Of a DNA stretch of 64,000 nucleotides, positions 1 through 64,000 are shown in pieces. Each line of letters opens with the position of its first letter. Positions within the stretch are counted from its first letter, which is position 1. Under the pieces are notes generated by a model that was not told where the DNA came from, made no database searches, and saw only the letters and a program-made list of their open reading frames with translations. This DNA is from Polytrichum commune. Its lineage: Eukaryota > Streptophyta > Polytrichopsida > Polytrichales > Polytrichaceae. The translations under genes and the position numbers were made by a program. Location: assembly GCA_950295325.1 (NCBI GenBank), contig OX485809.1, positions 18,926,144 through 18,990,143 on the forward strand. The letters are read 5' to 3'.

Positions 1-1042
1 ATTTCGGGGCTTAACAGAGATGGAGCTCGACATGGCAGCGGATCAAATCCTCACCACCAGAGATGGAGAGGAGCATCCTCGGCATACCTTGAAGACTGTG
101 TGCGATTGGGCGGTGAATAGGAAAAAAAAAAAAAAAACTTATATCGCAATTGCACAGTGTCTAGACCCGACTTCATTGTACATTGTTCACGTCGATCAGA
201 AAGAGACCATTGATCGTGATTGTTGGAGATTATGGAAGTATGCAAATAATTTTGGTAAACTCCAGCGAGAACGACTTGTAGACTTGCTTGGAGCGGAGTA
301 CCTTCTTGGCGCTATGAACTCCGCAAGGAAAAGAATACCTATTCCTGACCGGTTTAAAGAAGGAGTGAGAAACATACTAGGTACACATAACACCGAGGTT
401 ACACCAGAGCATGTTGTGTTGTCTATTGACAACAACTACAAGTTCAGTGGTGGGACAGTGCTTACATCAGTCCTGCACGCGTACATGGACACAATGTTTT
501 TCCCCGGCGTCCAGGTGGGAATAGACACTGGGGGGCGTGTGAAGGAGGATGTGGATTCCACTCTGCAAGGTCTTCGTCGTGATTTCCCAGGCATTTTAAA
601 CTCCCCCCAATTGTGGACTGTGATTTCGGAATATCCGGATCGGCATTTCATTCACAATGTACTGAAGACGCACCTGCCGAGCAACGTCAGATTTTGTGAC
701 GCCTTATACCATGGCACTAAAGAGGAGAAAATTACATCTCGTGATTGCTTCTTTGAATTAAATGTTCTTCGGGTTACAACCTGCATTTTTCCCAACAGGG
801 GCGAATCAAGTTCGGAGGTGGCTGTGCGACTTTGTGGAGGCCGGAAGATGTTGGACGTCCATGACCCGGGGCGATATAAACGTTATTAAGTGAAAATGGT
901 GTATTCCAATGAGGAGGCCAAGTCTTTATTCAAGGGGGAATTGAGGATGCAGACCTACATAGATATCATGAAATTTTCATGTCTTAAGGGGTCTTTTTTT
1001 CTCAATATTTGTGGAGGCAATAAGGCGCACATAGTGGCACAT
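1..1042 (+). pseudogene. Gene A, exon 2 equivalent (5' end off the window); ParB/FCP1-type long gene, with an in-frame stop
   Basis: An open frame runs in from the window edge and continues to a donor site CAT|GTAAGT at 1042/1043, broken only by one in-frame TAA at 887-889. It matches the C-terminal part of exon 2 of gene B (30732-32057, minus): both have an ELRM-x-x-Y-[IV]-x-I block followed by a GG-[NS]-K block just before a phase-0 donor. No catalytic motif is recognisable here; the ParB-like region of gene B would lie upstream, outside the window. The intact frame on both sides of the TAA suggests recent decay, though readthrough cannot be excluded. The intron 1043-1303 ends in TTTTTGCAG. 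Homology to gene B is from reading both translations side by side, not from an alignment program. Confidence 0.6.
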
Positions 1043-1303
1043 GTAAGTAATGAGCATCTTTTCCCCTAAGTGGTTCTTGAATTTCTGAGTATTATCGTTG
1101 GTTTGGATGATGTATTGGATAACCTAACCATAAACCTGCTTTATATCCACCTGGTTGATAGCCACCTGCTCGATAGCTTTCCTGACAATTAGTTGGTTGA
1201 CAATCAACAAGTTGGGACTATTGGTTTATTGATTTTCTTTTCGCTTTTGGATGTAGACTAATTTGATTGAGAAGTTTTTTATCTCATACCTTGGTTTTTG
1301 CAG

Positions 1304-1776
1304 GCCTTGGGTATGAAGGTGTTGAATATTGTGCCGGTAGAGATGCTAGAGGTGGCGAAGACGAAAATGATTTCCGTAGTTGACTGGAGCCTACAAATGT
1401 GGAATGAAGAAGGAAAAATTGCTGCCCATGATATGGAAGAGGAAGAAGGGCGTATCGATGTGGATTCCATCATTGAGCGCGAGATTGGAAGAAAGCGTAC
1501 GAATGACACACACGCAGAGGAGGTAGAAGAGGAGGAGGAGGAGGAAGATATCCCTGTTGCTGTCCTAGGGGAGTATGCAGAGGAAGAAGAAGAGGCCGAC
1601 AAAGAGGAAGAGGAAGAGGAGGAGGAGGAGGTGGTCATGGACGATGCACTGGCGGAGGCCATGGCAGAGGCGGAGGAGGAGGCCTTCAATTTCAAGGCGT
1701 CGGCCATGGCGGAGGCGTCTGCGGAGGCCATGTCCCCGGAGCAGGTTCCCCATGGGTGTTCACCCGTGGGGGAGGG
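1304..1776 (+). pseudogene. Gene A, acidic exon 3, 5' part, interrupted by the MULE
   Basis: The exon starts at 1304 after TTTTTGCAG, phase 0, with A-L-G-M-K-V-L-N; gene B exon 3 starts at the same place with M-L-G-L-C-V-N. Codons about 45-145 are strongly acidic (long Glu runs), then Ala/Glu-rich. The frame is broken near 1763-1776 by the MULE. The same reading (P-V-G-E) resumes at 16712 as P-V-G-E-G-E-G-E. A copy of palindrome A lies in the coding sequence at 1750-1769, and the MULE insertion point overlaps its 3' edge. The long Glu stretch also creates spurious basic and Ser-rich frames on both strands. Confidence 0.6.
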
Positions 1777-1782
1777 AGGGAA

Positions 1783-1860
1783 GCTATCTTATGAGCGACG
1801 AGCAGTGAGCGGTGAGCGGTGAGCAGTAACACATGAGCAATGAGTAGTAACATATGAGCA
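1783..1860 (+). repeat. Left terminal/subterminal repeat of the MULE
   Basis: GCTATCTTATGAGCG is followed by several imperfect GAGCGGTGAGCAGTAACAC-like units. The reverse complement of 16640-16707 shows the same terminal 15-mer (one mismatch) and the same repeated GTGAGC units. Confidence 0.7.
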
Positions 1861-2175
1861 ATGAATCCAAATTTAGTAAAGACACACGGGTTTAGGGTAC
1901 ACAACCAAATTTTTGACAAATTAATTGCATATTTTCAATTGTAAATTGCCAATATTTTAAATGAAGCACAAGTCAAAGGGCCCTATTTCCATGGATCATT
2001 TAAAACACTTTCAATCCATTGCTGGTGTTTATTATAATAATCCAAACCAATACATGTCATTTATTGACATCCTTATACATGTAGTTACAACTAACACTTG
2101 CACAACTACTCACATTTCACAACATCAGCAAGTTCAAGTAGGTGCATAACCTCATTATACATATATGTAGGTGCC

Positions 2176-3929
2176 ATAATTGTGAGCCACTCAAACCGCT
2201 CACGGGTTGAGTTAAGGCCCAGAATCTACAAAAGAAAGGAAATTAGATATTAGAAATAGTCAATATGTAGGTAACTACTAGGTTTTGAGACATCCGCCTG
2301 TGGATGCGAGTTGTGTAAGAGACTGGTATTAGGTCTGGATCAACCCGGGTTCGAATCCGGTTGGTTACATTGACTGGTGCTATCCCAAATTGAGCTAGTG
2401 ATAAAGCAGGAATAATCTATAGGCGGATACCAAGAAGACGTTACTATGCGGATGTGCGTAGAATCTTCTCAATTATTTTTTATTTTTAGAAACTTGTTAT
2501 TATTTATCCGTGTGAATCAATCAAACCTGTGAGCTAGGATCACCCCCACCCTTAACTGCGTCGTAATCCAGGTAGGGGATCACCATTTCACAGTTTGGAA
2601 CATGCCCACCTCCAATGGTGGTTCTTTCCACCTCTAGGTGACCCTTAATAATGAATAACCGTTTACTTTATTACTAATACTCATGCGTGTCATAACACGA
2701 ACGTGAGAATCAACACATTAAGTCACACATTAGTTTTTCACCTAAATTCCTAGCTTAACTATCACCCTTCACTACTTCACTAATATTACTGCCTTAGCTT
2801 AACTCGGTTAATCCAGCTTAGTTCTCAGTTGACCGTTGTCCTTTCATGCCCTTGGGCCTAATCACAACCAGCTCCTGGCCTCTTAGACCAACCCCGTTAC
2901 CGGCCCTGTTACCGGCCATGTTACCAGCCGTGGCTAGGATGATCCCTTGCACCCTTCCTACCACACGTGGCTCTCGCCTATCTGGTCTGAGCACCCTTCC
3001 CATGTGTTCACAACTGTTGAGACCCCAGCCACAGCTCTCGGCCATGCAGCCATCAATTCGCATTTGTTCACACTACGACCCCCTCGCATTTGTGCAACCT
3101 CCTCTCTGTGCTGATTAACCATTTAAATGAGGCTTGTGGCCTGGGCTCTTCCCCGCTCAATTTTGATCATTCTTCACATTAGTCATGTTGTAGTGCACTC
3201 CGAACCATTTGTTTCGAACAATGTTGGTCGCAACCTATGGAATTCACCTTCTCCTTTCCAGCTTGCCCCTGCCTTGTGGCATTGTGCCAAGTTCTTTTTG
3301 GAAGGCCGAGGCCTCCAGGCATTCGAATTCAAACAATCCCTATCCCAGCTGCGCCCTCGGCAACCTCTATCATTTGCTCCAGCTTAGCCTCCAGCCTCCT
3401 TCCCCTCTTTGGCACAACACTTCCTCCTCATTCTCGGCGGCACCCACCTAGCTACCTACTAACTCCTCCAGCATCCATCACCAGCCTCGCATTTGGCAGC
3501 GCCTTACTCCTCAGCGGTATCGTCCCCCTCCCCCTGCTAGCTTGTTTGTTCGAGAGAGAGCTGAGTTGTGAGAGCGGCGGCCTCAATCGCGCCCGTCCGA
3601 GTCCTTGGATCCGCACTTTACTAGGGTGCAGTGGCACCTGCCTAATTCGAACAGTTCCCAAGCCTTTTCAAGTCACATAAACCCCAGGCTTACAAGGCCT
3701 AAGGTCTAAGCCTAAGAACCACCTTAATCACCTCCTAGTCAATTCCCTTACACCTGCTCTCATTATTCAAGCACTAAGTACTAACCTCCTATCCCTAACC
3801 TTAATTCTAACACAACTCCAATCCTCCACACTTTTTATGTTTTAATTAATTGATGAAAACTCCAAATCTAAGTTTTAATGTGTTTTTCAGGTTGAGAACA
3901 CATGTGGCCACAGAGTTTGGGCTCACAAA
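2176..3929 (+). mobile_element. Possible TG...CA (LTR-like) insertion between the duplicated transposase flanks
   Basis: It starts TGTGAGCC and ends GGGCTCACA, with ATGTGGCCAC just inside the right end, closely resembling the 1,671-bp insertion at 57383-59053 (TGTGAGGCC ... ATGTGGGCAC ... GGGCTCACA). Lengths are similar (about 1.75 and 1.67 kb). No clean target duplication is visible. AAACCGCTCACGG occurs both 12 bp inside the left end and immediately outside the right end, so the boundaries are unclear. No convincing gene lies inside; short frames at 2818-3680 are not credible. Confidence 0.35.
2290..2445 (+). mobile_element. tRNA-derived SINE-like fragment
   Basis: It contains a pol III B-box-like GGTTCGAATCC (2350-2360) preceded by CCTGTGGATGCG and tRNA-like spacing, and is bounded by inverted ATCCGCCT (2291-) and AGGCGGAT (about 2421-2428). 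There is no intact tRNA cloverleaf. The A box is poor, so it may be only a fossil fragment. Confidence 0.35.
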
Positions 3930-4086
3930 ACCGCTCACGGTTGGGTGGTAGTCTAAATAGAAATAAAGTTACTGAATCATTTGAAATACTTTCAATCCAT
4001 TGCTAATTTTTATTATAATAATCCAAACCAAAACATGTCATTTATTGACATTCAAATATATGTTGCTTAATACAACACTTGCAATA

Positions 4087-7000
4087 CTACTTACATTCTA
4101 CAATACCAGCAAGTTCAAGTAGTCGCATGACCTCATTATAGGTATATGTAGGTGCATGAATGAACTTGTCACTCTCGTAATCCACCTTGCGCAAAAATCT
4201 AAACACATAATAAAGATGTTTACAATACACCCATTTTCCTTTCTTTCCCAATGCATGAGAGGACATTTTCGTGAAGTCCGGGCATGTGCAATGCGGGATG
4301 TCACCAATTGTGACACGGTATGTAATATCCTCTTTGGAGACAATGTTGATTATCACTCCAAAACCTGGATATGGAATGGCAGTCACCCCAACTACAAAGT
4401 AACCATCCATGAGTCCGGCGCTCTCCCATTTGTTTTTGTGATCCGCTGTCGGTGCGGTCGGATTGCGACGAACTGTCTTTCCAAACCTGAATGTAGGGTG
4501 GGCGTCCGGGTTGGGTGGCATACGAAAATGCGAGCGAGGGATGGGAAGGGTTGCAATTGTAGAAAGCCTACGACGGGGGGATAATGCTTCCCTTTGCTGT
4601 AGTTGAAATCCAGCGTCCTCAAGCGCCAACACCTCCTCTCTTGATAGATTGGTGCCTATCTTCACCGGCCAAGTGTTAGGCACTATCGGCCAATCCAACA
4701 CATATTTCTTCTTACTACCACTCACACAACGCTTGATGTCGTCAGGGCAGAACCAAAATTCATACTCCACATTGTTGGGAGAGCGAAATTCCTTCTTGAA
4801 CCCTTTGTATGTTGGAGCAGGTGTGCCATATTTTCCAGTACCGACTTTGGCATTGCACATCGTTCCTGTAATGGCCTGTAATGCCCAACATCGTCTAGCT
4901 GAGTTGGGTGGCAATCTTGCAATGTGCCAATTAGAAGCAAGACAATCAGTCTCTAACACGGATGTAGTATGAGTCACACCATGTTGTGCAGAATTCAACG
5001 ATTCCTCTATGCGTTGACGAGTTGCACGAGTGTTAGGGCGAGGAATTGAAAAATTCACTTTGTCGGGTCGATGAGAATCGCAATCAGCACCCGGGGGCAT
5101 GTTGAGTTTTCGTTTGGTGGACCCAAATAGCTCGGACCCTTCCAATGCACAATCTCTAGTGTTGACGTCTTCTGCCACCGGGAAAGACTTCATGGCATCA
5201 GCCAAAATTTTTGGATCTCCACACCTGGCAGCCGCCTTAAGTTTCAAGGACGCCGAATCAAGACCTTTACCATGAGACCCCCCTTTCAACCATGCACGGT
5301 AATTCGCGATTTGCATGAAGGCACGGATCATGTCATCAACAGTAGCTTCATACAGGCAAGTCATCTTGTTGCCGGATTGTTGGAGCCATTTGTTATGAAC
5401 AGTCTCGGCAAGCTTGCATGTTGGCATTTCTGCACGCTCATCTATTGTCATATCCTACGAACAACATACAAATATGGGGTTAAGAAAAAACAAGACACAA
5501 ATTTATAAAAATGGAAAAAATACGAGGAAATTCAATGACATTGAATAATGCAGTGTGGTATGCACTTACAAGTAGCATATGACCACCCCATTGTCTATAA
5601 CGGAAGTGCCAAAATCCCAACCACTCCGAAAGGCCAAGGATGCCTTCTTCTGTGGCAGCTCCAGATGACAACCACCAAGAACGAATAACGTGATACTTAG
5701 TCTCGGCATCGTCCATTGTTACCGCGTCTTTGTAATCCTTGCATATTTGCTTGTGTTGAAACTGCAAGGATGGTGTGATATATTTTTGTGTCACCTTATC
5801 CAAGCTTGCAGACCAGTGGAAAAGGCATGTGCGTTCACGTGCGACCATGGGCAGGCTTGGATCGCCGTCCCCATAAACCATCCGCACCGCATTCCAATTG
5901 GCTTGAGCACTGTCTGCCATGAACCCTTTGAAGTTTGTTTTTGGAACACCATTCTCGGCCATAACAACATTCAGATTTTCCCAAAAGAGAGTTTGTGCTG
6001 CACCATCTTCAGATTGCATGTTACAACACGCAATGGTCAATACCTTACAGTATCGACTGTCGTACACATGGCAAGCCATTGTCGTCCAATCCTTCAAACG
6101 TTTGACATAGTCAAACATGATCCAAGAATTCTCCATATCTCCCCCGACTTGCATCCTCTTTACAAGCTCCACACCACTGCCCGAAAGGTCTACGGATATC
6201 TTGAAAACAAAAACCTTGTCTTTCGATTGCCCTGGGAACCGACTATCATGGACGAACTTGAAAGCAGAATGGTCTTTGAGTGCCATAATACTATCCATAG
6301 TTCCCATTCCACTACGCACAAAACGTTTTGATCCAGATACAAAATTGCAACAATTTGGGGAGGCTAAAGTGCTGAATTTGTCCATGACCACCTCTAAGGA
6401 AGAACCAACCAAGTGATGGCTTTCTCCAATTGTGGGAGATCTAAGAAGGTAATCGGCCAAGAATTGTTTGCTCGCGGCCATAACTATGGCGGAATTTGTG
6501 GCTGTGGATGTTTTCAACACTTCATTGGCAACGCACTGGTATGCCATGTCTAATGATTCACGATATGTAATCATTGCGATGCATGTAATCATAGTAGTCA
6601 TTAGGACATTGGAGATGACCTGCACAAGTAGAACGCCGAAAGGATAATCCAAAATCATTTTGGATATTCGTGGTTTTGGTGGTGCACCAAGGGTGACCGT
6701 CGCACATTTTATCCATACCATCCATGGAGCGGCCATACGTATTTGGAACTCCAAGTGCCACAGGGGGCAAGACAAATAAAACGTCGCCGTCAAAAGAAGA
6801 TGGCAAGTATTTGACATCACGGACATCTATATTGTCAAAATCAATGAATGCAAGATCTGACTTTGACCTTTTCCTAGACTTTGTGAACTTCAAGGCATCA
6901 ACGATAGTCAACCCTGTAGATGATGGTGAAGGGTGCAATGGAGGGCGCTGAGAAGGTGTCATACGGTGAACCAATGTGTTGCACATAGGACTGAATGGGG

Positions 7001-7496
7001 ATTTGGGAAGTTGTAAAGGAGTGGAGTTTTTACTTTGAAATGGAAATGACGATATGTCTGAAAGATCAACAGCAGCACAAATATCATCTTCTGAATCAGA
7101 CAACACCAATACACTATCATCATTGGGCTCCAACTTAACAGTTGCAACAGTGGGCATTTGAACTGTGGATGTACCGGATTCATTGGTCAATAAGACAGTT
7201 GGAGCTTGCATCTGCGATTCAGAAAGACCTATGACCCTAAATGAACTTGGCCCTAAAATCCACACAAATCCATCTTCAATTCTAGTCTTTTGAACCAAAA
7301 TCGTTTCATACACCTCTCCATCCGTAGAGTACATCTCTTGTTCTAAATACATGCTTCTTAGTTGGAGATTGAATCTCAAACTAAGCAAATCTTCCGAGAC
7401 ACACACAAAACCATCATCCTGAAGTGGTAGCAGGAAAGGAACAAAGGATCCGGGAGCTCTAATGGTAGCCATGGATAAAGAAAGCAATAGATGCAT
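4087..7496 (-). CDS. MULE transposase (SWIM zinc finger), two visible coding blocks, probable frameshift
   Basis: This enzyme would cut and join MULE ends in the nucleus. Reading 7496 to 4087: an acidic/Ser-rich N-terminus with a Cys/His cluster (C-D-G-H-P-W-C-T ... C-A-G-H-L-Q-C) near 6620-6720; then a transposase core with F-M-A-D-S-A-Q-A-N-W (DDE-type second Asp context) and C-L-F-H-W; then an intron 5569-5455 (CTACTT|GTAAGT ... TTCGTAG|GATATG, 115 bp). The last exon carries a SWIM finger C-T-C ... C-K-H near 4200-4300 and ends at 4087. The frame changes near 6570-6600 (about four extra bases around an N-D-Y motif), so this copy may be non-functional. It shares a divergent intergenic region with the kinase-like gene. 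Confidence 0.75.
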
Positions 7497-8598
7497 GTCA
7501 CAATAATATTGGATGGACGGAGATTATTATACTGAATGGTATGTACTAAAAAATGGGGTGTCGATCAAAACTTTGAATACTATAGCATCCAATAATACAC
7601 AAGTAGACAACTCACACTGACAGTCAAAGAATAGATTAGGCCAAACATAGAACCCTAAATAAAACCCAATAAACTATCTCATTTGGAAACAAAACCATAG
7701 CGAACCCCAATGCACAAGTGAGATGTGGATCTTAAGTTCATGACACCATAAGTCATGTCCATTATAACATTGGGAAGAATATATGAAGAAGAAATTTAAC
7801 TAATGTATATAACTTAATAAAAATATAAACTATTTAGAATATAGATCTATATATTTATATATTTATGTTTATATCTATATGTTTATATGTTTATATGTTT
7901 ATATTTATATATTTATATGTCTATATGTTTATATTTATATTTATATGTCTATATATGTATATATGTATATATGTATGAATTCCTAAATGAAAACGGAAGA
8001 AACGCGGCCACGGACATTATTAAAAAACGTGTTATATAATGAACAAATACATATAAATCGATACTAACAATTTGGCGAATAATTTCACTTTTTATATGAT
8101 GTTGGGGAAGTGAAGGATTTAAACCCTATAACCTTCTTAGAATGTTCCCCAATCATGTGCAAAAAAATGATTTCGGAAAATTTCCAAAATGTACCGTATA
8201 GGAAGATTTCCCAAAAATCTACGATATAATCAATTTTAAGAGTTTTTAGAAATTCATAAGAATTTGAAATTTAATGGAAAAAATCTAATTTTTTATATAT
8301 CACTATATATGATGGGTGTAACTATGAGAAAAAAATTTCAAGCTAATTAATTTTAATATGTAGGAGATATACCTATCTAAAGTTTTCTAAAATCTATGGG
8401 TTTTGTACTTTCCCCCCCCCCCCAAACCTTTCATTCCCCTCTGAACCTAAACCTAAACCCCTTCGCGTTCACGGCCGCCATGGCCGAGGCATATAAATAA
8501 TGATGAAAAGGTGTTTCTGCAACAAACTTACATGAGCGACCTTCTGTTTAGCACTGCGTATGAGAACAAGTTTGTAGAGAAATTCCTGGTTGGACCTA
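7497..8598. other. Non-coding part of the MULE with AT-rich repeats and a TATA motif
   Basis: No credible gene. 7840-7980 is an irregular TATATTTATATG/TCTATATG microsatellite. GCATATAAATA near 8488-8498 reads as a plus-strand TATA box pointing towards palindrome array C and the kinase-like gene. A poly-C run lies at 8411-8423. Confidence 0.5.
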
Positions 8599-9259
8599 CT
8601 TGTGCGCTAGCGCACAAGCCTGCATTAGGACTATTTCTGTTCATTTTTCCTTTCAATGCTATCACTTACATAAGATTTGTTTAGCCCTGCTGCTGAGAGT
8701 TGTTTGTGCGCTAGCGCACAAACATCATAGAATTCTTTGTGTTTACTTTGTTATTTAGATCTATCATTTGCATACGATTTGTTACGCCCTTCTGCTGGAA
8801 GTTCTTTGTGCGCTGGTGCACAAACATCCTTTAAGACTCTTTTTGTTTAGGGTGTTCTTTAGATATATCATTTGCATACAATTCGTTGCGTCCTTCTACA
8901 GGAAGTTCTTTGTGCGCTGGCGCACAAACATCCTTTAGGACTCTTTTTGTTTTCTGTGTTTTTTAGATCTATCATTTGCATACGATTTGTTGCGCCCCTC
9001 TACTGGAAGTTTTTTGTGCACTGGCGCACAATCCTTTCTTAGTACTTCTATTGATTTTTCTGTTTTAGTTCTTACATTTAGTTTAGGCTTCATTTCATTT
9101 TCTCTGGTTTGCATTTCATCTGCCTTGCTGTTGGATTCTGCTTGTGCGCTGGCGCACATTAATCAGGTATTTTTCCATTGATTTTTTGTTTACTTCTATC
9201 AATGCTTTTAAGCTTGTTCTGCCCTGATCCTGCTTTCTGGTTGTACGCCAGCGCACAAC
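8599..9259. repeat. Palindrome array C: seven ~20-bp palindromes on a ~104-bp period
   Basis: The core is TTTGTGCGCTAGCGCACAAA, extending to a perfect 24-bp palindrome at 8701-8724. Copies lie near 8599-8618, 8701-8724, 8805-8826, 8909-8930, 9013-9031, 9141-9158 and 9241-9259. The centres of the first five are 102-104 bp apart. The spacers also repeat (ATCATTTGCATACGATTTGT ... GGAAGTTC before the palindrome, ATCCTTTAGGACTC after it). Later copies change the centre to CTGGCG or lose an arm base. It lies between the divergent transposase and kinase-like genes of the MULE. Confidence 0.85.
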
Positions 9260-10031
9260 CATCAATGATGACTAGTTCGATTTATATATTATGGTTTATC
9301 TACTAATATTTGCTTGAATCTTGTTCTTAATTTCTTTTAGAACATTTTACAACTTCTGTTTTGCTTTGTTATTTATAATTGGATTTTTTTAATTGATGTT
9401 CTGAATTTCATGTGTAGCACTACACCTCCGATCTGGTTGTGTTTCAAGTACAAAGGCATCAACTTTCAATCCAGGTATTTTTTCACTCCATTATGTTTTG
9501 TTTTTCTTTTATTTTTTTTGTTTTGCTTTGTTCTATTTTATTTTGTTTTATTTTGTTTTGTTTTGTTTTGTTTTTCTTCTGAATTCCGAATCATCTCAGC
9601 TGGCGTAGATGGATGTTTTATGCTTCCTCACGTCCTGGGTGTTAGGACGTGTAATTACATCACACTAATCATTTCCAGCTGGTATGGTCCACATGATTAT
9701 AATTTTCATGTGCATATCATGGATTTGATTTTTAACATTCAACTTCAAATGGCCCTAGCAGACGTGGATGGATGTTTCATGCATTCTCACGTCCTAGGTG
9801 TTCATATATGTATTTCTATAATATATTTTCCTTCTATCTGTGTACCAATCCATTTTTTAACTGACTTTTAAGATGTGTATCTAAATCCTATATTTCATTT
9901 CTTCAACGTTAAGTATACAACCCATACTATATGGTAATTTCATGTGGTTTTATTGACTCTTATATGCAGGTGTTCATTGTTCGTTGATGCTATCTTCAAC
10001 ATACTATTCAAGGTGATTATTGCTTACAACT
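9260..10031. other. Leader region upstream of the MULE kinase-like gene
   Basis: No credible coding frame; a 153-aa frame at 9410-9871 is low complexity. 9525-9572 is a TTTTG/TTTTA microsatellite. A ~50-bp sequence around GATGGATGTTT...CTCACGTCCT[GA]GGTGTT occurs twice, at about 9605-9645 and 9765-9803. Confidence 0.45.
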
Positions 10032-11529
10032 ATGGAACCTCTTCTCAATAAGCCTACTCAAATGGTTACTTTGAGTGTGCAAAGCTTCTTTGTAGAATGG
10101 TGGGGTGACATGTCTTGGGATTCAATACATCAAAATTTTGTATCGATGGGTATATCCGGCCCTATCCTTTTGCGTGAGCGTGTGAAGATCATGATTGATG
10201 ATTGCATCTCGAGACATTTTCCATCATGCAAAGAAATGTCCAATTATAATACTTGGAAAGACAACGTCTCTTTTAATTTTGTTGGACAAATGCCCGATGT
10301 GGTTTCAAAGATGCATCGGAAAGTCACACATGGTTGGACATTGGATAAGTTAGAAGCGCAAAAATTTAATTCCGATCGGTGACGAGTGAAGATTCCACAA
10401 CTTTCAAGACGTAGAAAAACTCATGTCAAAAATTTGAACCGTGTTGATCGACACGTCATTCCTGGAGGTGGTGCTTTTTCTTTTTGCTTGGAGAGATGTT
10501 GTTATTGAGAAGCATGAACGACTAGCCCGTGGTTCATATGGAGTGGTGTGGAAATATTTCATTAAGGACAATTCACATACTGATCCATTTGTACCCTATG
10601 CCATTAAGTTTTTCTTGGATCATAATGGAAATCCTCATCATGCAAGCATGAAGGAGTTCTATTCTGTGGTTTCCATAGATCATGGTGGTGCTATCAAACC
10701 GTTTGCTTTCCAAATGACACCCGCACCCGCCATCTTCTTGCCTTATTGGAATGGTGGGACATTAGGAGATATGTTCAAAAGTGTGAAAGACCATGGAACT
10801 AATGAATATGATGTTTTTCAACGTCTCACAATATTCAAGAAAAATCATCCAGAACAAATATCTAAGATTGAAGAATTGGAGCGGTTAAGGCTTTTCTTGT
10901 TAAACCGTTGTACCCTTGCGATCACCTTCATTCAAATCATGGCCGATGTACTTACCATTCACAATGTATTTCATTGTGATTTATCCTTTACAAACATCTT
11001 ATTCCATTTTGGTGAGATAGATGATAAAGATGAAATTTACATAGGCATTGGTGATTGGGGATCGGCAACAATATTGTCAGATAGACGACATTCAAATCAT
11101 TTCTTGCAGTCTGAATCTTTGAGACATTCTAGGCTCCAAGAACGTTGGTGGGTAGATCCTGAGTTGTTCTTCACCAAAGACCACAATGCTCGTCCGTGCC
11201 ATACCGAAAAGACAGAGTCATATTCTGTATCGAAGATTGCAGAGGCTATTTGGGGTTTATATGTCGATCCAATATATCTCAAAGTCATTCACTCTCGTTC
11301 TTATAATCTTTTGTTACATTGTATTCGTCGAATGTCATGCACTTCAACCACGGAGCTTCGCATGACCCCTACTGATGTCATGAATCAATTGTCTCGCGAA
11401 CCAGATTTTCATACTTTTCTCTTCAACAAACACATCCGTCAACGTTATCTTACTCTACCAGAACGGAATAGGGTTCATAGTCGTCAAATTGATTGTGATG
11501 ATGAAATCCCTTTCAAACGTCGGAAATAG
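10032..11529 (+). pseudogene. MULE-borne protein-kinase-like gene
   Basis: An eukaryotic-protein-kinase fold, with motifs in order: glycine-rich loop A-R-G-S-Y-G-V-V (near 10525), A-I-K (about 10600), hinge-like L-P-Y-W-N-G-G-T-L, catalytic H-C-D-L-S-F-T-N-I (Asp at 10978-10980; HRD is HCD) and G-D-W-G in place of DFG (Asp at 11052-11054). An N-terminal non-kinase domain (from ATG 10032) ends at an in-frame TGA 10380-10382, and the kinase frame resumes one frame over at about 10480-10500. Because the hAT-borne homologue at 33961-35877 is continuous across this position, I read this as a nonsense plus frameshift rather than an intron, but a cryptic intron is possible. Ends TAG; AATAAAG polyadenylation-like signal at about 11548. 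No membrane or receptor segment. Confidence 0.6.
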
Positions 11530-11663
11530 ATTATACATTTTTATATTAATAAAGTATTAGATTTGTAAAATCCATTATGTATTATTTTGAAGTATATATA
11601 CGATGAAGTTATTTCTATCATTTTTTGTTTGCATTTTCATTTATGTTTTTTGTTTGCAGAAAA

Positions 11664-14600
11664 TATGTTTCCTAAAGGAAAACAAAAAGACCCATCCTCC
11701 AATGCGTTACAACCTCTCTCACCAAGAATACAAACTATCCATCAACAAGGCGTTAAATCAACAACTAGGAAAAGAAGACAAGGTGAAAACTCCACCCCTA
11801 CGCAAGGTCTCATCGCAACAAGGGACTTCAACCTGATGTTGTTCTTGAAACAGTGGAAGAAGATTGTGCATCTTCCATGCATTCAAACGATCAATCACAA
11901 ATCCATTCTAAAAAAAATACAATGACATTGTCGCAAAGATTGGAGCCACTTTTGGGACAACATCAAAATATCACTAAAGATGTTGCAACAAAAATTGTCA
12001 ATAATATTGTGGATTTAGTTGCAGAACAAGTTATTGAGGAATCCACTTTAGAGAAATCGCATGAAGAAAATCAAGACAATTTGCAATATGATGATACACA
12101 AGACTATCAAGAGAATCAACACTTTCAAGTGACACAAACTTCTCCAGAGAATCAACAATTTCAGGATACACAAACTTCTCCAGGAAATCAACACTTTCAA
12201 GAGACACCAGATTCTCAACATAATGAACAATTCCAAGAACAACATCTTTCTCTTGTGAATCAGCGATCACAGCATAGAAAGCATTCTTTGACATTGTCTC
12301 AAAGGACAATATCTACATCTCAATTTACTGGTGGACCTTCTGAAGGTGTAACTAATCGACGCAAAAAAGAGAAGGTAAATTTTATTTTCATTTGTATTAA
12401 ACGGTTTGAATTTTTTGAATTTATATATATTCTCTATTATTATTAGGTTTATATTCTTACATACATGAATATTGTGCAGAGTGAAAAAAATGATATTCAT
12501 GAAGGATTATGGACACCTCCGCCTACATTGGAGAACCCAGCTGAACATGAAGGGAAATCCATCAAGTACACGAGAATGAGACTCTTGGAGCGAAAACAAA
12601 AAATCAACTCGACATTGAATGATATATGTGTCATGAAATATCCTGTGCCTATCCCTTTGTGTCGAATGATTGGCATGGAGGTGGTTAGGCCCGCATTGGA
12701 CGACGATGTATCAATTTTGTCACGTTCGTTTCTCAATGGTTATATTCCTGGGTCTGCATCATTTTATGTCTCGGTAGAGCATGAAGAGGGATACACGATT
12801 GATGTCAATGATGATATTGTGAATGAATGGGATGAAATTTGGAAACAAAAAAATTAAGAATTTGAAGCGTATCTGACAGAGCATGGTTTGCATGCATTCA
12901 AAAATAAAATGTTTCACATTTGGGATGGAAATCATCGCTTTAAAGCGTGGTACAATACCAAAGAGATGAAGTTAGGTGGTGTTGAATATCATATAAGCCC
13001 TACATCGATAATCCTTGATGGACGAAAAGAAAATCATTCTGTTATCACATGTCTCTGCGATGATATCAACATGTAAGTATTTTATTCATTTGTATTTTGA
13101 TTATCTTATATTGTTAATTTTCTTTACATGTTTCATCTTTAATTTTTTCATATTTTTATATTTATGTTTATATTTTGAAATGATTAAGATCAACAGAGAA
13201 AAATGTTGTCAAACCTCGATTCATTCACACACTCTTCAAAGTGACAAAATATGGAAGTCAACCGCTGGAATGGTGGGAAGGAAGGATTAGTCCCGAGCAA
13301 ATGGCTTTGTACAAAAAGAGAAAATCAGTAAATTCCAAAAAGTGGTATAATGTCACACAAGAGATCCTGGTCGAACATATTTACAAGGTAAATTTTGTAT
13401 TTCCTTATTTCTTTAACTATGTCAATTTATATTTATGGATTTCTAGATTTTCTTTCTTTATGCTCATCAATACTTTGTATTGTACAGAGTGAAATTGAGG
13501 ACGAGGTTGCAAAAGCAACTGAAAACTATATCAACTTGGAGGTTGCAGATCACATCGGATTGCAACAAATAATTGCAACAGCGTCACAATCCATCAAAAC
13601 TAAAAAACGGTCAACACTAGTTAAAATTTTGGCCATCGCTGATCCCGAAAATGGCACAGAGTTTTTTGATGAAATCAAAAAACACTATGACAAAAATGGA
13701 GACAATGTGCAAATGACCCTTGATCGCCTCCATCGTCTTTGTCAATCTCAGGTTGACTCCAAAGAGAAAACGAATTGGCTAAAGCTCTGGAATGCTAATG
13801 ATGACACAAAACATGCTGCATCGTTTCCTTTAGAAATTAGAGGAAATGATGCATTGGATCCATGGCTGACAAGAAGAACATTTTGGTGGCAGGTATTTAT
13901 ATATGAAGTTTACTATTTGATATGTAATATATTTATGTATCAGATATATAATATATATGTATGTTTGATATATGTATTATGATACATAACTATTTGTATA
14001 TTAATTATTAATTATTTTTATGTATGTTATACAACTCAAAGAGGAGGCATACAAAAAAATTGACTACTACATCAATCATGATGATGCAACACAACGATTG
14101 GTGTTGGACAATATGACTTCGGATGTTCCGGATGTTGTCTCATATATTAGAACATGGGAGGAAAAAATTGGGAACATGGCCTTTTTAGTGGAAATACCCA
14201 CTAAGGTGAATGCAAAGACTGTGTGGAGGAACAATATATGGAAAGATCAATCAGGTTCTGCTGCAATCATGTGTCGTATAATTTATCGATACATTAAATT
14301 CATTTTGATTGCAAATGGAAAACTTCGAGGTCGTCCATCATGGTGGTCTTCTTGGACACTTGCAGAAGGAATGCTTTGGAATATTGAACAAAGAAAATGG
14401 CCATCTGCACATCGCGAAGGGGGAGGTTGGTATTTGGACCTTCCCAACGGTTCTTTACCAGAAGAAGAAACACAATTGTTTCAAGATTGCAATGCAAGAG
14501 TTGAAGAACAAAGAAGTGTTGGTATTAATGTGGGTGAAATGCCAACATTTGAAACCGAACAACCATCGGAGTCCTCCAAACAACCATCGCAGTCTTCCAA

Positions 14601-16037
14601 ACCACATATTCAATTGAGGAAAAAAAGAAAAATAATCGATACAGAAAATGACGAACAAGATATTGTCCTAAATCCAAAGCCACCAAGTGGTCGAGTGTCG
14701 TCAAGATCACAAATTGCAACTGTACCAAAACCGGGAAGAAATCTTGATTTTATTCCCAAGGTAGGCCTTGTTAAAGGTGATTGGTACGATTGTCATGTTT
14801 TTTATGAAAAACACAAAAAAAACATCTCCTGATTTCAAAAAATTGATGTCATGGATGAAAGATGTTTCTTTGGGAAAAGTAAACAACGTGAATGGAATTG
14901 TTACCAAAGCATGTGTGGACCTAATTATCGTTGATATTCCAGATGGGATGCCAATCCATGGTATTGACGAAGGGCGTACTATTCCTTCTTGGATGCAATT
15001 GAAGACAGATGAATGGTGGGAGACATTGTTTGATTTTTTGGAATCAATACTTTCAGACAATGGTTGCACGCTTATCATGTGCAATGCCAAGATGCCAAGA
15101 CTGCAAGAAAAAATTGTGAGTTATGCACTAGGGACCAGAGATCGTCCAAAACATTTTTGTTTAAGGGAGCATGTCAAAACATTCACAATTGTGAATTGTT
15201 TACCACAAAATGCTCCTAACGGTATCCAAACTGCTCTTTCCAACATTCTTCTCTTGAAGAAACCATCTAGTTCATTTGCCCTCTCGGATGCTGCTAGCTA
15301 CATAGATCCATTTGTGGACATCAAACAATTGGATGTTCTGTTCAATCAAATAACGAACACAAACATGTGTTTGAACCAATGTGGACAACCTTGGAGGGGA
15401 GCTAAAGAAAAAAGCCCTTTGGTTATGCAACAACTCATTGAAGCATGTTCTCCATTACATGGTCGTATATTGGATTTGTCCGTGGGTACAGGTGCAAGTT
15501 TTCACGCTGCAAAAGAAAGTGAAAGACATATTTTTGGTTTTGAAGCAGACGAAGAAACACACATGGGGTTATTGGATGCTTTATTCCAGAGTTTGAATGT
15601 TGAAGCATCCAATGTATTTCAAACACCCTCAGAACCTTCCTCAAGTATTGGTCCAAATTTTGAGGATGTAGCTCCAAAGCAAGGCCGCAAATTTGTGGCC
15701 ATCGATGTATCTGATTCTGAATAGTGAGTAAGTCTTCAAGCTAATTGCAAATTTCATACAATGAATTTGCATGTGTACATTTATTTTTCAATATATTACT
15801 TAAACTCATATTAATATTGTTTTTTTTTGCATGATTAGCATTGGATTGAAAGATTGGTTTGCAAAAGTACCATCAACTCCAAATTTTGTACAAGACCTAC
15901 CAATATATGCAAAGTCAATGGCACAACACATGGCACAACAACAAGAAGTTTCACTAGAGTCATCAAGCCAATCAACGGATCTTCATCCTAGACGATTAGT
16001 AGAAATGTTCATGGACATAGAGGCCCATGAAAAATGA
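11664..16037 (+). pseudogene. MULE-borne ParB-like / DNA-methyltransferase-like fusion gene
   Basis: Multi-exon gene. Visible splice sites: leader acceptor TTTGCAG at 11658; introns 12375-12479, 13073-13188, 13388-13487, 13893-14043 and 15724-15838, all GT-AG. Domains: Gln-rich N-terminal region (TSPENQ-like repeats near 12100-12230); ParB-like motif I-W-D-G-N-H-R-F near 12920; helical middle; then a circularly permuted (beta-class-like) N6/N4-adenine/cytosine methyltransferase-like region with L-I-I-V-D-I-P-D-G (degenerate DPPY, near 14920-14945) and I-L-D-L-S-V-G-T-G-A-S followed by F-G-F-E-A-D (SAM-binding motif, 15465-15550). Lesions: frameshift near 11820, in-frame TAA 12855-12857, and frameshift in an A-run at about 14813-14820. 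ParB-N6-methyltransferase fusions are known in bacteria and phages. The DPPY replacement makes catalysis doubtful. Confidence 0.6.
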
Positions 16038-16711
16038 AACTTTACATATATATTATGAAGATGTATGTTGAGAGTTCTCCAATGCCAAGTTTTCAATTGG
16101 GTTGTAATAATTAAAATCATTATATATCTAATGTTTTGACTCTTCAATGTTTGTTGTTGTACATATAGTCTTCAATTTTCCACAAATATATATATATATA
16201 TTCAATACCACGGTCATGAACATGCACCTGTAATTAGGTTTGGTTGTGATGAAATTCTTTGTGGTATATTGTACAAGTTGCATATTATGCATCCACTATA
16301 TTTGAGTGCACACATGAATGCACCCAAATCCATGAACCCATGCACCAATTCATTGTTAAATTCATTGTTAATTATTTTGCTACAATTGATGATATTATTG
16401 AACCACAAAATAAAACATGTGGATGCAATAATTTATCTATAGTTGAAATAAATATGTATTTATATATGATAAATGTATATATGCCCATAGTCATGTGGGA
16501 TTTTTTTTTTCTCATTGCTCACTTCTTACAATGTTGCTTATCATCCCCACACCTCTCCCTATTAAACCCTAAAATCAAAAACTTTTATGCCAAAATTCCA
16601 CGGTTATAGGATACTAGTGGCCCTATTACCAAATATTTCACCTTCTTCACCGCTCACAAGTTACCACTCATTGCTCACCGCTCATTGTTCACCGCTCACA
16701 AGATAGCACTC
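16038..16711. other. MULE right flank and terminal repeat
   Basis: No gene. Contains an AT microsatellite (16185-16200), then GTGAGC-type subterminal repeats on the opposite strand (16640-16692) and the right terminal CGCTCACAAGATAGC (16693-16707). Confidence 0.6.
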
Positions 16712-18218
16712 CCCGTGGGGGAGGGGGAAGGGGAGGGTGAGGAGGAGCGGCAAGAGGATGCTTCCAACTTAGAGGAAATTGGTCGTCTACAGGCGGAGCA
16801 TAGTGTCCATCACCCTGTGGGATCTTTCTCATCTGGGATCCCATCTACACCCGGCCGCGGGTTTGTACAGTTTGATACATCTAGACGAAGTCAATAACAA
16901 CTAGATGTTCAACCTATGAAAGAATCTGAGGAGGATGAGCGTCCGCAGTCAGCGGAAGCAGCTCAATTGGAGGCTAATCCTGCTGCAAGGCCTGCATCGA
17001 AACCAACTGCAAGGAAGAAAATGAAAGCTCCTCGAAGGGGAAGGTCATCTCTACGTCCTCCTAGAGTTGGAGATCACTCGCGGTCTTCGGAGGCAACGGA
17101 GCATTCTGGTCTTTATCGCGAGGTTGAATCTGGCCAAGTAGCGGATGTGGAGGATGTTCCGCGGGATGCAATCATGTCTGAAGCTGTGCATGTTGAAGGG
17201 ACAAGCACAAATTTGAACATCAACTCACATGTGGAGGACGTTGCTGCTGCCGTTCTCGAGGTGCTAGGCCATGGGCGATCACACCATGATTCCCCTGATG
17301 TTGTGGTTGTAGATGAACCTACTTTAGCGGCACCATCCAATGAAGCAGAGGAGGTTATTTGAACCAAAGTCATATGCTTGGATAGTGATGACGATATGCC
17401 CGAAAGATGCGTAGAACTAGACGTGAGGGTGAAGGTGAGAGATCGAGTTCCACATCGGGTTCGGGGGACGTTTGCTGACTACATGACAGATGATTCCAAG
17501 GATGAGGATTATGGGAAGCCCGGGTACAACCGAGTGAAACTCAACTTTGTTAATGACCCTCACCCGGTGTTTGCTGGGAGACCTGACATGGGCAAGGAAT
17601 CGGATGGGAAGGACAAGGTGCATTTTGCCCCATTTGTGGACAAATACTTGGTAGATGTGCCCGAGAACGTGCGATTGAATCTTGCGCATTTGTATAAGTC
17701 GTACGACTATCACAAGATGTTCGCTTATCTCTCCACACCAGCGTTTTGTGAAGCAGTGAAGGTGAAACATATTCTTCATGCCGCTGCATTAAAGAAAATG
17801 AGAAAGAGATGGACAACGTTCGAAGCTCCCAAACATCGTGAAGAACGAGGTCAATTCGCGGGGTCCTCGGCCGCTCAAGCTGGCAGTGTTGTGGACTCTA
17901 CGTTGGAGATCATTGACATTAGTGGAGTGCCAGAGTCTCCAAGGAGGGAAGTCAATGTTGCAATTGCGGAGTCCTCAAGCCCTCATATCGACCGTTTTGC
18001 TAAGGGTCAACCGGCATCGTCCGAAATGGTAATACATACTCCCCTCCCAATGCAATATTGTGTTCATCTTGGAAGCAAAGTCGTCAAGATTTCTAAAAGT
18101 CTCTTTGGAACAGGTGTTGGTTGCGCCAGAACGGAATGTCATTCCACCGAGTTCTCATGACGACCCTGCACATGCTGGGGATCCCCCCCTAAGCCAAGCT
18201 CAAGATATTATATATAGT
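16712..18218 (+). pseudogene. Gene A, acidic exon 3 (3' part) and the following small exon
   Basis: Continues the 1304-1776 frame after the MULE. In-frame stops are TAA 16895-16897 and TGA 17360-17362, with no frameshift over about 1.3 kb. Contains basic K/R stretches (about 16990-17080), acidic patches (L-D-S-D-D-D near 17380; D-D-S-K-D-E-D near 17490) and an alpha-helical block. Probable donor ATG|GTAATA at 18028, acceptor GAACAG at 18112, then a short exon V-L-V-A-P-E-R-N. It corresponds to gene B's acidic linker (29101-30543). No enzyme motif seen. Three nonsense codons across gene A argue for decay. Confidence 0.5.
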
Positions 18219-18623
18219 ATTATTTGAATGCAATTGGTCCCACGGGTGAACACCCGTGGGACCACCTATTTATACTTTTCAATTTCCATACAAATTTTTA
18301 TTTCTCGAGTAATATTTATATAAAGGATTTTTGATATTGTGCCCACGGGTGTTCACCCGTGGGAGAGTATGGGTTTGAGCGTGTGGATCTCATAAGTCCT
18401 GTGTGCATGTGGTCACAGGTCATACAACCACTGCCGGAATACCTCCTTCGGTACGATATTCTACCCGAGCTTGCAAAACTAATTAATAAATGTGCAGGCA
18501 TTCTTTTATCTTGCATACTCATGTCTACCCAACATGTTGTTTCATTCGATAAAAGTCATGTAGAATCTACTGTTTCCTTAGATAGAAATCCTTTACAATG
18601 ACTTTCAATTTTGTCATCGCCAG

Positions 18624-19406
18624 ATCCTCACCTCTCCAACCACTGTTGTCCATCGGAGAGAGAAGATATGGTTAGTGTTGGATGTGAACGGGATCCTGGT
18701 GAGGTCAACAAAGTGCGACAATGTCAACACCAGGAAGACTCTTGAATCACAACATAGCCCTCAGATAATTGGGGAGTTGGCTCCACTCTTTCTCCCATAT
18801 AGTGCCCTCATACCTAGGAAAGGACTGGGACGCTTTCTGCATTTTGTTCTTTCAAACTTCCATGTTGTCATCTGGTCGTCGAAGCTTATGAAGAATCTTC
18901 AGCCAATTGTCCGGCACTTCTTCAATGGTTGTAGACATCCAGAGTATGTGTTTGGGCAAGAATTGTGTCACACTCTGAAGGATGAGAGAGGACAAGTTCT
19001 TCCTAGTCCTATGAATGCTAATTCAAGCTTCTTCATGAAAGACCTGTGCGCATTTTTTGAGTGGAGCCGGACGCATCCAGTGCCGCATACGAAGCAACCC
19101 AGTCATAGAACTACATTACTTGTTGATGACTCCCCTTACAAATGCATCCCAAACCCTCATGGGAGCTACATTAACCCTCCCCCATTTATGTCAACCCAAA
19201 GCTTGGATACTCTGCATAGTTACCTGCAAAGGCTCTTGAGTTCTCAACAGTATGTGCCAAATTTTGTGGGGAGCAACCCTTATCCATCAGGACACGGACC
19301 CTTCAATCTAGAGTTGTCAAGTTCTCAGATTTATAAGCAATCATTAGCTAGACATAAAATACTGACTTCTGCCCGTATGGTTCTAGAGGCTCAAAGGTCT
19401 ATGTAG
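18624..19406 (+). pseudogene. Gene A, last exon: FCP1/NIF-type HAD phosphatase-like domain
   Basis: Exon starts after CATCGCCAG at 18623, phase 0, matching the start of gene B exon 4. HAD motifs: I = L-D-V-N-G-I-L (the nucleophile Asp is present; the second Asp of DxD is Asn); II = V-V-I-W-S-S; IV = L-L-V-D-D-S-P. FCP1-like enzymes remove phosphate from Ser, for example on the RNA polymerase II tail. The DxN change is shared with gene B, so activity, if any, would be unusual. The domain itself is open and well preserved, but upstream exons of gene A carry stops. Ends TAG at 19404-19406. Confidence 0.65.
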
Positions 19407-19890
19407 ATTCCCTATTGGGGCCGCCAATAGTGCACATTTGCACTATCTGTACATTGTATTTGAAATAAGTGGATCTGAAACTTTGTTGCCTTTCAACTTC
19501 ATTTGAAACTTGTTTTGGTTTTGTGGATTTTCTTCATGCAAACATGTCATGGTCATGAATGTATCTCATTGGGATTCTACTACTTTGCAACACTGCGGTG
19601 TTAGAGAATACCCGACTATTTCCAACCACAGTGAACATCTGGCAGTGTCCCACGGGTGTTCACCCGTGGCAATGTGGTAGTTGATTCAATGAATGTATCA
19701 GACCACTTGGACAGTGTCAGTTGTGTTTTTGGGAATTATGGTTGTTATAGCGAATTTTAATATGTAGGACTTAGTCGGCTATAATTCATATGTTTTGAAC
19801 ATGTTCATCTTTACTACGGGGCAACGGACGGGCTCCTCTTGCACATAATGTCCTTCTTCCATGGACTCTTATGTTCTTGTATCCTAACAG
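19407..19890. other. Gene A 3' flank
   Basis: No gene seen. Contains one palindrome A copy at 19649-19669. Confidence 0.4.
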
Positions 19891-20451
19891 CATTCCCCAT
19901 TCCAAACGCGACCTAAGAACTATATTGCCAGTCCACCATGTCGACAACGTCCTCCGGATGCTAACGCCGACTTCGCCGAAGTGACATCTCCATGTCCTAA
20001 GGTAATTCATTTTCCACATGAATCCCAATTTTTTTAGTTGTGTTTCATCCCAGGGATTCTAATATCATTTTGTCGTTTGTTGTGTTAGACACATATGCTC
20101 CAAACACGCGATGTTGCGCTTGCGGTTGCGGTGGCTGTTCCGGTCGCGGTTGCAGCTCCGGTCACACACGCTCGGGTGAAGAGACACCTTTCTCTCCAAA
20201 CCACTCACCCCAGTGAGCCCACGGGCTCGGGAAATAGTTTTGGATGTTGGAGGTGTAGTTCACCCAATACCACCTCATCCATGTCTGATTACGTGGCTGC
20301 AAGGGTGAAACAACTTCGAGAAGCTACAGTTTTGATGACGAAGAAAAAACGGCTTGAAGAAGTCAAGCGCAAGCAATGTACTATAGCTCAAAGACAACCT
20401 CATGACAAGATGTTGAAAATGATTAAGGCTTCATACTCCTCTTGTAGATAG
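19890..20451 (+). CDS. Small basic protein gene downstream of gene A
   Basis: Two exons joined in frame by CCTAAG|GTAATT (20001/20002) and GTGTTAG|ACACAT (20088/20089). The second exon encodes a Val/Ala-rich stretch, then a Lys/Arg-rich C-terminus (K-K-K-R-L-E-E-V-K-R-K), ending at 20451. The start is not defined; a stop lies near 19888 in this frame. Gene B also has a small basic-tailed gene just downstream (27550-26659), so the pair may be orthologous parts of the same unit, though sequence similarity is weak. Function unknown. Confidence 0.4.
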
Positions 20452-21180
20452 CCGGACCTTTATGGTGATAGATTTTCCACGGGTGTTCACCCGTGGATAC
20501 AACAATTCATATACTTTGTGACATATTTTGTGCCCACTGTGGCATCTATGATTCATCCCAATGATTTTTTGACCCTCAGTTGTGTAGTCGGATATGACAT
20601 GTAGACCTTCCTGCATGTGTTATGGATCTTGCATCGTGTGTTGCATGGCGTTGGTTGGTCACGGGCGTTCACTCGTGGTTAGATGTATTTGTATTCTCTG
20701 AGTAGTATTAAGTGCCCATGATGGCTTTTATGATTAGACCCATTATATTTGCATACATTTGTTGACATGCGCATGGTTGTTCCTTAGTGGTGTCGACTTA
20801 TGTTGTATTATGGATATAGGCTCATCTGTTGCGGGGTGTTGGTTGGTCACGAGTGAACACCCGTGGTTACAGCTGGGCTAAGTTTTTATATGGGCAAGAA
20901 TATGCATTATTGTAGCTTATATATATACACCAATGTGCATGAAATAGTGTGTTAGTCTATGTTGATGACCTTCCTCTTGTTCTAAACCTTGTCAATGATG
21001 GCAATTCACGGGTATTTACTTATGAACCACGTTCCCAATGCACGTTCCCATCGGTACGAATTGTCTCATAATGGCCCAATTGGCTCATTTTAGTTAATAT
21101 CCCCATCAACGAATATTTTGAAAAAAAAATTATTCATACTCAAGAATTTTCTTACGCTCTCTTTTGCTTGATCTAATGCT
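20452..21180. other. Non-coding flank with palindrome A copies
   Basis: Three palindrome A copies (20477-20496, 20660-20678, 20848-20866), the last two preceded by the same GTTGGTTGGTCACG phrase. No coding frame. Confidence 0.5.
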
Positions 21181-21512
21181 GTGAAGAATAAGTCTGAAGG
21201 GGTGGATGTAGGCCCTCCTAAGTGGATCCAATGGCGGGCACTTATTAAAAACGTAAGTGATCTTAATTTTGTATTTTTTCTTTTATTCTTACTTTCATTT
21301 GGATTTATTTTTGTTTCTTATTCTTATATTGTGATGTGTTGTGCTGTTTTAAGTTCAATGACAATCGAGAATTTTATGTCATGGGAAGTCCGACTCCCTT
21401 TGCCGTTGACTTGGTTTTTCTCCAATTTCCCGACGGTCTTGACTTCAACCTCTCCAATAGACCTGCTGAAATTCCTCTATGGAATAAATATGACAATTTA
21501 AAGCATGTATGA
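21181..21512 (+). pseudogene. Two-exon gene fragment of unknown function
   Basis: Exon 21181-21252 ends AAAAAC|GTAAGT, and exon 21354-21512 begins after TTTTAAG. Joined in phase 0 the product reads ...W-R-A-L-I-K-N|F-N-D-N-R-E-F-Y-V-M-G... and stops at TGA 21510-21512. There is no ATG start and no recognised family. It is probably a captured or truncated gene piece. Confidence 0.35.
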
Positions 21513-23152
21513 TTGGGATTTTCATCATATTTTTTTAGTTTCTTCTTCCAATCATTCATTTCATAGTGTGCTTGTGCCAACTGTTTGAAAAAAATAAAAT
21601 CCGATGCATTGTTAATTTTGAACAAGTCTTTTGTCCATATTTACTTAATTCCTAGTTATTAGTGATTTAAAATGATGCATTACAAGTGGTAGAGGGTTGC
21701 AACTTGGTGAGACAATTCCAAAAAAAATCCGGTAGTACTTGCTTAGTGTTTAGAAATGATAAAACTTGACATTTGGTCAGCTCAAACAAGACCGCATGAA
21801 ACACAATATTTACATCATGACCGTAAGTCTTGTAATCCTTGGAATGAGCCATGATTTTGATGTTATGCCTCATGTTCGAGTGGCCACCAACAACAACTAA
21901 TACCAATTTTCACAAGGTGCATACATCTCCCTACTTGAATTCAATTTAGTTTTTTTCTTGATGACCTCTTCTATGATATCATATGTTTTTTCAATGCCCA
22001 CATAATGATGGGTACTAAATAAACACATGTCTAAATTGTTTTTGATTTTTTTTAATATATATTTAAAGGGACTCAATTTGGACTCCACCCATTGTTACAG
22101 GTATGATGATAAAGGTGTTTTGATAAACCAAAGAATAGTGGCTATGAAGTACAACCTCATTATGGGCAAGTGCATCAGTTCCAAAACTTTGTAGAATATG
22201 TGGCATGGGCATTCTTCTTCTTCTTCATGTCACGTCACTAGAAGGAATGGGGGTCCCCTTCGACGTGCTTCGTCTTTGTCACATGCTGCAGGATCTACTC
22301 CGGCATCACGCCAATTTTTTCTTCATGCATGCAAGCAATTTGTTGGGTACTTTGTGGCGAGAATGAATTTGGACTTCAGAGCCCGAATCGAATCTAAGTC
22401 CACACATGAGTTAATTAGTACACGAGCCCCAGGCAGTTGACCTATATCACTGAGCACTTCTCTTACGCAACTGAAAAGTTTGCGAATCTAGCACTGTGGT
22501 TGCTTTGTTTTGTTCTTTCATAGACATTGAATGATTACACTAGTGCGGACACTTGCACCGAATATTCTAGTGTTCCTCATCAGAACTGAATTTCTAGTCA
22601 ACTCCAATATTCTGACCCAACTCATTTAGTCAAGCAGACGATCGAAGCAGATACAAAATGTGGGAAACTTCTCCCACCAACAATCCTACTTCTGCAGAAC
22701 TACAATGAATAATTGATCAGGTTAGCATGCTCCAAATAAATTACGAGCTTGAAGGCCTTGTCACCAACATTTCTACACCTCTCTGAAAACCAGCTCAACT
22801 TGAGCTCCAACCACGCAAATTTCTTCGAACGTAGAATCCTGAGCTACAATGATTATCCCATTTAGCGAGGGTGGGCTAATAGTGCACATGGGCAATTAGT
22901 GAAGGTGATACTAAATTTCTTTATGCCATGAAATTAGTGCCACCACAAGATTAAGGTATTCAGGAGCCCAAAGTGTCAAAGTGCTGGAAACTCTCAATAC
23001 AAGCTTGTTTTAGTCTCTTAGTGTTAGGAGATGTTTCAGGAGTGAGTGGCGCCGACTGAAAAAGAAGAAGAAGAAACTTCTTCAAGCTCACCAAAACGCA
23101 TTTTTCACTCTACAAACACCTTAGAACATGCACTAATTTTCTAGAAAGGTAT
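21513..23152. other. Non-coding region
   Basis: AT-rich sequence with no credible gene on either strand. Confidence 0.5.
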
Positions 23153-23160
23153 GGTAAATG

Positions 23161-23497
23161 CTCGGGGGGGTAGTCATTGGTTGGAGTAGCAATATACATG
23201 CGAACAAATGATAGGGTATTTTAAAAACATGGGAGCAAAAATTTATAATTGGGCTTAAGAGTAATATAGGGTATCAAAAATGGCACTGGACATCTTTAAA
23301 GTACTATAGGGTATGGAATAATAGGTAATTTGAAATTATAAGTAATGCAAGGCATTTTTCTATTAACCCAAAGTAGAAATTTACATAATGATAGCATGTG
23401 AAAAAAAGAAGAGTATTGAAAGTAATACCCCCCTATAAAATAGTGGTTGTTCGCACCTATATCCTTAACTTTTTAACACACTGCCCCCCCCCCCGAG
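23161..23497. mobile_element. 337-bp hAT-like MITE with perfect 8-bp TSD
   Basis: Left end CTCGGGGGGGTAG and right end CTGCCCCCCCCCCGAG are inverted, with further inverted similarity about 40 bp in (GCGAACA). The flanks are exact direct repeats GGTAAATG (23153-23160 and 23498-23505). It has no coding capacity. The 8-bp TSD fits the hAT superfamily. Confidence 0.7.
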
Positions 23498-23660
23498 GGT
23501 AAATGAGCATGTATTCATGGATTTAATATCACTCAGTAAAAATTTCAACCCTCACTAATTTTGAAATTTGGCAGAGTAGTGCATGGTTGGGGAATTAGTA
23601 CCACACGCACTGCTTGAGATAATCAGTGCACTGAGCTCAATTTTCAAATTTAGAACATAT

Positions 23661-24950
23661 TTAGAGTGGAGGCACCTATAACCAATCACTTAAGAGATTC
23701 TATGCTAAATGTGGAGAAATATAAGGCAATGCAATTTTTTCCCGTGTAGGAGGATAGAAATAAGGAGGACTCCAATTTTTTGGTAATTTTATTTCTTAGA
23801 TTGAAACTACTGTGAATTTTACAACCAAAAGTTGGCCGGAACATATTACCGATGTCTAGAGTCTGCCATAACCACTCAATTTAACTGCTCATTCCTCCTC
23901 ACTCTAGTACCTCGGGGAGGTGACTATCGGAATTTAGAAACCACGTGAGATAAAAAAATAAGATCAATTTAATTCGTTGAGGGTAAAAATTATAAATTCG
24001 TTAGATCTACCATAGCATTGGAAATATGTCCCCTACATGATTATATGTAGAATAGGGTGGTGAATAATTCATTTATTTTAGTAATTAGTAGAAAAAAAAG
24101 TTTTAGATATTGGATCCTCCTAAAAGTGTGTAGTAGGGCTTTTGTATTTAGCTTTCTTGTATTTGATAGCAATTTTTTTGGAGTAGGTAGTTGTGCAAAA
24201 TTCTATGTCTTGTCACAACTGATTGTAATTTTTGTTTTGTTCTATCCGTGTTTACAACTTGTCTATATTAGCTTGTATATGTTGTTATCTCCATGTTTAT
24301 TGGTAACCCTTTAACTAGTACCCAAATGCTATTTGGTTGTGTTTTGAATGGTACTTTAAACGATTTAGGATTGGTATAACTAATTGAATGACAATATGGA
24401 TGGTATAGAATGTTTGTTGCTCATATACTCGATTTTGCAATGCTATAGTATTCCATCCACTATTTGGTACTTGTACGATTTATATAAAAAATGGTGCCAG
24501 AAATTAGCCTCTTTAAATAATTACAAATAAATATAGGGTGCTAAAAATATGTCAAAATAGCTTTATATCTAAAAATAGGGCAGGAAAAAAATATTGAGAG
24601 GTGCATAAATATCCCCCCATTAAATGGCCCATTATCTCACGTGGTTACAAAACAGAAGAGGTTGTGATCGCCCCGAGTCTAGTACTCAAAAACTAAGACA
24701 TGTGTCATGGCATTATTGGTGTTATGACAGACTCTAGACATTGGTAATATGTTCGGGCCAATTTTTGGCTTCAAAATTCACAATGATTTCAATCTAAGGA
24801 ATAAAATTACCAAAAAAATTGTAGTCCTCCTGATTCTATCTTCCTACATGGGAAAAATTTGTAGCACCTTATACTTCTCCAAATCTGGCACAAAATCTCT
24901 TACGTGATTGGTTATGGGTGCCTCTACTCTAATCTTACCTACACTTTTGA
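23661..24950. repeat. ~1.3-kb foldback element with ~300-bp inverted arms
   Basis: 23661-23958 and the reverse complement of 24628-24950 share long runs such as CATAACCAATCAC, TTGGTAATTTTATT, ACATATTACC, TGTCTAGAGTCTG and ACCACGTGAGATAA, roughly 80% identical by eye. The ~660-bp spacer has no convincing gene. Likely a foldback or long-TIR non-autonomous element. Confidence 0.65.
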
Positions 24951-26658
24951 ATTTTTTTGCTCAAGTAATTTGGGTAAACTTATGCTAGTTGAGGATTTTG
25001 TACCTCTAGAAGACACAAAAGATAAACATAGTGACCATGGCCTGATAGTAAAGGTAATCATGCATATTACGGTATGTGGGTGTTATGTGGTTATTTTTCT
25101 TGATTGGGCACATGTATTTAATTGGTGTGTGGTTAGGTGAGGATTGAAGGCAATCTACTTTTTGTTGATGTTATCATAGATTTGCTAATGCAACGCAAAT
25201 TTGAAGGCAATTTTTTATTAATAGAAAGGTGGAGAACAAGGAAAATGGACCGAAAAACACTTGCATACCTTAAGTCTTATTGATTTGTTCACCAAGTCCG
25301 TGCCTTTGAGTTGGGTCTTTTGTGTAGTGCCAAATCCACATTGCATTGGTTTTTTTCAACAAAAAGGTTCATGAGATTAGTGGGATGGTCACGTCTTCTT
25401 TAAATCTTGACCAATTCTTGAATATGAAAGACCCATGACATTCAACAAAGTAATGTTGACCCATTTAAAAGTTTCAAAAAGGGACATAGGTGGTGGCATG
25501 TTGAGTGGATGAAGCAAGGATGGCATGGGCGCAATGGGCCAAGATGACATTGTCTGAGTGAAGCCTTTAGTTTAATCAATTACTTTACTCACTACAAGAG
25601 GGGGTATGACAATTACTCCATCTTTCTAATCACGATTCAACTTTGATTGCCATAATATGGTTGAAAGACCATTGTCTTGTGAGTCAACAAATGGGGCTTA
25701 TATGTTCGCCATAATCTAAAGTGAGAATTCCCGGGCATATTCACGTGTTCGGTAAGGAGAAGTTGTAGATTACGAATGCAATAGGAGTATGGAATTAAAA
25801 CATGGTGTGAAGCTTTGTGTGATGCATTAATGCTTAAAGAAGAGATTTTTTGGTTTGGGACATATCCTTTCATTCAAAACTCATTGAAAGCCATTGCCGA
25901 TATAGGGCCATTGTCCTTTGGAGTCTAAGAGGTGAAAACCAAGATGTATGGTGAGACCATGGTCCGATGAAAGGATGAAACGTTTACATTTGCAAAGGCA
26001 CCACTAAAGTTAACAGAAAATTACACTTGTCCCTAGGGGTGGTTGGAGGCCATCAACGGATAAGACTTTATTGTCATCTTGTGAAATTTATAATTAATTA
26101 AAAGTACAAGAAGCAAATCATTAGTTTGCAAATCAATGAACATGAAGTGATATAAAATCTAATATAGAAAAACCACCTAAATTTATCATGACAATATACA
26201 TTTAAGTTATGAATCTACTTTCAAAGCAAAATGAGATCAACAACAAAGTTACATAAAACACTATATTTGGTATTTGGAGACTTTTTGTTGATTATGAGAC
26301 TATATAAGGATGCACATTTCAAAATTGGACCAGTAATGACGACTAAAAATCCCATATGTATAATGGTATGCTACTATTATTATACATAAAGGCATGGAAG
26401 TGAAAAAAAATGTGAGGCATACATGAAAATAGTTGCGTATGAAATGACAACTCGTTATGAATGGAAGGGAAGATGCGAAGAATGAATGGAAGTTGAATGA
26501 ATTAATTGGGATAGAAATACAATTATAATGGAAATACCATCAATGTCTTGAGTAACTTGGAATAGCATAGAAAGTAAGCACTTAAATATGTTCTACACCT
26601 AAGCCCATTTAGGGAGCCCGTCCCACTAGTACGCTTCTAGTCACACTAGTCCGACCCA
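24951..26658. other. Non-coding region
   Basis: No credible gene, repeat array or element end recognised. Short frames (under 80 codons) have no support. Confidence 0.5.
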
Positions 26659-27550
26659 CTATTTTTTTTTTGCGGCTAAGTCCTTTTTTTGGGCGGCCTC
26701 CATGGCTCTAAAAATCTCAGGCCCACGACTGTATCCTTGTGTGTTGCCTGGAAAGGAATATGTGTCGTTCTTGCATGTTTCAGGACGCGCTCCCGAATTG
26801 TACGAGGTGGTATTATAAGTAGAATACGAGGGCGTTTGCGAAAGGGAACGTCTTGCGCTTCTCCGGAGGGCCAGAGAATGATCGGACTCGGAAGATGCGG
26901 CCTTGAGGGCGTGCCTTGGCACTGACGAAGTCGAGGAGGGTTGGCCACCAAGCGAGCGGGGAGCCACCTGCCAAAAAACGCCATAGGAAGATAATAATAA
27001 GAACGGAGTGGGGAAAATGAGGAAGGGCGGTTTGGGATGGGCGCTCGTAAACCTCTTGGCACGCACAAACAAAGAGGAAAGCAACGGTGAATATGGGTTT
27101 AGGGACAAAGAAGGGCACCTTGGATTTGGTGACATCGATCCCGGGGACGATGGGGGCGTCGAGGAGAGCATACGAATCCGGTTGAATTGCGGCACTGTTC
27201 AGTAATGTGGGGGAAGCATGGCAAGGAGGGCCAACGACCGGGGATGGGTTTGCAGGAGGAGGAACGGGGACGACGGGGGAGGGGTCGCACCGGGTTGCTT
27301 CCAGGTGGAGACGTCGGCTCGGCCCACGACGAGCGATGGCGTCGTCCCTCGAGGGCGACACATGCCCCAAACGAACGAGCGTCCGCTTCTCCTTGGAGAG
27401 GGGGGAGGGCGACGGGGCGAACGCCCGAGGGACAACCCTGGGGGGCGGGCTGTTGACAACACCGTCGTCGACGTCCCAGGAGTAGTCCACGGCCGAGGCT
27501 GCATCCACTGCCGAGAAGTGGTAGAGTGAGGGGATCACGGAATACGTCAC
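26659..27550 (-). CDS. Small gene downstream of gene B, Pro/Ser-rich with basic C-terminus
   Basis: Exon 27550-27053 ends CAAGAG|GTTTAC; intron 27052-26968 (85 bp, TTTTGGCAG) begins with a partial palindrome B (GTTTACGAGCGCCC); exon 26967-26659 continues in phase 0 and ends A-A-K-K-K-stop. The protein is Pro/Ser-rich and then Arg/Ser-rich (R-R-S-A-R-R), suggesting a nuclear, disordered protein. The start is uncertain, and an upstream (CAA)n tract at 27640-27665 may be in the leader. No known domain. Confidence 0.45.
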
Positions 27551-27738
27551 GCCGCGGGAAGGGGAGCCTGGGGACGAGGGGGGACGGGAAAGGCCGTCGA
27601 GGACGGGGGCATCACATATGGGGGCAAACTATGGGGAACAACAACAATAACAACAACAACACAGACAACAAAGACATCCAAAAACGGATGAAGCGTTAGA
27701 TATGTGAACCAAATGATAACACGCACATACATGAAGAT

Positions 27739-28509
27739 ATTTCAAATGAGTTTATTAAATTTTGCGAGCCTCATGATGCTCTTGTATACATTATCGCGGG
27801 GGCTTAGTCCCGCATTGCCGATGGGGTTGGACCTAACAAAAAAGGGGATGCTACCGGCATGGAGGACAAGCCTTCTAAGGTACGGCGCTAGCGTATCGAC
27901 CAAAAATGCGTCCTTCCTATCTCCGGTCCACGTGTCGGGAAAGATGACGTTGCCCGGGGGGTTCAAAACGCTCTTGGCGGGGCTGTCGTCGACCAGGAGG
28001 GTGTTCTCCGGAGTAGGCCACCACCCGTGGGGGGTCCCCTGAAGCCGGGGGACGCCGCGCCAAAGTCTGGACCTTAGGACCTTGAGGAACTGTTGCCCTC
28101 GGCCTCGGCCGCCGAACTTGGGAACCGGTAGACCCTTTTCGTCGAGTAGTTCATCGCAGTCCTCTTGCCCGAGGACAAGGCAAGGGCTCGGGAGATCACG
28201 GAATAGGAAGTCGACGATGGGTTCCGTGTTCTCCATGACCATTGAGCTCCACACAATGACGTGGGCGAACTCGACAACCTCGCGAAGGAAGTCGCGCAAG
28301 CCGGGACGGGCGTGGATAGCCTTGCGGTTTATTAGGGTGTCGAGCTCGCCGTCATAGTCCCTTTCGTCGGGGTGACGGAAGGGACGCGTGGGGACCCTCG
28401 GGATGTGATCGGTGTGACACAACACCCCGTTGAGGTCAAACACGATGAACGACTTGTTTCGGGTCTGAGGTCCACTGGTGGAGGGGTTGCGACCTATCTC
28501 CGGGGGGTC
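27739..28509 (-). CDS. Gene B exon 4: FCP1/NIF-type HAD phosphatase-like domain
   Basis: Exon begins after AATCACAG (28510) in phase 0 and ends at TGA 27741-27739. HAD motifs: F-D-L-N-G-V-L (second Asp replaced by Asn, as in gene A), V-I-V-W-S-S, and L-L-V-D-D-S-P. There are 256 codons here including about 20 before the nucleophile motif. It is the C-terminal domain of a predicted ~1,611-residue protein. The Asn substitution removes the usual general acid/base of HAD phosphatases; whether it still acts or only binds phosphoprotein is unknown. Confidence 0.7.
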
Positions 28510-29100
28510 CTGTGATTAACAATTCGACTAGTTTAATGCTATGATCCAATAAAGAATTTAGCAAACATGAAGATGCAGTATGGAAAAAGACGAAGGGCGA
28601 GAACAAGGGTACATTTGCGAACGATCGTTCGTGAAAGGCCAGCAGTGACCATGCGCACCATTCACGAACGTTCATTTGTGAATGAACCCTATAGTGCATT
28701 TACGAACGGGCGTTCGTGAAGGAGATGGTCGCGGGGTGGCATCCTTTTACGAGCGTCCGTTCGTGAACGAGGCAGAAATGCACAACAGATTTGAACCCGC
28801 ATGAACATACACAAAACAACCAATGCGAGACGACGCGATTCGATGCAAAAAAATGTTTCATTTATATGAATTCCGTGAAAATTTACAGTTTGTCTCAGAT
28901 GATAATCTATCGTACAGGTTCCTAGGGCAACAAGATGCCGTGTCCTACAAAACTGGTCGACCTGAGGAAGCACGCAAAAATGGGCTATTGGAGGTCTCGG
29001 ATGCCGATGTATACAACGCGCCAAAAACACAACGCATGTGGTTAGAGATGTTACGAACGCGCGTTCGTAAATGCATGCGGTAGTCTCAAAGATGAGTTAC

Positions 29101-30543
29101 CTCGTCATCGGAGGGAGGGGCAGCGGCGCTGGATTGAGCGGCAGCTCCCTCCTCAGCGATTAACGAACGCGCGTTCGTCACATCCGCCGCCGCAGGTGCC
29201 TCAGTCTCCATTACGTCGTCAGCACGCGCCGCCTGAGACGTCTGGGTCTGCTGTATGTCGTCCTCCTCGCCACCCAGGTCGAGAGTCTCCATGTGCACGT
29301 CCCCAATGCATGCGGGGGGATGTCGGTCTTCCGCAGGGCTGTCCTCGACGTCCATCCTCTGGACGCCTGCGGTGTCACTCGGGCTCCCCTGCGTGTCCTC
29401 CACAATGACCAAGTCAGTGTGTCGCGCAGTATCATCACCCCTTGTCCTATCTAGTAAACTGGGGACGACGGTGAAAGGTGCCATGTCCGTCTGTGAAGGC
29501 AGTCCTACCCTTGGTGGGGGTGGGGTGAGGACTGTTGGACTTGAAGATTCACGAACGTGCGTTTGTAAATCCTCGTCCTCACGGATAGCCGCCGAGATTG
29601 CGTCGTGTATGTTGGCGGTGTCCGTGGGCATTGTAGGGGGTGGAGGAGTCCCCACCGGCGTTGGGTGGGGCGCTGGCTGGTAGGAATGCCCTCCCGGGAA
29701 AGGACCGTGCATGGGGTATCCCGTAGGGAATGGGAATGCTGCCTGAGGGGCCACTGCAAAGTTCTGCAGCCTGGTCAGCATCGCTTGTATGGCGTCCGTC
29801 TTCTCGTTGGAGGACTTCAGCTCCTCCTCAATTTTTCTCATTTTCCGGGCATTCTCCTCTGCAGCCGCAGCCATGTCTTCCTTCATATTCTGCTCGAGCT
29901 TTGCGTTAAGCTCGGCAACGGAAAGGGCCTCCTCCTTGACCCTCTTGTTCTTGTCGAACTCCACCCCAAGCTCGACCATAATGTCAATGTCCCCCTCGTC
30001 CTCGTCGGAGACCTCGATGATCGCCCCCTCGGGCAACTCCACGTACGGGGTCTTCTTCATCCTCCGTCGCGTGTTGCGGAACAGGTCCAACGTGGGACGG
30101 GAGCGTTGGTCGAGGACATCGAGGGTCTCCATTTTCGGGACCGCCAGCCTTTGCTTGGGGGACACTGACGTCGAACAACCTCCTGGCGTGCCGAAGGGCT
30201 CCGCGCCTGAGGTAAGCGTGGGGAGGACATCCTGGGTGGCACCCGCCGAGGATCCAGTACATCCAGCCGGGGTCCCTTGGTATTCTGAAGGCTCCCCCGA
30301 TGGGGCCAACAACCGGAGAGGAGTGACATCCAAAGCCTGGAGGATGGCATCGACGTTGACGGAGGGGCCAGGCTCGTCGTCGTCTGTTTCCATGGGCGGC
30401 ATGCCTTCATCGGCCGGCATGTTGAAGTCCGTTCTGGGCACGGACATGTCAGCTAGGTCCATCGTCAACGCTTTTGTCCTATGGAACTTGTAATCCTCCT
30501 CGTCGACGGCGTCAATATATGTGTTCACGCACAGCCCCAGCAT
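29101..30543 (-). CDS. Gene B exon 3: acidic, Pro-rich linker with coiled coil
   Basis: Phase-0 exon between TCTCAG|ATGCTG (30543) and GACGAG|GTAACT (29101). 481 codons: acidic patches, a Glu/Lys-rich predicted coiled coil (about 29780-29960), then a Pro/Gly-rich part and a Thr/Asp-rich tail. Two palindrome B copies are translated within it: 29161-29180 (gives T-N-A-R) and 29549-29569 (gives Q-T-H-V-R). No enzyme motif. It likely spaces the ParB-like and phosphatase-like ends. Antisense frames here are shadows of GC-rich coding sequence. Confidence 0.65.
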
Positions 30544-30731
30544 CTGAGATAAGAAGGCAAAGATTCAGTCATTTACGAACGCGCGTTCGTAAACATGAAG
30601 GCTTTGAGCGAGGAAATAATAAAAAAACAATTCACAAAACAATCATAAGTATCGGCTGCCCATGGTAAATTGTTTGGAGCATGCAGTGTTTACGAACGAG
30701 CGTTCGTAAAAAGTGGTGTGAGATGGTTTAC

Positions 30732-32057
30732 CATGGCCGCGTACATAAATTTGCTGCCTCCAAATACGTTGTAGACAGTCTCGCCAGTCATTGCCAAACC
30801 CTGCAATATGGAGACGTAGAACTCCATCCTCAGCTCCAGCGCCGGGAAGACAGTGTACAGAGTCTCCTGGAAGAGATCCTTTGGAGGTGGGTGAGGGATG
30901 CTGTATATCTTCTTGAATGTGTTGATCGCCTTTATGGGTGCTCGCCCATTCCTAAGCGCATTGTACGTCAAGAAGATGAGGCTCACCGCTCCCACCTGCC
31001 TGTTGCCTCTGGCCTCGTTTACGGCAACAATTCCCTCCGTCTTCGCTGGCACGTATGTGCTGTGGAAGATGTTGTACTCGAACTTGATCTTGTTCTCATA
31101 CAAATCGATGACGACGGATTGCTTCTCCTGCTCCACAATCCACAGCCATACGTGCGGCTCCCTCATGGTCGGAGATTTGTGCTCCATGAATTTCGCCATG
31201 AAAGGGTTGTAAAAAGGCTCCCCCTTCGCGCCCTGTCGCGAGGCACCGGGTATCCCTCTGAAGTCGATGACCGCGAAGGGACAACCCCTTCGATCCTCCC
31301 TGACCTCGGACCTGCTGAAGGTGCCATCCCACTTGGAAAACGTGGTCCTCTCCAGCCCCGTGGTCACCACACAAAATCTTGCCACGCCCTCGAAGGTGGC
31401 GTTCCTCTTCCTCTCCAAGAAGGAGATGTACCGTTGAATCTCTTCAGGTTCCGTTTCTGTTTTTTTTGCTCTTTTGTTTCCCTTGAGCTTCAGGACGGCG
31501 ACGTGCTCCTTCACCAGGCTGCACATTGAGGCACCGTTGATATTGTACAGCGCCTTGAACTCCTTCCATTTCGCCCAGTTGATATCTTCGTCGGCCTGGA
31601 AAAGGTGCATCTCAGGCAATAGGCCGCTAATCTCCCGCATCGCAGCGGTCTTCAGCTTCCTGTGGTCGCACCACTCTTTGATCGAGTACGTGCCGGGCTT
31701 GTGCTTTGGTCTCTTCAAAAATATCTTGGGATAAGGGATGGTCCTTCCGACGGTGTTCCCAAGAACGTGAACCGCACATCGCTGCAACTCTGATTCAGTC
31801 AGTCCTTGCAGGGCCCTAAAAAATTCCCGCAGTAGAGGCGGGGCCTCTCCGCTCTTCTCTTGAGCGTACTTCTCTTCTGTGTCTGGGTTCACCAGATCGC
31901 CCGAGCTGTGAGCGTTGAAGAACTGGGTCCACAACTCCCAGGTGTCTCTGTTGCAGCAAATCAGACGGAGCTTACCTTTGAGCTCCAGAACTGATTTGGT
32001 GCTTGTGGACTTCATATCGATGGAGGAGAATTTGTCCACCATCGCATCACAGAACGC
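30732..32057 (-). CDS. Gene B exon 2: large domain of unknown function
   Basis: Phase-0 exon of 442 codons between TTGCAG|GCGTTC (32057) and GCCATG|GTAAAC (30732). No known catalytic motif recognised. It has a Lys-rich segment near 31480 (K-G-N-K-R-A-K-K, possible nuclear signal) and ends in the ELRM...GGSK block shared with gene A. The 3' intron 30731-30544 has two palindrome B copies, and the 5' intron 32180-32058 has two more. Confidence 0.65.
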
Positions 32058-32180
32058 CTGCAACATACATACGAGGACGTCAGTGTTCAATACTAAATAC
32101 GAACGCGCGTTCGTAAGTTGGAAAATTTAGAAATTGTTTAATGCAACATATGCTTTACGAACGCTCGTTCGTAAACTCAC

Positions 32181-32528
32181 CTTCCACTGTGGAGATTGCG
32201 TCTTGGCGTTCTCCCTCTCTTTTGGCGGGCATCCGTGCGCGACCCACACGTCTCTGGCCGCCACTATATTCGCCGCCCAGGAGGCCTCGAATGCCTTGAT
32301 CTTGTTTCCGGAATTCAAAAATGTCGATATTTTGCGGAGCTTGTCCCAGTCGTCAGACCAAACCAAAAACACCTTCCAGTAGCGCAGGTCCGCCTTGAGC
32401 TCGTGCTGGAAGTTATCATCCTTTAGGATGATCTGTGACGCCTCTAGACTGTGTTGTCCATCGATTATCCAGAACTCTCCATTCTGGATTCTTGGCCAAT
32501 CCTTCTCAGTGGGGCGTGACAAAAAACC
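32181..32528 (-). pseudogene. Gene B exon 1, 3' part, cut off by the hAT insertion; DGQH ParB-like motif
   Basis: Codons resume directly after the TSD with G-F-L-S-R-P and continue to CAGTGGAAG|GTGAGT at 32181. It contains F-W-I-I-D-G-Q-H-S-L-E-A, the core of ParB/DGQHR-like N-terminal domains (usual DGQHR or DG-x-HR; here the Arg is Ser). A shadow frame runs 114 nt past the TSD into the hAT end, but those codons are transposon. Joined to 51487-50540 the frame is continuous. Confidence 0.7.
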
Positions 32529-32536
32529 CTTGGGCA

Positions 32537-32625
32537 CAGGGTTGTCTATCGCGACGTCATGACGGTGTCGTGCCGTCATGTCAGGTCGTGTCGTGACGGA
32601 CCCCTCCGTCACGACACAATAGGGT
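32537..32625 (+). repeat. hAT left TIR and subterminal repeats
   Basis: TIR CAGGGTTGTCTAT, then GTCATGACGG, GTCGTGCCGTCATG, GTCGTGTCGTGACGG and CCGTCACGACAC. Such clustered short motifs are typical hAT transposase-binding sites. Confidence 0.8.
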
Positions 32626-32809
32626 CCACGTAGGGTCAACATAGGGGGAATGGACTAGGGTGGGTAAAATACTTACCTTCTTGCCAAGGTGGCGTCCTAT
32701 GTGGCAGAAAACGCCGACGTGGATGTGCATATTTCCCTTGCCAAGTAAACCATTTTGCCATTGTGTTTAGGGTTCTGTTAAAATCAAAGTAGAAAAATAT
32801 GACTAAGGA

Positions 32810-33665
32810 GGGTGTGGGGTGGACGGTGGGGCGGACGGGAGAGGGGGGTGGTGCGGACGGCGGAGGGGGGTGGTGCGGACGGCGGAGGGGGGTGGAGCGG
32901 ACGGACGGGGGGTGGTGCGGACGGACGGGGGGTGGAGCGGACGGGGGAGGGGGGTGGTGCGGACGGGGGAGGGGGGTGGAGCGGACGGGGGAGGGGGGTG
33001 GAGCGGACGGTGGAGGGGGTGGAGCGGACGGACGGGGGTGGAGCGGACGGGGGAGGGGGTGGAGAGGACGGTGGAGGGGGTGGAGTGGACGGGGGTGGGG
33101 CGGAAGGGGGTTGGGAACGGGAGGGAGAACGCTGGAGCGGACGGGGGAACGCGGGGGCGGACGGGGGGAACGCGGAGGGCTCCGTCCGCCCCAAGTTCCC
33201 TCACGTCCGCCCCACGTTCCCCTGCCGTGCGTTCACGTTCCCACACATTTCCTAACGTCCGCACCCGTTCCCTACCGCGTTCCCCCCAGTCCGCACCCGT
33301 TCCCTCCCGTCCGCGCCCGTTCCCCCCCAGTCCGCACCCGTTCCCTTCCCGTCCGCCCACGTTCCCTTCCCGTCCGCCCCACGTTCCCTCCCGTCCGCCC
33401 CATGTTCCCTCCCGTCCGCGCTACGTTCCCCTCCCGTCCGCCCACGTTCCCCTCCCGTCCGCCCACGTTCCCTCCCGTCCGCCCCATGTTCCCTCCCGTC
33501 CGCCCCATGTTCCCTCCCGTCCGCGCTACGTTCCCCTCCCGTCCGCCCCATGTTCCCGCACGTTCCCTCCCGTCCGCGCTCCGTTCCCTTCCGTCCGCCC
33601 GAGTTCCCCTACGTCCGCCCCCTCGTTCCCTCCGTCCGCCCCCGCGTTCCCACGTTCCCCATACG
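32810..33665. repeat. G/C-rich array D1 upstream of the hAT kinase-like gene
   Basis: First part (to about 33170) is GCGGACGGGGGAGGGGGTG-type units; second part (from about 33180) is inverted, CGTCCGCCC[CA]ATGTTCCCT units of about 20-21 bp. The switch in strand makes it a large imperfect inverted repeat. Long frames here (up to 480 codons) are translations of the repeat, not genes. Confidence 0.85.
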
Positions 33666-33727
33666 TCCTTTTCGTGCCCCATGTCAAATCCGACCGGGAT
33701 CCCATAATGATTGTGCTCCCCTTTGCC

Positions 33728-33736
33728 TATATAAAG
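33728..33736 (+). promoter_or_regulatory. TATA box of the hAT kinase-like gene
   Basis: TATATAAAG lies about 60 bp after array D1 and 225 bp before the start codon at 33961. Confidence 0.6.
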
Positions 33737-33960
33737 CCGTGGGGTTTTAGTTCCCCTCACTTTCCTCTCCTCCCACCACAAAGGGACCCGAGACCTTGTT
33801 GCCGTCCCAAGGACAGCGGCACCGCGCGGGTCTCAGGGGGTTTGGGAGGGCAGGGCAAATTGTGGGGGAACCCTCGCAATTTTTTTTCCAGATTCACGCA
33901 CTCATTTCTACATTCACTCACTCCTTTTTACATTCACTCACTCACGCGGTTTTTTTCACG

Positions 33961-35877
33961 ATGGAGGGGGAGGACATTGCTCCTTACCAAGACGAGGATA
34001 CGAGGCTGCACCGTGCTTGGCTCCAAAGCACTCCACTTGCGCATACTGGAGAGGGTACGGGAAGCGAGGCCGGAAGTGGAAGCACTGCAGCACGTCCCCC
34101 ACGTCCAGATCCTTTTCGGTTTGACGAAGAGTTCTTTGCAGTTGGCCATTCAGGAGGCAACCAAACACGTGGAAGCCGTGGAACACGTGGGAGTCGGGGA
34201 AACAGTGGACATAGAGGGAGAACAGGAAGGGGACCAAGCTCAGGCAGTTCCACCGATATAAATGCAGCCACTCATGGAGAGTCCGTGCCACCACGATCTC
34301 CGACACGGCGGACATCAAGACCGGAGAGCCCTGCACGTGATGTACCTCAGGGTTCAGAGCATGGTGAAAGACGGGGACAAAAACGCCCAGCAATTTCGGA
34401 AGGGATGGAGGAGGGGTCCGGGGTTTCAGGTTCGCAATCGAGGAAAAGGAAAAATAGAGGCAAACGCGACCCGCGGATCGATGAGGCTCGAAACCATTGT
34501 AGGGTCGTGCTGTTGGAGTGGTTTAGAAATAACAGCATGGTTTATTTGGAAAAAAAATACCTCAATGATGGTACAAAGGGGTTGGATTTGGTGAGGAACG
34601 ATTTGATTCTTATTCTCACGGAAGCCACGGCTGGAGCGGAGTTTGAAGATGCTAGGGGCATGAGCGATTGGGGCACCTGGATTGAACAACAAGCCGTGGA
34701 AGCAATCTACAATCCAACAATGGCATATGATGCTGTGCATCCTAGCGAGGGAAGTAGTAGTGGCAGGAAGTCCGAGCTGTACATGAAGCTAGAGAATTGG
34801 AAAAGAGGCGTAATAGCAGCAAAAGGAACATCCGCCCGCAACCTTCCCATTTTTATTGACAGGCAGATGGCAGACAACATTGCCACTCAGGGCCGGCAGG
34901 GTGTCATATGGTTGCCTAGGAATGCGGAGATCAAAGCCTTGGATAAGGAAATCTTCCAAGGGACCTTCGGAGTGGTGCGGAGAGTCGCAATTCATGGAGC
35001 ATCATTCATCCCTAGCTGGATAGAGTGGGCTGGGAAGACCATGAAGGCCACGAATAGTTTGGAGAATCGAAATGAACGTTCAGTTGAAGCATTGGCGTGT
35101 CCAGTAGATCATCCTGGGGTAATCAAGCTACAATACCTCAATATGAAAACATACGAATCCTATTCGATGTGGTGGAATGGAGGCTCCTTGAAAAACATGA
35201 GGATCTATGACTTCAGCGTTCCGGAAACCCACGAGCGCACAATCCTTCACATGCCTGGGGCAGACTTTGAAGCACGGAAACGGTTGGTTGTATATCGAAG
35301 GCATCGAGCTTATTTGGCATGGGCTCTAATGTGCATTGTGGATGTAGTGCACAAGCATGACGTGTTGCACAATGACCTTAATCCCAACAATGTCATGCTG
35401 CATTTCCCACAAGACCGTGAGAACACGGTTTACATTGGTGTGTGTGATTGGGGCATGGCATCCTGGGGAGGTGAAGACGCACCCTCCAACTATGGAAAAG
35501 ATTCAGTGGATGAGATGAACAAGCACAAAGCAAAATACAACTGTGCTGGTCCAGAATTATTCCATGTACGAGGGCAGCGTGGAACATCCACCTCTCCGGT
35601 GAGGATGGCTCGGAAACATAGGCACACGTTTCTATCGGAGTCCTTTTCAGTGGGTGCTTTGGCAAAGAAGATTTATGCCAGGGATGCGACTTCCCCCTTG
35701 TTTCAGCTAAACAGTGATCCAAATGGCTTGAATATGCGGTTTGAGTTAGCATTGGATTCATTGACGAAGACCAATCCAGCGGAAAGGTCAACCATCACAC
35801 ACGTAGTGAACATTTTGAAGTCCCCTCCATACAACATGGTTAACCCGACAATGTGCTTCCGTGACACTGCAAAATAG
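33961..35877 (+). CDS. hAT-borne protein-kinase-like protein
   Basis: 638 codons from ATG 33961; this start is chosen because it follows the TATA box and CACTCACTC-rich leader, whereas the open frame upstream is repeat. N-terminal ~190 residues are disordered and Arg/Gly-rich with a basic nuclear-type stretch (S-R-K-R-K-N-R-G-K-R). A helical domain follows, then kinase motifs: G-T-F-G-V-V (about residue 334), A-G-K (VAIK equivalent), catalytic H-N-D-L-N-P-N-N (Asp about 472) and C-D-W-G for DFG (Asp about 496). HRD lacks Arg, DFG is DWG. It is the same family as the MULE-borne gene at 10032-11529. Ends TAG with AATAAAG at 35940. Substrate unknown; the frame is intact. Confidence 0.75.
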   Translation: MEGEDIAPYQDEDTRLHRAWLQSTPLAHTGEGTGSEAGSGSTAARPPRPDPFRFDEEFFAVGHSGGNQTRGSRGTRGSRGNSGHRGRTGRGPSSGSSTDINAATHGESVPPRSPTRRTSRPESPARDVPQGSEHGERRGQKRPAISEGMEEGSGVSGSQSRKRKNRGKRDPRIDEARNHCRVVLLEWFRNNSMVYLEKKYLNDGTKGLDLVRNDLILILTEATAGAEFEDARGMSDWGTWIEQQAVEAIYNPTMAYDAVHPSEGSSSGRKSELYMKLENWKRGVIAAKGTSARNLPIFIDRQMADNIATQGRQGVIWLPRNAEIKALDKEIFQGTFGVVRRVAIHGASFIPSWIEWAGKTMKATNSLENRNERSVEALACPVDHPGVIKLQYLNMKTYESYSMWWNGGSLKNMRIYDFSVPETHERTILHMPGADFEARKRLVVYRRHRAYLAWALMCIVDVVHKHDVLHNDLNPNNVMLHFPQDRENTVYIGVCDWGMASWGGEDAPSNYGKDSVDEMNKHKAKYNCAGPELFHVRGQRGTSTSPVRMARKHRHTFLSESFSVGALAKKIYARDATSPLFQLNSDPNGLNMRFELALDSLTKTNPAERSTITHVVNILKSPPYNMVNPTMCFRDTAK

Positions 35878-37053
35878 ATTTTTTTTGTTTTTTTTGCAAC
35901 AATTTTGAATCATACCAATTTTGTAACCGTTGGAGATGTAAATAAAGCCATCATTTTTTCATACAAAACTTGTATATTGTATGAGGTTTATGGATCTTAG
36001 TGCAATGCTCATACTACTCCATGAGGCCTTTGCTCCATAATCGAGAAGAAGTCTATGGGAGGCTAACCAAGGTTCTCGCCTCTCGTGAGGCCACATCCTT
36101 CTTTCACATCATTGTTATCACATCCATGTGCTAAGTTCAAGTTAACTATAGTTGTTTGTGATATGTCTTGAAAAAATGCAGTTACCTATATTTATTCTAA
36201 TTTTGGTATGCCACAAAATGTAGTAAACTATAGTTATATCTAGTTAACTAAAGTTGAGCACAATATTGCAATAGTTATATCGGTTGTACACGTGATCCAA
36301 AACATCTCTAAATGTTATCTTTCTTCTACTCCCCACATATTGCACACTATAAATGTTAAACGTGTTAACAGTTAACAAAATGGTACTCCCTTCTTTGTAA
36401 ATCTGACTCTATAAACGTTAACGGATGAAATACAACCATAATATGGATGATAAAAACTACACATCCAGTTACATTGATTCATATTCACTCGTGATTTGTA
36501 AACTTGATATTGAATAAAGTTTTGATTGGGTGTGCAATTTTATGAATGGTATTCTCTCACAAGGAATCTTCACAATTGCTTATATTTATATTTATATAAT
36601 TCACAATCACTTTTTTTTGGAAGTTTGGACATATTCTTGGCCGTCCAAGTTGAGAGGCCGTGCGATTGAGTGGCCCAACTTTGTTGATAGTCCAAAGAAA
36701 TGAACTGAAAATAGCCAAGAAAATATAGTAAGGGTAGCCTTAGTTGGGCATAGTGTGAAGCCTCCAAAGGCCAAGCGCAAAGTCCAAACCTTTGGCCATG
36801 AACTCCCACGGCCTCTCGGCTTGGATGGCCAAAGTGTGAAGCCTCCAAAGGCCAATCCCAAAGTCCAAACTCAAAGGAGCATGCCACTTTATTCCTTGCT
36901 CAAAATAACCCCTCCAATCTAACGGCCAAGATCTTGTCAATGATTGATTATTTTAATGAAAAAAAAGTTCGGCCTCTCGACGGAAGTTTGGGTTGAGCAT
37001 TTTGCTATACCCAATCTTTGCTCGAGAGGCCGAACTCTTGGCGCCATAACTTC
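35878..37053. other. Non-coding hAT interior, with GGCCTCTCG inverted repeats
   Basis: No gene. Repeated GTGAAGCCTCCAAAGGCCAA phrases at about 36760 and 36836. A perfect 14-bp inverted repeat GTTCGGCCTCTCGA (36967-36980)/TCGAGAGGCCGAAC (37022-37035) spans a 41-bp loop. Confidence 0.5.
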
Positions 37054-37560
37054 CTAAAAGTGTTGCCACCTAGGCTCTTTTGGAGGCCACGTCCTTTGGA
37101 CTTCGGCCTCTAGTGTGAAGGCCGAGAGGACGGACTTTGGGCATTTCAGCATTTTCATTGGTCCAAATGTTGAACCTCTTAAAGTTTGGCCATATTGTGA
37201 ACCGGCCCTTATATTTGCAATACATGTCTTATTCTTTTTTTGGCACAAATTGAAAATACAACCAACCCAGCCGAAACAGCGCAGCCTAAGTGGAAATCTA
37301 GAAATAATGCTCATTTGAGGCCTATCCTTCCAAGTAGGGACTAAGTTGCTACGGGTCACAATAAGACCTTTGACCCCCCAAATCAAATCAAATTTGTTAA
37401 GAATGTCATGGTAGGCCACGTCCGGGGCTTTTTCCAAGTCCCTAAGCATCTGTTTCCATTCAATCCTCCCATACTCTGATTTGTAATACATGTCATAAAA
37501 GCTAATGCAATTATTGTTTTGAAGTCTACCATCAAATGATATGTAAGATCGTATGTTCAC
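37054..37560 (-). pseudogene. Open frame of unknown function, perhaps a gene fragment
   Basis: 168 codons. The 5' part (to about 37270) has ordinary amino-acid composition (W-K-Q-M-L-R-D-L-E-K-A, Y-H-D-I-L-N-K-F-D-L-I-W). The 3' part reads through the GGCCTCTCG repeat zone. No start context, no introns and no family recognised; could be a remnant of another transposon. Confidence 0.25.
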
Positions 37561-40500
37561 TTGTGGTTGGTTCTTTTTATGTACCAGTTTAAGCCAATAC
37601 TAAAATAAAATAAACCTTATTCTATAAAATCTAATGACACTACCATACAAGTTAGTAGAGATGTTGTATATTTTTTTAAATTATTCTATATATTTACATA
37701 ACTACAACTTATAATTTTGTGAAGAATAATACATAATACAACAAAGTTCAAATCAATACCTCTTTTGTGCACTCACATATACTCATACGGATTTAGTATA
37801 GTGCACCCCCCCCCCAAATGATCACTAATGTGGGCCACATTAAAGTTAAGCCCACACCAAATCCCTAGTTTAATATCAATGTGGACCATATTAATTTGCT
37901 TTTCTAGAATGTTCTAATTTGTGTAAGGTGTTTGTAGATAGGATTTTTACTTGGGTTCCAATTAAGAAAACCACACAGGGAAGACTAAATGAGTGTCAGA
38001 TGTTATATCTAGGGATCACCATTAAGTTAATTGATAGATCATAAAGGATTTAGAATGACTTTAGGACAACATGCTTACGTGAATTGGCCTTTAAAATGTG
38101 CTTTAATTATTATTATAAGGGGGATTAAGGGTCACTCATAGCAGTACATGCAATTGCACAGTCTCTCCCTTACAACCCACTCTCAACAGTACATCACTCT
38201 TATCATGTGTTTTGCAATGCAGGGAGTCACAGCTCATCCATAGACATTTGGTTACACCATAGCCTTAGAAACCCCAAGGACATAATTCCTTCTAATTTCC
38301 ATAGTCTCTTCAAGTAAGTAACCAAGTTCCATAAGCCATACCACAGGTTAGTAAGTATCACACTTACCCATGACTTCCCTCCTATCAAGTAAAGGAACTA
38401 ATTTATTTATTTTAATGTTTCAAAATTAAATGAATATTTGGTTCTTTTAGACTTAGCAAGGTCAAATAACATTTTAACATATTAAAAGTAATTATGTTAA
38501 CTTGCAAAAGTCTAGTTACAAGTGACGGGAACCTAGTGAGCGTCTGAGTGAACGGAACCGGACCTAAGTGAAAGCGACTACCCCCAAGACCATAGACTAC
38601 ACGGCACGACCATAGTCTTAGTAACCATCCATAGTCTTAAGTCACAAGTTCCAAGTATCAAGTCTTCAACGGCAAGTCCATAGTCTAATTCCAAGTCCCA
38701 AGTCACCAGTTCCAAGTAAGCGTCAAGATCTCGAAAGTAGCTCAAGTCCCTTCTCCTTATATGCTTGCCCTCCTAAACTCGCCCAAACGATATGGGATAA
38801 AGGTGCCACGCTTCTCGCGCTCACAACTCCCTCTTTCGCAGACTCGCCGCGGACTAAAACTCATCCTTTTCTCCCGCAGACGGCTCGTATTCGCCCGGTT
38901 GCGGTGCAGGTTAAATTCCTCTTCCTTTTCTTCAAGGTGGTAACAGATTGCCGTAGTTTATCAAGTCCTCATTGCTACAAACTTCTGAATTTCTCTCCAG
39001 GCAGTAGATTCGGCATTTACTTCAGAAATGATTTCCACTGATCTCTTGCTTTTAGCTGCTGAATTTCCACACTGGGGTTTCCTTCCTATTGAGACTTAAG
39101 CTCTAATCATCCACAACAAAATAACTACGACATTTTTGACCATGAGAGAACGGAGCATCACTTTCTGAAATGAATTCCTACACTCAATGGCTTCACAGAA
39201 TTGTTGCTGGGACACTGCAAACAGAAAAAGGTTACTTCAAGTTTTCATACTTCCATAGCTTGGCCGAATTTCAATCTTCCTTCGACATGAACATTGCTCA
39301 TTTCAACTAATTCTACAAACTTATTTATCAGGCTTGTAATCTCTTGATTAACTTTGTAGAATTCTAACATCAAATGGACCATGTGAGATTTCGGATTTCT
39401 TGTTCCATTCAACAACATAAAGGAGCCTTGGAGAATTGAAGATGATTAAACTGCTTCACACAGTTTAACCTCATACGCACGCCAGACAATGACAAATGAA
39501 ATTCGCTCCTTTCACAAGTTTTTAATTTATACTTGCACCTTTAGAGGAATTTTCCACAGAGATGACAAGTTGATTCTCAAAAGTCTATCCTGAATTCCCA
39601 TCAGATAGAGTAAGGCTAATCCAGCCAGCCCACATGGCCGAACACACACATAAAGAATGAACTTCACATTCACTCTATTATGACATAATAAGTTCCCAAT
39701 TCGGGCTTACATATTGATTACAGGTTTCACACCCTCAAGTTCTTTCATAATTATTCCCCAATAAGATTGCAGTACAAGTACGATTCTTGATCTCTCCGAG
39801 AGGATCACTATAACTTTCCTTACCAAATTCACACAAATAAATGATATAGTTACCCACAGTGAAATCTCACATTCCACTTGTAAGTTATAGTCAAGAGTAA
39901 GAATGTTGGGATTGGGACACCACAAATGATCCACACAGTGTCACCCCTAACACATCCTTACAACAGTAAGTCACAATTGAGAAGGTAAGAATGCAGTAAT
40001 TTCATTCAGAGTTTCACACTCCTTTACATAACTTTCAGCAATGAAGAGCACACAACAATTATCTTACTCCCTTCACAGGAGAAAGGTAATACAACTGCTT
40101 TCCCGATTCTTCACGAACCAGAAAATGATGCTTTGACTTAATTGATTCACAACAACAACACAAACAACACATCACAATTTCGATTCACTCACACACAGTT
40201 GATAAGACAGCTTCACGCTGTAATACTATATTAAGAAGAGTAAGATGTACATCACAAAGGGCTTCACACCTAAGCAAAAAACACTCAAAAAAACGACAAA
40301 GCAAGGGAAGCTCTCTTCTCGAGAGGAACTCCTCCCTTCCTTTTTTTTTTCTCCTGTATACTCCTGAACTATTCCCTGTCTCTTAAGATCCGATATCAGC
40401 AGGTTTCCACTTAATCACATGTCCAAAAGTCACTTCCCCTCTCAAAATCTGAGTCATTGAACTAAATGGTCACTTTATATCTATTTCCACTAATTGCTCA

Positions 40501-40927
40501 CTAATCACGTACATACATGTTCATTTCACATTCTGATTGAGCAACTAGGTTTACATTCTATCAAATTTCAGAAATGACCATTTCAAGACAAAAAATATGC
40601 ACGACAGTGTTGGTAAGATATCTTTATGAAGCCTATAGGAACTCGGGGGATGCACTCTACATTATGTTTGAGAATCACGTGCGTTCATGACCCCTTCTAA
40701 AACCCCAATGTATACCATAAGTTATATGTCTAAGTAGAGATTGTGCCAACTTGAAGTAGTCCTCGCGATTTGCGAACGTTTAACATTCGTTGTAGGCATC
40801 GTAAAAAAAAGCGGGTGGGTTCGTTGGAAAGCTGGGAACCTAAACCCTCAAACCATGTATGGAAACACTTCTACATGAGTGAGAGAACAAAACAACGGCA
40901 CATATGTGGTAGCAATTTGGAATGACG
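37561..40927. other. Non-coding hAT interior
   Basis: No frame over about 75 codons and no recognised element ends. 38600-38730 has many CCAAGT/CATAGTC words. A poly-C tract is at 37806-37815. This may be decayed LTR or other insertion sequence, but I see no boundaries. Confidence 0.4.
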
Positions 40928-40950
40928 TAGGGTTTAGGGTTTAGGGTTTA
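40928..40950 (+). repeat. Interstitial plant telomere repeat (TTTAGGG)3
   Basis: TAGGGTTTAGGGTTTAGGG lies inside the hAT element, directly abutting the 81-bp tandem repeat. Confidence 0.7.
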
Positions 40951-41250
40951 TGAACCACAAAGGTTGAAGCACAAATATGTGAATTGTCGAATGAAAGGGC
41001 AAGGGGATGCGTGTGGGTTGTGAAACCATACGAACCACTACGGTTGAAGCTCAAATATGTGAATTGTTGCATGAAGATGGCATTCGGATGCCTAATATGC
41101 GTTGTGAAACCATATGGACCACAAAGGTTGAAGCACAAATATGTACTTTGTTGAATTAATATGACATTCGAATGCGTGTGGGTTGTGAAACTATACAAAC
41201 CACTAAGGTTGAAGCTCAAATATGTGAATTGTTGAATGAAAGGACAACCC
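40949..41250. repeat. ~81-bp tandem repeat, about 3.7 units
   Basis: Units begin near 40949, 41029, 41113 and 41194 with GAACCACAAAGGTTGAAGC-like sequence, followed by ACAAATATGTGAATTGTTG and GGTTGTGAAACCATA. A 113-codon minus-strand frame is only the repeat translated. Confidence 0.8.
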
Positions 41251-41496
41251 ATCAAATATAGAAGCTTCAAAGAGGTTTCCAATGCGGGTATCGGGGGACT
41301 TTTTCAAAAAGTGCAACTAACTTTTTGACTTCACCAACTTTCTTTTTATTCCTATTGTGTTGTCTTTATCCTACCAACGAGAATTGGATCCTCTACATCT
41401 TGGATTACATCAAATATTGTATATTTCATAAAGTCCTTTGAGCTCAATATATAAGTAGAGCATTTAGACTCATACATATAACGAGGGTAGAGTATC

Positions 41497-42057
41497 ATGG
41501 ATAGGATGGGAGAGAAGAGAGACATATTTGAGGATCTAGGATGTGATGAGGAGATAGAAAATTTAGGTGAACCCGATATTTCATTCAATCCATCAACCGA
41601 GCGTGAGAGAGATGAGAGATGTGCTAGGGATCGATTTCGTGATGAATATGTCATGACTCCCTTCTCACAATCTACACAAGCTTGGAGGATGAGGGCGGAG
41701 GAGGACCAACGACGATATGCGGACAACTTTGAGATCGATGCAGTAGAGAATGACAACATACAATGCGTGGGTGGAGATCTAAATGATCTGATTGATTTGT
41801 GTGCGGATATTTTGGAGAAGCCCGGGGATGTGGATGTGGAGGAGACTTCAATCGACATTGAAGATGTCAAGGTAGCGGAAGAATCTTCAAGGACTTTGCA
41901 TTTTCGTAAGAAGAGGAGAGGATTATCGCCTCATCGGCTACCATTGAAGGAACAGATGAAAGACCGAACGATTAGCTATGTTGATTTACTTCGACCGAAT
42001 CCTCTCCCAAAAATGGACCCTCGACGGAAGCCACAAGCATCTTCGAGGTTGCCATGA
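41497..42057 (+). CDS. Acidic protein of unknown function, hAT cargo
   Basis: 186 codons from ATG 41497. Acidic N-terminal two-thirds rich in Glu/Arg, a helical E-R-E-R-D-E-R segment, then a basic F-R-K-K-R-R-G patch and a short C-terminus. AATAAAG at about 42153 could be the polyadenylation signal. It may be the last exon of a longer gene, since there is no array or TATA box upstream as for the other hAT genes. No family recognised. Confidence 0.45.
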   Translation: MDRMGEKRDIFEDLGCDEEIENLGEPDISFNPSTERERDERCARDRFRDEYVMTPFSQSTQAWRMRAEEDQRRYADNFEIDAVENDNIQCVGGDLNDLIDLCADILEKPGDVDVEETSIDIEDVKVAEESSRTLHFRKKRRGLSPHRLPLKEQMKDRTISYVDLLRPNPLPKMDPRRKPQASSRLP

Positions 42058-42519
42058 CGGAAGTCAAGTTGACGGAATGAAGTGGAATATTAAATCGTGC
42101 ATGGTTTGTTCATGTATGTGATTTATAAAGGGCATTTGTACCGTCGTCGCAATAATAAAGTCATTACTTGTACATCGTTGTCTCCAGAGGGGTGATAATT
42201 TGTTGGTCATCATACTACATTGGTTACTTTGTTGCTTGAGGGATCCTTCATTAGTTTTGTGTGGATAAGTACACCGGTAATGATATTTAGTGTCACATAT
42301 ATTATTTGCAAAGGGCCTAAGTTAGATGGGGTGCGGATGGGGGGACGCGGGAATGTGCAGTAGAAATATTATTGCATATTCATGTAGAGGACTTCATTAC
42401 CTATCCATGGATACCAAGAAATCATTTTTTGGACTTCATATGAATTTTTGAGAGCCAAAAAACCGAGACTATGTCCAAACTTCCAAAAAAAATTAAAAAG
42501 TGCAGATTCAAAGGAACTC

Positions 42520-43112
42520 GGGAGCGGACGTATGGGAACGCTAGAGCGGACGCAGGGGAACTCTAAAGCGGACGTAGGGGAACATGGGGCGGACTTATAG
42601 GAACGTTGGAGCGGACGTAAGGGAACATGGAGTGGACGGGGGGGAGCGGAAGGGGGGGGGGCGGGTTGGAGCGGATGGGGGGAACGCGGGAGCGGACTGA
42701 GGGGAGCGGACGTAGGGAACGAGGGGGCGGACGTAGGGAACGAGGGAGCGGACTGAGGGGAGCGGACGTAGGGAACGAGGGGGCGGACGTTTGGGAACGG
42801 GTGCGGACGGGGGCGGGAACGGGTGCGGAGTGGGGGGAACGCGGGCGCGGACTGGTAGGGAACGGGTGCGGACTGGAGGGGAACGCGGGGGGCGGACGTA
42901 GGGGAACGAGTGCGGACGGGGGCGGGAACAGGTGCGGACTGGGAGGGGAACGGGTAGGGACTGGAGGGGAACGCGGGGGGCGGACGTAGGGGAACGAGTG
43001 CGGACGGGGGCGGGAACGGGTGCGGACTGGGAGGGGAACGGGCGCGGACTGGGAGGGGAACGGGCGCGGACGGGAATGAACGGGTGCGAACAGGGTGGGA
43101 ACGGGGAGCGGA
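42520..43112. repeat. G/C-rich array D2 upstream of the RING-finger gene
   Basis: Units such as GGAACG[CA]GGGGGCGGACGTAG and GGGAACGGGTGCGGACTGG repeat for ~600 bp. The vocabulary (GCGGACG, GGGAACG) is the same as arrays D1 and D3. Confidence 0.85.
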
Positions 43113-43120
43113 TGGAGGGG

Positions 43121-43128
43121 TATATAAG
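43121..43128 (+). promoter_or_regulatory. TATA box of the RING-finger gene
   Basis: TATATAAG follows array D2 within 10 bp. Transcription would run towards 43553-45855. Confidence 0.55.
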
Positions 43129-43659
43129 TGGAGGGGACCACTTACATACCCCACTCCACTCCTTGTGGGCGCCCGGACGACCCTCCTTTACTACAGAGTG
43201 CGGGGTTTAGCGGGGTGCTCGGAGGAGTTAAGGATCCCTTTTTGGGGATCCTTTTATACTTTTTTTACTGACCTGTTTGTGGGTGTGATCCACGTGGACC
43301 CGTTCCCTTGTGCCTTTTTGGCATATTCCTTGTGACGCGCCCAGTCAACTGGCCTCTGCGTGAGCGCTGGTAGCGGGGTGCTCGAAGGGTGTGCTGAATT
43401 TTTGTACTTTAATTTTTAACGACATTTTTAAACTAATTCCACATCAACACTATTTTGAAGTGTATGCTTGGATGTTTTGTAGCACTATTATGAAGTGCAG
43501 TTAGTAATTTAAAAATTAAAGTTCTAGATTAGAATTAGAAACTACAATTTGGGTGGATCCGGTAAGTGAAGGATTTCCAGACATGGCAAGTGGAGGATCT
43601 GGAGACATGGCAAGTGGGGATCAGGTTGTCACAGATCACATGTACGCAAGGCCGCTGGG

Positions 43660-45855
43660 TTGGAGTGGGATGTTTATGATGACAACACCCAAAAAGCCAG
43701 GGCAGGTTGGGAGAATGTACCACAACCGTGGTCAGTGAAGACTGCAATGCAGTACGTGGGCTTCCCTCACTTTGATCAGTTGTGGCCAAGACCTTGTCAC
43801 GAGCGACACTGCAAGGCCATCAGTGCGAGTTATATGCAGCTTGATGACGTGGAGGCAAAATGGAGATTCCTAACGATACTTAGAAGTATCTCCAATTTGG
43901 ATAGATGGCCCAAGAGTGCAATTCCAAAGTCGGTGGCGTGTATGATGTATGCGGAGCACGTGTTGCGAGTTAGGGTGGATTGGTCAAGTTTGGCTACCCT
44001 GCATGGTCAAAAATTTGGGGGTATTGGAATTGCATTCACTAAATGCACAGTTCCAGATATTCCATACACTCCCGTTCCGGAGTGGTTCAGGAGGAATCCT
44101 CGACTAGTGGACGAGCCTGGGGCCCCAATTCCAGAGGGTCGGGAACCAAAAAAGCCACGTAATCGTAAACGACCAGCCAATGACGTGGAGATGGCCATCG
44201 AGGAGGCGTTTGAGCATATGGATGAGGGCATGGAGGCAAATGTCGAGGTCAACAACCTGATCAACGACGTGGTTAACGAGGTCCTAGACGAGGTAAACCT
44301 TGGTGAACATGGAGCGGACCCGACGGAGAGCAGAATGGAGGAATTGCGTAAGCAACATGCGTTGGAAATTCGTGAATATAAAACGATGATTTTCGAGTTG
44401 GAAAATCGAGTTGCAACACTTACGATGGGGGAGGCTAGCAATTCAAGTAGTACACCAATTAACCTTCAGTCTTTGGAAGCAGAGAGGGACGCAACTTTAC
44501 AGGAGGCCAAGATTGCAAAGTCACAAGTTCTGGAGGTATGTATGAGGAATGAAGTAATGCGAGGAAAGATGGAGGCTTTGCAAAAGGAGGTGATGGACAT
44601 GCAACAACAACTTCAAGTGGTCAATGAAGTGGTTGTTGATCACGAAGCCAAGATTGGCGGACTGGAAGAGCAGAATGCAAGGTTGAAGAAATTTCTGTTG
44701 GATGCGATTGTGGAGCGCAAAAATATGAGGACAAGCACATTGTTTGCTATGGCCAAGGCTCATCAATTTGAAGCTGAGTTTGAGAGCATCCAGAAAGAAT
44801 GGAACCGCAATCAGAGAATGCGGAATATGATGCTCACGTCATGGCCAGAAGATGAGCAAATGTACCCTAGTAGGTAGGATAGGGATAATGAGTGGACATT
44901 GCCAAGCGGGAGCATCGATTGGCGTCAAGTGACCGACCCAGATCACCATTGGGATGTGACCCAAGTGCATGAATATCCATTCCGCATGAGGGGTGAGTTG
45001 TTATGGCCAAATCCACATACAATGGTCTTCGACGGAACCGCATGTGCGATTTGCCAATGTCCATTTGGCCCAGAGGGATGCTATCAAGTTGGATCATGTG
45101 GGGCCCAATTCCATCCACAATGTCTAATAGGGAATATGATCAAGAAACGCCAATGTCCTCATTGCAGATCACCCTTCCACCCTCGTTTGTACCTCCAATT
45201 TGGCCTTCGGGATTACATGCCTAACGACTGGGTATTAAAGCCATGGGACTTTCCCTTCGATCTTCAAGAGTTTGATGGGGAGAATGTTGAGTGGAGTTGG
45301 TTATACAATTGTGCCAAGGTTGAGCTATAGCACGAGAACAGAGATGACGACTGGACACGGAATGCACGTCAAATTTTGTATGTTGCAGACGAGTTGTATC
45401 CCAACAAGCCCCCCGATCATGGCTTGAAAAGATTTTTGTACCAAACTCTTGAATGGCATTGGGATTCAACCAGCAGACAATTAAAGAGAGGCATTCATCC
45501 TCCTTGGTACAATGTAGCAGGTCTCGAATCAGTATCGGAGCATGATTTGGAAGAAGATGCAGATGACATGCCTACGGAACGGGATCCGAGATATGAATTG
45601 CAGTTAGAGGTGGGGTACCACAAGAACATGCTGCAGTTGGCTGCAATTGATGCACTCTTGCATAGAGTTACGGATGATGTGGTATTGAGATGGCTAAATG
45701 GTGGGCCTAGACCACGTAATGCCGTTCCATTGTCTCCTGGTAGTCGTCCATACCTCACCCGTGGAACAACGCGAAGCATGGAAGCGGGGGAATCATCACG
45801 AGCACGACGAGGATCTACTTCAGCTAGAATAGACCTCGATTCAGATTCGGATTAG
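43660..45855 (+). pseudogene. hAT-borne coiled-coil and RING-finger gene with two in-frame TAG codons
   Basis: One frame runs about 730 codons, interrupted only by TAG 44875-44877 and TAG 45328-45330. Segment 1: conserved-looking N-terminus, acidic helices, then a long coiled coil (about 44330-44830). Segment 2: C3HC4 RING finger C-A-I-C ... C-G-A-Q-F-H-P-Q-C ... C-P-H-C (45040-45170), as in E3 ubiquitin ligases. Segment 3: helical region and acidic tail D-L-D-S-D-S-D. The N-terminus probably lies upstream: frame 2 from ATG 43585 has donor-like CCGGTAAGTG at 43559 nearby, so splicing is unresolved. It could be two or three genes, but the shared frame and lack of start sites favour one gene with nonsense codons. 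Confidence 0.55.
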
Positions 45856-46554
45856 GCATTTTTGTACCATGTTTAGGAAGTTGTATAGGAACGGATGAAA
45901 ACTTTGGACACAATGAACATATTTCATGTTCAAAGTATATGTAATATAAAGAGGATTTACCGACAAGTTGTCATTTCTAAGATCGTGTAAAAGATAACAT
46001 ATGGATGCCACATGTTTTAATGTTATTTGAAACTTTTAAAAACTTACTTGAATATTAGTAATTCATATGATAGTCTAACCAAAAGTACTATTGACTCCAT
46101 AGTCAATATTGAATACCACATAAAGATATAATTATATAAAACGGATAGAAAGGTCCTCAAAAAGAGGATGTCACCAACGGAGCATGTACAATCGAGCAAT
46201 AGGGGATTGCAATATTTATAAAAGCATATTCTTTAAGAAGCTCAATAAATAAACATAAAACTCCATTCACAGTAAGAATTATACAAAATAGTAATTAATA
46301 AAGACATAACATGTTATTGGAGATTAATTGCAATGCTAAGTTGACAACCATATTGTATTTTAAAAATTTTAAAAAACATGCAATAAATAATTTTATTACT
46401 ATAATAAAATGTTACAACTTCGAAGGTAACGTTCGCTTTGTGGTCTAAATGTCTTACCGAAGGCCCTAAGGTTGTAACTTGTATCAATTTTGACGTAAGT
46501 AATAAATTATGGGAGTACGTGGGAGCACCGAAATACCACATTTGTACAAAACCA
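45856..46554. other. Intergenic region between convergent hAT genes
   Basis: AT-rich 3' flanks of the RING gene (plus) and the transposase (minus). No gene seen. Confidence 0.5.
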
Positions 46555-49500
46555 TTACGTTCGAATCCGTACTGTGGGATCATTTGCTTCGACACATCTT
46601 GGGTCCTCTTCAGACTCGTCTGTGTTGCAATCATCATCCGTTTGGGGAGTCGCGCTCCGAAGATGCAACTCTCGGTCACGTTGTGAGAAAATTATCTTCT
46701 TGGTCGGCCGGGAGCCCTCTGCATCCTGTATGTCATTTTCATCTAGATGTGGTCTACCCTCATCTTCATTGTAGTCTTCAGTTGTAAACGGAAGCGATCT
46801 TCCCTGATACCTCTTCCTAGTACGTTTGACACCTCTCGTAGTTCTCTGACGCCCTCCACCCGTACCACGACTTGAGTGCACTTCATCTCTACTTCCATCT
46901 ATAAAAACATCCCCCGTTGTACTTCTGCCTCCAACTCCAAGGCCACATGTTCCATTGGATTGACTGTGTGGAAGTGAAACTGATGCGGATGGAATTGCAA
47001 TTGGTATGTTCTCAACAACATGTCGACGAACAGAATGACGACGTGGCGCCTCTATAGTAACATTTCTTGAAACATTGTGTATAGCAACCAAAGTAGCACC
47101 CACCGCAGTTGCACGTGAAACACCCAATCTAGAAGTATTGGCAATACTTCGAGTGAGAGGACGACGTTGACCTTGTGCATGCACTTGCACCGTAGAGGTT
47201 GATGCAGTTCTTTGAAGAGCACGGAATCGAGTTGTAGGTATTTTAGGAACATTGGGCGTTTGATCTTCTATACGATGGTTGGATATGAGGGAGGCGTCCA
47301 TGGATTCAGAATGTACTCGGGCTGGAAATGGATCCTGTTGAACGTGCATTGGCTCATTTGCGGGTAGTACATTGTCACCTTCACCAAAAGAAAGATAATC
47401 GCTCCAAGGTTGCAAGGAATCTACTTCAATTCTTACATTCTCACTTGCCCCCATAGCAACATTATGGGCAGGGCGAAACCCTTGTCCAATGTGGAGAGTT
47501 TCAAAAGGCGGTCCTCCAATAGACCCCTCATGATCGTCATGCATTCCGTCGTTATGTTGGGGGACATCCAGTTCATCAAAATCAAACACCCCAAGGTTTC
47601 CATCACTACCATTGTCATCCTCATCTTCTGAATCATGATTCTCGGAATTGAGGTCATCCAAATCAAAGTCGATGTCATCAACATTGTTGTCATCATCATT
47701 TCCGGCACTATCATTTGGATCCACGTCATCTTCGTTGTCATCTTCTTCGTCAAGGTCATCGTCAGAATGGACCTCATTCAATTCGTACCATTGCGCAGGT
47801 CTTGGGCCCCTCCGATGTCGAATGAGCCTACTATTGGTATATATGTAGACGAGGTCCTCGGCACGACTATGCTTCAAGCGATTGCGACTCTTGTGAACAT
47901 ATGAGTACATGCTCCAATTGCGTTCACATGCGGATGCGGAACATACTTGTGCAAGGATACGTCTTGCTATTGTTTGGAGGGCTTTAGCTCCACCTCCCAT
48001 TGCATCCCACCATTCATGGAGAGGTGCGGCATGCACGCTCGGGTCAGTAGAATCAGCAAAAGGCCCTCGATTTTCAAGGAAATCTTGGTACTGGTGGAGG
48101 ATTTGGACATAAGTGTCCTCATCTTGAGCAAGCCTGCGAAGAACTCGATTTAGGATTGTCCTCGAATTCTCATCCTCATGGAGTGGGGCCCAACCACGTA
48201 GAAGCGGATTTAACATCGCTCCAGCCCAATGTAGATCATTTAACATCAACCTCCATCTATTTTGAAACGTTAGCATAGCATTTGCAGCAAGCTCAGGGCT
48301 TAAGCGAAATGGAGGTTTACTGAATCCACGAATATGGGTTTGTAAATCATGCATGACCCTCCAAGCCATTCCCATTGCAGGCGCCTTGCCATCAAATACA
48401 CGAAGAGCTTTAACAACCGGGATCACCATATACAAGAAATTTTCGCACGTGTTCCAGAATCCATCATAACGTATAAAGCTTCGCACAGCAGAGCCCTTCA
48501 TGTAAGAGGTGCGAGATCTCCTCCTCATATCACGCATTAGAGTAGGCCAATCCTCATCAACCACCATTCTTTCCAAAGCATTGCGTACTTGAAGAAGACG
48601 ATCTATCATGATGAAGTTCGTTGCAAAACGGGTCTCTACAGGTAGGCGGAGTGAGAGATTTGGTGACAACCTCCGGAATATAGCTTGAGAAGCATGATGG
48701 TTTTTGATAAAAACACAAATATGGCGCGCCTTTTTTACCAACTTTTTCACCCATTCCTCCTTCCCCCAATCTTCTAAGAGGAGATCTAGGCAATGCGCAG
48801 CACATCCTTGAAAATATAGATCAGGATTTGCTTGAATCAAGTCGCGAGCAGCGGAGGCCATAACTGGGGCATTGTCGGTGCAAATCTGGACCACATTATG
48901 TCGACCAACCTTTTCCACAAATGGTTGAATTTGAGCAGCAACGTATACATGATCCTTGTGATTTCCCGTGGTATCAATGGTACCCAAGAAAACATCTCCC
49001 TTTGTGCCGCATTGGAGAACGTTTAGGAGAGGTCGGTTTTGCACGTTGTCCCATCCATCACAACATATTGTAACACCGTATTTTTCAACGGAATTCCCCA
49101 TCTTCTCCTTCACTTGCCTATCTAGGTCAACCTTTTTATCAGTTAACAACTTCGTACGGATGGCATTGTACGATGGTGGTGTGTAGGCTGGCATTCGATG
49201 ACGGGCAGTTTCACGCACAGCATGAACAAATGCAGGATGTCTCACAATGTTGAAAGGAATGTTAGCTTCATAAAAAGCCGTTGCCCATGCTCTGTCAAGG
49301 AGTTGTTTTGTTGACACATTGAACCCCTCCGTTATGTTGAGTTGACGTAGTTCACGAGGAGGTGTGCCATATATCACAACATCAGAATGTTGAGTGGATT
49401 GGGACATAAGCAAAGGCTCTGTTTCACTAATTACGGAGTCCGCTATAATAGGCTCCAGAGGTACAATATCTGGCACCGGAGAGTCCTCATTTACAATGCC

Positions 49501-49749
49501 TACATGTAAGGGCACAATGCCTCCGCAATGTTCAAACAAGACCCTAATATGCGGGGGTACCATCCTACATGTGGAAACATCACAAGCACCCCCTACAGGA
49601 GGTCTATAACCAAGGTGGGCCAACATTCTATTTCCTCGGTAAGATATGACGAACGGGCAAAACCTACATTTAACCTGCCTTTGTGATTTACCGGGAACCA
49701 TCCCCTTATCCTCGTACCAATGATCCCATGCATCATTTCGGCGTGGCAT
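46555..49749 (-). CDS. hAT transposase, 1,064 codons
   Basis: Start ATG 49749 (M-P-R-R-N-D), just after a TTTGCAG acceptor-like site. Domains: BED-type zinc finger near residues 8-50 (C-R-F-C at 28-31); a DUF659-like/RNase-H-fold core with C-C-D-G-W, C-T-D-N-A-P-V-M and G-C-A-A-H-C-L-D-L-L; C-terminal hAT dimerisation region with L-A-Q-V-C-S-A-S-A-C-E-R-N-W-S (residues about 610-690). A long extra tail follows: Asp/Glu-rich, then Ser-rich, then a basic R-G-V-K-R-T-R-K-R patch (likely nuclear signal). The tail makes it longer than most plant hAT transposases (about 600-800). The frame is intact, so the element may be autonomous. Expected to bind the GTCGTGACGG subterminal repeats. Confidence 0.9.
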   Translation of the reverse strand: MPRRNDAWDHWYEDKGMVPGKSQRQVKCRFCPFVISYRGNRMLAHLGYRPPVGGACDVSTCRMVPPHIRVLFEHCGGIVPLHVGIVNEDSPVPDIVPLEPIIADSVISETEPLLMSQSTQHSDVVIYGTPPRELRQLNITEGFNVSTKQLLDRAWATAFYEANIPFNIVRHPAFVHAVRETARHRMPAYTPPSYNAIRTKLLTDKKVDLDRQVKEKMGNSVEKYGVTICCDGWDNVQNRPLLNVLQCGTKGDVFLGTIDTTGNHKDHVYVAAQIQPFVEKVGRHNVVQICTDNAPVMASAARDLIQANPDLYFQGCAAHCLDLLLEDWGKEEWVKKLVKKARHICVFIKNHHASQAIFRRLSPNLSLRLPVETRFATNFIMIDRLLQVRNALERMVVDEDWPTLMRDMRRRSRTSYMKGSAVRSFIRYDGFWNTCENFLYMVIPVVKALRVFDGKAPAMGMAWRVMHDLQTHIRGFSKPPFRLSPELAANAMLTFQNRWRLMLNDLHWAGAMLNPLLRGWAPLHEDENSRTILNRVLRRLAQDEDTYVQILHQYQDFLENRGPFADSTDPSVHAAPLHEWWDAMGGGAKALQTIARRILAQVCSASACERNWSMYSYVHKSRNRLKHSRAEDLVYIYTNSRLIRHRRGPRPAQWYELNEVHSDDDLDEEDDNEDDVDPNDSAGNDDDNNVDDIDFDLDDLNSENHDSEDEDDNGSDGNLGVFDFDELDVPQHNDGMHDDHEGSIGGPPFETLHIGQGFRPAHNVAMGASENVRIEVDSLQPWSDYLSFGEGDNVLPANEPMHVQQDPFPARVHSESMDASLISNHRIEDQTPNVPKIPTTRFRALQRTASTSTVQVHAQGQRRPLTRSIANTSRLGVSRATAVGATLVAIHNVSRNVTIEAPRRHSVRRHVVENIPIAIPSASVSLPHSQSNGTCGLGVGGRSTTGDVFIDGSRDEVHSSRGTGGGRQRTTRGVKRTRKRYQGRSLPFTTEDYNEDEGRPHLDENDIQDAEGSRPTKKIIFSQRDRELHLRSATPQTDDDCNTDESEEDPRCVEANDPTVRIRT

Positions 49750-49979
49750 GACTTCAACAAAACCTGCAAATACAAACAAGTTAGAGCAAGTAACTTTGAT
49801 CGCATACTAGGTCCTATTCAAGAGTGCCACAAGGGCAACCCTAATTCACAGTCACTAGATTGGACAAAGTATCCTCTGCATTCGGGTCTCACGCATTCAA
49901 TCCTCACTCCTCAAAGGAGAATCAAAAGACTTGAGACACACTATGTCAGTGGAGGCAAAAATGGCACCTTGAACCCTCA

Positions 49980-49986
49980 ATTTATA
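49980..49986 (-). promoter_or_regulatory. TATA box of the hAT transposase gene
   Basis: TATAAAT on the minus strand, 11 bp downstream of array D3 and 231 bp before the ATG. Confidence 0.55.
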
Positions 49987-49996
49987 GTATTCGAAT

Positions 49997-50310
49997 CGGA
50001 CGGGGGAGCGGACGGAAGGGGGGGGGGGGGGGGGAGCGGACGGGGAGCGGACGGAGGGGGGGGAGCGGACGAGGGAGCGGACGGACGGGGGAGCGGACGG
50101 ACGGGGGGGAGCGGACGGGGGGGCGGACGGAGGGGGGTGGAGCGGACGGGGGAGGGGGGGGGGGCGGACGGGGGAGCGGACGGACGGGGGGGGGGGGGCG
50201 GACGGGGTTGGGAACGGGAGCGGACGGGGGGGAACGGTGGCGAACGGGGATTGTGAACGGGAGCGGACGGGGGTTGGGAACGGAGGCGGACGGGGGGGCG
50301 GACGGGCTCT
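49997..50310. repeat. G/C-rich array D3 upstream of the hAT transposase gene
   Basis: GGGGGGAGCGGACGG and GGAACGGGAGCGGACGGGG units. Same words as arrays D1 and D2, placed immediately upstream of the transposase TATA box. Confidence 0.85.
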
Positions 50311-50454
50311 AGTAAATTTTTCCCCACTTTACCTTTACTTTGCTGACATGTCATCACACGTGGACATTGTAAATCCTACGTGTCAGAAATGGGTTAATGT
50401 AATTACACAAAAAAATCGGTAAAATTCAAGTCCGTCAGGATAAAGACAGCATCC

Positions 50455-50539
50455 GGCATAATGTCGTGACGGATACGTGTCGTGACGGCACGACATTATG
50501 TCGGGATTACCCTCCGTCATGACACAATAGACAACCCTG
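50455..50539 (-). repeat. hAT right TIR and subterminal repeats
   Basis: Contains ATGTCGTGACGG, GTGTCGTGACGGCACGAC, CCGTCATGACACAATAG and the terminal ATAGACAACCCTG; the same words as the left end in inverted order. Confidence 0.8.
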
Positions 50540-51487
50540 CTTGGGCATCATGCAGACGGTCTGCCTATCCCACTTCACGTTGTTCATGAGGTTATTAATC
50601 TGCCACTTCACCCCTCCGCTTTCACGAGACCTCACCACCCACTTGTTAGGAGATTTCTCGCACTTGAAACAATCCACGTTGAAAGTGAAGTGGCGTCCCA
50701 TAGGCCAGCAATCCTTGGAGTAGTTGTTGAAGTCTCGAAGGATTTTTGTCGCTTTGGCAGCGTCTGGGTTTTCTCCCTTCTTCAAAGGGGTTGGCATCAC
50801 TGGCGGAGAACTAACCTCAGCGCCTTCCGTCAATCCGGACTTCTCCATCTCGTCCCTCGACCTCTTGGATGGAGTGGATTGTCTGCTGGGCCCTTCTGTC
50901 AACCTGCTCCCCGAAGGCACAGGCCGCGGAGCACTTCTCGATCCTCCTGCCCCCGAAGCAGCTGGTTTTTTCGGACTTTTCTTTTTTTTATTTGCCTCCG
51001 CGGCAACACTGTTGTACTTCGAAACATTCAAGGTCAGGGCAGTCAACTTCCTCGCCGTCCAGTGTTGACTCAGGGCATATTTGGTGAAGAGAGCATCCAG
51101 ATTGAAATGTTTCGCATCGGATGCGACATTATTGCATGCATAAGCATAAGAGAATGGGTGCAATAGGTAGTTTAAGAGGAGGTTCACATGGTCTTTTTTA
51201 TTTTTCATATCCAGAATAACAAAGTCTTCTTGTGCCTCTGCGGATTCTATCTCCCAATTCTTTGTCTGCACCCATTGGTCTGGTTGGTCAGCCCTTGTCT
51301 GCAGCTCATAAGTGAATCGCAATGCAAACAACCCTTCCTCGGTCTTCGTGGGGATGGCCGTCCACTCAGCCATGAATTCTTCTTTTGGGACATAGTTGTC
51401 GTTCCCATTGGTATCCGAGACGCCCTCTGGAAGGCGCTCCACTGGCACTGCGAACAAGTCGATGGCGTTTCTGCTAGCTTTAGCCAT
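50540..51487 (-). pseudogene. Gene B exon 1, 5' part, cut off by the hAT insertion
   Basis: 316 codons from M-A-K-A-S-R (51487) to M-P-K at the TSD. The ATG follows GTGATGCAG, so it may be a true start or an internal exon; ATGs at 51493 and 51496 are in the same frame. Contains a mixed alpha/beta region, a basic Lys/Ser/Pro linker (K-K-K-K-S-P-K-K, probable nuclear signal) and a Cys-containing segment (F-K-C-E-K-S-P). The frame is intact up to the insertion, and 948 nt is a whole number of codons. Confidence 0.7.
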
Positions 51488-52035
51488 CTGCATCACACAG
51501 GAGCAAATCAGAATTGCTTTTACGAACGTTCGTTCGTAAACAACACCGTGCCATGCATATTATTTTCATAGTGTGGTTTTTGGAAATACGAAGTTTTGAA
51601 TGCTTTATGCATTTCAGGGTGTTTCTAATGCATTCACATTGGTTCACATCTTTCACGAACGCGTGTTCGTAATATGAGATACCTGTTTATTAGTATTTTG
51701 TACATAACTATACGAACGCGCGTTCGTAAAGTCATGCGATATTGTGGAACCTACTGAGTTAAATTTAGTGTTGTGATTGGATTTAAGTACTTATATGAAT
51801 TACAGCATGGATATATCCCTCCATTTTGGATTTAGAGTTTCGAACGCACGTTCGTAAACGTAGTCCTTGGGTTCCAAAGAATCTTTACGAACGCGCATTC
51901 GTGAAATGGTATATATTTTGCGCGGCCTATGCATTTACGAACGCGCGTTCGTAAATGGGTGTATATTGTGCGCGGTAGAGGTATTTACGAACGCTCGTTC
52001 GTAAATGAGCCTGTTGTTTGTTTTTATATATATAA
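51488..52035. other. Gene B upstream region, palindrome B rich
   Basis: No gene seen; contains seven palindrome B copies (see that entry) and may be a 5' intron or promoter of gene B. Confidence 0.45.
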
Positions 52036-53170
52036 TTAATAATAACAATATAGTGTCCGTACATATACAGATTTGTATATATACGAATTCGTATACATAC
52101 GTATGGCAAGGTCTTGCTTGCTGTGTCTCAGCAAAGCTTGCACTTGTGCCTGCAAGTGTTCGTCAAAAAGGTGAGATTGAAGAAAAACAATACAATCAAA
52201 ACATATAGACTTGGAATGTGACAGAGAATTCAGAACGAGGATCCGAACTTGACTTCCAAAACACATGCCATTCAATAATGAACAAATATAGACTGTGAAG
52301 GATTTGAGAAGGGAAGGAATATTGTGCTTACTCTGAAATTTTACACACCCAAAAGTTGCTTGCTCCTTTGTTGAAAACCCCAGGAAACCCCACAAAAGCA
52401 AGGTGATTTGAAAGTCAAATGCACCACTGCACCACTGCACCACTGAAATTGCCTTCACACTAGTTGTTGCATGCTATGTACGAACCCTAACTAAGACTCT
52501 GATGTATATGCAATTTCAAATGCAGTATTTCTCAAGCTGCTACTCTAAAACTTGCAATTATCAAGCTTATAGCTTGAGTATCCTAATCTTAAGCTTCCAA
52601 CTCTCAAGCTTTAAACTCTACAAACTTTAAACTCTCCAACTTTCAACTCTTCTAACTCGAGTTCTCTATTCTTGAGCTGCAACTCTCAAGGGACTGTCAA
52701 TAACTCTCAACACTTGCGCCTACAAAAGAAGTGCACCACACAAAACTAAAAAATGCAAGAGCTTCGCCTCTAAACTCTAAACCAACGCGGCGCTCCTCCT
52801 CTCTCTGCTCCAAATGAGAATGAGGAAGGAGAGGAGGGGGTGCGGGGAGGTAGCCCGCGCCTCTAGGGTTTTCCCTCGGGCTGCCACATGGCCGCTTCCC
52901 ATTGGGGAGGGAAGGGATGGGTCGGGCTAGGAAGATGAGGGGATGGGATGGGGAGATAGCATGGGGTGTGGGATGGGTGGATGGGGGGGATGGGGGGGAT
53001 GGGGGGGATGGATTGGAATTCATTGGGGTTTAGTAATTCAATGTAATCAAAGCACATAAATATATTCAATGTGACTTAATAAAGTAATTTGCATGGGGGG
53101 CACTAACCGATTTGACATAAATCTATGTCATCACAATAAGAAATGCAACTATATATTACACCATTTGCAC
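52036..53170. other. Non-coding region lacking palindrome B
   Basis: Possibly inserted into the palindrome-B zone, but no ends were found. Has AACTCTCAAGCTT-like repeats (52550-52690) and a GGATGGGGGG tract (52975-53010). No credible gene. Confidence 0.4.
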
Positions 53171-53733
53171 TTAGTTTGAGACTTTCCCAACTCTCTAATT
53201 AACGAAAATAATCTAAGTTGGATGTATAAGCAATAAAGGCACGTTAATTTCAAGCTTTTTAATATGTATATGCCTCCATCACATAAACATAAGGAGTCCA
53301 GTACAAAACATGCATTTTAAATGCTACATCCCCTTCATCTACTTTGGATTCATTGTAAACATCTTCTAGATAAGGAGTATGAATTCAATTTCCACATTGC
53401 ACATCATGTACTAGGGATTCGATGAAAACCCTACCCCCAACGACGTGTATTAATATGGTGTTTTCAAATATATAGTGTTCTCATAATTGAAATATCTTTC
53501 AAGTTTTTAAATGGTTCCTCAAATAATTTAATATAAGATCCATAAAGGTCCCGATTTAAGATTGGTGGGAACGGTTTAGGATTTTCTTACAAGAGGTGCG
53601 GGAAAATTCAATTTCAAATACTAGGCTTTCAATTCAGTTTATTATGTGTGAACTTGAACTACTGCATTAAATTTATTATTATATTTGTTAATCCGAGACT
53701 TTGGAAAGTCTCAAAATAAATGCAAATGATTTA
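53171..53733. mobile_element. ~560-bp inverted-repeat (MITE-like) element
   Basis: Left arm CATTTGCACTTAGTTTGAGA... and the reverse complement of the right arm (CATTTGCATTTATTTTGAGA...) match for ~50 bp. The right arm contains the palindrome GAGACTTTGGAAAGTCTC. The same right-arm sequence recurs at 60970-61010, just 3' of the first DUF7869 gene. No target duplication identified. Confidence 0.5.
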
Positions 53734-56066
53734 ATATGTGGTTCAAATTCTTATTCGGATGAGATGTATTTGTGCCAAATTGGTTAGTGTTGCCCATGCA
53801 AATCGCTTTATTGTGTCACATTGAATGTATTCTTGTGTTTTACTTGTTCTTTATTTGAATACCATGTTCTGAAATAGTATCCAAAATCATGAAAATGTCC
53901 CCAATTACAGAATATGGTGATCGTTGAAAGTTTGGCTCGCATCAAATGTAAGCTACAAATAAATTAAGTTAGTGCAATATGGATTTATGAGTAGTGAATA
54001 TAGTTTGTATGTAAACCTTGTTATATGAACTACTGGACATGCACATCCCTCACAAACCCTAAACCCTAAACCCTAAACCCCTAGTTTTTTTTACCATCCG
54101 CACTATATGGGGGAATGTTGTGATCCAACCTAATAGTGTTGAGTGCATTTTAATTACACAATGCATAAGTGGGACTCCATATAGGTATGGTTTCAATTCA
54201 TATCATTACACTATCTTATGCACCATTCCAAATTAATTCAACATTTCCACACAATGTTGAATCAATTCACTATTTGCAAACCTGGAGTTGCATTTGAATT
54301 AAGATATAAAGTATATCTAGGCATGGTTTGAATTCATCTCCTTAATCTACCTTAGTAGCTTGCATGAATTCACCAGACTTTTTATTGGTGTTCATGCACT
54401 TGGTGAGTATTTGCCGCAATAATGTACATAAATGTAATGTAGATACATGTAATGTATATATATGTAAAGTATAGATATATAAAGTATAGATATATGTAAG
54501 AAACATATATATATAGATATATAGATATATATTCACACATATATATAGGTATATAGATATATATTCACATATATATATAGGTATATAGATATATATTCAC
54601 ATATATATATATTTATTTATTTACATATATACAAAGAGATATATATATATATATATATGTAAATATAAGTAAATATATACATCGATATGTATATAGGAAT
54701 ATACATTTTATTTTTTGGTTCGGGAAACCTTGGTAACACCTAAGGTGTGGAACGGATGAACATATTATCAATGCGTGCATGCCATACATATTCAATACAG
54801 AAAGTTATTTATGTCCCGCATGAATAGAATGGCATATTGTTAGGTTAAAGTAGGCGGCGGGAATCCGCTTTTCAAAGAGAATCCAAGGGATTTTGAACCA
54901 CGGTAGAGGAGTACTTAAAGCTCTCCCCCCCATTGCAGAGCTATTTTTTGCGGGAGACACCAAGTGTGCGCTCCAGACACCCGACGGAGGGCGCTCGAGC
55001 CAGTTTCCTGTGCGTGAACCGTACACTCATAGGTGGCAGACAACCTTATCCCGCAAATACCGCCGCAAATACCGGGGGTTTACGAACGCGCGTTCGTAAA
55101 CCTGCAGTGCGCGCATGTGTTTGTGGATGAGATATATCGAGGTTGGTTGGATGTTTACGAACGTGCGTTCATAAATACCGCCTTGGCGTATATTTTACAT
55201 CCATAAATGTATAGACCCAGATACGATTATGCATAGGCACAGACAATATGAAAGTCATATACGAACGAGCGTTCGTAAATGTACATTTTGAGCATCCGAA
55301 GAACATTGGGAATGTGCAAGAGTTTACGAACGCGCGTTCGTAAATATTGAATGCGCGTAAACGGTGTATGGTACATACTGAAATGACATTAGAGTTTACG
55401 AACGTGCGTTCGTAAGTGACACCGCTTATTTTCAGAATCCATATACTCATGGATATAAGGGGTATGAAGATGTACATACAATACGATAGTAATTTGCAAA
55501 TAGAAGGTCGAAAATATCAATGATTTCAGCAGATATACATAAGATGAGCGAGAGTTTACGAACGTGCGTTCGTGATTTCCACCTGGGAGTATGTCGATGC
55601 ATACATCACGCCTCCCTGGGCACGCACACAAATATATATGTATTTACAACAAAATATTAGACATAAATACGAACGTGCGTTCGAATTCATTCAAGGAATG
55701 TATCTGGACATTGACTGCGGGATGTGGGAAAATGCTCCATTTGCTCCACATACACATAGTATGGGCGAGGGATGTGTATTTGGGGCACATGGAATAATAC
55801 ATTCATATGTGTCAATGACTCTCGGAAGTTTTGTGTAGGCATATAGCAGGTATCCCTGCACAATTGAAACGGTCCATGTTTTAGTTGACATACAGAATGA
55901 CGGGGAACATTCGAACGCCCGTTCGTATATATGCCCAACTCAAACAGAAGCGTGTCTGCATGCAGACGATCGTTCTGTTATTCCCACTGTGACTTGTGCT
56001 CTATTGTGACTTAGGTTTACTAAAATCTTGTCGTATTTGTGATTGACTTATATATGTTGTGATTCC
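53734..56066. other. Non-coding region with microsatellites and a telomere repeat
   Basis: (CCCTAAA)4-like interstitial telomere repeat at 54055-54081; TATA-rich tract 54420-54660 including a ~33-bp unit (TATAGGTATATAGATATATATTCACAT) three times at about 54538-54610. A GC-rich ~180-bp island (54895-55075) contains GGCTCGAGC, weakly like a pol III B box. Palindrome B copies lie from 55079 to 55929. No credible gene. Confidence 0.5.
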
Positions 56067-57377
56067 ATGTTCGCGTCATTAGGTGGGTTTGCGATGGATA
56101 TGGGAGATAGTGCATTTGAGTTGTCGACGAATGCATCGTTGTCGGATACGGAATGTCGCCTCTCTTCGCCTTCGGAGGATTATATTCGAGGGGCTAACGT
56201 CCTGGGTGTGTCTGGGGATACATCCTCCCATGAATCTTTGGAAGGGCAAGAACATTCCCAACATTATGAGGATGATAACGACCACATTCCATTGTGTGCC
56301 GGTTTCGGGAGGGAGCAGTGGGTGGGCCTTGATGTTGTTCTTCTGAACGAGCATGGTGTCCCTGTGGCAAATGGCATTTGTAGAAACTCCGATCCCCTTG
56401 AATGTATTGATGCCAACCCGCTTGGATTGGATGATGTTGGCGTTTGCATCTTGAATTCTTTACTTCCGTTGGAAGTCCCGTTGACTTGGAGATTTTCCTT
56501 GCGGCGATGGCCCCTGCGTCGAGTTCTCCATGAAGAAGTAAGCTTGTGGGATCATGGGCGACGGCACAAGCAAACGCAGTCAGCTTTGTTGGCCGCAAGA
56601 CGTCCTCGCAAAGGTCTGCGCAAATACGATTCTAGTCGCGTGTCTGGCATACAAAAAGAACGTAGACGGGATTCCATACTTGGAGAGGACTCTATCCGTC
56701 AAGTATCCACAAAGGACTGTTGTGCGAAGAAATGTTGTCAATTCTTTCCGCGTGAAAAAATTAGGTCCCTTCGGCAAGAGATGTGGCTTGCGGATTTTCG
56801 TATGAGGTCGGCAAAAAAACTCGAGGTCCACAGAAATTTGCACGTTGACAGCCATGGCAATAAGGTGGTTACCCTTGAGAATGTGGAAGTGTGTTGCACA
56901 GCATGGTATTCCATCCATGCAGTCTCCAAGGCTGATTTTTATAGGTTTAGGAAGTATTCTTTGTTGGGACGCCGTTCTCGATTTCATGGCAACTCGGGCA
57001 CCAAGAAACCTAGAGAGGCTACACTCCAAGCCTCCGCGACACTCTCCACCATCATAGTCCCGTTGGCCGATGCAATGCCCCACAAGACGAGGACATTGTC
57101 CTCCGGGGAGAAAGTTGTCCAAATGGTGTTGCCCACAGGCACAAAATGGAAGAACATCTTAACGGACATAAACGAAGTGGGTCGCAAAGCTGGGTGTGGG
57201 CCCATTTCTTTGTCCAAGTTGAGTGTAATTAAAAACCAACAGTTTGCGGAGTACATTTTGAAGAGACCTGGGACAAGTTTGCCAGGTGTACGACGTGTGA
57301 AAAGTACAAAGGTCTTCGAGACGCCCATCCTATAGGCACCGAGTCCCATACAAGACACCAAAGGAAATACATTGAGC
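56067..57377 (+). pseudogene. DUF7869-type transposon gene, copy 1, 5' part
   Basis: From ATG 56067: acidic N-terminus, then K-D-C-C-A-K-K-C-C-Q (Cys cluster typical before the core), V-C-C-T-A-W, and L-P-T-G-T-K-W-K. Compared with copy 2 (61622-64000, minus) one G is missing at about 57269-57274, so the frame stops at 57335 instead of reading R-P-G-D-K-F-A-R-C. The homologous sequence continues to the target duplication at 57378-57382. So it carries a frameshift and is then split by the 57383-59053 insertion. Confidence 0.7.
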
Positions 57378-57382
57378 ATGTC

Positions 57383-59053
57383 TGTGAGGCCAAACCCCCC
57401 ACCCTTAAGCGTCCGTAGTCCAAGTAGTGGGTTTGGGCTCACATTCCTCCGCGGTATTGGATTTGGACTTGGATGAGTCCATAGTGCAAGGTTCACCCTT
57501 CAAGTGGTCTTGGATTTAACTAGCTCCTTCATAAACCCAGCTCCTTCATAAACCCAGCTTCTTAGCTTCTAACTAAACAAACCCAGCTCCTTCATAAACC
57601 CAGCTCCTTCATGAACCCAGCTCCTTAGCTTCTAACTAAACAAACTCAGGTCCTTCATAAACCCAGCTCTTTACTTTCTAACTAAACAAACCCAGCTCCT
57701 TCATAAACCCAGCTCTTTACTTTCTAACTAAACAAACCCAGCTCCTTCATAAACCCAGCTCCTTCATAAACCCAGCTCCTTACTTTCTAACTAAACAAAC
57801 CCAGCTCCTTCATAAACCCAGCTCCTTCATAAACCCACAACTTTGTAGTTATAATCCCCAACTACCTCACTAATTATTCAAGCCCTTAACTAATCTTCCT
57901 ACCTAATTTCCCTAATTCTACTAACAACCCCTTTCTAATCACACAATTCTTCTCTAATCCTAAAATCCTAAAATCCTAGAGAGGAGAGGGGGAGAGAGAA
58001 TTTCCTAACTTCACTAAGACTAACTAATCCACACAAGTATATTTTTGCACTCATCACAACATCAAGTGCTCAACTCTTAAACATGGAACTTGCAACCACG
58101 TGTATTCAAAACATGAACTTTAAGTACCACAAATTGGAATCATGAATTAACTTTAAAATCCTTCACGTCAACACTAATTCTACCAAGAGGTCAAGCCCTC
58201 TTCAAGGCTAACAAGCCTTGGCTCTCAAACTAAAAACTAAGCACACACATGTGCTCCAATATGGCTTCCCACACCCACACTTATAACTCGTGGGGTGCCT
58301 TGGAGCACAAAGGAAAGAGAGGATGAGTGAGGGAAGAATGAGGGATTATATAGTAAGCTTGAGGGGGTGAGCACCCTCAAGGCTCACGATAAGCCCTTGA
58401 GATTTCCTCCTACTTAGTAGGCGCCAATCCTATCTTCTAAGCCTTCCTCCCTCAAATGATCAACAAGGATCCTAATTCGAACATTTAACTAGCCTTGGCT
58501 TTCTACCTACCACACTTTACCAAACTTGGGATGCTTCAACCCAAACTTAGCCTCCTTCGCTTTCCGCCGCCATAACTTTCTCCCCTTACTTTCCCAAATC
58601 GTCGCTCACCACTTAATTCAAACCACGATGCTTAACTCGTGATTTGATTGGTGCTTTGAGAATTTGCTTATCCTCCACCTTGCATTCTTCCTTGGGCCTT
58701 CCCCATTAAGTGGCCATGATGAGGTGGTCCACTTGTGCGCTCCATGTGATCCTCCATTCATCCCAATTCGAATGCACTTGCCTCTTGAGTCACTTTGGTT
58801 GTCTCCATCCATTTGTACTAGCCTACTCACTAACTACTCAATCCAAGTTCTCCTTACCTATCCTCATTCACTCAAATCCTTCCGAAGGTAAAAACACAAT
58901 AACAACTCACATCCTAGCCTCTTACAACATGGTACTTCTAAGACTAACATTTCACTCTTTTTATATTTTTGTGAAGTAACATGCTACTTCAAAGTGCATC
59001 AACTAACGTTTCAAGGGTCTAAGACTAAATGTGGGCACCCTTTTGGGCTCACA
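57383..59053. mobile_element. 1,671-bp TG...CA insertion (solo-LTR-like) with 5-bp TSD
   Basis: Starts TGTGAGGCCAAAC and ends TTTTGGGCTCACA; these are inverted with two mismatches in 13. The exact duplication ATGTC lies at 57378-57382 and 59054-59058, and copy 2 of the host gene has the uninterrupted site (GAGCATGTCAACAACC). TG/CA ends plus a 5-bp TSD fit an LTR retrotransposon; no internal coding region is present, so a solo LTR is the simplest reading. A related sequence lies at 2176-3929. Confidence 0.75.
57530..57840. repeat. Minisatellite inside the LTR-like insertion
   Basis: CCAGCTCCTTCATAAACC repeated about a dozen times, interspersed with TTCTAACTAAACAAAC. Confidence 0.8.
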
Positions 59054-59058
59054 ATGTC

Positions 59059-60900
59059 AACAACCAGGAGGCACACCGTCAAGATTACTACAAGAATCGT
59101 GCACTATCCATAATGAGGCCTGCGGAGGTCCTAACTGTCATCCATGATAAAATGGACCATGCCAAAACCGCTTGCCCTTGTTATGCACGCAAAATTAAAG
59201 CCACGGATGGTCTCTTCAAGTTACCCGTAGCTGTCACAGGTTCGTATGGAATCACAAATGTGTTTGAAAGGATTTCCAATGTTTTTGGGTTTGTTTGCCA
59301 TATGTCAAACTTCATCCGTCTGTTTAGTGGTTATACCATATTTTTGTTGTTCATCCATCGTTTTTTTTTCTCAGGTATGATCGCCCACGGCCATGGGGAC
59401 GTTAAATATGCCCATTATGGTTTGGATTTTTACCCTGGTGATGCCAACCACACGGTTGGTTCATTTGCAAAACTCTTGCGCGATCTTGAGAAGCTGCCGA
59501 TTCACTCTTCCCGTGCGCTTTTTGATGGTTGTGGAACGACACCCCTTTACGAGGCAGTGCTTCAGGGGAAGGAGGTTTGTATGTCGGCATTGCCGGAACC
59601 ACGTGGAGAACCCATTTGTGCAAAACCATTGCTTCCAACTCTCCATGTTCAACTTGATAATTGTGCTAAAGACAACAAATGTCGATATGTGTTTTGTTTT
59701 TGGTCATTGCTTGTGGCAAAAGGCATATTCAAAGAGGTGTTTGTGTCTTTCTTGATGGTGGGGCACACATACGATGACATTGATGCGTCATTTGGACGTT
59801 GGAGCATGAAGTTGCATGAAGAGGATTTTCCCACCATACCGCTTCTTATGAAATCATACATGGATTTGGACAATGTGTCCGTAATCCCGCACATGATTGA
59901 GGAAGTACCAAATTTCAAGGCCTTCATCAAGCCATACATGCTGAAGGGAGATGACCGTTTGGTGGGACACACGAAAGCACAACAATTCCGCTTCTATATG
60001 AGGGATGATGGTGTCCCTGCTATGCAGTTTAAGCTTTTGTGCACATCTCCTAATTGGTGTCCGGAGGATGGGATACTCGTGTGGCGTCAGAACAAGGATG
60101 GAAAATGTTTGCTCCCGGATGGGGATCCAAAGCCTTGTAAACCCGATCCCATGAAGAATGGGCTGGAAATCATCAAAGGCATATCCGGATTCATTGAATA
60201 TAGGAAAGAGTTGTGTGAGGAAGACATCACCAAACGTGTTAGGAATACTTATGAACAGTTGATCGCGTATTGGGATCGCATTCGCTCGGCCTTGATGACA
60301 CTTGGTGGCGACACACGTATAACTTTGACACAAGGATTTTGGCCACAAAGTCGTTTGACGGTTGTGGAGTCCGACACCATGTTCTTTGACAATGGAGAGG
60401 TCCGTGAAGAGTTCAAAATGGACGAGCATTACGTTGGTCCTGCGCGCAATCGGCCGGCACCGTCGTTTCGTGTGGGTGTTGATTGCCATGAAGGGTATAT
60501 GGTCCTCGTACGAGCAGGAGATGAGGAGCACCCCAAGCCAATTTGGTTGGTGAAAGCATTGTCTTCACCCAATTTTATCCGAACTAGCCCCAACTTTCAT
60601 CAAATTGAAGTGGAATATTGCCGTCCTAGCACCAAAGACCAGAACGTTCTCCGGACCTATTTAGGTTGGGACACCAAAAAGAATTTCAAGTGGACAGTGG
60701 ACTCAGCATATGGACCGGTTTGGATAAACACGGATACCATACTTTGTGCTTGGAAACCGCGTAAGGGCTCTAAATCGGAAACAATGACCATCCCCCAAAA
60801 ACATATAGATTTTGCCAAAGACAACCTGGCACGTATTGCAGCTGTGGAAAATGAAGCCGAGAATGGATATGAAGCGGAATATGGAGACGGGGAAACATAA
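59059..60900 (+). pseudogene. DUF7869-type transposon gene, copy 1, 3' part
   Basis: Resumes copy 1 after the insertion (H-V|N-N-Q-E-A-H-R-Q in copy 2). Intron 59240-59374 (GTCACAG|GTTCGT ... TTTCTCAG|GTATGATC) is 135 nt with no stop, so it stays open if retained. Then the DUF7869 core: G-L-D-F-Y-P-G, Q-L-D-N-C-A-K-D-N-K (conserved acidic site), L-M-V-G-H-T-Y-D-D-I-D-A-S-F-G-R, and a long C-terminal domain ending at TAA 60898-60900. DUF7869 is thought to be an RNase-H-like transposase or integrase domain; I know this from the motif pattern, not a search. Confidence 0.7.
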
Positions 60901-61621
60901 CATAAGTTGGATTTAATGGCTCAACGTAGGGGGACTTTATAGACTTGGTATTATTGCAATTATTAACACTATATTTGTTAATTGGAGACTTTGGAAAGTC
61001 TCAAAATAAATTGGACCCGTAGTTTCGGATGCGAATATTGTGAACGTAGGGAACATGGGGAACAATGGCAACATAATGTTCGAAAGATCCATATGTGATG
61101 AATATATATGTTTCTAAATATAGTAATTATTTGGGGGATAATCAAAACTACGCCAACACAATATTCCAATGTCACAAATTCACAATTATTTTGTATTTTT
61201 GATTTTGTATTGAACAAAATTAATGAATCTATAAATAGCCATCTGATTTTATATCTAGGGACTCTTGGATGCGTATCCCAAACATAACATCTTAGCCAAT
61301 TGTGGGTGAATTGAACGGCACATCCCAAACGCAACAATATTAAAATAATTTGACAGTGTGTATAAGAAATTGCAAATTAGCATCTGCAATATAATTATAT
61401 AGTTTGGACTCCACATCCGTAAACACAAACATATAAAAAACATTTGATAGCGCATGTGAAGTTGGATTCCACATCCGTAAATCAATACAATCATGATATA
61501 TAATTGTAATCTATAAAATTGCTATAAAATGTGTCTAATATAGTATTCGACCCCAATGTCATATATTTCATGAAAAACCAAGACACATTTCAAATAATTG
61601 TGGTCCAACCCTACGTCAATA
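60901..61621. other. Spacer between convergent DUF7869 genes
   Basis: No gene. 60970-61010 holds TATTTGTTAATTGGAGAC plus the palindrome GAGACTTTGGAAAGTCTC, as at 53683-53722. Confidence 0.5.
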
Positions 61622-64000
61622 TCATTCTCCATCTTCATCTTCAGCTTCATTTCCATTCTCGACATCGTTTTCTGCAGCAGCAATATGTGCCAAGTTGTCT
61701 TTGGCAAAATCTATATGTTTTTGGGGGATGGTCATTGTCTCTGATTTGGAACCTTTGCGTGGTTTCCAAGCACAAAGTATGGTATCTGTGTTTATCCATA
61801 TTGGTTCGTATGCTGAGTCCATTGTCCATTTGAAACCTTTTTTGGTGTCCCACCCTAAATATGTGCGGAGCACATTTTGATCTTTGGTGCTGGGACGGCA
61901 ATATTCCACCTCAATTTGATGAAAATTTGGGCTAGTTGGAACAAAATTTGGTGATGACAATGCTTTTACCAACCAAATCGGTTTAGGGTGCTCCTCATCT
62001 CCAGGACGTACGAGGATCATATACCCTTCGTAGCAATCAACAGCCACACGAAATGATGGAGCCGGACGATTACGAGCTGGGCCAACATAATGGTCGTCCG
62101 CTGCGAACTCTTCACGGATGTCCCCATTGTCGAAGAACATGGCCTCAGATTCCACGATTGTCACTCGGCTTTGTGGCCAAAAACCTTGTGTCAAACATGA
62201 ATGTGTTTCGACATCGGGTGCTAGCAATGCTGAGCGAATGCGATCCCAGTACGTAATCAATGGTTCGTGGGTATCCCGAACACGCCTTGTGATGTCTTCC
62301 TCGCACAATTCTTTCCAATATTGGATGAATCCGGATATACCTTTGATGATTTCTGGTCCATTCCTCATGGGGTTGGGTTTGCAAGGCTTCGGCTCCCCAT
62401 CAGGTAGCATACATTTGCCTTCTTCGTTTTGGCGCCATACGAGTATCCCTTCCTCTGGACCCCAATCCGGGGAAGTGCACAAAACTTTGAATTGCATGGC
62501 CGGCAAACCATCATCACGCATATAGAATCGGAATTGTTGAGCCTTGGTATGGCCCACTAAACGGTCACCTCCCTTAAGAATGAATGGTTCGATAAACGCT
62601 TTGAAATCGGGCACTTCTTCAATCAAATGCGGGATGACTGGCACATTATCCAAATCCATGTATGATTTCATGAGAAGAGGAATCGTCGGAAAATCCTCCT
62701 CGTGCAACTTCATACTCCAACGTCCAAATGAAGCGTCAATGTCATCATGCGTGTGGCCAACCATCAAAAAAGACACAAACACTTCTTTGAAAATGCCCTT
62801 GGCTACGAGCAATGACCAAAAACAAAACACGTATCGACATTTGTTGTCTTTGGCACAATTGTCCAGTTGCACATGTAGAGTTGGAGGCAAAGGTTTAGCA
62901 AGAACGGTTTGTTCAGGCGGTTCTTGCAGTGACGATAGACATACTTCTTTCCCCTCTAGCACAGCCTCATAAATCGGTGTTGTTCCACATCCAACAAAAA
63001 GAGCGCGAGAGGATGATGTTGGCGGACTCTCAAGATCTCGTAGAAGTTTTGCAAAAGACCCTACGGTATGATTGGCGTCGCCTGGATAGAAATCCAAGCC
63101 ATAATGTGCATACTTGACGTCCACATGGCCATGTGCGATCATACCTGAATTAAGACATACAAATGAGAAGTACATTCCAATATCATTTATAATAAGGAAA
63201 TTCAATTTTTCCGCAAGCAGGCCAAGAAAATGAACAAACACTTACGGATGTACATCCGTAACTCTTAACGATGAGTATGTGGGTTCGCAAAAAAAATGTG
63301 AAAACCAACGAACCTGTGACAGATATTGGGAGCTTGAAATATCCATCTGTAGCCTTTATTTTCCGTGCATAACAAGGGCACGCAGTCTTCGCATGGTCCA
63401 TTTTGTCATGAATGATTGTCAAAACCTCATTCGGCCTCATTATCGATAATGCGCGATTCTTGTAGTAGTCTTGACGGTGTGCCTCTTGGTTGTTGACATG
63501 CTCAATGTATTTCCGTTGATGTCTATTGTGCGACTCAGTCCCTATGGGATGTGCATCTCGAAGGCCCTTGTATTTTTCACAAGCAGAACACCTGGCAAAC
63601 TTATCCCCAGGCCTCTTCGTAATGTACTCTGCAAATTGTTGATTCTTTATCACACTCAATTTTGACAACGAAATCGGCCCACATCCAGCCTTTTCGCCAA
63701 CCTCATTAACATCCATAAGTATGTTCTTCCATTTTGTCCCTGTAGGCAAAACCATCTGGACAACCTTTTCCCCCGACGGCAGAGTCCGTGTTTTGTGTGG
63801 CATCGCATCTGCTAATGGCATAATGATGGTTGATAGTGTTGCAGCTGCTTGGAGTGTTGCCTCCCTGGGCTTCTTTGTACCAGAGTTGCCATGGAACCGA
63901 GAACGCCGTCCTTGCAGCGAGTAGTTCCGGAACCTATAAAAATCTGCCTTTGAAACTGCATGTATAATGTACCATGCCGTGCAGCATACCTCTATATTTT
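61622..64000 (-). CDS. DUF7869-type transposon gene, copy 2 (5' end off the window)
   Basis: Exon from beyond 64000 to 63314 (V-C-C-T-A-W ... L-P-T-G-T-K-W-K ... H-V-N-N-Q-E-A-H-R-Q ... I-S-V-T-G), intron 63313-63145 (GTCACAG|GTTCGT ... AATTCAG|GTATGATC, 169 bp), exon 63144-61622 with Q-L-D-N-C-A-K-D-N-K and V-G-H-T-H-D-D-I-D-A-S-F-G-R, ending TGA. No lesion seen within the window. Closely similar to copy 1 across all domains and with the same intron position. Shared hypothesis of transposase/integrase function; partner proteins not seen. Confidence 0.8.

What the first reader, a model, noticed from the sequence alone, without database searches (positions are those of the whole stretch)
32529..50547. 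An 18-kb hAT element with cargo genes, with exact TIRs and TSD, splitting a long gene in frame
CTTGGGCA duplicates at 32529-32536 and 50540-50547, TIR CAGGGTTGTCTAT, and the host codons M-P-K|G-F-L-S read on in phase 0 when the element and one TSD copy are left out. The transposase frame is intact. hAT elements of 18 kb carrying a kinase-like gene, a RING/coiled-coil gene and a further gene are not a form I know.
Basis: seen in the sequence. Interest (0 to 1): 0.9.

Follow-up and report, generated by a model that had tools for sequence, protein, structure and literature searches.

The report
Giant hAT transposon with kinase, RING genes
In a plant genome, probably a moss, we find a family of unusually large "jumping genes" (about 16 kb; this copy is 18 kb) that carry, besides the enzyme that moves them, a kinase-like gene and a ubiquitin-ligase-like gene; both show signs of selection for function, although the second is broken in this copy, which suggests that the element uses host-style signalling enzymes for its own spread.

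Summary
Confirmed and extended. Window 32537-50539 is one copy of a high-copy hAT family: exact 13-bp TIRs, exact 8-bp TSD, DUF659 + Dimer_Tnp_hAT transposase. The uninterrupted target site occurs elsewhere in the genome (40 places scored, 5 identical to the joined flanks). Of 25 copies whose two ends I read, 21 have exact 8-bp TSDs. Four other full copies are 15.6-15.9 kb; this copy is longer through a nested 2.7-kb TG...CA insertion.

The cargo is two genes, not three: a kinase-like gene and a coiled-coil/RING-H2 gene. The "further gene" is the 3' part of the RING gene, which two stop codons break in this copy. Transposase (88 loci), kinase (90) and RING gene (96) travel together: 81 of 88 transposase loci have a cargo gene within 12 kb, against 0-3 with shifted positions.

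In a chosen sample, variants shared between copies show purifying selection on both cargo genes (omega-like 0.43 and 0.35), as on the transposase (0.50). Private variants look neutral in kinase and transposase (about 1.0), less so in the RING gene (0.73). So they behave as element genes, not passive fragments.

Their function is inferred, not shown: best guess, anti-silencing or control of transposition.

The parts
32529..32536 (.). target site duplication, left copy (CTTGGGCA)
   Evidence: empty site with one copy found elsewhere
50540..50547 (.). target site duplication, right copy (CTTGGGCA)
32537..50539 (+). whole hAT element, 18,003 bp, written from the kinase end to the transposase end
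   Evidence: four homologous full copies of 15.6-15.9 kb
32537..32549 (+). left TIR CAGGGTTGTCTAT
   Evidence: 38-bp left end found 196+203 times in G000 with up to 3 mismatches
50527..50539 (-). right TIR
   Evidence: 46-bp right end found 178+186 times with up to 3 mismatches
32816..33660 (.). G/C-rich GCGGACG-type tandem array upstream of the kinase-like gene
33961..35877 (+). kinase-like gene (638 aa from ATG; frame open from 33751); motifs GxxGVV, AGK, HNDLxPxN, DWG, PELF
   Evidence: searches (Pkinase E=3.5e-6, below Pfam cut-off; ATG), alignment; selection
41497..42057 (+). 186-aa open frame of uncertain coding status
   Evidence: present in the related copies, but omega 0.80-0.93 against the divergent copy and stops in 2 of 6 copies
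42520..43120 (.). GCGGACG-type array upstream of the coiled-coil/RING gene
43570..45855 (+). coiled-coil/RING gene, one frame of about 760 codons; in this copy interrupted by stops at codons 436 and 587
45043..45165 (+). RING-H2 motif (CAIC...CPHC) inside the frame
   Evidence: read in the translation; zf-RING_2 E=2.9e-5 in an uninterrupted copy L038; RNF38 RING in PDB E=8.4e-5
46555..49749 (-). hAT transposase, 1,064 aa from ATG, DUF659 + C-terminal dimerisation domain
   Evidence: DUF659 2.9e-35; Dimer_Tnp_hAT 3.3e-8; ATG
49990..50300 (.). GCGGACG-type array upstream of the transposase gene
37933..40606 (.). nested insertion TG...CA, 2.67 kb, flanked by GTGTT; absent from the four other full copies compared
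50548..51559 (-). 5' part of the interrupted repeat gene
   Evidence: 473-aa frame across the rejoined site; 40 scored uninterrupted relatives
32127..32536 (-). 3' part of the interrupted repeat gene

Best explanation
This is a probably recent insertion of a large, multi-gene, potentially autonomous hAT transposon family. Shown: termini, 8-bp TSD, empty sites, copy number, conserved gene set, and purifying selection in the sampled copies. Inferred from the superfamily: the DUF659-type hAT transposase binds repeats near the ends (four exact TCGTGACGG sites lie within 80 bp of the ends of this copy) and moves the element by cut-and-paste, and about 0.5-kb derivatives with the same ends are moved in trans. 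Inferred from anatomy: the kinase-like gene and the coiled-coil/RING gene are accessory genes of the element, each with a G-rich array near its 5' end. Their products probably act in trans on host or transposase proteins. I think the likeliest roles are counteracting host silencing (about 0.35) or regulating transposase activity and stability (about 0.3); the rest is open. The window copy has an open transposase and kinase frame but an interrupted RING gene, so if the RING product is needed at all, this copy would need it from another copy.
For: Ends and TSD. Exact 8-bp TSD in 21 of 25 copies read (window; 3 of 4; 17 of 20; control: 0 of 380 mismatched pairs with 7 or more bases alike). Two of the four failures carry reciprocally swapped TSDs, as expected after an inversion between two copies. 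Empty site: 40 scored places, 5 at 100%. Gene set: 42 of 43 transposase loci have the RING gene in the same geometry within 3 kb. In the merged lists 81 of 88 have RING gene and/or kinase within 12 kb (53 both) and 83 of 88 within 20 kb (55 both); transposase positions shifted by 0.2-1 Mb give 0-3 with either within 12 kb. Transposase and RING gene are convergent in 70 of 70 pairs closer than 3 kb. A divergent copy (C1:46.38 Mb) keeps the same genes in another order. Selection: shared variants omega-like kinase 0.43, transposase 0.50, RING gene 0.35; private variants 1.04, 1.05, 0.73; Fisher p 0.005, 0.003, 0.008. Four short elements are built of the two ends.
Against: No expression, excision or protein data. 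The RING gene has at least one stop at or after codon 201 in all 5 main-family elements read in full, window included, and 8 stop positions in it are shared by two or more of 20 copies, which argues against a strict need in cis. Some single pairs show no constraint or the reverse (kinase N-terminal part L022-sis 1.78; transposase parts L055-L056 1.40 and win-L069 2.64). The 186-aa frame shows no clear constraint. Kinase and RING scores stay below Pfam's cut-offs in the main family; in the divergent kinase the only match over a cut-off is APH (phosphotransferase family, 23.4 against 23.2 bits, a 37-residue stretch), so 'protein kinase' in the strict sense is not settled. No solved relative of kinase (E<=0.001) or transposase was found by sequence, and the kinase fold prediction failed (pLDDT 31.8). 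Five of 88 transposase loci have neither cargo gene listed within 20 kb. Nothing here links the cargo to silencing or to transposition directly.
Confidence: 0.87

Rival explanations
1. Passive gene capture: kinase and RING gene are host genes or fragments picked up by one element and amplified by hitch-hiking, without function for the element (Pack-type transduplication).
For: Many copies of the RING gene carry stops. In this copy the RING gene is interrupted. Gene order and orientation differ between copies.
Against: Shared variants show purifying selection in both cargo genes at the level of the transposase. The same genes persist in a divergent copy whose proteins differ by 19-30%. I made no search aimed at a host parent gene; in the scored list for the second window kinase the next relatives after its own family are hAT kinases.
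Confidence: 0.08
2. A composite or nested accident: the cargo belongs to another element that inserted into an ordinary hAT element, and amplification carried the compound along.
For: The window contains several multicopy gene sets, and a second kinase of the same broad type lies at 10441-11529. This copy has a real nested insertion.
Against: The arrangement is shared by most transposase loci and the cargo is constrained. I did not search for short internal TIR/TSD pairs around the cargo; inverted repeats of 25 bases or more in this copy, 25 longest of 37 shown, are mostly the G-rich arrays. An old compound origin remains possible and would not change the present state.
Confidence: 0.1
3. Assembly or chance artefact.
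For: G-rich tandem arrays are hard to assemble and vary in length between copies.
Against: Exact TSDs at 21 of 25 copies on several chromosomes, intact empty sites, and reciprocal TSD swap at two copies.
Confidence: 0.01
4. A statement on function only: kinase and RING gene are anti-silencing factors in the sense of VANC of VANDAL elements or, as proposed, the TET/JBP dioxygenases of fungal transposons.
For: Accessory genes of DNA transposons with such roles are known or proposed (PMC5735166, start of abstract in the listing; PMC12730594, passages and one section). Most stops in decayed copies are C-to-T or G-to-A changes, as expected if cytosines in these elements are methylated.
Against: In what I read, no kinase or RING protein is shown to do this for a transposon; the link is by analogy only.
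Confidence: 0.35

Closest known systems
hAT superfamily DNA transposons (Ac, Tam3, Tol1, Tol2)
   Same: 8-bp TSD, short TIR beginning CAGGG (recalled for the family), transposase with hAT C-terminal dimerisation domain, short derivatives with the same ends
   Different: About 15.7 kb with two further constrained genes; Tol1 and Tol2 are 4.4 and 4.7 kb with a transposase (PMC10175614, passage seen)
hAT7 and other TET/JBP-bearing fungal DNA transposons (Kojima 2025, PMC12730594)
   Same: A hAT-type transposase plus an accessory enzyme gene; accessory genes recur in unrelated transposon lineages
   Different: 7-bp TSD and a dioxygenase in rust fungi; here 8-bp TSD, kinase-like and RING gene in a plant
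IS3EU elements with an alpha-kinase gene (PMC12730594)
   Same: A DNA transposon with a kinase gene, opposite in orientation to the transposase
   Different: Different transposase superfamily, 6-bp TSD, alpha-kinase; here Pfam matches Pkinase and, more weakly, APH
VANDAL (Mutator-like) elements with VANC
   Same: Plant DNA transposon with an extra gene that serves the element
   Different: Mutator-type element; VANC is a sequence-specific anti-silencing protein (abstracts in the listing); resemblance in sequence was not tested
Starships
   Same: Large cargo-carrying transposons
   Different: Fungal (abstract start, PMC11623301), moved by a tyrosine recombinase and with variable cargo (recalled); here a small gene set recurs

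Membership tests
hAT superfamily | 8-bp target site duplication | tested here: met
   21 of 25 copies exact; control 0 of 380
hAT superfamily | short TIR, CAGGG-type end (recalled) | tested here: met
hAT superfamily | transposase with hAT C-terminal dimerisation domain | tested here: met
   PF05699 E=3.3e-8, over cut-off; PF04937 DUF659 2.9e-35
hAT superfamily | catalytic D-D-E and conserved W, as in Hermes (recalled) | tested here: inconclusive
   CCDGW, CTDN and ACERNWS motifs read by eye against recalled hAT motifs; PDB search found no relative
hAT superfamily | N-terminal BED zinc finger | tested here: inconclusive
   CRFC...H-type motif visible by eye; Pfam reported no zf-BED at E<=0.1
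hAT7 (fungal) | 7-bp TSD | tested here: not met
   8 bp
hAT7 (fungal) | TET/JBP dioxygenase gene (not all hAT7 have it) | tested here: not met
   no such Pfam family in the ORFs scanned
IS3EU | IS3EU transposase with alpha-kinase gene | tested here: not met
   Pkinase/APH matches, no alpha-kinase; hAT transposase
Pack-type transduplicates | host gene fragments without selection for the element | tested here: not met
   purifying selection on shared variants in the sample; host parent not searched
VANDAL/VANC-like anti-silencing | accessory protein lifts silencing of the element | not testable with these tools
   needs expression and methylation data
Starship | tyrosine recombinase captain (recalled) | tested here: not met
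   no recombinase domain in the ORFs scanned; hAT transposase present

The most novel reading that the evidence does not exclude
A lineage of giant plant hAT elements has permanently taken over a kinase-like and a RING ubiquitin-ligase-like gene as a signalling module, expressed from similar G-rich promoter arrays, to overcome host silencing or license transposition. Related kinases sit in a second multicopy gene set with a DNA-methylase-like gene in the same genome, so a transposon-specific kinase family may have spread among different mobile elements.
Probability: 0.3. Interest if true: 0.82.

Novelty: new variant of a known kind. Interest (0 to 1): 0.63.

Why it matters
The well-known hAT elements are small and code for little more than a transposase (Tol1 and Tol2, 4.4 and 4.7 kb, PMC10175614 passage; the generalisation is recalled). 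A young, high-copy family of about 16 kb whose kinase-like and RING genes show purifying selection suggests that a hAT lineage can depend on more than its transposase. It gives a concrete system, with many open transposase and kinase frames and about a thousand exact TIR ends, in which to ask what signalling enzymes do for a transposon: control of transposition, escape from silencing, or manipulation of the host. A related kinase recurs in another multicopy gene set of the same genome.

Tried and rejected
Fold prediction of the kinase domain from the window sequence alone gave mean pLDDT 31.8 and was not used; no fold search was made. phmmer against the PDB found nothing for the kinase at E<=0.001 and one match at E=0.27, taken as chance, for the transposase. 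A scan of viral contigs with the kinase found no relative. Papers: among the rows listed in the searches I saw no paper describing a giant hAT element with kinase and RING gene. This covers only the open-licence library, only titles and starts of abstracts, and only part of the hits where many were found (12 of 25, 10 of 43, 10 of 530). Beyond listings I saw passages of PMC10175614, PMC6446971 and PMC12730594, and section 4.1 of the last.

The 186-aa frame at 41497-42057 was considered as a further gene; with omega 0.80-0.93 against the divergent copy and stops in 2 of 6 copies I leave it open. The idea that the divergent copy has the same exact GCGGACG arrays was rejected: the motif occurs only 6 times there, although G-rich stretches do lie near the 5' ends of its three main genes.

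Rows dropped before counts: 2 of 22 transposase copies (L058, L061) and 4 of 24 RING-gene copies (L041, L043, L044, L050), because of large gaps; none of 26 kinase copies; the first 33 codons of the RING frame were left out. The copies were chosen for spread, not at random: 26 of 90 kinase loci, 22 of 88 transposase loci, 24 of 96 RING-gene loci. In one search the kinase list leaves out rows that I took for the second kinase type, and rows at 25-33% identity were taken as hAT kinases without reading them. In one search only 33 of the 150 listed phosphatase rows, 13 loci of the second kinase and 12 of the methylase were typed in. The 25 copies tested for TSDs were those whose two ends could be paired from the listed rows; one of them (C1:24.63 Mb) was not known to carry cargo. 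All copy counts are lower bounds (capped scoring and listing).
Full report
WHAT WAS CLAIMED AND WHAT IS THERE. The two 8-bp duplicates CTTGGGCA and the 13-bp inverted ends CAGGGTTGTCTAT are at the stated coordinates, without mismatch. The window is G000:C7:18926144-18990143 of a 407.8-Mb genome. The exact 13-mer occurs 494 times forward and 515 times reverse; its backwards control occurs 0 and 1 times. Longer ends, allowing 3 mismatches, occur 399 times (left, 38 bp) and 364 times (right, 46 bp); their backwards controls occur 0 times.

EMPTY SITE. The two flanks joined with one TSD copy (278 bp) match 40 scored places (of 260 candidates), each over at least 273 bases, 5 of them at 100% identity. 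The rejoined frame is open for 473 aa. The insertion is therefore precise and probably young. The target is not a unique host gene but a gene of another repeat: a NIF-type phosphatase gene, present in this window at 27742-28443, has copies within 12 kb of at least 27 of the 40 empty sites (33 of 150 phosphatase rows used), and 150 copies of it were scored.

SIZE AND STRUCTURE. Four other full copies are 15,635, 15,702, 15,740 and 15,945 bp and 98.4-98.7% identical to the window copy over about 15.1-15.2 kb of aligned bases. The window copy is 18,003 bp because it holds a 2.67-kb insertion at 37933-40606, starting TG and ending CA, flanked by GTGTT and absent from the other four; it looks like a solo LTR (inference). 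Of 25 copies whose two ends I read, 21 have exact 8-bp TSDs: the window copy, 3 of 4 and 17 of 20; among 380 mismatched pairs none had 7 or more matching bases. Of the four failures, the copies at C1:2.33 Mb and C1:2.52 Mb carry each other's TSDs in reverse complement, as expected after an inversion by recombination between two oppositely oriented copies. One pair (C1:24.63 Mb) has duplicates that are reverse complements of each other and may not be one element. One (C3:38.0 Mb) is unexplained.

GENES. The transposase (46555-49749, minus) has DUF659 (E=2.9e-35) and Dimer_Tnp_hAT (3.3e-8), both over Pfam's cut-offs. The kinase-like gene (33961-35877) matches Pkinase at E=3.5e-6, 4.7 bits below the cut-off, and APH at 6e-4, also below. 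In the divergent copy the kinase matches APH just over its cut-off (23.4 against 23.2 bits) on a 37-residue stretch and Pkinase below its cut-off. So membership of the protein-kinase-like superfamily is likely, but the class is not settled. The glycine loop, a lysine, HNDLxPxN, DWG and PELF are shared with the divergent copy, and most of these residues also with a second kinase in the window (motif names recalled). In the window copy it has two in-frame stops, at codons 436 and 587; in copy L038 it is open for 777 aa from the first listed start, a GTG, and holds a RING-H2 finger (zf-RING_2 E=2.9e-5, 2.6 bits below cut-off; nearest solved RING RNF38, E=8.4e-5). Its start codon is uncertain. A 186-aa frame at 41497-42057 is conserved in place, but constraint is not clear.

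CARGO TRAVELS WITH THE TRANSPOSASE. Scored copies: transposase 43 of 310 candidates (96-100% identity; 31 of 43 without stops), kinase 64 of 304 (82-100%; 37 of 64 without stops), RING gene 105 rows, some of them pieces of one copy. Of the 43 transposase copies, 42 have the RING gene 0.2-2.9 kb away in the same geometry. Merging with 32, and 10 with 57, and joining pieces, gives 88 transposase, 90 kinase and 96 RING-gene loci. Within 12 kb of the 88 transposases, 53 have both, 24 only the RING gene, 4 only the kinase and 7 neither; within 20 kb the numbers are 55, 23, 5 and 5. With transposase positions shifted by 0.2, 0.5 or 1 Mb, 0 to 3 have either within 12 kb. Transposase and RING gene are convergent in 70 of 70 pairs closer than 3 kb. 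The nearest kinase lies on the opposite strand to the transposase in 33 of 57 cases and on the same strand in 24, so the arrangement has been reshuffled while the set was kept. A divergent copy at C1:46.38 Mb (RING gene 70%, kinase 78%, transposase 81% protein identity) has RING gene, transposase, 186-aa frame and kinase in that order between the same 13-bp ends.

SELECTION. I compared variants private to one copy with variants shared by two or more copies. Private variants: omega-like ratios of 1.04 (kinase, 26 copies), 1.05 (transposase, 20 copies) and 0.73 (RING gene, 20 copies). Shared variants: 0.43, 0.50 and 0.35 (Fisher p 0.005, 0.003, 0.008). The reading is decay after insertion and purifying selection while the lineage transposes, in the cargo as in the transposase. 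Pairwise, the kinase domain half (residues 301-638) has omega 0.37-0.45 in six of the eight pairs compared, and 0.65 and 0.67 in the other two; the first half has 0.57-0.68 in those six, and 0.65 and 1.78 in the other two. Transposase parts range from 0.22 to 0.71 in 14 of 16 comparisons, with 1.40 and 2.64 in two close pairs with few changes; RING-gene halves range from 0.37 to 0.63 in 10 comparisons. Against a strict need for the RING gene, stops at or after codon 201 are present in all 5 main-family elements read in full, and stops occur at 33 private and 8 shared positions in its 20 copies, against 9 and 1 in the kinase and 7 and 1 in the transposase (the RING-gene sample holds more divergent copies). 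So the RING gene is often lost; if it matters, it can act in trans.

ARRAYS AND ENDS. GCGGACG-type arrays lie upstream of the kinase, RING and transposase genes in the three main-family copies counted. In the divergent copy that exact motif is rare (6), but G-rich stretches again lie near the 5' ends of the same three genes despite the changed order. I read them as shared promoter-proximal elements (inference). Four exact TCGTGACGG sites lie within 80 bp of the ends of the window copy and could be transposase binding sites (inference from hAT biology). Four short elements of 526-613 bp consist largely of the two ends of the large element; two of the four have exact TSDs.

HOST. LEAFY-type domains are present (4 places; 0 of 14 control genomes), and the best PDB match of a LEAFY exon is 4bhk, recalled as the moss protein. 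Seven contigs hold 406.1 of 407.8 Mb (lengths). I infer a bryophyte, probably a moss; the species is not shown.

WHAT IT IS AND HOW IT WORKS. A member of the hAT superfamily by TSD, TIR and transposase, moving by cut-and-paste (inferred from the superfamily). It differs from the familiar hAT elements by its size and by two extra genes that show selection. Precedents for accessory genes exist: TET/JBP dioxygenases in hAT7 and other fungal transposons and alpha-kinases in IS3EU (PMC12730594, passages and one section seen), VANC in VANDAL elements (abstract starts in the listing). I therefore call it a new variant of a known kind. What kinase and RING gene do is not shown; anti-silencing and control of transposition are the leading ideas.

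LIMITS. One genome, no expression data, a chosen sample for the selection test, counts that are lower bounds, and domain scores below curated cut-offs for both cargo genes in the main family.

Noticed in passing
window 10441-11529 and 14768-15724: A second kinase gene, 26% identical to the hAT kinase over the aligned region, and a DNA-methylase-like gene (N6_N4_Mtase E=2e-6) are repeated together: 12 of the 13 kinase loci typed in have the methylase within 6 kb. In the scored list the next relatives of this kinase after its own family are hAT kinases.
   Followed up: partly
window 27742-28443 and 18675-19406: NIF/CTD-type phosphatase genes; the first has 150 scored copies at 89-100% (143 without stops, of 1,263 candidates) and lies in the same repeat as the gene split by the hAT element.
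   Followed up: partly
G000:C1:2330601-2366356 and C1:2520064-2532921: Two copies carry each other's TSDs in reverse complement: signature of an inversion of roughly 0.15-0.2 Mb by recombination between two copies.
   Followed up: partly
L013/L014, L055, L056 versus window copy: Synonymous divergence between subfamilies differs by gene and part (about 0.09 in the transposase front, 0.2 in the kinase, 0.37 in the RING-gene front), suggesting exchange of segments between subfamilies.
   Followed up: no
window 59029-60900 and 61622-63241: Two DUF7869 genes, similar in sequence and on opposite strands.
   Followed up: no
genes of the five full elements and the divergent copy: Of 20 stop codons listed, 16 differ from the other copies by C-to-T or G-to-A changes, 2 more (RING frame codon 3) do so relative to one other copy, and 2 do not; deamination of methylated cytosine would give this.
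   Followed up: no
G000:C1:21.87, 21.92 and 21.95 Mb: Copies with equal scores and the same stops, with neighbouring short elements at similar spacing, pointing to a recent segmental duplication.
   Followed up: no
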